In this document: one piece after another, positions 1 through 37,059 of the stretch | Layout: every line of letters starts with the position of its first letter | Position numbering within the stretch: position 1 is the stretch's first letter | Source of the DNA: Myxococcota bacterium | Lineage (GTDB): Bacteria; Myxococcota_C; UBA6777 | Direction: 5' to 3' | DNA length: 37,059 nt | NCBI GenBank assembly: GCA_023150835.1 | Contig: JAKLKB010000057.1 | Coordinates: forward strand, 1 to 37,059 | Translations under genes and position numbers: made by a program | Notes under the pieces: generated by a model | Database searches by the model: none | Seen by the model: the letters and a program-made list of their open reading frames with translations, nothing else | Told to the model about the DNA's origin: nothing

Positions 1-1819
1 GATCATGAAACAAGAACTGCGTCAACGCTTTGGCCATTTCTGTCTTTCCTACCCCTGTGGGTCCAAGAAAAAGAAACGATCCGATCGGGCGTTGGCCTCG
101 GAATCCTGCGTAGTTTCGCCGAACGACGGTCGAGATCTCGCGCAGGATGGCGTTGTGCCCAATGACCTTTTGCCCCAAAACCTCTTCCATCCGAAGAAGT
201 CGCTCTCGATCCTCGACCAAAAGATGCTCTTTGGGGATGGCACTCAAGTTTGCGATCACCTCGACAACTTGGGGGCGATCAACGGTCTTGACGCCTTGTC
301 GTTTCGCCCGAGAAGCCGCCATATCCAACACATCCAAAGCTTTTGCAGGGTGACGGCGATCATGCAGATAACGCGAAGAAAGCCGAACAGCCGACTGTAG
401 CGATGCGGTTGTAAAGTGGACTTTGTGATGGATCGAATAGGTGCGCAACAAGCCTTGCAGGATCTGTAAGGTCTCTTCTTCGGAAGGCTCTTCGACCCAG
501 ATCGTGTGAAAGCGCCGAAGCAGCGCGGGATCACGTTCGATATAAGTTTTGTATTCGTGGATCGTCGTTGCACCGATGCAAGGGAACTCGCCACGCGAAA
601 GCACCGACTTGAGGTCATTTGAAGCGTCTTGCGCGCCTTCGCCCACCGCTCCTGCCCGAACGAGCGTGTGGATCTCGTCGATGAAAACGATGATCTGACC
701 GCGTGCTTCGACAACTTCTTCTTTGATGCCTTTGAGTTTTTCAGCCAAAGCGCCACGCATCTGCGTCCCTGCCAACAAGCGACCCATATCCAATTCAACG
801 ATCACTTTGTTCGACATCTCGGGATCTTCATCCGCGATCAGACGACACGCGAGTCCTTGAACGATCGCAGTCTTCCCAACGCCCGGCTCTCCGACCAAAC
901 AAGGGTTATTCGCACGTCGTTTACCCAAGACGTCGATCATCTCGACGATCTCACGGCTTCTGCCGATTAACGGGTCAAATCCACCCGAATAAGCCTGTTC
1001 GGTAATGTTTTTACATGATTGGGTGAGGTGCGGAAAGATATCTTCGGGTAAACGGCCTGCGACGAGATCACGCAAAGCCTCTCGGATCTGAGATCCACGC
1101 GAAACCCCCGACAGAGCGAATGGCAAAGCAGACGAAGAAACATTCGATCCGTTCGAAGAAGTTCGGTGCGAGGCCGGAGGAATCGAAGAACCACTCGGAC
1201 GTGGAGACGAACCCAAAGAAGACAACGTCGGCGGAGTCGTTGTCTGGTTGGGCAGAATGGACGGATTGCTGGGGGGCGTCGAGAGATGAGTCGGAGGGTT
1301 CGGTGGAGCCGAAAGATGCGAAGGCCGGGAAGAAGGGGCGTGGGAAAGAACACTTTGCGGTTCTGTATCTGCGGCCTTTTCTCGCCAGCGACGATTGACG
1401 GCCCCCGAAAGATAAAGGTGAAGTTGATTACGGAGGGGTGCAAGATCCGACAAACAGCCGCGCAACGCAACATGGGCTTGGCTATGCGTACGCACGATCG
1501 CCATCAACAGATGCAGCGTGTCTTCCTCTTCCGATTGAAAGCTTTGTGCAAGATTTCGACTCATCGAAGCCGTCGCCTCTAACGCATTAAAAGGCTCCTC
1601 AAAGCTCCAAGGCAACGCACCAAGCACACGCTCTTCCGTGATCTCTCTCTCTTTTAAGAGAACTTCGGCTTTGTTGGGTTGAAGAAACATCGCCAACAAC
1701 AAGTGAAGCGTTTGTAGATCTTGTTGGGAGTGTTCTGCGAGGCCACACGCGTTGTCGTAAAGAGCAAGCAACTCTGCACTACGAGGGACGGTTGTCTGCG
1801 AAGATTCCAAACTCACCAT
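1..1819 (-). CDS. Clp family AAA+ unfoldase (ClpA/ClpC-like), truncated by window edge
   Basis: ATP-driven double-ring protein unfoldase of the Hsp100/Clp family, cytoplasmic. 606 codons are visible. Residues 1-140 contain two Clp N-type half repeats (LHLLLAMF and LHLLMAIVR). Residues 150-235 are a Pro/Ser/Thr-rich linker, much longer than usual for the family. D1 has Walker A GEPGVGKT at 310-317, Walker B VFIDEIH with D381/E382, and the arginine-finger segment ALLRRF near 433-437. D2 begins with Walker A GPTGVGKT at 586-593 and is cut off. No long coiled-coil M domain lies between D1 and D2, so it is more ClpA/ClpC-like than ClpB-like. Oddity: the D1 pore loop reads GTQMRG where the family usually has a KYRG-type aromatic residue. 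The ATG at 1819 is chosen because AGGAGAG lies just upstream. It is divergent from the gene at 2217. Whether it partners ClpP cannot be judged because D2 is missing. Confidence 0.9.
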   Translation of the reverse strand, partial: MVSLESSQTTVPRSAELLALYDNACGLAEHSQQDLQTLHLLLAMFLQPNKAEVLLKEREITEERVLGALPWSFEEPFNALEATASMSRNLAQSFQSEEEDTLHLLMAIVRTHSQAHVALRGCLSDLAPLRNQLHLYLSGAVNRRWREKAADTEPQSVLSHAPSSRPSHLSAPPNPPTHLSTPPSNPSILPNQTTTPPTLSSLGSSPRPSGSSIPPASHRTSSNGSNVSSSALPFALSGVSRGSQIREALRDLVAGRLPEDIFPHLTQSCKNITEQAYSGGFDPLIGRSREIVEMIDVLGKRRANNPCLVGEPGVGKTAIVQGLACRLIADEDPEMSNKVIVELDMGRLLAGTQMRGALAEKLKGIKEEVVEARGQIIVFIDEIHTLVRAGAVGEGAQDASNDLKSVLSRGEFPCIGATTIHEYKTYIERDPALLRRFHTIWVEEPSEEETLQILQGLLRTYSIHHKVHFTTASLQSAVRLSSRYLHDRRHPAKALDVLDMAASRAKRQGVKTVDRPQVVEVIANLSAIPKEHLLVEDRERLLRMEEVLGQKVIGHNAILREISTVVRRNYAGFRGQRPIGSFLFLGPTGVGKTEMAKALTQFLFHD

Positions 1820-2216
1820 CGTTCTCTCCTCTTGGCACTTCCGATCGGGTGCTGCACATGGGATGATCAATCAAAGATGTTTCATACGGCAAACCCAACC
1901 CCACCGCTTTGGGTGTGGGTTGTCTCCGCAACGCCTTCGGCACACAAAGAGGCCCGCCCCCTCGAAGACTCCGTGTTTGCAAGCACAAGGCGTAAGATGC
2001 AGAGAATAACAAGGCGTAGCACGCTCGCCTCACGAACGCAAGATTTGAACAAAAACTTTGCAAATTGCCCAAACCACGACTGTTTTTCTCCGTCTTTGCG
2101 TCCTTTCTGCGATTGACAATCGAAGAGGTCTTTGCTAGATGTTTAGCCCTTTTTGCACAGATGACGTCAAAAAGCAGCGAACGATGAGGCTTTCCACATT
2201 TTTTGGAGACTTTTGA
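1820..2216. other. Divergent intergenic region, Clp-like / RecQ-like genes
   Basis: About 400 bases between two divergent genes. It holds a plausible sigma70-type promoter for the rightward gene (2113-2141) and an imperfect GC-rich inverted repeat near 1892-1921 (AACCCAACCCC against GGGTGTGGGTT). No convincing gene is seen; the reading frames crossing it continue into coding DNA on the wrong strand. Confidence 0.6.
2113..2141 (+). promoter_or_regulatory. Putative sigma70-type promoter
   Basis: A perfect TTGACA -35 box at 2113-2118 is followed by a 17-base spacer and TAGATG at 2136-2141 as a weak -10 box. Transcription would start near 2148, about 70 bases before the start codon at 2217. Seen by eye only; the -10 box is poor. 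Confidence 0.45.
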
Positions 2217-5200
2217 ATGAGCGCTTCGGAAGCACAGATCAACCGTTGGGAGCAGCGACTTCTCTCCTGTGGTTTTGCGAAACTCACCCCATGGCAACGC
2301 GATATCATGCAACAATGGCTTCAAGAGGCCTCTTGGATCGCCTTCTTTCCGGTGGGGGGTGGCGTCGGCTTTTCTTATCTCCTCCCCGCGCTCGAAGCCC
2401 CCACAGGGGTCACGCTGGTGATCTGTGGAGATGCACAACGGCGCACACGCCGAGAGCAACAAGCCCAAGCACTCGGAGGTCAAGTCCTTCTCCCACAAGC
2501 CGATCACGAGCTTCCCCCCGCTCACTCCGGGGTTGTCTTGATGACCACAAAAGAAGCCGAACAACGGGCAGATCAGCTACCTGCTTGGGTGACTGGCCGC
2601 GTTCGTCGCGTCGTCTTCGATGGTTGCGGCGCTTCTGCTCAAGCGCCGTCGTGGTGGCCCGCTGTTCAAGGACTTCCCTTTGGCTTCTACCCAACCGAGC
2701 ACAAGGCAGAAGCGTGGTGGGCGAACCTCCTCGATATCCCACACGAAACGCTTCATTACAACCACGAAGCCTTTGAGATCTCGTGGGATCTTGGTGAAGG
2801 ATCGGTTGTTCAAAAACTGGGACACGCCCTTGAAGCAGGCGCTCGCGTGCTTTGGATGTTTGGCGGGCAACTCTTTCGCCACGCGCTTGAGCAAACCACA
2901 GGGATCCACATCCAAGAAACTCCCCGATATCCCGCATATTCCGATCCATCCGAACCATCAGACGCCAATCACCGCGAACCATCGACCACTCCATACGGGG
3001 ACGAAGCGGTCAGCACGCAGCAGAACTCCGACACTTCGCAAGTTTCCAGCACGCCGAAAACCTCCAGCCAGTCGGGGCAAGCGACTGTGTATCTTTTCCC
3101 ACCAGATCCGACCTCTTTGCGTCACGCACCTTCTCCACAGCGCATCTTCGTTGGGTGCCTTCCAAGCAGACTACGAGACCTCGGAAGTCTTGCCAACCTT
3201 CAGCCCGAACAGATATCCATCCTGCTACCACAAGAAACGCCCAACCATCACACCCCCGAGCAAGACGATCTGCTCCGCTACCTCGAAGAAAAAGCGCAGG
3301 CCCATCCAGATAAACCACTGTATCTCAACAGCCACGAGATCATGCAAGCCTTGAAGCTACCGCTCTCTCCGCAGATATCTTACGAACGCAGCTTAAACAC
3401 ACTCGAAGATCTGCTCAACCAACTTCAAACGAAAGGCAGCCTCGGTTCGTGGTTTCCTGTGTTTTTCCAAGCCAAGATCCTTAATGCGCGGGGCTTTCAA
3501 CCTGCACAAATGGGGCAACACCCAGATCTGCTGGCTTTCCACGAAGCCATCGCACAGATGCAAAAGCAACTCAGCCCGCTTGAATCGCTCAACGCATCCT
3601 TTTTGAGCGGACGTGCGCTCGATCTTCGCTTCATTGCCAAGCGAACGCCTTACACCGTCCGAGAACTCAACGCGATCTTCCAAAAGCTTCACGAACAGGG
3701 CTTCGTCGTCAACCAGCTCGAACACCTCCCCGGTCCGCAACACTCGCTCGAACACGAATACCAGATCCAACTCGGCGAGATCACTCGACCCAGTCTGGCA
3801 GTCCAACTCTGGTCACGCACCAAAGAGGCTCGTCTTCCTCTGCTGCTGAGCAGCTTTTCTCGACAACCTCTACCCGAAGACACCGCCCTTCAAGCCGTCT
3901 GGAACCTCGATCCACAACAAAACGATTTTTGGGAAAAAGCCCTTTTCTTGCTCGATAACGCGAAAAAGGAACAACGCCTTTTTGTACTTGGTGGTCGGAT
4001 CTTACAAAAGCTGGATCGCGCTCCAAACGATGCTGGACTTGCCCTATGGATGGGGCTGATCGCCACACTTCAACTTCCCCCGCTTGAGGATGCGAGCCTT
4101 TATCGCCGCCTTCTTCCACCTCCTCGCCAAGCTCCGATCGGCCTCTTCGCCTTATGCAAGCACCTCCTGTCCCAAGCTCCCATGCCTCCGCGATCTTGGA
4201 TCGATTACGTACTTGCCCTTCCTTCCGCCGAAGACGACGAAGAGATGTCCCACCTGTTTGTTCGACACAACGCTCAACGCGCCCTCGGTATCTCTCGATT
4301 ACACGGTCGCTTTCGATGGTTATTGCAACGTTATCACCAAAGCATGACGCAGCTCACGCGCTCCTTTCTTTCTCAAGATCCCCTTCCATCCGAAGAAGCC
4401 AACGATCAATTGTCGAAGGAAACCGAAGAATCCGACATCGACGAACAACCCCTTGTACCCGCACAGACCGAAGAACCAACCCACGATCCAGATCCCCCCT
4501 CGCCGATCTTGGTCCCACAACTCCGCAGCATGGACGTGCAACGCCTCGCAACAAGCTTTCCAATCGAAACGCTCGCAGCATGGGGATGGACGCTTCATCT
4601 GCTTGGTGAAAGTGAAGCCGGCCTGCCGCTCTTGCGTTTCGCCCAACAGCAAGAAGAACGCTACAAACAGCGTTACGCAAAGCTTGCGCTCCTAGTCCCC
4701 AAACAACTCTACCGCGAAAAAAGCGGCTGGCTGCGATGGCTGATCGAAGAAAGCGAAGATCGCCAAGACGAAAAACTCCGAAAGCGCATCATGAAACTAC
4801 TCATTGACCGCAAAGAAGGCACAACAAGCGACCTTCAACAAGTCGCGCTATGGGCCGAACAAGAAGGCGATCACAAGCGCGCAGCACGACTACACAAACA
4901 ACTCATCGAACTACGCCCCGAAGCACCCGAACATCCCGCAGCGCTTGCACGCCTTTCGCTGCAACACAACAGACTGCAAGACGCCCTTCAATACGCCATC
5001 CAAGCGAATCGTCTGAATCCACGGCACTATCCGCTCGACGTCTTTCTTGACAAAGCCCAAGAAGCCTTGTTTGCGGATCTTGACGAACTTCGGCGCCTTC
5101 TCGTCGATCTCCCCGCACATCCCGCACTTTCCAAGATCGAAAGCGAACTCTCACAACGCGAGCAACTGGCCCATCAACTCGCGCCGTTGCGCAAACAAGC

Positions 5201-5948
5201 CGAAGAAGATCTCAAGCAACAACGTCTCGCTCAGGCCCGAGAGAAAGCACGCGAAGTCCTTGCACAACACGCCCACCTCGCTCCGATCCGCTTTCTCCAG
5301 ATCCGACGCGAAGTTGATCAAGAAGAAAGCAAGCTCCAAAAAGCTCTTCAGGATCTGGATCGACGTGGTCGCGGTCCAAAAGACCCACGCGACCGAAACA
5401 AACAACTCGAAGCCCTCGCCGATCAAGCCGCACAACTCGGCTTTGTGCAACTCGCCACCGAAGGATACGAACACCTGACGCAGCGAAACGAAGGGTACGG
5501 TCTCGCATGGTTCAAACTCGCACGCACCACTCCGCACTCCGAACAACGCGATCGCGCCTACGCGAAGGCGATCTCGCTTGCACGCGGCCCCGAACAACGA
5601 CAGCGCAACCTCGAAGAATGGGCGCAGATCCTCGATCGAGAAGGCAAGCTCGATCTGCTCCTTCCCACGCTGCTTTCCATCCTCGAAGAACACAACGAAG
5701 AAGCCCAACAACTCGAACCGATCCTGCTTCAACTGATCGGGAAATACGGCGTCAAATCGGACGTTGCACAAAAACTCGAAGGCTTTCTCAAGCACCACCG
5801 CAGCGATCTCGATCTCAAACGCGCCGAACAAGCGCTTAATGAGATCGAGCATCTCGATCCTTGGAAGCGCCAGCTTCTTTCCATGCAAGCCGAGATCGCG
5901 CAAAAAAACAACGCTCGAACCACCCGCCGCCCACCTTCACGCCGTTGA
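2217..5948 (+). CDS. Degenerate RecQ-helicase-like domain fused to TPR/coiled-coil protein
   Basis: 1243 residues, function unknown. The first ~230 residues follow the order of RecQ helicase motifs but with key residues lost. FAKLTPWQRDIM (20-31) matches motif 0. PVGGGVGFSYLLPAL (45-59) matches the RecQ motif I PTGGGKS..YQ.PAL, with Lys replaced by Val50 and Ser by Gly51. TLVIC (66-70) matches motif Ia. VVFDGCG (132-138) sits where DEAH should be, with Asp kept and Glu lost. A Ser/Thr/Pro-rich linker (about 234-290) leads to a region that may be the second RecA and winged-helix part. From about 780 to the end there are TPR-like helices and a coiled coil near 970-1040, ending in a basic tail. 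ATP hydrolysis is unlikely. The ATG at 2217 has GGAG upstream. The stop codon lies inside a 25-bp tandem repeat. The RecQ relation is my reading of motif order; the TPR part is moderately clear. Confidence 0.85.
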   Translation: MSASEAQINRWEQRLLSCGFAKLTPWQRDIMQQWLQEASWIAFFPVGGGVGFSYLLPALEAPTGVTLVICGDAQRRTRREQQAQALGGQVLLPQADHELPPAHSGVVLMTTKEAEQRADQLPAWVTGRVRRVVFDGCGASAQAPSWWPAVQGLPFGFYPTEHKAEAWWANLLDIPHETLHYNHEAFEISWDLGEGSVVQKLGHALEAGARVLWMFGGQLFRHALEQTTGIHIQETPRYPAYSDPSEPSDANHREPSTTPYGDEAVSTQQNSDTSQVSSTPKTSSQSGQATVYLFPPDPTSLRHAPSPQRIFVGCLPSRLRDLGSLANLQPEQISILLPQETPNHHTPEQDDLLRYLEEKAQAHPDKPLYLNSHEIMQALKLPLSPQISYERSLNTLEDLLNQLQTKGSLGSWFPVFFQAKILNARGFQPAQMGQHPDLLAFHEAIAQMQKQLSPLESLNASFLSGRALDLRFIAKRTPYTVRELNAIFQKLHEQGFVVNQLEHLPGPQHSLEHEYQIQLGEITRPSLAVQLWSRTKEARLPLLLSSFSRQPLPEDTALQAVWNLDPQQNDFWEKALFLLDNAKKEQRLFVLGGRILQKLDRAPNDAGLALWMGLIATLQLPPLEDASLYRRLLPPPRQAPIGLFALCKHLLSQAPMPPRSWIDYVLALPSAEDDEEMSHLFVRHNAQRALGISRLHGRFRWLLQRYHQSMTQLTRSFLSQDPLPSEEANDQLSKETEESDIDEQPLVPAQTEEPTHDPDPPSPILVPQLRSMDVQRLATSFPIETLAAWGWTLHLLGESEAGLPLLRFAQQQEERYKQRYAKLALLVPKQLYREKSGWLRWLIEESEDRQDEKLRKRIMKLLIDRKEGTTSDLQQVALWAEQEGDHKRAARLHKQLIELRPEAPEHPAALARLSLQHNRLQDALQYAIQANRLNPRHYPLDVFLDKAQEALFADLDELRRLLVDLPAHPALSKIESELSQREQLAHQLAPLRKQAEEDLKQQRLAQAREKAREVLAQHAHLAPIRFLQIRREVDQEESKLQKALQDLDRRGRGPKDPRDRNKQLEALADQAAQLGFVQLATEGYEHLTQRNEGYGLAWFKLARTTPHSEQRDRAYAKAISLARGPEQRQRNLEEWAQILDREGKLDLLLPTLLSILEEHNEEAQQLEPILLQLIGKYGVKSDVAQKLEGFLKHHRSDLDLKRAEQALNEIEHLDPWKRQLLSMQAEIAQKNNARTTRRPPSRR

Positions 5949-5984
5949 TATCGCATCAAAATCGCGCCGTTGATATCGCATCGA
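5940..5984. repeat. 25-bp tandem duplication spanning the stop codon of the RecQ-like gene
   Basis: The segment CGCCGTTGATATCGCATC, containing the last Arg codon and the TGA stop, starts at 5940 and again at 5965. Both copies carry the TGA. One of six stop-proximal duplications in this window. Confidence 0.9.
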
Positions 5985-6067
5985 AGTGACGCGGTGGAAT
6001 GGTTTTGGGACACGAACACGGCTTTATTTTGGCAACAAGTCGCTCCTATAACGTAGAAGGATCTCGC

Positions 6068-7066
6068 ATGGCTCGAATCTTTGTCACCCATCCGCTTCCC
6101 GGTACGGCCTTCTTGCGCCTGAGCGAAGAACACCAAGTGACGGTCTTTTCAGCGGATCGCTCTCCCACAAAAGCAGAGATCATCGATCATCTCCAAACAG
6201 CCGAAGTTTTGGTATCGTTGATCACAGACGAGATCACCTCCGAAGTGATCGATGCCGCCCCCCACCTCCGAATCATCGCCAACTACGCCGTTGGATACAA
6301 CAATATCCATGTGGACTGGGCCACACGGCACAAGATCCCCGTCCTGCATACACCGCACGTCCTGACCGATGCTTCGGCAGATCTGGCCTTTGCTTTGATG
6401 CTTGCTGTGGCTCGTCGCATCGTCGAATCGGATCAATGGCTGCGCTCGGGTGCATGGGCGGGTTGGAAGCCTCAACAGATGCTTGGAACCCATGTCACGG
6501 GAAAAACCCTTGGGATCGTAGGGATGGGACGCATCGGGATCGCGCTTGCACGACGCGCACGCGGCTTTGAGATGCCGATCCTTTACACCAACCCAGAACG
6601 CCTCGCACCCGGCCTCGAACGCGAACTTGGAGCCCGTCACACCGATCTCGACGAACTCTTGGCTCAAAGCGACTTTGTCTCGCTACATTGCCCGCTTACG
6701 CCCCACACTCGCCACCTGATCAACGCGCAGCGCCTCCAACAAATGAAGCAGGGCGCGATCCTGATCAACACCGCACGCGGCCCGATTATCGACGAAGTCG
6801 CCCTTGTCGCCGCCCTTCAAACAGGCCCGCTCCAAGGGGCCGGTTTAGATGTTTTCGAACAAGAACCCGATGTCCACCCCGATCTACTGGCTTCTGCGCG
6901 TGTCGTTGTAACACCACACACAGGCAGCGCGACAACAGAAACACGCGCCGAGATGACCGCCCTACTCGTCGACGGTATCCATGCGATCCTCCAAGGCCGC
7001 ATCCCCCACAACGTCGTCAACCCCGAAGTTCTGCGCACACAGCAAGAACCCGATCAAGACGATTGA
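6068..7066 (+). CDS. NAD(P)-dependent 2-hydroxyacid dehydrogenase (glyoxylate/hydroxypyruvate reductase type)
   Basis: 332 residues, the usual length for D-isomer-specific 2-hydroxyacid dehydrogenases, which reduce 2-oxoacids such as glyoxylate or hydroxypyruvate with NAD(P)H in the cytoplasm. The Rossmann motif GMGRIG is at 152-157. The catalytic triad is present: Arg237 in NTARGP, Glu266 in DVFEQEP and His284 in TPHTGSAT. The substrate-binding stretch NYAVGYNNI lies at 72-80. A start at 5999 is possible, but the ATG at 6068 begins the conserved fold directly and has an AGAAGG-type ribosome site, so it is preferred. It ends 12 bases from the convergent kinase gene. The exact substrate cannot be fixed from sequence alone. 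Confidence 0.93.
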   Translation: MARIFVTHPLPGTAFLRLSEEHQVTVFSADRSPTKAEIIDHLQTAEVLVSLITDEITSEVIDAAPHLRIIANYAVGYNNIHVDWATRHKIPVLHTPHVLTDASADLAFALMLAVARRIVESDQWLRSGAWAGWKPQQMLGTHVTGKTLGIVGMGRIGIALARRARGFEMPILYTNPERLAPGLERELGARHTDLDELLAQSDFVSLHCPLTPHTRHLINAQRLQQMKQGAILINTARGPIIDEVALVAALQTGPLQGAGLDVFEQEPDVHPDLLASARVVVTPHTGSATTETRAEMTALLVDGIHAILQGRIPHNVVNPEVLRTQQEPDQDD

Positions 7067-7078
7067 TCACGTCCGACC

Positions 7079-8359
7079 TCAAGAACATCCCCGACCAAAC
7101 AGCAGCCACGCCAACAATCCCACCAAAAGCCCCCAAAACCACACCCACACCACGTCCACCGACGAACTCGTCCGCCTTTCCAAGATATCTTGGCGCGCAA
7201 CAGGGATCACTTTGCGCTCTGTTGGAAAAGCCCCTGCCACCGCCAAAAGCGCAGGATCTTCTAGGATCTCTAAGATCTCGGATAACTTTGGGCGATGCTT
7301 GGGTTCGGGGTCGATACCAGCGCGGATCACGTCATGCAAAGGCGGATGGGGGATCTCCAAAGCATCCCAATCTCGCTCGATCTTGTGGATATCAAGATGC
7401 GTCGGTTCGGTGCGACCATCTCCAAAAGGATAGCGTTCGGACAACAGTCGATGCACCATCACACAAAAGGCGTAGACATCGGCTTTTTCGCCTTCTTTGT
7501 GGCTACTCGGTCGCCGAGACTCATCGAACTGTTCGGGTGCGTAATACGGGGCACTTCCCACCGAAAGCGTTAAGATCCCGTCGATCATCGAAAAGTCATA
7601 GTCGATCAGAGTCATCTTGGGAGGTGATGACCAGCCCCCATGTTCCTCAGGAAACAACAGGATCTGATCAGGTTTGAGATCCATGTGCGCGATCTCGTGC
7701 CGATGCAACAGCAACAAGACGCGTGCGATCTCTTGAAGCAGCAGGATACGTGGAGCGCGATCGGTGTGTTGCTTCATCCAGTCCCACAACGAAACACACC
7801 GAAGATACGGCTTGATCTGGACATACGTGTCGTCTTCCAACAAGAAGTGATCGAAGATCTCCTCGACACGGGGATCTTGAATCTTTCGCAAACGCTGGAT
7901 CATCCGCTCTTGATGCGCAAACATCTCTTGTGGAGAAAGTGCTTCGCGCAAAGGCCGATAACGCTTGACAAGACAAATCGACCGATCAGGCAAACGACCC
8001 ACAGACGTCGAAGAGGACAAACTGCCATGCCGCAGGTGCTTTAAGATCTGCACGTGACCGAACTTTTGGTTTGCGCCTGACTTGTTTTTCCACGTCCGAT
8101 ACCACGCAGCGCGATGATGCGCAGGCGGATGCGCCAAATGCACGCAGGCTCGCTCCGCCTCCAACGCCAACGCAGCGTAAAGATCGGGATCTTCTTGTTC
8201 CAGCCGAGTGATCCGCTCCGCGAAACCTTGCTGATGCCGCAGTATCCGAACAAGCCGTTCATCCGATGGCCGAACACCCTTGGCCTCTTTTAACATCTGC
8301 TCGAACGCCGCAAGGCTCGGCGCTCCCTTGCTCGGCGTTGACAACGCGACTTTTTTCAC
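7079..8359 (-). CDS. Atypical Ser/Thr protein kinase with C-terminal membrane anchor
   Basis: 426 residues. A ~100-residue N-terminal extension precedes a eukaryotic-type kinase fold. Lys132 (CLVKRY) fits the ATP-binding lysine. The catalytic loop is HMDLKPDQI (225-233), with Asp227 and Lys229 kept but the metal-binding Asn changed to Gln232. The DFG motif reads DYD (253-255). The APE motif (274-276), Asp294 and Arg356 are conserved. The glycine-rich loop is not recognisable. A single membrane span (about 403-421) next to the C-terminus anchors the kinase with its catalytic part in the cytoplasm. The start is a GTG at 8359 with AAAGGGGG upstream. It lies 23 bases after the short-chain dehydrogenase stop, so the two are probably cotranscribed. 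It may be a weakly active kinase or a pseudokinase. Confidence 0.88.
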   Translation of the reverse strand: MKKVALSTPSKGAPSLAAFEQMLKEAKGVRPSDERLVRILRHQQGFAERITRLEQEDPDLYAALALEAERACVHLAHPPAHHRAAWYRTWKNKSGANQKFGHVQILKHLRHGSLSSSTSVGRLPDRSICLVKRYRPLREALSPQEMFAHQERMIQRLRKIQDPRVEEIFDHFLLEDDTYVQIKPYLRCVSLWDWMKQHTDRAPRILLLQEIARVLLLLHRHEIAHMDLKPDQILLFPEEHGGWSSPPKMTLIDYDFSMIDGILTLSVGSAPYYAPEQFDESRRPSSHKEGEKADVYAFCVMVHRLLSERYPFGDGRTEPTHLDIHKIERDWDALEIPHPPLHDVIRAGIDPEPKHRPKLSEILEILEDPALLAVAGAFPTERKVIPVARQDILERRTSSSVDVVWVWFWGLLVGLLAWLLFGRGCS

Positions 8360-8382
8360 GCACGCCCCCTTTCAAAAGGCCG

Positions 8383-9153
8383 TCACTTCGCAGCCATCCG
8401 CAACGCACCGTCCAAGCGGATCACTTCGCCGTTCAACATCGGGTTTTCAACGATATGACACACCAACTGCGCGTACTCCGCAGGATCACCAAGGCGCGAG
8501 GGGAATGGGACTTGTTGCGCCAAAGATGCTTGCGCTTTCTCTGGTAAGCCCGCCATCATCGGGGTCATAAAGATCCCGGGCGCGATCGTCATCACACGCA
8601 CGCCATAACGCGAAAACTCCCGAGCCAAGGGCAATGTCATCGCCGCAACGGCACCCTTCGAACCGCTGTACGCAGCTTGACCGATCTGACCATCAAAGGC
8701 CGCAACAGACGCGGTATTCACGATCACACCGCGCTCTCCACCCGCATTCGGCTCTTGTTTTGCCATGCACACCACAGCCTGCTGCAACACATTGAACGTT
8801 CCCACCACGTTGATCTCCAAGACCTTGCGAAAAGCCGACAGCGGTGTCGCCACACCCTCCCGATCCAAAACCCGCGAAGGCGTCGCCACACCCGCACAAT
8901 TCACCAAGACATACACCCCCCCTGCCCACGCCGTATGCGCCTCCATCGCCTGTTTAACTTCCGCCTCCGAGGTGACGTCCACCCGCGCAAAGCGCGCTGC
9001 ATCACCCAAAGCAGCCGCCACTTCCGCGCCTCTCTCTTGCGCCAAATCAAACAACGTCACCTTCGCGCCTTTTGCCACCAACATCCGCGCCGTGGCTTCT
9101 CCCAACCCCGATGCACCGCCCGTAACCACCGCACCCAATCCCTGCCATTCCAT
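8383..9153 (-). CDS. Short-chain dehydrogenase/reductase (3-hydroxyacyl-CoA dehydrogenase type-2-like)
   Basis: 256 residues, a classical NAD(P)-dependent SDR. The cofactor motif TGGASGLG is at 11-18, NCAG at 85-88, and the catalytic residues are Asn115, Ser149, Tyr162 and Lys166 (YSGSK). Sequence features such as [12 protein letters not shown] and a C-terminal RLDGALRMA resemble the 3-hydroxyacyl-CoA dehydrogenase type 2 (17-beta-HSD10) group, suggesting fatty-acid or branched-chain oxidation; this subgroup call is inference. An upstream in-frame start at 9240 would add 29 residues of unrelated sequence, whereas the ATG at 9153 has AAGGAG at good spacing and starts the fold, so it is chosen. 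First gene of a likely two-gene unit with the kinase. Confidence 0.93.
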
Positions 9154-9208
9154 CTGCTTTTTCTCCTTGTTTTTCTCTTCTTTGAGCAGGAGCGACTTAC
9201 TCGATAGG

Positions 9209-9327
9209 CTTTGTGGGGTTGGAACCCCACGCCCCGCCATAGAGCTTTGCCCCCTTGACCCCGCGTCGGCAAAGTGATCAGACGTTTTTCAAACCAACCA
9301 CTCTATCGCTTGAAGTGCCGCGAACAC
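9209..9327 (-). repeat. Dispersed ~118-bp hairpin element, copy A
   Basis: On the minus strand it reads through a caagcg segment, TTTGAAAAACGT, GGGGTCAAGGGGG and a terminal hairpin GTGGGG-TTCCAA-CCCCAC. The same order occurs in copies B (21387-21503) and C (34047-34165), and the last part in a partial copy D (30871-30911). It ends 55 bases before the SDR start codon in the same orientation. Confidence 0.8.
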
Positions 9328-9382
9328 AGGGATTTTTGGCAAACAGCATCGCTCATGCTTGGAAATAACACACCAAAACAAC

Positions 9383-9416
9383 AAAAGCCCTTGGTGCATC
9401 CAACACCAAGAGCCTT
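9383..9416 (-). terminator. Rho-independent terminator of the MopE lipoprotein gene
   Basis: On the minus strand a 13-bp stem (AAGGCTCTTGGTG pairing with CACCAAGGGCTTT, two G-U pairs) encloses a 7-base loop and is followed by TTTTGTTGTTTT. It lies about 130 bases after the stop at 9546. Confidence 0.75.
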
Positions 9417-9490
9417 CGTTTTGTACATCTGACCGCCTCTTACCGCAAGAGCAAAGACAAGGAAGCTCTCTCAGATCGGCGGGTTTCTTT

Positions 9491-9589
9491 CAAGGACAGG
9501 AATCATCTAGGAACTGCTCCACAGAACCTTTGTCATCCGTTTCGTTTAAGGGCAAGAATAGTACGGGAACTGACCCACAGAACCTTTGT
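9491..9589. repeat. 56-bp tandem duplication of the 3' end of the MopE lipoprotein gene
   Basis: Positions 9547-9589 (gene end) and 9491-9533 (downstream copy) are similar at a 56-base offset and share ACAGAACCTTTGT exactly. The downstream copy would still encode YKGSVEQFLDDSCP and a stop, against YKGSVGQFPYYSCP in the gene. It is therefore an eroded ghost of the C-terminus placed after the real stop. Confidence 0.85.
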
Positions 9590-11759
9590 AGCAGGCGGAC
9601 TTAAAACTCAAGGGATCAGGGCAACCAAACGAGGTTCCTTTATTCCAACGGCACGATCCGCCCGACACATAGCGGAAGTCATACACGGTCTGGCCCGAAC
9701 AAGACAACGTATTCTCGCCACACAAACACACAGCCTGATGGCCGAAGCTGGTGACGTAAGTTCCGCAACCCGTCACCTCCGTCCCCGTACAATGCGAGAA
9801 GACGATCACCGCATTTCCTTTTACGCCCACAGCGCCCACCACAGACTGCCAACGTGCGTTCGGGTCGTAGTCTGGCGTAAACTCCATACAATAATGCCCA
9901 GTCGAAGAATCCATATTCGAAGGCGCTTTGCAGCCCTGATAACCGCCATAGTTGATGCAAGAAGTCCCATAAGTCGCACTGCACCGCAAGATCCCAACAC
10001 GCCCCCTCGGGTCGCAAAGCGCCAATCGATCGGCATCAAGGCAGACTTGCCCAGCTTGAACAAGCGCTGTCGGGCAAAATTCGCCATCTTTGATGCAGCC
10101 ACCATTAAAAGGATAGTAACCACGGCTTGTATCGCACACACAACCACCGCTCACGCAGATCTTTTGCGATCCACATAACGATCCATTATCGACCATCCCA
10201 TCGCAGTTATCGTCGATGCTGTTGCAGGTCTCCGTTTGCGGATGGGTTTGACCTGTGCAAACACCCCATTGACCGACCAAGCACACTTGTGTCCCGCCTT
10301 TGCAGATGCCCTTCCCTTCGGTCCCAACAGGACCTGTATAACAAGCACGCGTCAGCCCTTCATCCACCGAACCGTCACAGTCGTCGTCTTGACCGTTGCA
10401 GCTTTCGGCCTGCGGTAAAACTTGCCCCACACAAACGCCCCATTGACCGGCAGTACACGTGCTTTTTCCTGTTTTACACACGCCCACGCCTGCGGTCCCC
10501 GTCGGTCCTGTATAACACGCTTGCACAAGACCCTCATCCACCGAACCATCACAGTTGTCGTCTTGACCGTTGCAGCTTTCGGCTTTTGGCAAGACCTCTC
10601 CCACACAAGCCCCCCATTGGCCCACAGAACACACTTGCGTACCACCTTTGCAGAGGCCCTTGCCTTCGGTTCCTGCCGCTCCTGTATAACAAGCGCGCTG
10701 AATGCCGTCATCGATCTGCCCGTTGCAATCGTCATCTTGACCGTTGCAGCTTTCGGCTTGCGGCAAGACCTGACCCACACAAGAACCCCATTGACCGGCC
10801 TCACAGATCTGTGTCCCTTCTTTGCATACCCCTACACTCGCCGTCCCCACGGGGCCTGTATAGCACCGCTTCACCAACCCCTCATCGATCTGGCCATCGC
10901 AGTTGTTGTCTTTTCCGTCGCAGACCTCGGCTTGTGGGAGAGTTTCTCCTTCACACTTTCCCCACACACCGTTGTCACAGCGTTGCTCACCATAGCGGCA
11001 GACCCCTGCTCCTGCCGTACCTTCAGGGCCTGTATAACAAATGCGCTTGACACCATCATCGATCATCCCGTCACAATCGTCATCTTTTCCATCACAAGTC
11101 GCCTCTGCGGTCGGGTCGTGCGGAGCTTGTTTTGGCAAGACCTGTCCGACACAAACGCCCCATTGACCGTTCTCACAGCGTTGCGTTCCCGATTTGCAAG
11201 TTCCGACATCTTGCGTGCCTGCGGGGCCTTCATAGCAAGGGCGATCGATCCCTTCGTCGATCTGCCCGTTGCAATCGTTGTCAACACCATCACAAGTCAC
11301 TTCTTTTTCCTCGAACCCTTGGGGGTAAACACAACGCCACGCCCCCGCTTCGCAGAGCACTTTGACATCACGACACGGCCCCAATATACGGCAACTCGGA
11401 GGCTTTACTCCTTCGCAAGGAGCAGGAATATGTTCAGGAATAATCGGCTCCGTGATCGCCTCTGTTGGAGCCTCTGCTTCTTTGTTCCCGCCATCTTCTC
11501 CCGCATCTTGGGTGTTTTCTGCACCGCCTTCGCGATCTTTGTCTCCCTCCGCCCGATGGGCTTCTATACTACTTTGCTCGGTGTTTCCTTCATCAGAAGC
11601 GCTTGCGGTGTCACAAAAACCACTTCGGCAGATCTCCCCCGCCAAACAATCATCGACCGACGCACAAGGACGATCTCCCCCTCCACATCCCCACAACGCC
11701 GCACAAACCACGATCCAACCCATACTCCAGAGACTTTGCTTTTTTTCTTGTACCTTCAT
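9546..11759 (-). CDS. MopE-repeat cysteine-rich lipoprotein
   Basis: 737 residues. A lipoprotein signal ends at ALWGC (Cys25), followed by a Cys-rich segment and an acidic low-complexity stretch (EGNTEQ..., GGNKEAEAP). Seven copies of the MopE-type motif C(D/N)G.D(N/D)(D/N)C(D/N)G..D alternate with CYTGP.GT..VG.C..G...C..GQWG.C.GQ.LP linkers. In the Methylococcus MopE family such motifs are associated with metal binding; here that is inference. A Cys-rich C-terminal domain of about 190 residues follows (CSATYGTSC, GHYCMEF, CYKGSVGQ). The ATG at 11759 has AAGGAGAG seven bases upstream; a longer start at 11798 would spoil the signal peptide. It lies 259 bases downstream of the giant MopE protein gene on the same strand and probably shares its envelope role. 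Confidence 0.92.
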   Translation of the reverse strand: MKVQEKKQSLWSMGWIVVCAALWGCGGGDRPCASVDDCLAGEICRSGFCDTASASDEGNTEQSSIEAHRAEGDKDREGGAENTQDAGEDGGNKEAEAPTEAITEPIIPEHIPAPCEGVKPPSCRILGPCRDVKVLCEAGAWRCVYPQGFEEKEVTCDGVDNDCNGQIDEGIDRPCYEGPAGTQDVGTCKSGTQRCENGQWGVCVGQVLPKQAPHDPTAEATCDGKDDDCDGMIDDGVKRICYTGPEGTAGAGVCRYGEQRCDNGVWGKCEGETLPQAEVCDGKDNNCDGQIDEGLVKRCYTGPVGTASVGVCKEGTQICEAGQWGSCVGQVLPQAESCNGQDDDCNGQIDDGIQRACYTGAAGTEGKGLCKGGTQVCSVGQWGACVGEVLPKAESCNGQDDNCDGSVDEGLVQACYTGPTGTAGVGVCKTGKSTCTAGQWGVCVGQVLPQAESCNGQDDDCDGSVDEGLTRACYTGPVGTEGKGICKGGTQVCLVGQWGVCTGQTHPQTETCNSIDDNCDGMVDNGSLCGSQKICVSGGCVCDTSRGYYPFNGGCIKDGEFCPTALVQAGQVCLDADRLALCDPRGRVGILRCSATYGTSCINYGGYQGCKAPSNMDSSTGHYCMEFTPDYDPNARWQSVVGAVGVKGNAVIVFSHCTGTEVTGCGTYVTSFGHQAVCLCGENTLSCSGQTVYDFRYVSGGSCRWNKGTSFGCPDPLSFKSACYKGSVGQFPYYSCP

Positions 11760-12018
11760 GATCGACTCTCCTTTTGTCTTGTTCAAAGGGCAACGCAACC
11801 ACCATTTTTTGGCGCGTTCGGCCCCTTCTCAAAACACGAGCCAATCGTTCAACATCCAAAAAGATCTTTCTTTTCAAGAACATTCACTGGATACCATCGG
11901 AGAGACAGCGCACCGTCGACCAAACGACAGACACCCCCGTCCAGCTCCCAAACAAAAACCAAAGCGCCCTCCTGCCACAACAACACAAAAGCCCATGCCT
12001 CCCCACAAAAAGCGGATA
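11760..12018. other. Intergenic spacer between giant protein and MopE lipoprotein genes
   Basis: 259 bases. It must carry the lipoprotein ribosome site (AAGGAGAG next to 11760) and perhaps its promoter, but I see no clear terminator or promoter boxes. The plus-strand open frames here are antisense extensions. Confidence 0.5.
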
Positions 12019-15000
12019 TCAGCCTTTCAAGAGGCGGAGGCGAAAGCGCACAAGCCAAGCCAAAAGAAGCAAACATAACCAAAAGATCGATGTATCGGCT
12101 GGGTTAGAAGCATCGCAGCCACAACCACCCCCAACGATCCCCACGCCCACGTCCGGCACATTCTCTGTGATCTGCTCTTGCCCGACTTCTTTGTCTGCGC
12201 CGTAGCACAAGCCTGCTCGACAAGTTCCGCCACCACAGTTCACCTTGTTGCAAGGATCGTCGATGCAACGGCTTTTTTCACAAAGGCGGCCATAGCGGCA
12301 AGGCGAAGCGACCGAGGCACAGGCATCTTGGGTGCATTGACCTTCTTGGCACGTTTCACCGCTTGGACAGGTCACCCCAAAACAAGGGTCTTTTTGACAA
12401 AGCCCGTCCACACAACGCTGACCACTCGCACAAGAAGAGCAAGACTTTTTGCAGCCGCCGCTTTGCGGATCGCAAAACTCGCCTGTTGCGCAGGTTTTGC
12501 TGTTGCAAGGATTGTCTTTACACGCACCTTGAGCGCAAAGCTGCGCCGTCGCACAGTCCTGTTTGGTATAACACCCGGGAGCAACGCACGCTGCGCTGAC
12601 GCAGATGCTATCGCCCGGACACTCGGCATCGACCTTACAAGGCCGACCGCCCACACACTGGCCCTTCTCACAAGTCGATGGGACGGGGCATTTCAGATCT
12701 TTACAAGGATCATCCACACAACGGCTGACCTCACAGACACGGCCTGTTTTGCACTGATCGCTGTTGGGGACACACTCGTTTGGAACGCACGCACCGCTTC
12801 GGCAGATCTCGTTGCTTTTGCAAGTGACTCCCGCGCATGGATCGGCTTTGCATCGTCCATCAAGACAGATCTGCTTTTCGGGGCAGAAGATCCCCGCGCA
12901 AGTTGCGACACAATCTCCCGCACGGCAGATCTGATCTTGCGTACAATTTTTGCCGACACACGGGTCTTTTAGACACTTTCCGTTGATGCACAGCTCGCCT
13001 TGTGCGCAATCTGCGGTAGCTGCGCAAGTTCGAGGGATACAAGTACGCTCAACGCAGATCTCCGTACCACCGCACTCTTTGTCAAATTGACAGCCCTTCG
13101 CTACGCATTGTCCAGCCACACAGATCTCGCCAGAGACGGGGCAAGTAATACCAAAACACGGATCATCGACACAAGCGTTGCTTGAGGGATCGCAGACACG
13201 ACCATGACGGCAAACACTGGCGTTTGTGCAATTGCTTTTCTCGCACTTTCCAGCCACACAAACTTCACCGACAGCACAAGACACCGATGCACAAGGATCC
13301 GCGACGCAAGCACCATCGACGCAGCGTTGGCCTTGAGCGCACGACACGCTGCCGCAGCTTTTTACGCACTTGTTGTCCGAAGGGCGGCAAAACTGCTCCG
13401 TGCTGCATGGCGTGCCGTTGGGTGCGGGACAAAGCTGTGGCTCGCAAATGGCTTTGACGCAGCGCTGTGTTTGGGGGCAATTGCTGGTGTAGCACTGGGC
13501 CGGTTGACAGATCCCTTGGAGGCAGACGTTCGTATTTGGGCAGTCGATATCGACCTTACATCGGGGGATATCCACACATTGGCCAAGAACACAGCGCTGG
13601 TTGTTGGGATCGGGGCACTGCACCTTGAGGCATGGATCTTCGGTGCATCGGCCTTGGACAGAGCAGATCCGACCAAAACGGCAAGACATACTGTTGCAAG
13701 GATTAGGGGAACACTTTGGCGCGCTGGTCGTGGTGTCGCAGATCTCATCGGCCTTGCAGGTAAGGCCCGCTGTTTGGCAAGGATCTTTACCGCACACTCC
13801 GTCTCGACAGGTCTGATCGGCGTTGCACTGCACTCCCGCACAAGGCTTAAAGCATATCCCATCGGCAGGACGGCAGGCTTCGCCAGCCGCACAGGTCTTA
13901 CCTTTACACGGATCAGGCAAACAAGCGCCTTCTTTGCAGAGATCATCTTGATAGAGGCAAGGCTGCGTTCGCGGCGTACAGATCGGCACAAAGCAACGAC
14001 CTTGGGGGTTTGCGCCAAAGATGCAGATCTGATCGTTCTTGCAATCGATATCGACCCGACAAGCTTGGCGGGGAGTGGCCTCGAATGTCTGGGTGTTGCA
14101 AAGAGGCGGAGTTCCGCTGTCACAGACCTCGACTTCAAATGTGGTGGTTTTGCCTTCTTCGCTTGGGGTGGGAGTCCAAGTGATCTTTCCTGTTTGAGGA
14201 TCGATGGTCGCCCCGGGGGGAGCTTGCTTGAGTTTCCAAGTGTGGGTGTCGCCTGTATCGGGGTCGCGTACGACAGGGGCGTACGTGAAGGCTTGTCCTG
14301 TGAGAGCATCGCTCGGTGGCGTTGAAGTGATCTCGGGAGGGTTGTTGCGTGGTGCGGTCAAGACACGCACTTGCCAACGGCGTTTGGTGCAGAGGCCTTG
14401 GCTGTCACAAAGCTCGATCTCAAAGTCAAAGGTTTTGCCGGCATCGTTGGGTCCGGGGGTCCAGTTCACCTCGCCTGTGTTGGGATCGACGGTCGCACCG
14501 GGAGGAAGCGTGTTGCCTTTCCATGTGTACGCCTCGTTGGGATCGGGATCGACGACAAAAGGCTTGAACTGATAAGCTTGGTTGGGGTTGGTCCATGTTT
14601 GCGGAGTACCGCCCATCTGGGGCGGTTTGCCTTTGTCTCCGACGCGAACTTTCCAGATGCGTTTTGCGCAAGCCCCCCGACTGTCGCAAACTTCCACCTC
14701 AAAAGTGAAGTCCTTTCCGACATCATTGGGTCCGGGGGTCCAGTTGAGTTTTCCTGTTTGAGGATCGACGGTCGCGCCACTCGGCCCTTGGTTGAGTTTC
14801 CAAGTGTGCGTATCTCCGACATCTGGATCGATGACTTTGGGTTCGTAGGCGTAAGGACGGCCTTGGGCAGCATCGTTGGAAGGTGCGCCGTCGATGATCG
14901 GAGGAGTATTGGGGACACCGCCGACTTTGACGCTCCAACGGAGCTTTGCGCAAGAGCCTTTGTCATCGCAGACTTCGATCTCGAAATTGATGGTCTTTCC

Positions 15001-18000
15001 AGCATCACTTGGGTCAGGCGTCCAGTTGAGTTTTCCTGTTTGGGGATCGACAGTTGCGCCGCTTGGCCCTTGGTTGAGTTTCCAAGAGTGTTTGTCGCCT
15101 GCGTCGGCGTCTTTGACTTTGGGTTCAAAGGCATAGGGTACACGCGGAGCCGCTTGGTTGTTTGGGATGCCCTCGATGCTTGGGGGCTGATTTCCCGCAC
15201 CCACCCGCGTATTCCAAGACTGTTGCACGCATGCGCCCTTGGCATCGCAGACTTCGACCTCAAAAGAAAACTCTTTCCCGTCATCACCCGCACTCGGTGT
15301 CCATGTGATCTCGCCTGTTTGGGGATCGATCGCGGCTCCTGCGGGTTTTTGATTGAGTTTCCACGTCAAAACATCCGCGTCAGGATCCGAGGCTTGGGCT
15401 TTGTAGCTATAAGGCAAGCCAGCACTCGCGCTGGTGGAAGGGGTGGTGGTGATCTGTGGGGGACGATTGGGGTCGACCACCAAGACCTTCCAGCTTTGGG
15501 TTGCGCAATCGCCCGCACTATCGCAAACAGTCACCTCGAACTCGAACTCTTTTCCGACATCACTTGCGCTTGGCACCCATGTGATCTCGCCTGTTTTGGG
15601 ATCGATGGTCGCGCCCGAAGGAGCTTTGTCAAGCTTCCATGTGTGTGTGTCGGATGCGTCAGGATCGCGAACTGTCGGCTTGTACGTGTAGGTCTTGTCT
15701 TTTTCTGCGCTGGCTTTTGGTGTCCCGATGATCTGTGGGAGCTGGTTTCCTGTGCCAACACGGACCTTCCATGCTTGCTTTGCGCAAAGGTTAGCGCTAT
15801 CGCACACTTCGATCTCGAACTCGAATTCTTTGCCCGCATCCCCTGTGGCAGGCGTCCATTTGACCTCGCCAGTTTGGGGATCGACGGTCGCCCCAGCAGG
15901 CAGGCGTGTGCCTTGCCATCGGTGGGTCTCGTTCGCATCGGGATCAACAACACTCGGCTGGTATCCATAAGACTTTGTTGCGGAGGCTGTCTTCTCAGGT
16001 ACGCCTTGGATCTGCGGGGGCGTGGAAGTGGAACACTTGGTGGGTTCGTCGATCTGGCCGTTGCAATCGTTGTCTTTGCCATCGCACTTGGTCTCGACAG
16101 CCTCATAATCGGCGCTTTGGGCGCTATACGAAGCCGCATCGCAATCCTTCCAACCATTCGTCCCATCGCACCGTTGTTTCGAGCCGACGCACACGCCTTG
16201 TTGTTTGGAACACAGCGGAGCGGTGAGATTTTCGTCCACTTGGCCGTCACAATCGTTGTCTTTGCCGTCGCACTTGGTTTCGACAGCCTCGTAATCGGCG
16301 TTTTGGGCGGTATATTCTGCTGCACCACAAGGCTTCCAGCCATTCACACCGTCACAAGTCTGCTTAGCCCCGCTGCATACGCCTTGTTGGTTCGCACATA
16401 ACGGCGGATTCAAGTTGTTGTCGATCTGTCCATCGCAATCATTGTCTTTCCCGTCACAAACCTCGGTCTGTTCGGTGATATCGCCTGTACAAGCGCCCCA
16501 CTTTCCCGTGTTATCGCAGGTTTGTGAGCCCTTTGCACAAGTACCTCGACAAGTATAGCTCCCGCCTGTTTGAGTGCAGCCTTGGTTGCCCGTATAACAG
16601 TCTTGTGTCTGGCCGCTTTGGCATTGACAACCCTCGTCGATCTGGCCGTTGCAATCGTTGTCTTTGCCGTCGCACTTGGTTTCGGTGGATTGATAGTCTG
16701 TGCTGTGGTTTTGATAATCCGTTGTGCTGCAATCTTTCCAACCAGCCGCCCCGTCGCACCGCTGTTTTGCGCCGTTGCATACGCCGGACTGTTTGGTGCA
16801 ATTGGGGGCGACCAGTCCCTCGTCGATCTGGCCGTTGCAATCGTTGTCTTTGCCATCGCACTTGGTTTCGGTGGCCTCGTAATCGGCATTTTGGGCGGCA
16901 TACGAAGCAGCATCACAGTCTTTCCAGCCGCCTGCCCCTGTACAGCTTTGTTTGGCTCCGACGCACGCGCCTTGTTGTTTCGAGCAAAGCGGAGCCGCCA
17001 AGTTGTTGTCGATCTGGCCGTTGCAATCGTTGTCTTTGCCGTCGCACTTGGTCTCAACTGCCTCGTAGTCTGCGTTATGGGCGGAGTATTCGGCATTTGT
17101 GCAATCTCTCCAGCCACTCGCTCCCCCGCAAGTTTGTTTGGCTCCGCTGCACACGCCTTGTTGCTTCGAGCAAAGCGGCGCAGTCAAGTTGTTGTCGACT
17201 TGGCCGTTGCAGTCGTTGTCTTGACCGTCGCACTTGGTCTCGATGGTCTCGTAGTTTGCGTTGTGAGCGGTATATTCGGCGTTTGTGCAATCTCTCCACC
17301 CGCTCGCTCCAGCGCAAGTTTGTTTGGCTCCGCTGCACACGCCTTGTTGTTTCGAGCAAAGCGGAGCCGTTAGGTTGTTGTCGATCTGACCGTTGCAATC
17401 GTTGTCTTTGCCGTCGCACTTGGTCTCGACGGCCTCGTAATCGGCGTTTTGGTTTCGATAAGAAGCTGCATCACAATCTTTCCAACCATTCGCACCATCG
17501 CAGGTTTGCCGAGAACCGCTACAAACCCCTGCTTGCTTCGAGCAAAGCGGGGCCGTCAAATTGTTGTCGACTTGGCCGTTGCAATCGTTATCTCGACCGT
17601 CGCACTTGGTTTCGGTGGCTTCGTAGTTTGCGTTGTGGGCTGTATAATCGGCATCTGTGCAATCGCGCCATCCTGTCGCCCCTGTGCAGATCTGTCGCGC
17701 ACCGCTGCATACGCCCTGTTGCTTCGTACAAAGCGGGGCCGTCAGGTTGTTGTCGATCCGACCATCGCAGTCGTTGTCTTTGCCGTCGCACTTGGTCTCG
17801 GCGGCCTCGTAATCAGGCGAGTTCGCCGCATAATCCGCACTCGTACAAGCTCGCCAGCCTGCCGCACCGCCACAAGTCTGTTTGGCCCCGCTGCATACGC
17901 CTTGTTGGTTCGCACAATTGGGCGCGATAAGGTTGTTGTCGATCTGACCGTCGCAATCGTTGTCTTTGCCATCGCATACTTCGGCCTTTTCGATGGCATC

Positions 18001-21000
18001 GCCCGTACAGGCCCCCCACTGGCCGTTGGTGCAAACTTGTGTGCCGGACTTGCACTCGCCTTTGCAAGTATAGGTGTTGCCGCTTTTAACGCAGCCTGAT
18101 CCACCCGTATAACAGGCTTGATTCTGCCCGTCTTGGCATTGGCAGCCTGTGTCGATCTGACCGTTGCAATCGTTGTCTTTGCCATCGCACTTGGATTCAG
18201 TCGCTTGATAATCCGCGTTGTGTGCGGTGTATGCGGCATCATCGCAATCTTTCCAACCACTCGCCCCTGTACAAGATTGTCTTGCACCATTGCAAACCCC
18301 CGATTGCTTCGAGCAAAGCGGGGCCGTCAGGTTGTTGTCGATCTGTCCATCGCAGTTGTTGTCTTTGCCGTCGCACTTGGTTTCGGTCGCCTCGTAATCA
18401 GGCGATTGCGCCGTATAATCGGCATCTGTACAATCGCGCCATCCTGTGGCACCCGTACAGATCTGCCGAGAACCGCTGCATACGCCTTGTTGTTTCGAGC
18501 AAAGCGGAGCCGTTAGGTTGTTGTCGATCTGCCCATCGCAGTTGTTGTCTTTGCCGTCGCACTTGGTTTCAGTCGCTTCATAATCAGGCGTATACGCCGC
18601 ATAATCCGCACTGGTGCAAGCTCGCCAACCGGCCGCTCCTCCACAAGTCTGTTTGGCCCCGCTGCATACGCCTTGTTGGTTCGCACACAACGGCGCGATC
18701 AAGTTGTTGTCGATCTGGCCGTTGCAATCGTTGTCAAGGCCATCGCACTTGGTTTCGGTGGCCTCGTAGTTTGCGTTATGGGCTGTATAATCGGCAGTTG
18801 TGCAATCACGCCAACCCGTCACCCCTGTGCAGATCTGCCGAGAACCGCTGCATACGCCCTGCTGCCTCGTACAAAGCGGTGCAATCAAGTTGTTGTCGAT
18901 CTGACCGCTGCAATCGTTGTCGAGGCCATCGCACTTGGTTTCGGTCGTCTCGTAGTTTGCGTGATGAGCCGTATAATCGGCAGTTGTGCAATCGCGCCAG
19001 CCCGCCGCCCCCATACAGATCTGCCGCGCCCCACTACAAACGCCCTGCTGTTTCGTACAAAGCGGCGCGGTCAGGCCGTTGTCGATCTGACCGTCGCAAT
19101 TGTTGTCCTTGCCATCGCAGATCTCCGAATTCGGAAGCTGCTGTCCTCCACAAGTGACAGGCCATTGCTCTCCTGTACAAGTCTGCGTTCCTGAGCGGCA
19201 TTCTCCGACACACGAATAGACACCGTTGAGCAACGAACATCCGCTTGCCCCTGTATAACAAGCCCGAGTGTCGCCGTTGTTGCAGACCACCACACGAACC
19301 TGCCACGTCCGAGTCGCCGTATTCCCTTCTTGATCGACCACAACTACCGTGAACGTGACGGTTTGACCGATCTCTCCCACCGAAGGCGTCCACAAGATCT
19401 GCCCAGAGTTCGGACTGATCGTCGCCCCTGCGGGGGCGGCAGAAAGAAAGTACAACAACGGCCCACCTTCGGGATCCGTCGCGACCACTTGGTTGGGCTT
19501 GTAAGGAGCCCCCGCAACGGCTGTGAGCGAAGGAGGCGGAGGAGCGGCGATCACGGGAGGCAGATCCAACGGCGATTCCTTGCCTGTCAGATGATACAGT
19601 TGCGTTGATCCGCTGATATCGCCACAAACCACCAAGACGGGATAACGATCCGCGATGATCTGCACAAGCTCTGCGTTGATCGAGTTGGCGGGTGCTTGGG
19701 CGTATTTGTACGTTTGCCCAGACCACGGCAACAACGGGCTTTGCCCCCCTGTCCATGGACCGATGTAGTAATTGATGGAAGTGTCGTTCTTTTGCCCGCC
19801 GATGGTACGGACTTCGACGCGTGTTTGCGCATCTTTCGTGTAAATGCCGATATCTGCGCCTTGTGCCGCGACCTTGTTGACGTAGCAATAACCTTCGTAC
19901 TTGTTGTCAGGGCGCTTGAAAAGTTGGACATTCGTAATATACGATCCTACCGCCCGCATCGCCGTTGGATACACGCTAATCGGCTTGTCTGATACGACTT
20001 CGATGTATTCCCCATTAAACCCCGTTCCATTCGAGATCTGCGAAAAGCCGTTGTAAACGTCAGGAAAGAGCGTCGCAGTCCAAAACGAGGGGACTCCCCC
20101 TGCATTGAGGGTGAAGGTCGTATTGTTGTTTCCTGCGGGGTTTGTGATGTTTCGGATCGTCACTTTGGTGTTGGCTTGCGAAGCAAAGATCGCAGTCTCG
20201 ATCGAGGCATGCGTGTAAAAACGTGTCCCGTACGAACGACCGAGGTCCGCAGGTGTCATCGACGGGGCTGTCATCGACCAATCGTTCCGACCAACGATCA
20301 CCCCCGCAGCAACGGAGCAATCGGGATTATTCGGACTGGATGGATTGGTGGGTTCGATGCGAAACTCGTCGTCGTCAAAGGTGGTGAGTTCCCAGATCCA
20401 ATAACGACCCGAGACGACACCATTCACATCACGCGATGGATTGGAAAACTTCACATTTGCAGAGGTCAGGGTTGTGCTGTCATCAGAGTCGGAAACATCG
20501 GTGACACGGATGTTTGGTACGATCGTTCCTGTCGTATCCGACGTGTGGCAATACACAAGGATATCTTTTCGTGTGTAGCCCACAAACACCTTCCCAACGT
20601 ACGTTCCATTTTGGCTGTAAAAGTACGTTCCCTCGCCGCCTGCGGTGCTTTTGCTGTCACCCGCCACGATCGACAACGGCTTGTCTGCACGCACATACAA
20701 ATGCCCCGTCGTCGAGGTGATCCCATACACGCTCAGATCGACAAACTTGGCACGCCCTGCGACAGGGATCGTACCCGCCTCGATCAGCGAATTATCCGAG
20801 ATGCGATGGATCCAATAACGCGCATTGTCTTGATAGCCCCAAAGAAACAGATTCGAGGCACTATAAACAAGATACACCGGCCCATTTTTGGCCGTGACGG
20901 ACCACGTCGTGTTGACGCACTGATTGGCGGTGTTGCACACCCGCGCTGTAAACGTCGCAACCCCCGTAGGATTAGGCCACGTCACCACCCCTGTGGCTGC

Positions 21001-21237
21001 GTTGATCGTGCTACCTGCTGGACTCGCGATCAAAGAAAAAGTCAGGTTCGGATCTCCAGCATCCACCGCGTCAAGATCAAACAGGTAAGAAGATCCCAAG
21101 ATCGCATAATCGGTAGGGGTGTTGGTAAAAGTCGGCGCGGCGTACACCGACGGAGCCTCCCACCCAAAGAACAGAACAACCCCCCAAAAAGCTGCAAACC
21201 AGACGGATCGGTATTGATATTGATGACGCAAATCCAT
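12019..21237 (-). CDS. Giant secreted mosaic surface protein: IgGFc-binding domain, 17 MopE repeats, Ig-like repeats, Cys-rich region, MYXO-CTERM-like anchor
   Basis: 3072 residues. Signal peptide (AAFWGVVLFFGW...SVYA). An Ig-like PIG-type domain (about 30-115). A region like the IgGFc-binding N-terminal domain (about 120-555; VYLVYSASN, LYVRADKPLSIVA). A second Ig-like domain. Then 17 MopE-type motifs (CDGKDNDCNGQID and variants, about 709-1732), most in ~60-residue units with NNLTAPLCSKQQGVCSGA linkers. Seven ~88-residue Ig-like repeats follow (P.GA.VDPQTG...WTP...G), to about 2375. A region with many DPC...C..G..C..G.C knots runs to about 3019. The C-terminus has GGGCGC, one membrane span and RFRLRLLKG, like MYXO-CTERM tails handled by a sorting enzyme. 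The ATG at 21237 is preferred for its AGGA site; 21285 is an alternative. Likely exported, disulphide- and metal-stabilised, and surface anchored or released; function unknown. Confidence 0.93.
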   Translation of the reverse strand: MDLRHQYQYRSVWFAAFWGVVLFFGWEAPSVYAAPTFTNTPTDYAILGSSYLFDLDAVDAGDPNLTFSLIASPAGSTINAATGVVTWPNPTGVATFTARVCNTANQCVNTTWSVTAKNGPVYLVYSASNLFLWGYQDNARYWIHRISDNSLIEAGTIPVAGRAKFVDLSVYGITSTTGHLYVRADKPLSIVAGDSKSTAGGEGTYFYSQNGTYVGKVFVGYTRKDILVYCHTSDTTGTIVPNIRVTDVSDSDDSTTLTSANVKFSNPSRDVNGVVSGRYWIWELTTFDDDEFRIEPTNPSSPNNPDCSVAAGVIVGRNDWSMTAPSMTPADLGRSYGTRFYTHASIETAIFASQANTKVTIRNITNPAGNNNTTFTLNAGGVPSFWTATLFPDVYNGFSQISNGTGFNGEYIEVVSDKPISVYPTAMRAVGSYITNVQLFKRPDNKYEGYCYVNKVAAQGADIGIYTKDAQTRVEVRTIGGQKNDTSINYYIGPWTGGQSPLLPWSGQTYKYAQAPANSINAELVQIIADRYPVLVVCGDISGSTQLYHLTGKESPLDLPPVIAAPPPPSLTAVAGAPYKPNQVVATDPEGGPLLYFLSAAPAGATISPNSGQILWTPSVGEIGQTVTFTVVVVDQEGNTATRTWQVRVVVCNNGDTRACYTGASGCSLLNGVYSCVGECRSGTQTCTGEQWPVTCGGQQLPNSEICDGKDNNCDGQIDNGLTAPLCTKQQGVCSGARQICMGAAGWRDCTTADYTAHHANYETTETKCDGLDNDCSGQIDNNLIAPLCTRQQGVCSGSRQICTGVTGWRDCTTADYTAHNANYEATETKCDGLDNDCNGQIDNNLIAPLCANQQGVCSGAKQTCGGAAGWRACTSADYAAYTPDYEATETKCDGKDNNCDGQIDNNLTAPLCSKQQGVCSGSRQICTGATGWRDCTDADYTAQSPDYEATETKCDGKDNNCDGQIDNNLTAPLCSKQSGVCNGARQSCTGASGWKDCDDAAYTAHNADYQATESKCDGKDNDCNGQIDTGCQCQDGQNQACYTGGSGCVKSGNTYTCKGECKSGTQVCTNGQWGACTGDAIEKAEVCDGKDNDCDGQIDNNLIAPNCANQQGVCSGAKQTCGGAAGWRACTSADYAANSPDYEAAETKCDGKDNDCDGRIDNNLTAPLCTKQQGVCSGARQICTGATGWRDCTDADYTAHNANYEATETKCDGRDNDCNGQVDNNLTAPLCSKQAGVCSGSRQTCDGANGWKDCDAASYRNQNADYEAVETKCDGKDNDCNGQIDNNLTAPLCSKQQGVCSGAKQTCAGASGWRDCTNAEYTAHNANYETIETKCDGQDNDCNGQVDNNLTAPLCSKQQGVCSGAKQTCGGASGWRDCTNAEYSAHNADYEAVETKCDGKDNDCNGQIDNNLAAPLCSKQQGACVGAKQSCTGAGGWKDCDAASYAAQNADYEATETKCDGKDNDCNGQIDEGLVAPNCTKQSGVCNGAKQRCDGAAGWKDCSTTDYQNHSTDYQSTETKCDGKDNDCNGQIDEGCQCQSGQTQDCYTGNQGCTQTGGSYTCRGTCAKGSQTCDNTGKWGACTGDITEQTEVCDGKDNDCDGQIDNNLNPPLCANQQGVCSGAKQTCDGVNGWKPCGAAEYTAQNADYEAVETKCDGKDNDCDGQVDENLTAPLCSKQQGVCVGSKQRCDGTNGWKDCDAASYSAQSADYEAVETKCDGKDNDCNGQIDEPTKCSTSTPPQIQGVPEKTASATKSYGYQPSVVDPDANETHRWQGTRLPAGATVDPQTGEVKWTPATGDAGKEFEFEIEVCDSANLCAKQAWKVRVGTGNQLPQIIGTPKASAEKDKTYTYKPTVRDPDASDTHTWKLDKAPSGATIDPKTGEITWVPSASDVGKEFEFEVTVCDSAGDCATQSWKVLVVDPNRPPQITTTPSTSASAGLPYSYKAQASDPDADVLTWKLNQKPAGAAIDPQTGEITWTPSAGDDGKEFSFEVEVCDAKGACVQQSWNTRVGAGNQPPSIEGIPNNQAAPRVPYAFEPKVKDADAGDKHSWKLNQGPSGATVDPQTGKLNWTPDPSDAGKTINFEIEVCDDKGSCAKLRWSVKVGGVPNTPPIIDGAPSNDAAQGRPYAYEPKVIDPDVGDTHTWKLNQGPSGATVDPQTGKLNWTPGPNDVGKDFTFEVEVCDSRGACAKRIWKVRVGDKGKPPQMGGTPQTWTNPNQAYQFKPFVVDPDPNEAYTWKGNTLPPGATVDPNTGEVNWTPGPNDAGKTFDFEIELCDSQGLCTKRRWQVRVLTAPRNNPPEITSTPPSDALTGQAFTYAPVVRDPDTGDTHTWKLKQAPPGATIDPQTGKITWTPTPSEEGKTTTFEVEVCDSGTPPLCNTQTFEATPRQACRVDIDCKNDQICIFGANPQGRCFVPICTPRTQPCLYQDDLCKEGACLPDPCKGKTCAAGEACRPADGICFKPCAGVQCNADQTCRDGVCGKDPCQTAGLTCKADEICDTTTSAPKCSPNPCNSMSCRFGRICSVQGRCTEDPCLKVQCPDPNNQRCVLGQCVDIPRCKVDIDCPNTNVCLQGICQPAQCYTSNCPQTQRCVKAICEPQLCPAPNGTPCSTEQFCRPSDNKCVKSCGSVSCAQGQRCVDGACVADPCASVSCAVGEVCVAGKCEKSNCTNASVCRHGRVCDPSSNACVDDPCFGITCPVSGEICVAGQCVAKGCQFDKECGGTEICVERTCIPRTCAATADCAQGELCINGKCLKDPCVGKNCTQDQICRAGDCVATCAGIFCPEKQICLDGRCKADPCAGVTCKSNEICRSGACVPNECVPNSDQCKTGRVCEVSRCVDDPCKDLKCPVPSTCEKGQCVGGRPCKVDAECPGDSICVSAACVAPGCYTKQDCATAQLCAQGACKDNPCNSKTCATGEFCDPQSGGCKKSCSSCASGQRCVDGLCQKDPCFGVTCPSGETCQEGQCTQDACASVASPCRYGRLCEKSRCIDDPCNKVNCGGGTCRAGLCYGADKEVGQEQITENVPDVGVGIVGGGCGCDASNPADTSIFWLCLLLLAWLVRFRLRLLKG
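14110..16020 (-). repeat. Seven in-frame Ig-like (PIG-type) repeats, ~267 bp each
   Basis: Coding repeats inside the giant gene. Each encodes PP.I.G.P, Y.Y.P.V.DPD, a short hairpin WKL.Q.PSGATVDPQTG, ..WTP...D.GK.F.FE.EVCDS.G.C...W.VRVG. The DNA copies are similar but diverged. They are part of one protein, not a mobile element. Confidence 0.85.
16030..19125 (-). repeat. MopE repeat array (17 motifs) within the giant gene
   Basis: A coding array with a ~180-bp period. Recurrent plus-strand segments such as GATCTGGCCGTTGCAATCG and TTGTCTTTGCCGTCGCACTT mark each CDGKDNDCNGQID motif. Near motifs 6 and 14 the unit changes to GCQCQ.GQ..CYTG, splitting the array into three blocks that look like segmental duplications. 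Confidence 0.9.
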
Positions 21238-21542
21238 GATGTCCATCCTATCGAGAAGTGAAGCCAAAGCGAGCGCGACACGCAAGAAGCATCCACCACC
21301 CGCAAGCCGTTAGCGGTCAGAAGTTCATGCTTTGTCGAAGATGTCTTTTATTTCTTCACGATAACTCACGCGCCAGACAAAACTCGCGTTCGCGAACGCT
21401 CAAGCGGAGGCGTTGTCGGTTTGAAAAACGCCTAATCTTTCCGCCAATACGGGGTCAAGGGGCGACAGTCCCTTGTGGGGCGTGGGGCAAAGCCCCACAA
21501 AACGGAGAAAATATACAAGGCCAATAAAAAACGCCGCCCCTC
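21238..21542. other. Intergenic region upstream of the giant gene
   Basis: 305 bases between the kinase stop and the giant gene start. It contains copy B of the hairpin element (21387-21503) on the plus strand, opposite to both flanking genes. The giant gene's promoter must lie here or in the element; no clear boxes are seen. Confidence 0.6.
21387..21503 (+). repeat. Dispersed ~118-bp hairpin element, copy B
   Basis: CGTTCGCGAACGCTCAAGCGG, then TTTGAAAAACGC, CCGCCAATACGGGGTCAAGG and the terminal hairpin GTGGGGC-AAA-GCCCCAC. It matches copies A and C in order and spacing. Confidence 0.8.
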
Positions 21543-24248
21543 TCACCAGCCCAACAACCACCAGATCCCAAACGCCATCCCGACCAACCCGATCACCAAC
21601 CCCCAAAGCAACCAACGCCGCCCAACACTCGGCTTTCTTGCGAAGCTGCCTTCGCCATCCAATCGTCCCTCTTTATACGAATCAAAAACGCCCGATGCAC
21701 CGAGATCATAGCTCTTTTGAGAGGAGATCTCCTCACTCCATCGCGATCTCTCCTGCCCCGCCGCCTCCGAAAAGAACGCAGGCTCTTCGTACGCGCTCAG
21801 ACTACCGCTCGGTTGGTATTCAATGGTTGCACGCATCGGATCCGCTTGTGGTAAAGACCCCCCCGACGTTTCATGTTTTTTTGATTCGGCTTGTTGCGCA
21901 AAGGCTCTTGGTCCGGCTTGTTGCGCGGGAAAACCAGAGGAGATGTCCTCTAAGACAGCTTTTCTCTCAGGTTCTGTTTTGTTTACGATACCTGCCGAGG
22001 CATCCGAGGTTCCGAATCCATCGTTGTGCTGCGTTGCAAATATCCCATACAAGGGCGAGATCCGCTCATCGGACTCTGTTGTAAAAAAAGCATCCTTGTT
22101 GGCAAGATCCAGCAGCAACTCGCCCTCCGCCACTTTTTGCGCAGAAAGAGATCCGCTTGTAGACGGTCGGGCAACCAAAACAGACACGGATCCCGCTGTT
22201 GTCGCTTTTTGTGCAGAAGGATGTTCCTTCGTAGGATGCTCCTTCGATGAGGCCATTCCAACGGCCTTTTTCTCAATCAAGACAGCCCGCTGCGCCTCTC
22301 CTTTTGAAGCAGAAGGATGCGTGTGCATACCCGTTGCGGTGATCAGATCTTGTTCATCAAGCGCGATCAGCTCATCATCCGAAGGAGCCAACGGATACAC
22401 GAGAGACGTTGAACTCTGTTGCTCTCGGTGATCCTGTTTTGTTGTGGAGGGTTGACCAACGGAGATCGGCTTATTGAGAGAGGACGGATGTCCGGTAGAG
22501 ATCTGCCCATTGTCATCGACTTGAACAAACGGAAGGTTGGTCAAGGTGGCGGCATTCAGTTGCGCGTCTGCGGGGGCAACGGACAGACGTTCTCCGCGCT
22601 CGACAAGTGCGGGGGGTTTGGGGCCGATCTCCATCGTCATCTTGAAGAATTCGCTTTGCTCGATGGTATCGCGAGGCGAACCCTGCATCAAAGCGATGTT
22701 GGTTTTGGTTGACGAAGAAGACGAGATATCTCCCCATCCTTCGCGCTTTTGCGTACCTATTCCGCGATCGATCATCACACGACCTTGTGCGTCAAACCAT
22801 GACGGATCATTGTGCGCGATATTTTTTTCGGTGCGTAAAGGCTCGGAGGCTGCGCTTTGTGCGATATTTTTTTCAGTGTGTAGAAGCTCGGAGGCTGCAC
22901 TTTGTGCGATGTTTTTTTCGGTGTGTAATGGCTCGGAGGCTGCACTTTGTGCGATGTTTTTTTCGGTGTGTAATGGCTCGGAGGCTACGCTTTGTGCGAT
23001 GTTTTCGGAAGAATAGCTCGGCTCGTGCGGAGGTAGCGAAGGGGCAGTTTGAGCGGGAAACTTGGGAGGGGGCAACATCGGAGGGCGAGGCAGAGAACTC
23101 GCGCTAGGAGACAGAGAAAGTACGGGCTCCGACGAAGAAAGCACTGGGTTGGAAGTCGTGGTGGTGTGGCCCTCGTCTGTGCTGCCTTCGTCTGGACTGG
23201 CTTCGTTGTTCTGCGAAGACCCCACAACAGGAGGTTGATAAGAGCTTGAGTCGAGGTATGTTTGGCGCGGATCTGCGGAGAACCCGAAGGGATTGAAGGC
23301 AGCAGGAGGGCTGTGGCGAAAAAGGGTCAACCAATCGGCGAGATCCTCTTGTTCCTGAGGATAATTGCGTTCGCGCAAGATCTGCTCGATTTGGCGATAA
23401 ACGGCTCTCGCATCAGGAGGCCGATCTTCAGGGTGTTTCGAGAGTAGACTCGCGAGCAACTCTTCCAAAGCGGGTGGGCAGTCGTCCACAAATTCACGCA
23501 AAGAAGGTACGGGCATCTGGGTGACTTGGATCATGGTGGTGAACGTGTCGGAACTTGCGAAGGGATTGATGCCTGCGCAGATCTCGTACAAGATCACTCC
23601 GAGCGAATACAGGTCGGAGCGTTCGTCGAGCTCTTTGCTTTGGATCTGTTCAGGCGACATGTACGCGGGTGTTCCCCGGATGATGCCCGTTTGCGTCTTC
23701 AAGGTATTGGCTGTGGATTTAGCGATACCAAAGTCGATGATCTTGACAAGGCCATTGCGCCCGATCAGCAAGTTGGTGGGTTTCAGATCCCGATGGATCA
23801 AGCGGAAAGGTTGTCCGTAGGCGTCCGTTGCGGTGTGTGCATGATACAGGCCCCGACAAACTTGACGAAAGATCGTTAGCGCCACCTGCCAAGGCAAAGA
23901 GCGCCGCCCAACGCTTGCGATCACGTGGGCCATGAAGTCCTCCAGATCATGCCCCTCGACGTATTCCATCGCGATGTACAGGTAAGGGGGAACCTCGTCC
24001 ACATCAAAGATCGACACCAAGTTGGGATGTTGAAGCTGCGAAACGATCCGTGCCTCGTGCAAAAGCAAACTGCGCTGCTTTTCTCGTGCTGCATCAAACT
24101 CAAGGATCTTCAAGACAACGATCTTGGAAAACCCACCAATGCCCCCCTGCCGCGCTTCCCAAACTTGCGCCTGTCCACCTTTCCCAAGACACGAGACCAA
24201 CTCGTACCGATGGTTTCCCAATACTGTGCCGGGCTTCAACGCTGTCAC
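21543..24248 (-). CDS. Ser/Thr protein kinase with long disordered tail and C-terminal membrane anchor
   Basis: 901 residues from the GTG at 24248. Canonical kinase domain in the first ~290 residues: glycine loop GKGGQA (22-27), Lys47, Glu65, HRDLKPTN (152-159), DFG (172-174), GTPAYMSPE (192-200) and DLYSLGVILYE. All catalytic residues are present, so it should be active on Ser/Thr targets at the inner membrane face. A ~570-residue low-complexity tail rich in Ser/Pro/Glu follows, with five tandem 15-residue units of the type SEPLHTEKNIAQSAA. One membrane span (WLLWGLVIGLVGMAFGIW) lies at the very C-terminus. An ATG at 24287 is an alternative start; GTG is preferred because GGAG sits seven bases upstream and MTALKPGTVLG is a normal N-terminus for this family. 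Divergent from the PpiC lipoprotein gene. Confidence 0.92.
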   Translation of the reverse strand: MTALKPGTVLGNHRYELVSCLGKGGQAQVWEARQGGIGGFSKIVVLKILEFDAAREKQRSLLLHEARIVSQLQHPNLVSIFDVDEVPPYLYIAMEYVEGHDLEDFMAHVIASVGRRSLPWQVALTIFRQVCRGLYHAHTATDAYGQPFRLIHRDLKPTNLLIGRNGLVKIIDFGIAKSTANTLKTQTGIIRGTPAYMSPEQIQSKELDERSDLYSLGVILYEICAGINPFASSDTFTTMIQVTQMPVPSLREFVDDCPPALEELLASLLSKHPEDRPPDARAVYRQIEQILRERNYPQEQEDLADWLTLFRHSPPAAFNPFGFSADPRQTYLDSSSYQPPVVGSSQNNEASPDEGSTDEGHTTTTSNPVLSSSEPVLSLSPSASSLPRPPMLPPPKFPAQTAPSLPPHEPSYSSENIAQSVASEPLHTEKNIAQSAASEPLHTEKNIAQSAASELLHTEKNIAQSAASEPLRTEKNIAHNDPSWFDAQGRVMIDRGIGTQKREGWGDISSSSSTKTNIALMQGSPRDTIEQSEFFKMTMEIGPKPPALVERGERLSVAPADAQLNAATLTNLPFVQVDDNGQISTGHPSSLNKPISVGQPSTTKQDHREQQSSTSLVYPLAPSDDELIALDEQDLITATGMHTHPSASKGEAQRAVLIEKKAVGMASSKEHPTKEHPSAQKATTAGSVSVLVARPSTSGSLSAQKVAEGELLLDLANKDAFFTTESDERISPLYGIFATQHNDGFGTSDASAGIVNKTEPERKAVLEDISSGFPAQQAGPRAFAQQAESKKHETSGGSLPQADPMRATIEYQPSGSLSAYEEPAFFSEAAGQERSRWSEEISSQKSYDLGASGVFDSYKEGRLDGEGSFARKPSVGRRWLLWGLVIGLVGMAFGIWWLLGW
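22816..23010 (-). repeat. 45-bp tandem repeat within the kinase tail
   Basis: Units begin at 22816, 22861, 22906, 22951 and (partial) 22996, each encoding 15 residues (TEKNIAQSAASEPLH type). The array is in frame, so copy number can vary without a frameshift. Confidence 0.9.
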
Positions 24249-24553
24249 ACAACAACTCCGCGAGGCAAGAGCGACCACAAACACCATCCACTCATCCGAG
24301 TCTTACACGCCACAGGCGCGATTGCCAAGCCCCGAAATAAAAACAACCTCCACACCACCCATCCGATTCCAGCCCTCACTTAGTCGCTCTCCAACCACAA
24401 CCTCTCAAAAAAGAATTCCTCCCCCCCATAAGGACTGGCAGAAAAGAATTCCTCCCCATCCGCACGCGGCGCTTGCACAAAAGATCGCCTGTGTGCAAAC
24501 TACCGACCGATGCGATCCATTGCAAACAAAGCCATAGGAGCAAAAAGACAACG
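24249..24553. other. Divergent intergenic region, kinase / PpiC lipoprotein
   Basis: About 305 bases. AAAAGAATTCCTCCCC occurs twice, ending near 24424 and at 24442-24457, about 34 bases apart. Such a direct repeat between divergent genes could be an operator, but nothing shows this. An in-frame extension of the PpiC gene to 24473 is open but lacks a signal peptide start. Confidence 0.5.
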
Positions 24554-26110
24554 ATGGCCTGCCTCAACAAGCCAGCCTACACCACATCGTTCACTCTACT
24601 TTTTCTCGCAACCGTCTTCCTTGGATGCAAAGATCCCTACAGCACCCACGGAACCCCCACCCCACCCCAAGAATCCACGACCGCCACAAAAAGCGCACAG
24701 ACGCCCGAACAGCCGTCACCCACGACTCAACCCTCCAACCCCCTCAAGTCCACACCACCCTCGACGATGCCCTCTCTTGGCCTTCCTTCGGCACAAATGG
24801 AACTTCCCTCGCCCCGCCTCGGTCAAAACGAAGAGGACAAGTGGCCCAAAAAAGCCCTGTTTACCCGCAAAGAAGGCGAAACGCCCTCTCCCACGCCAAC
24901 CGCAGGACTCGGACTCCAAGCGCCCACCAAAGGCTTTGGCCTCGGCCTGACCATGCCTTCGCTCGGCGACAACAGCGGACTCACACCGCCCTCCCAAGAC
25001 GGCCTCTCGCTCCAACTTAACACCAACGAAAACACCGATACCACCGAGCCTTCCGCACCGACATCACAGCCGACATCACAGCCAACCTCCGCCTCTTCGC
25101 GCCCGACCTCCGCTCCACACTCCCCCAAAGACACCGACACCCAAGACACCGACACCAAAGAAGCCAAAGCGAACAAAAAAGCCGCACCTTCGGCCCCTGC
25201 ACCCTTTTCGCTTCCAACATCGGGCGTCATCGCGATGATCAACAGCGAAGAGATCGACGCGATCACTTTTCGCGTGGCCTTTGAACAAGCCAAACAACTC
25301 GTCCTATCGCAACAAGCGATCGAACTCAACGACGCGATGCTCGACGAGATCCGCAAAAAAACGCTGGAGGGGCTTGTCAGCCAGATCCTGATCTCTCAAA
25401 AAGCCGCCCAAATCGGTGTTCCATACGGGCCGCAAGAACAAAGAGAAGCGATACGTCTCTTTCTTGCAGCCCAACCCGCCGGCACCACGGTTGCGCAATT
25501 CTTACGCACCCACAGTCTCACCGAGGCCCAATTTTCCCGCTATCTCCGACTCCAGATGATCACCAATCTGTATATGCAACACATCGCCCGCGACTATCCG
25601 CTCTCACCGCAGGATGTCAAACGCCGCTACGACGAAACGCTCGGCAAAGGCCAAGTCCGCGTTCGGCACATCCTGATCAACCTCAGCGAAACCCCAACAC
25701 CCGAAGAGATCCAAAAGGCCGAAACACGCGCCCAAAAGATCCTCACCGAAGTGCAAGCCCCCAAAGCAGACTTCGCCGATCTCGCCAAGAAGCGATCCGA
25801 TGATCTGAGCGGAGAACAGGGCGGCGATCTCGGATTCCTTGGAAGCGGCGATGCTGTAAAAGAACTCGATCACGTGATCTTTTCCATGGACCTCCAAGAG
25901 ATACGCGGCCCCATCCGCTCTTCTCTTGGCTTTCATATCCTCCAAGTGACACACAAAAAGGCACCGCCCCCCTTCGCTCAAGTCCAAGAACAACTCGTCC
26001 GCGAACTGCGCATGGGCAAGCTCCAAAGCCACCTCGAAAACGAACTCAAAAAACTCAAACGCGAAGCCGATATCGAATACAAAGTCTCTTGGGCTCCAAA
26101 AGATCCATAA
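24554..26110 (+). CDS. PpiC/SurA-like peptidyl-prolyl isomerase lipoprotein
   Basis: 518 residues. A lipoprotein signal ends at VFLGC (Cys25). A ~190-residue Thr/Pro/Ser-rich linker (SQPTSQPTSASSRPTSAP and later DTDTQDTDTKEAK) probably spans the periplasm. A SurA-like helical chaperone part follows (GVIAMINSEEIDAITF, LEGLVSQILISQKA). A parvulin PpiC domain lies at about 366-465, with VRVRHILI at its start, FADLAKKRSDD, GGDLGFLG and RSSLGFHILQV. It should assist folding of exported or outer membrane proteins from a membrane-attached position. The ATG at 24554 is chosen because the signal peptide starts there; an AGGAG lies 13 bases upstream, rather far. Its stop is followed after one base by a MITE-like element. 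Confidence 0.92.
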   Translation: MACLNKPAYTTSFTLLFLATVFLGCKDPYSTHGTPTPPQESTTATKSAQTPEQPSPTTQPSNPLKSTPPSTMPSLGLPSAQMELPSPRLGQNEEDKWPKKALFTRKEGETPSPTPTAGLGLQAPTKGFGLGLTMPSLGDNSGLTPPSQDGLSLQLNTNENTDTTEPSAPTSQPTSQPTSASSRPTSAPHSPKDTDTQDTDTKEAKANKKAAPSAPAPFSLPTSGVIAMINSEEIDAITFRVAFEQAKQLVLSQQAIELNDAMLDEIRKKTLEGLVSQILISQKAAQIGVPYGPQEQREAIRLFLAAQPAGTTVAQFLRTHSLTEAQFSRYLRLQMITNLYMQHIARDYPLSPQDVKRRYDETLGKGQVRVRHILINLSETPTPEEIQKAETRAQKILTEVQAPKADFADLAKKRSDDLSGEQGGDLGFLGSGDAVKELDHVIFSMDLQEIRGPIRSSLGFHILQVTHKKAPPPFAQVQEQLVRELRMGKLQSHLENELKKLKREADIEYKVSWAPKDP

Positions 26111-26111
26111 G

Positions 26112-26224
26112 ACGAGATCCGCCCGTTGTCTGATCATAAAGAGGTCGGGGCAGACAAGTGTGGCTGCCCAAGCACAGGGCGTCTACGTACTCTCCTTCGA
26201 TCACACATCACGCGGATATCGTAT
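26112..26224 (+). repeat. MITE-like element, copy 1 (113 bp)
   Basis: It begins ACGAGATCCGC and ends GCGGATATCGTAT, so the ends are inverted repeats. The inside has GGGGCAGAC...TGGCTGCCC, a hairpin. The right half (GGGCGTCTACGTACTCTCC onward) is almost identical to copy 2. It starts directly after the PpiC gene stop. No transposase is present. Confidence 0.8.
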
Positions 26225-26234
26225 CCCCCAAAAT

Positions 26235-26342
26235 CCCCCAGCTTCCGCATTTTACACACTTCCCCCAGCTTCCGCATTTTACACACTTCCCCCAGCTTCC
26301 GCATTTTACACACTTCCCCCAGCTTCTGCATTTTACACACAA
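26235..26342. repeat. 27-bp tandem repeat, four copies
   Basis: The unit begins CCCCCAGCTTCCGCATTTT and starts at 26235, 26262, 26289 and 26316. The first three are identical; the fourth carries CTG for CCG. It sits between the MITE-like element and the end of the hemolysin III gene. No protein is supported. Confidence 0.95.
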
Positions 26343-26374
26343 AGCCCCTCGCCTCCCCTCGCCCATCCCTCCGC

Positions 26375-27076
26375 TCAAGCCCCACGCACCGAGAACATCA
26401 ACAATACCAACACCGCAAAAAAGTGACACGCGCTACCCGCCATCACAAACAGATGCCAGATCGCATGGTGATAAGGCAGGCGGTGGTTGAGATAAAAGAT
26501 CACCCCCAAACTATACGCCAGCCCACCCGCGACCAACAGCGCAAAGCCCGACGAAGGCAAGTTGGTGTACAACGGCACGATCACCACCATCGCCGCCCAA
26601 CCCATCAACAGATACAACATCGTCTCAACGAAGTGATAACGCCGCTTGATCAAGACTTTCAGAGCGATCCCGATCACGGCAAAACTCCACGCAAAACTCA
26701 GCAATGCCCATCCCCACCACCCCTTCAAGCCCAAAACAGCGATCGGCGTGTATGATCCCGCGATCAACAAATAGATGCAAACGTGATCCCAAACCTGCAA
26801 CAAACGCTTGCGTTCTTCACGCGTTGCGCTGTGATAAAACATCGATGCGGCGTAAGTCATCACCATCGTCACACCAAAGATCCCACAACACACAAACGCC
26901 GTCCAATGCCGCTGATACAACGAATACAAGGACAACACCAACAACCCCACCACGCTAAAAGCAAGCCCCAAACCATGCGTCCATGCGTTTGCGCGCTCTT
27001 CTTTCGGGGATTGTCGAGAAACAGGGCAGATTTCATGCGTCGTGATCTCGTCGTAAGATCGGGTTGTATCGTACAT
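26375..27076 (-). CDS. Hemolysin III / PAQR family membrane protein
   Basis: 233 residues, seven predicted membrane spans, typical of the HlyIII (YqfA/PAQR) family. Diagnostic motifs are present: ASMFYHS with the first metal-site Ser/His pair, WDHVCIYLLIAGSYTP with the conserved Asp-His, and HAIWHLFVMAGSACHFFAV with the HxxxH pair near the C-terminus. The family is thought to be a zinc-site membrane hydrolase fold; the bacterial substrate is not established, and the hemolysin name is historical. The ATG at 27076 is chosen because AAGGAG lies six bases upstream; the longer GTG start at 27094 would overlap that site. Confidence 0.93.
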   Translation of the reverse strand: MYDTTRSYDEITTHEICPVSRQSPKEERANAWTHGLGLAFSVVGLLVLSLYSLYQRHWTAFVCCGIFGVTMVMTYAASMFYHSATREERKRLLQVWDHVCIYLLIAGSYTPIAVLGLKGWWGWALLSFAWSFAVIGIALKVLIKRRYHFVETMLYLLMGWAAMVVIVPLYTNLPSSGFALLVAGGLAYSLGVIFYLNHRLPYHHAIWHLFVMAGSACHFFAVLVLLMFSVRGA

Positions 27077-27234
27077 CCAACACTCCTTCAGCACACGTCA
27101 ATTCTTTTTGGTGGCGCAAACCACACCACCCGCTGAAGAAGAACATACAGCATCCCCTTTTCCCCATGTACCCCGACTCCCCTGAAATGACAAAAAGGTG
27201 ACAGAACGTCCCAGCCATCCGCCTCGATCCCCTT

Positions 27235-27351
27235 ATACGAGATCCGCCCGTTGAGTTATCGTAAAAATGTAGGGGCAGCCCCCCCTGTGGATGCCCAACA
27301 ATCGGGCGTCTACGTACTCTCCTTCGATCACAGATCACGCGGATATCGTAT
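27235..27351 (+). repeat. MITE-like element, copy 2 (117 bp)
   Basis: The clearest copy: left end ATACGAGATCCGC, right end GCGGATATCGTAT (12 of 13 bases inverted). The interior has TTATCGTAAAAATGTAGGGGC and GGATGCCC. It lies 13 bases beyond the stop of the minus-strand gene at 27365. No clear target-site duplication is visible. Confidence 0.85.
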
Positions 27352-27364
27352 TCTATCCTGCGCG

Positions 27365-28099
27365 CTAACGTGTGCTTGGTGCTTTTTGCAAAAGCAACAG
27401 AGCAGCCGTTGCGCTTGCCACCAACTCGCGCTCATGCGGCGTGAGGTTTGGTCTAATCCAGACGATGCTTTGTTGCCTGTGCAAAGCCCCCACCAATCGG
27501 CCTTGTTTGAGGATATAATAATCGGCTTTTTGAATCGCTTGGGGAACAGTAGCTTGGGCAAGATGCTCTTTCACGATCTGCATCGTGGTTCTTTCATCAG
27601 CCACCGCCCCCGAAAGCCCCTCAGGCGTAGCCCCTTGGAGGCGCATCTGCCAACGCTTGTTGGTTCGACCCGCCAACTCGCACTCAAACGCTTGTTTTTG
27701 TTGGTCTTGGCGAAACTCCGCCGTACAAGCCCCCACCACGGGCGCTTCCCTACCTTCCAAACGAAAAGCATACCCTTGATAATGCCCGACATCTCGGCTT
27801 TCTCCCGATTCCTCGTCCAACGAAGAGATCGGACTGGCGTTGCGCCGCACTTCTCTCACTTGATATGGACCAAAGCGCAGCGAAGAAGCAGCCTCCGCAT
27901 CGCCTTGATAGCGCGAGATCGTCATCACCGACGTATCTTGGGTTTGTACCGCCCGCACCGTATTTGTCGGGACGCAGCCTTGCAACGCCCACCCCACAAA
28001 CGCCCACTGGGCCACATACGCCACACGCGCCGCACGCGCTGCATGACCGGCCCACATACGGATGACTTGACCTTGTGTTGTGTTGCTCTTTCCAAACAT
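27365..28099 (-). CDS. Predicted lipoprotein, unknown function
   Basis: 244 residues. A basic N-terminal segment and a hydrophobic stretch (VAYVAQWAFVGWALQGC) end in a lipobox-like LQGC (Cys42). After it comes a ~200-residue soluble domain containing SRYQGDAEAASSLRFGPYQV, CTAEFRQDQQKQAFECEL (two cysteines that may pair) and WQMRLQG, suggesting a beta-rich domain. I recognise no family. The start is uncertain: ATG at 28099 is used, while 28189 (longer) and 28057 (shorter, closer to the signal peptide) are open, and none has a strong ribosome site. The hemolysin III gene follows on the same strand after 288 bases. Confidence 0.7.
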   Translation of the reverse strand: MFGKSNTTQGQVIRMWAGHAARAARVAYVAQWAFVGWALQGCVPTNTVRAVQTQDTSVMTISRYQGDAEAASSLRFGPYQVREVRRNASPISSLDEESGESRDVGHYQGYAFRLEGREAPVVGACTAEFRQDQQKQAFECELAGRTNKRWQMRLQGATPEGLSGAVADERTTMQIVKEHLAQATVPQAIQKADYYILKQGRLVGALHRQQSIVWIRPNLTPHERELVASATAALLLLQKAPSTR

Positions 28100-28550
28100 A
28101 ACCTGATGCTTCCTTCTCTTCAAAACAGCGACCCGATTCGGCGCGTTGTGGGCGGTTGGAAAAGCACACAAACAAAGATCGTGCCACATCGCGACATCTT
28201 ACAAAACGATGAAAAACAAGCGAAAAATCAGTAAATCGATGGATCGACCAGATCCCCTCGCTCTGCTTTTCCTCGAACGTGGAGCATCCCCCTCCGCTTT
28301 GGTGGAGTAGAACCCTGCCGCTTCTCTCGCGGCATTCCAAAATTGCGGTGTATCTTTTCCCACACGCTTCTCTGCAAGCCGCGACCACAACAGCAAAGAA
28401 AAAACAAAAAGTCTAGGCATTCTCTGATAGTTATCTTTGGCGGTACTAGACTTGCGATACACGTTCCCCACACTCTTCCAAAGAAGATACCCCCCAAAAC
28501 ACTCGCGCCCGCACGACTCCCTTCAACAGATATCCCCAAAGGAGCGCCTG
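28100..28550. other. Divergent intergenic region
   Basis: About 450 bases between two divergent genes. It presumably holds two promoters, but I cannot identify them with confidence. A minus-strand 90-codon frame at 28199-28471 has no ribosome site and odd composition, and is not called as a gene. Confidence 0.5.
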
Positions 28551-30125
28551 ATGCAAACCAAACAACCCCCTCTTCTACCCAAACTCCACGCGCTGTTTTA
28601 CCCGATCCGCTCGCTCTCTTCAACACCGTCTCACCCGATCCGCTCGCTCTCTTCAACGCCGTCTCACCCGATCCGCTCGCTCTCTTCAATACTGGCCTTT
28701 TCTGTCCTCTCTCTCTTTCCAGCGCTTTCTTTCGCTCAAAGCCCCACTCCAACCTCCATTCCATCGAAACCACCGCTCCTTTCACCGTCGGCCTCTCCCA
28801 TGTCACCCACTTCACGGCCCACTTCGGCCCTCCAAGGACAAGCCACCCCCTCTGCCAAAACTTCCGAAGAACGCATCGCACCGTTTTCCTCCATCGAAGC
28901 GCAAAAGCGTATGCTTCTCCAAGAAGACATCAAGCTCGATCCCACCACTCTCAAAGAACTTGAATTCGCGCTCCCGCCCAAAGACTGCTCCCGCCCATGC
29001 CAAGAAGCTCTCGCCTCGATCCTCTACCACACCGCTCTACGCTTTCGGCGGATCGGCTATACCCGCATGGCCCGCTCTTATCTCCAACACATCCTCTTGT
29101 ACTACACCAACACCCGCATCGCCCGTATCGCCAAGCTTCATCTTCTCCAATGGGACACGCAGAAAGAAAGTTACAGAAACATCCAACAAAACATCCCCTT
29201 GTCTCCCAACGGACTCGATCAGCGTGGGCGCGTCGAGTTCATTGTCATGACCAGCCTTTACGGTATCTATTTTGGCGCGATGATGCCGTTTGCGTTTATC
29301 TCCGCAAACAACCCGGGCAATGGATGGGTGGGCCTGTCTTTGCTTGGTTTTACGGCTGCTGCGGTCGTCTCCTCGATTCTAGGCACGATGAACAGCGAGA
29401 TGACACCCGGACAAGCCAGCAGCGCCAGCGTCGGGATGTTTTGGGGCTTGCTTACGGGTGGGATGCTGCTCGCGGGCTTTTCAGGAAGCAATATCCAAAA
29501 CGAGATGTTCAAGTTCTTTTTCCTTGGCCCGCTTCTCGGCTACGCGGCGGGCGTGATTATCCCGCGTTTTGCGCGACCGACCGCCGGCCAGATCGCGCTC
29601 GGCTCGTCGATGGGCGCTTGGCTGGCTGGCTATACGGGGCTGATCTGGGGTAGCTTCATCACAGGAGGCGCGAGAAACATCAGCCCTTGGTCCTTGGTTA
29701 TCCCTCTTTTGATCTCGGCCTATGGCGGGCTATTTGGTGGGATATTTCTGCAAAATAAGCTCGACTGGTCGCGCAGCCGAACCTTATTTGTCAATCTCGG
29801 TGGCATCTTGGGAATCGTCCTCGCTGGAGGCATCTTCACGCTTGCTTCTGTCGGTGGGACCTTCAATACGCCCGCGTTGTTGATCACCATCCTCCTCAGC
29901 AGCCTCGCAGGAAAAGTCCTCACCTTTTTCCTCACGGGCAGTATGCCCACCGAATCGAGCGAAGAAGGAACCCCCCGTAAAACCGCCTCCCTTGGCGCGC
30001 TCGCAAACTACAGCGACGGACAGTGGTCTCTTGGCGCTCCCATCCCCATCCTCACCAACGATCCCACCGCTCCCGGCACAAACCGCGTCGAGATCCACGT
30101 CCCCCTCCTTCGTGGGCAATGGTGA
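28551..30125 (+). CDS. Multi-pass membrane protein with tandem-repeat signal region, unknown function
   Basis: 524 residues. The ATG at 28551 has AAAGGAG six bases upstream. The N-terminus carries three tandem HPIRSLSSTPS-type units (about 18-45), then a hydrophobic core SILAFSVLSLFPALSFA likely cleaved before QSP (about 62). A Ser/Pro/Thr-rich stretch, an amphipathic helical region resembling one TPR pair (CQEALASILYHTALRFRRIGY), and about seven Gly-rich membrane spans follow (for example GIYFGAMMPFAFI, GYAAGVIIPRFA, GGIFTLASVGGTF). The last ~65 residues are soluble. The Gly-rich spans with GSSMGAWLAGYTG look channel- or carrier-like, but I know no family. An envelope location is inferred. 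Confidence 0.8.
   Translation: MQTKQPPLLPKLHALFYPIRSLSSTPSHPIRSLSSTPSHPIRSLSSILAFSVLSLFPALSFAQSPTPTSIPSKPPLLSPSASPMSPTSRPTSALQGQATPSAKTSEERIAPFSSIEAQKRMLLQEDIKLDPTTLKELEFALPPKDCSRPCQEALASILYHTALRFRRIGYTRMARSYLQHILLYYTNTRIARIAKLHLLQWDTQKESYRNIQQNIPLSPNGLDQRGRVEFIVMTSLYGIYFGAMMPFAFISANNPGNGWVGLSLLGFTAAAVVSSILGTMNSEMTPGQASSASVGMFWGLLTGGMLLAGFSGSNIQNEMFKFFFLGPLLGYAAGVIIPRFARPTAGQIALGSSMGAWLAGYTGLIWGSFITGGARNISPWSLVIPLLISAYGGLFGGIFLQNKLDWSRSRTLFVNLGGILGIVLAGGIFTLASVGGTFNTPALLITILLSSLAGKVLTFFLTGSMPTESSEEGTPRKTASLGALANYSDGQWSLGAPIPILTNDPTAPGTNRVEIHVPLLRGQW
28600..28690. repeat. 33-bp tandem repeat in the signal-peptide region
   Basis: The unit ACCCGATCCGCTCGCTCTC with its following bases starts at 28600, 28633 and 28666 (last copy partial). 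It encodes PIRSLSSTPSH in frame, lengthening the basic part of the signal peptide. Confidence 0.95.
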
Positions 30126-30226
30126 GACTCCGACGCTGCGTTTTACAAAGGCCGCAGCACCCTCGCAGCAAAAGTCCGCCCCATCGAAAACCTCCCTCGG
30201 CACGAGGAGATGCGAAACACTCCATA

Positions 30227-30290
30227 ACACGAGATCCGCCCGTTGCGTTATCGTAAAGGAGTAGGGGCAGCCCCCCGTGGCTGCCCGAAG
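30227..30290 (+). repeat. MITE-like element, left half only (copy 3)
   Basis: CACGAGATCCGCCCGTTGCG, TTATCGTAAA, GTAGGGGCAGCC and GTGGCTGCCC match the left part of copy 2. The right half is missing and is replaced by different sequence (GTGTTGCGAACACGG). Confidence 0.75.
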
Positions 30291-30319
30291 TGTTGCGAAC
30301 ACGGCTTTTTTGGCGACTG

Positions 30320-30355
30320 CGTGAGTCCTATTTGGAAAAGGACTTACGCAGTTCG
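30320..30355. repeat. Long imperfect hairpin
   Basis: ACTGCGTGAGTCCT pairs with AGGACTTACGCAGT around a short A/T-rich loop (ATTTGGAA), with one or two mismatches. The loop side TCCTATTTGGAAAAG recurs at 30565-30580, where the 41-bp array begins, hinting that the array grew from it. Confidence 0.75.
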
Positions 30356-30446
30356 ATACGAAAAAGGCCCATGTTCGGGCGTGGACGGTTCGCGAACCGC
30401 CCCTACAACGTTCTGACATCTCAGGGTTTCCCTTTTCAACTGCGTC

Positions 30447-30561
30447 ATACGATATCCGAGTGATGTGTGATCGTAAGATATCGCCCAGACGCCCGATTCT
30501 TGGGCAGCCACACCTGTCTGCCCCTACACCGTTACGGTGACACACCCTGCGGATTTCGTAT
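30447..30561 (-). repeat. MITE-like element, copy 4 (115 bp, inverted)
   Basis: Read on the minus strand: ATACGAAATCCGC, CGTAACGGTGTAGGGGCAGA, TGTGGCTGCCCAAGAATCG, GGGCGTCT, TCGGATATCGTAT. This is the same order as copies 1 and 2, in the opposite orientation. Confidence 0.8.
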
Positions 30562-30566
30562 AAGTC

Positions 30567-30835
30567 CTATTTGGAAAAGAAGGCGACGAATGCGGTACAC
30601 AACGGCTTTTTTTGGGAAAGAAGGCGATGATCAAAACGCACAACGGCTTTTTTTGGAAAAGAAGGCGATGATCAAAACGCACAACGGCTTTTTTTGGAAA
30701 AGAAGGCGATGATCAAAACGCACAACGGCTTTTTTTGGAAAAGAAGGTGATGATCAAAACGCACAACGGCTTTTTTTGGAAAAGAAGGCGATGATCAAAA
30801 CGCACAACGGCTTTTTTTGGAAAAGAAGGCGATAC
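30567..30835. repeat. 41-bp tandem repeat, about six copies
   Basis: The unit includes CTTTTTTTGGAAAAGAAGG and GATGATCAAAACGCACAACG. CTTTTTTT starts at 30605, 30647, 30688, 30729, 30770 and 30811, so the first spacing is 42 and the rest 41. Inner copies are almost identical; the first is diverged. Confidence 0.95.
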
Positions 30836-30870
30836 ACACGGAAGGACGGGGGAGAGAGCAGGAGAAGAGA

Positions 30871-30911
30871 ACGCGGCTCCCTTGAGGGGGGGTGGGGTTC
30901 CGATCCCACAA
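30871..30911 (+). repeat. Partial hairpin element, copy D
   Basis: CCCTTGAGGGGG followed by GTGGGGTTCCGATCCCAC-AAAACC matches only the terminal third of copies A-C. It lies seven bases from the alanine racemase stop, where its hairpin could help end transcription. Confidence 0.6.
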
Positions 30912-30917
30912 AACCAT

Positions 30918-32066
30918 TCACGCGACCCAGCGTCGGCGGATATGATGCGGAAGGCGCGATACCGCTTCGTAATGGATCGTCCCGAACCACGAAGCAAAAG
31001 ACTCTGCCTTGATCTCTTCTTCTCCCTGCTTGCCGATCAAAACCACCTCATCTTCAAGATCCACCCCCCCGATATCCGTCACATCGACCATCGTCAAGTT
31101 CATACAGATCCGCCCACGCACAGGCGCACGTTGGCCTCGGATCAAAACATACCCAACGTTGGACAGCCCCCGATCATAACCGTCGTAGTAGCCGATCGGC
31201 AAGATCGCCAAGCGGATCCCCCGTGTTGTCCGATACGTGCAACCATACCCGATGTACTCGCCCGCAACGACTTCTTTGACTTGCGTGACAACCGTTTTCC
31301 ACGACAACACGGGCCTGAGCGGAAACGAGGAGCGCCCTTCTTGGAGCAGCGAGACATACGTTTCCCGCGACGGCCACAAGCCATATGCGCTAATCCCCGG
31401 GCGGATCATCTCAAAATGCGTTTCGCGAAACAACATCGACGCTGCCGAAGCCGCTGCATGGCGGATCTGTGGGCGGATCCCATGTTTTTCTAGCATCTCC
31501 AAACCCCGCTCAAAACGCTCCAACTGCATCTTCGCATACGAATGATCCGTCGTGTCTTCGATGTTCGCAAAGTGCGTATAACAGCCCTCCAACACCAGAT
31601 GCTTTGACGTATGGATCGACCGTGCCAAGATCAACAGATCCCGCCCTTGCAACCCCTGCCGGTTCGTCCCCGTCTCGATCTTCAGATGTACCGCCACTCG
31701 CTCATCCAACGCTTCTGCGATCCGCGCCAAGGCTTCGGCACTTTCCCAATTGGTCACCATCACCCGCAAACCGCGACGTACCACCTCTTCCATCCCCTCG
31801 AACGGTACGTAGCCCAACACCAAGATCGGACACGTCGCCCCCGCATCTTGCGCGATCATCGCTTCTTGAAGACTGTGTACTCCCAACCAATCCGCCCCGC
31901 ACGACGGCATCACCCGCGCCATCTCCGCAAGCCCATGACCATACGCATTCGCTTTGATCGGCACCAGCAGACGCACCCCCTCAGCCATACTCTCCCGAAA
32001 CAAGCCCAAGTTATGCTCCAAAGCGCCCTTGCTTAGCTCGATCCACGTCAGATCCATCCCTGCCAT
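30918..32066 (-). CDS. alr: Alanine racemase
   Basis: 382 residues, normal length. This PLP enzyme interconverts L- and D-alanine in the cytoplasm and supplies D-Ala for peptidoglycan. The PLP lysine is Lys38 in the signature PIKANAYGHG. The second catalytic base is Tyr274 in YIGYGCTYRT. RHAAASAA (202-209), IRPGISAYG (221-229) and the C-terminal RICMNLTMVDVT (319-330) are conserved in the family. The ATG at 32066 has GGAGG five bases upstream. It follows the DNA glycosylase-like gene on the same strand after a 35-bp tandem array. Confidence 0.96.
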   Translation of the reverse strand: MAGMDLTWIELSKGALEHNLGLFRESMAEGVRLLVPIKANAYGHGLAEMARVMPSCGADWLGVHSLQEAMIAQDAGATCPILVLGYVPFEGMEEVVRRGLRVMVTNWESAEALARIAEALDERVAVHLKIETGTNRQGLQGRDLLILARSIHTSKHLVLEGCYTHFANIEDTTDHSYAKMQLERFERGLEMLEKHGIRPQIRHAAASAASMLFRETHFEMIRPGISAYGLWPSRETYVSLLQEGRSSFPLRPVLSWKTVVTQVKEVVAGEYIGYGCTYRTTRGIRLAILPIGYYDGYDRGLSNVGYVLIRGQRAPVRGRICMNLTMVDVTDIGGVDLEDEVVLIGKQGEEEIKAESFASWFGTIHYEAVSRLPHHIRRRWVA

Positions 32067-32193
32067 CGTCGCCTCCGTCTCTCGCCGCGCACCTCGGTAT
32101 CCTTTTCACCCAAACCCTCGAATCTTCGATGAAAGCCCCGTGAAAAAACCGCGTACCTTCCCACCCTACGACGCCCTCCACCCCAACGCAAAA

Positions 32194-32333
32194 TTTTATG
32201 CCTTGCCGTAGCGCATACAACCCGCTGCTTTTATGCCTTGCCGCAGCGCATACAACCCGCTGCTTTTATGCCTTGCCGCAGCGCATACAACCCGCTGCTT
32301 TTATGCCTTGCCGTAGCGCGTATAACCCGCTGC
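32194..32333. repeat. 35-bp tandem repeat formed from the 3' end of the glycosylase-like gene
   Basis: Copies start at 32194, 32229, 32264 and 32299. The last copy is the real gene end: on the minus strand it encodes AAGYTRYGKA and the TAA stop. The other three lie downstream and repeat the stop codon with two or three changes. Confidence 0.95.
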
Positions 32334-33191
32334 CGCGCAAGCCCCGTACAACTCGCATTGTTCGGTCGTGGATACATCCTTGTAGAAAAAGGAGCGCAGC
32401 GCCTTCTGCTTCCCTGCTTCAAACGCCTCGATATAACTCGCGATCGACTTGCGCGGCGTGCCGACACGCTGATGGATCGTCTCCAGATCCGCTCCCTGCA
32501 AGGCCAAAGAAAGACTCGTGAAATGCCGACCTTTCTTCACACGCCTTGCATCCGAGATATAGCGATATTCACGCATCACATAACGCGATGGCAAGCTCTC
32601 CGCAGGTGTATTCTTCCCATCACCACGCTTCAAAAACAGCCCAAAACGCGGCGTCTTCACCACTTCGCGCTTCGAGATGGACGGATCATGCTCCAACCAC
32701 AACAACCGCTCCGCATCCTCCCGCACCACCGAACGATCCCCCATCCGCTCCACCAACTCCACCACCGATCCTGCCCCACAACCCGCCAAGATGTGATCCA
32801 CCGACAGCGACGGACCCGAGATAAACACTTCTTCCTCTCCCTCTCCGACCAACCCCTCGATCGTGCGGATCAAGATCCCGCCATAGTACCCTTCGGGCGC
32901 AAACGTGATATCCAGCCCCTTAAAAGACCCACCCCGATACTCTTCTCCCGTTCGATGAAAGTACCAATGCGCCGTCCGCAACTGCATCTCGTCGCAGTGC
33001 GCAAATGGATCAGGATGCGTCGAACCGTTCGCGTAAAACTCGATCTCCACCAGCCGATACGGTCGCCCTCCCACCCGCAAGATCGTCTCATTCAACAGCG
33101 TCTCCGCGATCTCATCAAAGATCGACTCCGCCTCTTCTGCAACACCAATCCCCAACAGCCCCTTCGCTTGCAATACCGCATACAAAGACAT
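32301..33191 (-). CDS. 3-methyladenine DNA glycosylase-like (AAG/MPG fold) protein
   Basis: 296 residues. The middle follows the AAG/MPG base-excision repair fold. RLVEIEFY (46-53) matches RIVETEAY, placing the catalytic Glu at 51 and the base-stacking Tyr at 53. DPFAHCDE puts a His at 65 where AAG has its active-site His. WYFHRTGEEYRGGSFKGLDITF matches the beta-strand region MF..PG..YVY..YGM. GGILIRTIEGL places Arg109 at the AAG active-site Arg, and ISGPSLSVDHIL matches the GPSKL.QAL segment. All four key residues are therefore kept, though overall similarity is low and the C-terminal ~130 residues are not AAG-like. It may excise alkylated bases or a different lesion. The ATG at 33191 follows an AAGGAG-type site. 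Alanine racemase lies downstream. Confidence 0.8.
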   Translation of the reverse strand: MSLYAVLQAKGLLGIGVAEEAESIFDEIAETLLNETILRVGGRPYRLVEIEFYANGSTHPDPFAHCDEMQLRTAHWYFHRTGEEYRGGSFKGLDITFAPEGYYGGILIRTIEGLVGEGEEEVFISGPSLSVDHILAGCGAGSVVELVERMGDRSVVREDAERLLWLEHDPSISKREVVKTPRFGLFLKRGDGKNTPAESLPSRYVMREYRYISDARRVKKGRHFTSLSLALQGADLETIHQRVGTPRKSIASYIEAFEAGKQKALRSFFYKDVSTTEQCELYGACAAAGYTRYGKA

Positions 33192-33296
33192 ACCTCACTC
33201 TCCTTGTTGGAAGTCTATTGCTCCTTGGCTTGGATAATCTGCCCTCCAACTTACCCCACACCCCCTCGCTCTCACAAGCCCCACCTTCACGCCCGA

Positions 33297-33390
33297 CCCA
33301 CCTTCTGCACTCACCCCTTCCTCGCCCTATCCTGCGCACCCTGTCCCTTGCGCGCTCCACCTTTTGCACTCAGGGCCTTCGCCCGATCCT
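33297..33390. repeat. Imperfect duplication abutting the stop of the small lipoprotein gene
   Basis: CCACCTTTTGCACTCAGGG...GCCCGATCCT at 33357-33390 and CCACCTTCTGCACTCACCC...GCCCTATCCT at 33297-33333 are similar at an offset of about 57-60 bases. The nearer copy ends at the first base of the stop codon. Confidence 0.65.
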
Positions 33391-33683
33391 CAAGGAATAA
33401 AGGTGCTTTGGCCACCGCAACGACCGTCTGGATGCAGCCATTGGCGGCGAAAAGCCTGACCATCTGGACAACGCACCACTTGCACTTTCAAGTTCCCTTG
33501 CGCGTTGTAGCAAGGATACACCACACGCCGCACAAAACAGCCGTTCGGACGGTACCAGGTCCGAACGATCTTGCTTCCGGGTGCGTGCGCCGAACTCACA
33601 TGATGCGTATTGCACGCCGACATCGCACCCAACCCACCCAACAACACCAACATCGCTAACGTCTTCTTCACAAAGGATGTCAT
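33390..33683 (-). CDS. Small Cys-containing lipoprotein, unknown function
   Basis: 97 residues. Lipoprotein signal MTSFVKKTLAMLVLLGGLGAMSAC (written in full: residues 1-24), lipidated at Cys24. The ~70-residue mature part has the pattern WYRPNGCFVRRVVYPCY and VRCPDGQAFRRQW-LHPDGRC: two similar halves with four cysteines, which suggests an internal duplication of a small disulphide-bonded unit. The ATG at 33683 is chosen for the signal peptide and an AAAGGG site; the open frame reaches 33770 but adds an unlikely basic leader. No family recognised. Confidence 0.8.
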   Translation of the reverse strand: MTSFVKKTLAMLVLLGGLGAMSACNTHHVSSAHAPGSKIVRTWYRPNGCFVRRVVYPCYNAQGNLKVQVVRCPDGQAFRRQWLHPDGRCGGQSTFIP

Positions 33684-34201
33684 CGCTTGACCCTTTCTAT
33701 CTGTTCCGACCTTGCCCATTCGCAAAGCCCTTGCTTTTGTGCTCTCTCTCGTCTCGCACCCGACCCTCAAACGCCCTTCACGGCGGAGCGCTTTCGCGCC
33801 TCGTGCAAAATCAATACCCGCAACCGATGCACATACTAGCCCTCACCTCGACGATCGACAAGACTTTTTTTGCCCGCCCCTGCTCTCCATCTTCGTTGAC
33901 GCTTCCAACTCCATCTTCATTGACGCTTCAAAGAGGATGTGCCATGATGCGCCCTTGTTTTGCGAAACCTTCCTTTCCCCCCATCTCCGAGGAGATCGGG
34001 TTCTTTTGAACGTCATGGAACAGGGGGACGCAGTGGACAAAAACCCGCGTTCGCGGACACCCAAGCGGCACAGACGTTGGACTGAAAAACGTTTGCTCAC
34101 TCCGCCAACACGGGGTCAAGGGGCGACCGCCCCTTGCGGGGTCTGGGGCAGCGCCCCACAACAACCAAAACCCACCGCGACACTCCTCAATGGGAACAAC
34201 G
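33684..34201. other. Divergent intergenic region with repeats (518 bp)
   Basis: It holds a 24-bp direct repeat (CTCCATCTTCGTTGACGCTTC at 33886 and again at 33910 with small changes) and copy C of the hairpin element (34047-34165). Open frames here translate the hairpin element and are not believed. Confidence 0.65.
34047..34165 (+). repeat. Dispersed ~118-bp hairpin element, copy C
   Basis: CGTTCGCGGACACCCAAGCGG, CTGAAAAACGTT, CCGCCAACACGGGGTCAAGG, a GGGGCGACCGCCCC hairpin and GGGGCAGCGCCCC. It ends 36 bases before the lipoprotein start at 34202 in the same orientation, as copy A does for its gene. Confidence 0.8.
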
Positions 34202-34879
34202 ATGCGACGATGGTTCGGTATCTTTTCGCTTTGTAGCCTGCTGCTGATCTCTTGCACCAAAACCCAACAAGTCAAAGAAGACAAGCCCGCCCCCACTCAA
34301 GAAACCAACCCAGACGATCTCAACAAAAAACTCGGCCTCCCCGATGGGCTCGAGACGATCGTCTTTCCCAAAAAAGGCTTCTTCCAAGCCTTCCTCCACC
34401 CCAACGGCCTGCTCAAAGCCGACGCCCCACAAAACAAAAAAGACGACTGGTCCAAAGATTATCTGCGCCCAAAACAAACCCTCACTTGGTTCGCCCGCCT
34501 GCGCCCCGAAGCAGGCGCAAAGATCGGCTCCTACATCAGCAACTTCGTTGTCATGGCCACTTACAATGATCCCGCTGGCTTCCAACAAAGCGCGATCGTC
34601 TTGCTCCAAGCTGGCATCCTCCGCGACGGCAAAGAACAACTCTTTTTCCAAAGTCTCCAAAAGCCTCGCGGCCAAAACTACGCCCGCTACGACCAACCCA
34701 ACCGCGAGATCAACGCCGATATCACCCTCCAAAAAGACGACCTGATCTTCTTTCGCACCATCCATCGCAAAGGCCCCGCAGGAGCCGTCGCTTACGGGGG
34801 CGGCCTCGGTTCCGCAAGCTCTCAATTCGTCATCTCTCACGAAGAACTCGGCTCCAAATATATCCAATACACCCCCTGA
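34202..34879 (+). CDS. Predicted lipoprotein, unknown function
   Basis: 225 residues. Signal MRRWFGIFSLCSLLLISC with the lipidated residue at Cys18. After a charged linker (KEDKPAPTQETNPDD) comes a ~190-residue domain with alternating beta-like segments (TLTWFARLRPEAGAKIG, FVVMATYNDPAG, SAIVLLQAG, DLIFFRTIHRKG), compatible with a beta-sandwich. No family recognised. The ATG at 34202 has GGA six bases upstream; the in-frame ATG at 34190 is an alternative adding four residues. It is 67 bases upstream of the ClpX-like gene on the same strand, possibly one unit. Confidence 0.8.
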   Translation: MRRWFGIFSLCSLLLISCTKTQQVKEDKPAPTQETNPDDLNKKLGLPDGLETIVFPKKGFFQAFLHPNGLLKADAPQNKKDDWSKDYLRPKQTLTWFARLRPEAGAKIGSYISNFVVMATYNDPAGFQQSAIVLLQAGILRDGKEQLFFQSLQKPRGQNYARYDQPNREINADITLQKDDLIFFRTIHRKGPAGAVAYGGGLGSASSQFVISHEELGSKYIQYTP

Positions 34880-34946
34880 CCTTCCTTCGCCTCAAAAAAC
34901 AGCGAAGCTCCACCGCGAACAAAGAAGATGTCGAGGCCATTTGACG

Positions 34947-36077
34947 ATGAGCATGGATCTCCACCGCCACGAGACCGACGAAGATATCACCGATATCGTC
35001 GAAGATATCCCACGCTTGACCCCACGCGAGATCTTTGATGAACTCGGACAACTCGGCTACGTCGGACAAGACAACGCCCGACGTACCATGTCCCTCATGG
35101 CTTATCGACACGTCCAACGTGTCCGCGCCATCCATCTTGACGCTGTCCCCGTCCAACAACTCCCCCCCAAGTCCAACCACCTCCTGATCGGACCCACCGG
35201 CTGCGGCAAAACACACCTGATCGAACTGCTTTTCCGCCACATCTTCAAACTCCCCACCGCTCTCGTCGACATCACCAACTACTCCGAAACGGGATACGTC
35301 GGCCAAGACGTCAACTCCATCCTTACCCGCCTAATCTACGCCGCCGAAAACTCCGTCGCTCTCGCTGAAATAGGCGTCATCTGCCTCGACGAATTCGACA
35401 AGATCGCCAGCGGACAAAATAACGCTGTCTTCTCGGGCGCCGGTACCACCAAAGATATCAGCGGCCTCGGCGTTCAACGCGAACTGCTCAAACTCCTCGA
35501 ATCCACACAAATCACCGTACCCACCGAGTTTTCACACAGCAGCTACCAACAATTCGTCATGATGTCCACCGCAAATATCCCCTTCATCGCCTGCGGTGCT
35601 TTTTCCGGCTTCAAGTTGATCACCCACCTGTTTTCTCGCACCCCTCGCCTCGGCTTTACCACCCACACACAAGGGCGCGAACCCCAAGAGATCGCCGTCT
35701 CTTACACCGAAGACGAAGTCGAACAAACCCGACACTTCCAACAATACGGCTTTCTCCCCGAACTGATCGCCCGCTTTGACCGCATCATCCCCTTTCGCGC
35801 CCTCGACCGCGACACCCTGCTCACCATCCTCCAAAACAACCTCATCTCCACCCTCCGCAAAGAATTTTCTCTCGCAGGCATCCACCTTGACATCGATCCT
35901 TCGCTCGATTCCTATATCGTCGATCAAGCCCTACGCCGCGAAACAGGCGCTCGTGGCCTTCGTTCCACGCTCTCACGTATGCTCGAAGATGTCGCCTTTG
36001 ACGTATACTCCGAACCTTCCATCCGCGAAGTTCGCGTCGCATGGAAGCAAGATGCTCTCTCTATCGACAAATCCTAA
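34947..36077 (+). CDS. ClpX-like AAA+ ATPase lacking the N-terminal zinc-binding domain
   Basis: 376 residues. Walker A GPTGCGKT (82-89), pore loop GYVG (116-119), Walker B VICLDE (D148/E149), the RKH-loop region TTKDISGLGVQRELLKLLEST, TANIPFIACGAF, the arginine-finger region ELIARFDRI (Arg276) and sensor 2 GARGLR (Arg336) all follow ClpX order. ClpX normally begins with a ~60-residue Cys4 zinc domain that binds adaptors; here it is replaced by a short acidic leader without cysteines. LGF at 235-237 sits where ClpX has its IGF ClpP-docking tripeptide, so ClpP partnership is possible. The fold should unfold proteins in the cytoplasm. The ATG at 34947 is used; a TTG at 34941 is closer to GAGG and is an alternative. 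The stop lies within a 65-bp duplication. Confidence 0.9.
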   Translation: MSMDLHRHETDEDITDIVEDIPRLTPREIFDELGQLGYVGQDNARRTMSLMAYRHVQRVRAIHLDAVPVQQLPPKSNHLLIGPTGCGKTHLIELLFRHIFKLPTALVDITNYSETGYVGQDVNSILTRLIYAAENSVALAEIGVICLDEFDKIASGQNNAVFSGAGTTKDISGLGVQRELLKLLESTQITVPTEFSHSSYQQFVMMSTANIPFIACGAFSGFKLITHLFSRTPRLGFTTHTQGREPQEIAVSYTEDEVEQTRHFQQYGFLPELIARFDRIIPFRALDRDTLLTILQNNLISTLRKEFSLAGIHLDIDPSLDSYIVDQALRRETGARGLRSTLSRMLEDVAFDVYSEPSIREVRVAWKQDALSIDKS

Positions 36078-36148
36078 ACCCGACCATCCGCGAAGTCCGC
36101 GTCGCATGGAAACAAGATGCCCTCTATACCGACAGTTCCTCAACCCGA
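36016..36148. repeat. 65-bp tandem duplication across the ClpX-like stop codon
   Basis: ATCCGCGAAGTTCGCGTCGC starts at 36021 and its copy, with one change, at 36086. The first copy includes the last ~20 codons and the TAA. In the second copy the TAA position reads TCA. Confidence 0.95.
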
Positions 36149-36199
36149 CTTTGACGCCCCTCTCTCGCGGGCCGTCCCTCGCAAACGGAGGCTTACCCG

Positions 36200-36928
36200 A
36201 TGGATTCTGTGGCCGCTTATCTCATCCTTTCCCAAAAAAGCGATACCGCCGCGATCATGGAACTTCTTACACAATCGCGTGGCGTCGTCCTTTTTGTTCT
36301 TATCCTTCTCATCGGCTTCTCGGTGATGTGTTGGGGCATCATCGTCTACAAGTGGTTCGTCCTCTACCAAGCCCAAAATCAATCCCTCGACTTCCTCGAT
36401 CTCTTCTGGGGTAGCAAGCGCCTCGACAACATCTTCAAAGAGTCCGAAGAACTCAGCCGCAGCCCCATCGCACAAGTCTTTCGCGCCGGATACATCGAAC
36501 TCAACAAGATCCAAAAACAAGCCGCCGCCACCACCGACAATAGCTCCATGAGCCAAGCCCTCGGTGGACTCGAAAATATCCAGCGCGCCATGCGACGCGC
36601 CACAAATACCGAGATGTCCTACATGGAACGCTATATGCCCTTCCTCGCTACCACCGCCTCCGCCGCTCCCTTCGTCGGCCTCTTCGGTACCGTCTGGGGC
36701 ATTATGAAATCCTTTATCGGTATCAAAGAAGCCGGAACTGCCGGCCTAAACGTCGTCGCCCCCGGGATCGCCGAAGCCCTGATCGCCACCGCCGTTGGAC
36801 TCGCTGCCGCTATCCCCGCCGTCATCGCCTACAACTTCTTTCTCAGCAAAATCCGCGGCATCGACGGCGAGATCGACAACTTCTCCAACGACTTCCTCAA
36901 CATCGTCAAACGGCACTTCCTCAAATAA
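36200..36928 (+). CDS. TolQ/ExbB/MotA-type proton channel subunit
   Basis: 242 residues with three membrane spans: GVVLFVLILLIGFSVMCWGI near the N-terminus, then FLATTASAAPFVGLFGTVWGIM and GIAEALIATAVGLAAAIPAVIAYNFF. The motif PFVGLFGTVWGIM..F and ALIATAVGLAAAIPAV are signatures of TolQ/ExbB, the inner membrane stator that uses proton flow with TolR/ExbD to energise envelope functions. The family conserves a polar residue in the third span (here Thr in ATAVGL). The ATG at 36200 has GGAGG eight bases upstream. A TolR/ExbD partner would be expected beyond the right edge of the window. The stop begins a 41-bp tandem array. Confidence 0.94.
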   Translation: MDSVAAYLILSQKSDTAAIMELLTQSRGVVLFVLILLIGFSVMCWGIIVYKWFVLYQAQNQSLDFLDLFWGSKRLDNIFKESEELSRSPIAQVFRAGYIELNKIQKQAAATTDNSSMSQALGGLENIQRAMRRATNTEMSYMERYMPFLATTASAAPFVGLFGTVWGIMKSFIGIKEAGTAGLNVVAPGIAEALIATAVGLAAAIPAVIAYNFFLSKIRGIDGEIDNFSNDFLNIVKRHFLK

Positions 36929-37059
36929 CCCCGCCCATTCGATGCTTGGGCCGCTCTTTCCTTTCATAACCCCGCCCATTCGATGCTTGGGCCGCTCTTT
37001 CCTTTCATAACCCCGCCCATTCGATGCTTGGGCCGCTCTTTCCTTTCATAACCCCGTCC
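36926..37059. repeat. 41-bp tandem repeat starting at the TolQ-like stop codon
   Basis: The unit begins TAACCCCGCCCATTCGATG and starts at 36926, 36967, 37008 and 37049, continuing past the window edge. The first TAA is the gene's stop codon, and every copy repeats it. Copies are identical except a T in the last partial one. Confidence 0.97.

Follow-up and report, generated by a model that had tools for sequence, protein, structure and literature searches.

The window analysed here, a stretch of 37,059 nucleotides from a Myxococcota bacterium (contig JAKLKB010000057.1), carries a gene whose product resembles a RecQ helicase at its front and helical repeats at its back, and it raises the question of whether this protein derives from RecQ, whether it can still turn over ATP, and what it might do beside a Clp-type unfoldase gene. 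The gene is a single open reading frame of 1243 codons with an ATG start (Table 1), and its product had no Pfam match above cut-off, only weak TPR matches and a weak recQ match (residues 19-69). Our comparison comprised five sequences, taken from draft assemblies that all belong to a single family, namely the window's own genome (G000), a same-genus relative (G001), and G002, G003 and G004 from other genera.

Table 1. Features of the probable pseudohelicase locus, in window positions.
Feature	Position	Strand	Evidence
Whole gene: probable pseudohelicase of RecQ descent, with TPR repeats and a winged-helix region	2217..5948	+	ORF, homologues, PDB profile search, dN/dS 0.15 against the same-genus copy
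Degenerate RecQ RecA-like domain 1, residues 1-185	2217..2771	+	PDB profile search, HH E 2.3e-9, AlphaFold2 model
Motif 0 counterpart, residues 23-33, LTPWQRDIMQQ	2283..2315	+	Alignment to E. coli RecQ; four members all keep W26 and Q27
Motif I counterpart, residues 45-54, PVGGGVGFSY (Lys position V50, Ser position G51)	2349..2378	+	Profile alignment; homologues GGGTG, GGGRS, GGGKG, deleted in G004
Motif II counterpart, residues 132-138, VVFDGCG (retains Asp135 but not the catalytic Glu)	2610..2630	+	D135 invariant in four members; permissive HH alignment
Possible rump of RecA-like domain 2, residues 186-345	2772..3251	+	Permissive HH alignment only; low pLDDT
Winged-helix region, residues 346-525	3252..3791	+	AlphaFold2 pLDDT ~80; VIA match to 5trd; dN/dS 0.08
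TPR repeats and further helices, residues 786-1243	4572..5945	+	TPR profile matches; dN/dS 0.06
Divergent ClpA-type double-AAA+ unfoldase, D2 cut by the contig edge	2..1870	-	Scores below cut-off with TIGR02639 (377 bits) and TIGR03346 (395 bits)
2-hydroxyacid dehydrogenase, glyoxylate-reductase type, downstream	5999..7066	+	Profile matches; 12-130 bp after the pseudohelicase gene in 5/5 genomes

Sequence comparison indicated that the N-terminal module is of RecQ-family descent. The recQ model TIGR01389 matched residues 19-69 of the window protein (E 0.0024) as well as the members from G001 (E 0.0025) and G003 (E 0.0007), at 16-18 bits against a curated cut-off of 640 bits. A four-genome profile covering residues 1-185 was compared with all PDB chains; its best 14 matches, which fell at profile positions 9-105, were RecQ helicases, ranging from E. 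coli RecQ (4.7e-8) down to RECQ1 (0.0016). An HH comparison with four canonical RecQs gave E 2.3e-9 and a probability of 96%, and the control with two DEAD-box helicases from the window's genome gave E 0.037 and 1.4%. Homology to RecQ over other SF2 helicases was thereby found for about residues 9-105 only.

Structural comparison gave a weaker signal. An AlphaFold2 model of residues 1-560, built without templates, reached a mean pLDDT of 60, and the four best Foldseek matches were BLM/RECQ1 (best E 7.9e-4, probability 0.41), with long alignments of high rmsd. Residues 32-158 aligned with SF2 helicase domain 1 over ~115 residues (Z 6-7.5, rmsd ~3.3-3.6); these values fall below the noise mark of Z 8, and the sequence evidence for RecQ descent is therefore the stronger of the two. 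A second model, of the G003 N-terminus, had a mean pLDDT of 44 and matched mostly SF2 helicases, and little weight was given to it. The sequence-only reading of this DNA had considered the helicase fold to be kept; RecA-like domain 1 was recovered with moderate confidence, but the second RecA domain appears eroded or poorly modelled, and the G004 member lacks motifs 0 and I. In the permissive HH alignment only, LPSRLRDLGSLANL (residues ~315-328) sits where RecQ has LPKSxExYYQExGRAGRDG (motifs V-VI). The putative domain 2 also holds a low-complexity insert at residues ~236-300 (dN/dS 0.4).

The same reading had listed RecQ motifs 0, I, Ia, II and III in the right order. Statistical support covers W26-Q27 of motif 0 and P45-V-GGG-V50-G51-F-S-Y54 of motif I, and motif Ia lies within the supported stretch; motifs II (F134-DGCG-138) and III (about 158-162) were placed by permissive HH alignment only and are less certain, motif II being placed also by the beta-strand at 129-135 of the AlphaFold2 model. 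The replacement of the Walker-A Lys by Val, of Ser by Gly and of DEAH by DGCG was seen as it had been read, with motif II again the less certain. That homologues with an intact motif I might expose the window protein as a single decayed copy had been raised as well, and none of the four homologues carries GGGKS. Motif I reads PVGGGVGFSY in the window, PVGGGTGFSY in G001, PGGGGRSHCY in G003 and PLGGGKGFCA in G002, so that Walker A is intact in 0/5 members (GGGVG, GGGTG, GGGRS, GGGKG, deleted): the Lys position holds V, T, R and K in that order and the Ser position G, G, S and G, both being deleted in G004, where motifs 0 and I were not found in six frames near the gene start. At motif II, as placed by the permissive alignment, the four remaining members have DGCG, DGCD, DSPH and DGLP, with G, G, S and G at the Glu position, and DExH with its catalytic Glu was found in no member. 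Since neither the Walker-A Lys-Ser pair nor the catalytic Glu is intact in any member, we infer that ATP hydrolysis by this protein is most likely impossible.

Some members may still bind nucleotide, as G002 keeps the Lys and G003 keeps the Ser with Arg for Lys. This bears on the possibility that the protein is a nucleotide-dependent switch, whose rearranged P-loop still binds or slowly hydrolyses nucleotide. Four members share an unchanged GGG turn and motif II Asp, which agrees with such a switch, as do the Lys and Arg just mentioned; in the window's genus, however, the Lys is replaced by Val or Thr and the Ser by Gly, and no member keeps the catalytic Glu, so we hold this explanation to be quite improbable.

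The family was found in a narrow range. All four homologues belong to one family of a small GTDB phylum, the five members spanning three genera, and their identities to the window protein are 89% (G001), 30% (G002), 30% (G003) and 27% (G004). Scanning 84,980 species genomes returned four loci, in the same four genomes; the scan used two peptide patterns only, which distant relatives could escape. No homologues were detected outside the phylum among 381 genomes, nor in a search of plasmids. These searches suggest a family that is narrow or has diverged past recognition elsewhere. Searches for canonical RecQ found none in the window's genome (93% complete) or in G001 (86% complete); the best recQ-model matches read in the former were DEAD-box proteins, and RecQ or TPR-RecQ proteins occur in G002-G004. 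Because no canonical RecQ was found in either of these two genomes, the pseudohelicase may be the sole RecQ-derived protein there.

The gene is maintained under purifying selection, strongest at the back end. With the G001 copy as reference, dN/dS was 0.15 overall, 0.27 in residues 1-185, 0.08 in residues 346-545 and 0.06 in residues 791-1243, and the linkers at 236-300 and 701-790 were relaxed (0.4-0.5). Purifying selection, together with a loss of residues common to all homologues, argues that this is not a dying single copy. A further possibility is that only the RecQ-derived part is decaying, as a functionless leftover on a TPR/winged-helix protein, with its loss under way as in G004. The higher dN/dS of residues 1-185 fits this explanation, as do the variation of the motifs in every genus and the disappearance of motifs 0 and I from G004. 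Inter-genus identity (window, G002, G003) is likewise lower in the RecQ part, at 23-29%, than in the winged-helix (29-37%) and TPR (32-41%) parts. Nevertheless, a ratio of 0.27 is far under 1, and four members from three genera keep PxGGG, W26-Q27, D135 and W146-W147 without change, which is not expected from drift alone. On balance we regard a functionless leftover as unlikely.

Within the front half, conservation is highest in residues 346-525, a region predicted to be a winged helix and matched by VIA to a 5trd chain (Z 8.1, rmsd 2.2, 67 residues). Its computed pI of 5.2-6.4, near neutral to acidic, does not favour a basic DNA-binding surface; in a comparison slice from three canonical RecQs, whose correspondence is rough, pI was >9 in two and 4.6 in the third. 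Homology of residues 301-560 to the RecQ C-terminal (RQC) domain was considered and rejected (profile comparison E 0.11 and 0.35), and profile comparison gave no sequence match to zinc-binding or RQC domains. At the back of the protein, where about 450 residues of helical repeats had been read, TPR repeats were confirmed by comparison with consensus TPR chains (E 1.6e-15) and by two Pfam models, TPR_19 matching the window protein (4e-4) and TPR_14 a homologue (E 9e-11). Conservation peaks at LPAHPALSKxExEL, which lies within residues 786-1243. Just before the TPR part, the members from G002, G003 and G004 carry a cysteine cluster, C-x5-C-x2-C-x7-C (CKxQxRCKxCxLxxxxxC; L012:12062-12200 and the L013 and L014 equivalents), possibly a zinc or iron-sulphur site, which is absent from both members of the window's genus.

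Taken as a whole, we think the protein is probably an ATPase-dead, RecQ-derived pseudohelicase that acts as a scaffold, a role without catalysis being the most likely one. First, the RecQ-derived module keeps the P-loop turn (PxGGG) and the first motif II Asp but most likely turns over no ATP. Second, the conserved function would reside in the winged-helix region and in the extended TPR part. Third, the TPR arm would grip a partner protein, and the RecQ/winged-helix part would dock a second partner, either a protein or, less certainly, a nucleic acid. The members show successive stages of loss, with the Lys kept, replaced by Arg, replaced by Val or Thr, and finally the domain partly deleted, in G004, whose C-terminal part is still 57% identical to that of G002; a RecQ-derived pseudohelicase of this kind would illustrate the transition from motor to scaffold.

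A candidate partner is encoded next door. A Clp-type gene, transcribed divergently from the pseudohelicase gene, is its neighbour in 5/5 genomes, and the altered D1 pore loop that the sequence-only reading had reported for it was also recovered. That loop is TQMRG in the window (about 752-766, minus strand) and TQMRG or TQLRG across the five genomes, the pore-loop tyrosine of the KYRG in ClpC and ClpB being Met or Leu in all of them. Complete copies have a D2 pore loop of GYVG or a close variant and intact Walker motifs. The neighbour Clp shares two AAA+ modules and the GYVG-type D2 loop with ClpA/ClpC unfoldases and, matching ClpA in one continuous stretch, has no ClpB-type middle domain; it differs from them in its Q-Met/Leu-RG D1 loop and in scoring below the ClpA and ClpB cut-offs (complete G001 copy: 603 of 993 bits with the ClpA model, 670 of 1232 with ClpB). 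An IGF tripeptide aligns near the AGFG loop of ClpC, and this position, with the lack of a ClpB middle domain, suggests that ClpP is its partner. In each of the five genomes a ClpA scored above cut-off, and two ClpP matches were found along with further Clp-type ones; as other Clp ATPases are present in all five, the neighbour Clp is an additional one.

The conserved neighbourhood makes a partnership between the Clp and the pseudohelicase plausible. Clp, pseudohelicase and dehydrogenase genes form the only block kept at the locus in 5/5 genomes, and each of the two proteins, Clp and pseudohelicase, is a divergent form. On the other hand, three of four control loci (ClpP1, ClpC-like, ClpB-like and ClpP2) keep at least one neighbour across the same genera, and the conserved pairing is for this reason suggestive, not strong. 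In G004, moreover, a SecD P1-head-like gene (L014:7284-8720, minus strand) separates the pair. Shared regulation through one divergent promoter was rejected because the arrangement is not kept in G004. We give roughly even chances to a real pseudohelicase that is unrelated to the Clp and adjacent to it through general conservation of gene order, an explanation compatible with the scaffold function. Were the scaffold to have a named partner, the likeliest would be this divergent ClpA-type unfoldase without the D1 tyrosine, to which the pseudohelicase could present substrates. Its service as an adaptor of the neighbouring Clp is speculative, and we rate it as doubtful. The more specific version, a dedicated adaptor whose dead RecQ and TPR arms would hand a protein or nucleoprotein substrate to a Clp lacking the gripping tyrosine of its first ring, seems unlikely. 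If the pseudohelicase does serve the Clp unfoldase, it would represent a new sort of Clp adaptor.

Several known systems resemble parts of this protein. With RecQ helicases (TIGR01389; E. coli RecQ, BLM, RECQ1) it shares an SF2 RecA-like domain 1 in which residues 9-105 align to motifs 0, I and Ia; it differs from them in lacking an intact Walker-A Lys-Ser pair and the catalytic Glu, in its apparently eroded second RecA domain, and in having its own winged-helix region and TPR repeats, and no match to their zinc/RQC part was found. The TPR-RecQ proteins of G002 and G004 (L042 and L034, ~980 aa) likewise combine TPR repeats and a RecQ core in one chain, but they have intact GAGKS and DEAH, an N-terminal TPR part and a C-terminal cysteine cluster. 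Alignment with them was limited to motifs 0/I (E 1e-6) and a weak TPR match (E 0.008). Descent from a whole TPR-RecQ was rejected because only motifs 0/I align well and the TPR likeness is weak and generic. The G003 member also matched the PADLOC model of DpdF, the RecQ-like helicase of the Dpd DNA-modification system (residues 34-85, E 3.9e-5); this match spans motifs 0 and I only, the window and G002 members were unmatched in PADLOC, and the neighbouring proteins scanned bore no resemblance to other dpd genes. Identity as a defence system was rejected, as the window protein had no PADLOC match.

Pseudohelicases are already known as a class. Deinococcus radiodurans PriA has degraded motifs and no ATPase or unwinding activity, and is kept as a DNA- and partner-binding protein (PMC4504706). 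It is similarly a bacterial helicase with degraded motifs; it derives, however, from PriA and its inactivity was shown by biochemistry, whereas the residue loss described here was read from sequence. The DEAD-box-derived yeast pseudohelicase Utp25 (PMC9539457) and mouse Recql4, made helicase-dead by design (PMC6636780), are eukaryotic precedents for SF2/RecQ proteins that function with a dispensable ATPase. A RecQ-derived pseudohelicase like the window's was new to our searches: none of this kind appeared in the literature searched, where the bacterial case was Deinococcus PriA.

Three other genes of the window, all on the minus strand, were also observed. Positions 12019-21285 encode a 3088-aa protein, probably a surface protein, in which Ig-like and MopE-type metal-binding repeats are numerous. 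The product of 32301-33191 had a weak match, below cut-off, to methylpurine-DNA glycosylase. In addition, the Ser/Thr kinase encoded at 7079-8359 has a hydrophobic segment at its C-terminus and matched several PADLOC kinase models, likely through generic kinase similarity.

Follow-up and report, generated by a model that had tools for sequence, protein, structure and literature searches.

Several genes in the window, by which we mean the whole contig analyzed here (C224, 37,059 bp), end in a short tandem duplication that spans or touches the stop codon, and the question that this raises is whether stop codons attract such duplications, are improved by them, or are simply places where they do no harm. 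The window belongs to a genome of 7.56 Mb in 239 contigs that is 93% complete, and we compared it with its closest available relative, Myxococcota bacterium KLAP109 (hereafter the sister species), with which it shares 97% of alanine racemase residues and about 90% DNA identity (about 83–96% over aligned parts). We conclude that the arrays are very probably minisatellites, in which duplications survive wherever neither a protein nor 5′ signals are broken, and that the stop codon forms a shoulder of the array distribution rather than a peak.

The original prediction had listed six repeats at stop codons. Using Tandem Repeats Finder (TRF), a sensitive scan, and self-alignment scored against dinucleotide shuffles, we found five of these (predicted at 5940, 9491, 32194, 36016, and 36926) to be real (Table 1); four of the five were also seen by TRF or the sensitive scan, and self-alignment scores reached 23 at 5937-5998 and 29 at 9483-9589, against shuffle maxima of 11 and 12, respectively. 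The sixth, claimed at 33297-33390 with a unit of 57–60 bp, barely exceeds shuffled sequence: within 33291-33372 only 23 bp align at an offset of 59, with a score of 15 versus a shuffle maximum of 14, and we rejected it. That repeat is also absent from the sister species, and it is doubtful that the 88-aa gene predicted at this place is real.

Table 1. Tandem arrays and dispersed elements in the window, with copy numbers in the window and the sister species.
Feature	Position	Strand	Context	Copies (window vs sister)
25-bp tandem duplication, 81% identity	5937-5998	+	spans TGA stop 5946-5948 of gene 2217-5948	2 vs 1 (alignment)
56-bp tandem duplication, 78% identity	9483-9589	-	spans TAA stop 9546-9548 of gene 9546-11759	2 vs 2
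35-bp x4 array, 96%	32194-32333	-	copy 32299-32333 carries end of gene 32301-33191 and its TAA stop 32301-32303	4 vs 1
65-bp x2 duplication, 88%	36019-36149	+	last part of gene 34947-36077 (by eye a ClpX-like AAA protein), including TAA stop 36075-36077	2 vs 1
41-bp x3.2 array	36925-37056, into contig end 37059	+	begins at TAA stop 36926-36928 of gene 36200-36928	at least 3 vs 2 (diverged)
45-bp x4.2 array	22816-23005	-	in-frame coding, protein kinase gene 21543-24248	one unit fewer in sister
27-bp x4 array	26234-26340	.	intergenic, no stop touched	absent from sister
33-bp x2.7 array	28600-28689	.	N-terminal (signal-peptide-like) part of gene ending 30125	about one copy in sister
41-bp x6.4 array	30570-30833	.	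intergenic, between ends of two convergent genes, touching neither stop	
Family A copy	26111-26224		adjoins TAA 26108-26110 of gene 24554-26110	
Family A copy	27235-27351			
Family A copy	30235-30562			
Family B copy	9210-9335			
Family B copy	21379-21502			
Family B copy	34039-34162			

A comparison of copy number between relatives had been proposed, and at four of the five loci the number does differ between the window and the sister species. The repeat at 9483-9589, with two copies in each, is an old duplication common to both species. The units differ at each locus, with no sequence shared among those of the window, and the alignments show the confirmed repeats to be mostly recent, independent, and locus-specific local duplications. 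In a wider sample, an orthologous site exists for three stop-touching TRF arrays; the sister has one copy at each, and the differences amount to exactly one, two, and three units.

Arrays in the window are also found away from stop codons (Table 1), including one at 28600-28689 whose unit, inside a gene, is a multiple of three. Two minus-strand genes, 9546-11759 and 12019-21147, encode proteins made of many CDGKDNDCDGQID-type motif repeats that by eye resemble MopE; the 186-bp DNA period of the latter may be repeated a different number of times in the sister, in which the contig breaks off at this point.

To place the window in its context, array statistics were taken from 1.6 Mb (1.61 Mb) of the genome, 21% of the whole, with genes called by our own hexamer-based caller trained on the same genome (1,025 genes in 1.61 Mb, 81% coding); the count in this sample is too low for arrays at which the assembly broke. 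The 41-bp array is cut off by the contig end at 37059, and it is therefore probable that long arrays do break the assembly. The claim that roughly a third of the genes are affected fits the window, where 5 of 17–18 gene ends lie in arrays, but not the genome, where only 58 of 973 stops (6.0%) do so in the sensitive scan (binomial P 0.0025 for the window); the window is unusually rich, and it came under study because its repeats had caught the eye. In array density the genome also exceeds a mixed set of loci from other taxa, scanned alike, about threefold (∼27 versus ∼9 per 100 kb), which makes several stop-touching cases within one window less surprising.

In our placement model, the unit of every array could fall with equal probability anywhere in non-coding DNA or on a tolerated stop overlap. 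Under this model 25.7 stop-overlapping arrays are expected in the 1.6 Mb, and 28 were observed (P = 0.34). Convergent gaps, which contain no starts and thus offer the cleanest test, held 9 stop overlaps versus 13.4 simulated, and no rise of arrays towards the stop was seen in them. By occupancy, arrays cover 2.3% of mid-gene positions, 6.0% of stops, and 1.8% of starts; at 40, 80, 120, and 160 bp downstream of the stop they cover 14.2, 13.5, 12.3, and 12.9%, a flat plateau, and at 40–160 bp upstream of starts 4.8–8.4%. The stop is thus a shoulder of the profile, and the sister species has a similar one (7.3% at stops and 14.4% at 40 bp past them, 0.8% at starts and 1.4% at 40 bp before them). 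Stops showed no enrichment relative to the remaining non-coding positions, which is the outcome that the original prediction had itself named as counting against an anchoring of the repeats on stop codons. Only in tandem (stop-to-start) gaps do arrays crowd near the stop, with 34 within 20 bp of it versus 23.7 simulated (P = 0.0025) and a deficiency at 50–150 bp (14 versus 23). This pattern runs counter to a reading in which stops have no special place; it may be owed to the promoter of the following gene and its ribosome-binding site. Starts were touched by 8 arrays versus the ∼24.6 expected had starts been equally tolerant, and in six of these eight the unit is a multiple of three; it is probably selection that keeps starts poor in arrays.

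Under the explanation that we favor, short segments (about 15–130 bp) would be duplicated head-to-tail at places not specially chosen, some arrays would then change copy number, and selection would remove any duplication that disrupts a reading frame or 5′ signals. Where the segment included a gene end, the first copy would keep the stop and the protein would be unaltered, so that a duplication reaching into the gene end would be protein-neutral and persist like any non-coding one, whereas one that included a start or promoter would often not survive. The initial duplications presumably arose by replication slippage or low-homology template switching. In 24 recent two-copy arrays the residual overlap ranged from none to 39 bp and was at most 2 bp in half of them, and a search for Ku (PF02735), directed at end-joining duplication, gave no match in the window's genome or in four members of its family. 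A neutral view of this kind had been put forward at the outset, in the form that such repeats survive only after stops; its neutrality is supported, but the repeats are not so confined, since arrays also occur upstream of starts, at about half the density, and within genes, where the period is divisible by three in 238 of 250.

Searching the window against the sister genome brought to light two families of dispersed elements that were not born of slippage. Family A, with 217 loci in the 1.6 Mb, is an apparently mobile 115-bp palindrome that encloses a GTAGGGGC hairpin; it is strongly represented in the window's genome and the sister species, leaves traces in one further family member (G002), and is absent from the other two (G003 and G004); it is genus-restricted. 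Its termini are TACGA...TCGTA with TNA on the flanks. This flanking TNA is a target duplication: where it stands on both sides of a copy, the middle base is the same in 46 of 63 (P 7e-15), and the sequence at one clean empty site is CTCTG-TAA-AGC. Thirty-nine loci lie within 3 bp of a gene's stop, 28 of them in one exact register, and the adjoining stops are 30 TAA, 9 TGA, and 0 TAG, although TAG ends 18% of genes; the element is found at stops because TAA and TGA fit its TNA target. Among strictly defined copies, 21 of 116 are at stops, twice the expectation over all gap positions (P 0.0017) but no different from the expectation with only half of the gap sites tolerated, and this rate reflects the same tolerance filter as that acting on the tandem arrays. 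Family B (∼126 bp, 159 loci in the 1.6 Mb) often lies 20–50 bp downstream of a stop, and its copies show present/absent differences versus the sister.

One could envision instead that events at the ends of transcription (termination, supercoiling, or collisions in convergent gaps) drive a mutational process favoring duplication in 3′ flanks and convergent gaps beyond what tolerance alone would give, the stop being just nearby. Such a process would account for array densities of 0.87, 0.74, and 0.42 per kb in convergent, tandem, and divergent gaps, respectively, and for a roughly threefold higher occupancy of 3′ than of 5′ flanks at 40 bp (14.2% versus 4.8%). However, no rise towards the stop was seen in convergent gaps, and the two dispersed families, counted per kb of gap, are likewise densest in convergent, intermediate in tandem, and sparsest in divergent gaps; that families of a different origin share the polarity of the arrays points to tolerance, and we regard a process of this kind as unlikely.

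We think it most improbable that selection has kept duplicated gene ends for some benefit of a repeated stop or of a 3′ RNA structure. Several copies at the window loci do bear a second stop codon, but the second copy at 36019-36149 has lost its stop (CTC for CTA), and none of the five confirmed periods is a multiple of three. Genome-wide, unit length at stops is a multiple of three in 19 of 58 arrays by the sensitive scan and in 10 of 28 by TRF, which is the random third; because a fail-safe stop must be in frame, this chance-level frequency argues that in-frame second stops have not been selected. Nor does structure offer support: predicted folding at the five loci was not unusual relative to shuffles (z −1.1 to +1.3). 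The lack of an excess at stops is a further point against such selection. No Rfam matches were found in the window. Terminator-like patterns number 24 versus 14.1 in shuffles across 25000-37059, but were absent from the three stop-touching arrays of that region.

Equally hard to credit is a slippage, repair, or transposition process aimed at stop codons, the focus on gene ends that had first been suggested, for which the five window stops and the higher occupancy of stops than of starts (Fisher P 1.7e-6) might be cited. That contrast with starts disappears once positions 40–160 bp downstream, which lie in arrays twice as often as stops, are taken as the proper control. Stop overlap equals the uniform expectation, the sister profile is alike, the units have no common sequence, and none of the 28 stop-touching arrays overlaps a dispersed element.

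The arrays, which we take with considerable confidence to be of a known kind, resemble bacterial minisatellites or VNTRs: the units are tens of bp long, head-to-tail, unrelated between loci, and either non-coding or in frame, and copy number varies between relatives. Units longer than ∼10 bp were found head-to-tail at five of the six predicted loci, with differing copy numbers, and frame is kept in genes (238/250); nothing essential sets them apart from minisatellites, and what differs is their density. Our search of the literature for stop-anchored tandem repeats found nothing closer than a description of Borg elements, archaeal extrachromosomal elements with tandem repeats of near-perfect A-rich units (PMC9879509), in contrast to the imperfect units found here on a bacterial chromosome. 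GTAG-tagged REPs lie mainly downstream of genes, are in some cases nested in longer palindromes, and have termini that often supply the stop codon, so that this role of REP termini has already been described (PMC3733652). REPs are a dispersed sequence family without tandem duplication and thus differ from our arrays; family A, for its part, differs from REPs in its TNA target duplication, and the genome yields only weak matches to Y1-transposases.

What began as a striking local pattern thus becomes a measured null. Where minisatellites abound, arrays that straddle stops are to be expected and should not be taken as a sign of regulation, and the same tolerance explains how an element with a TNA target comes to be found exactly on TAA and TGA stops.
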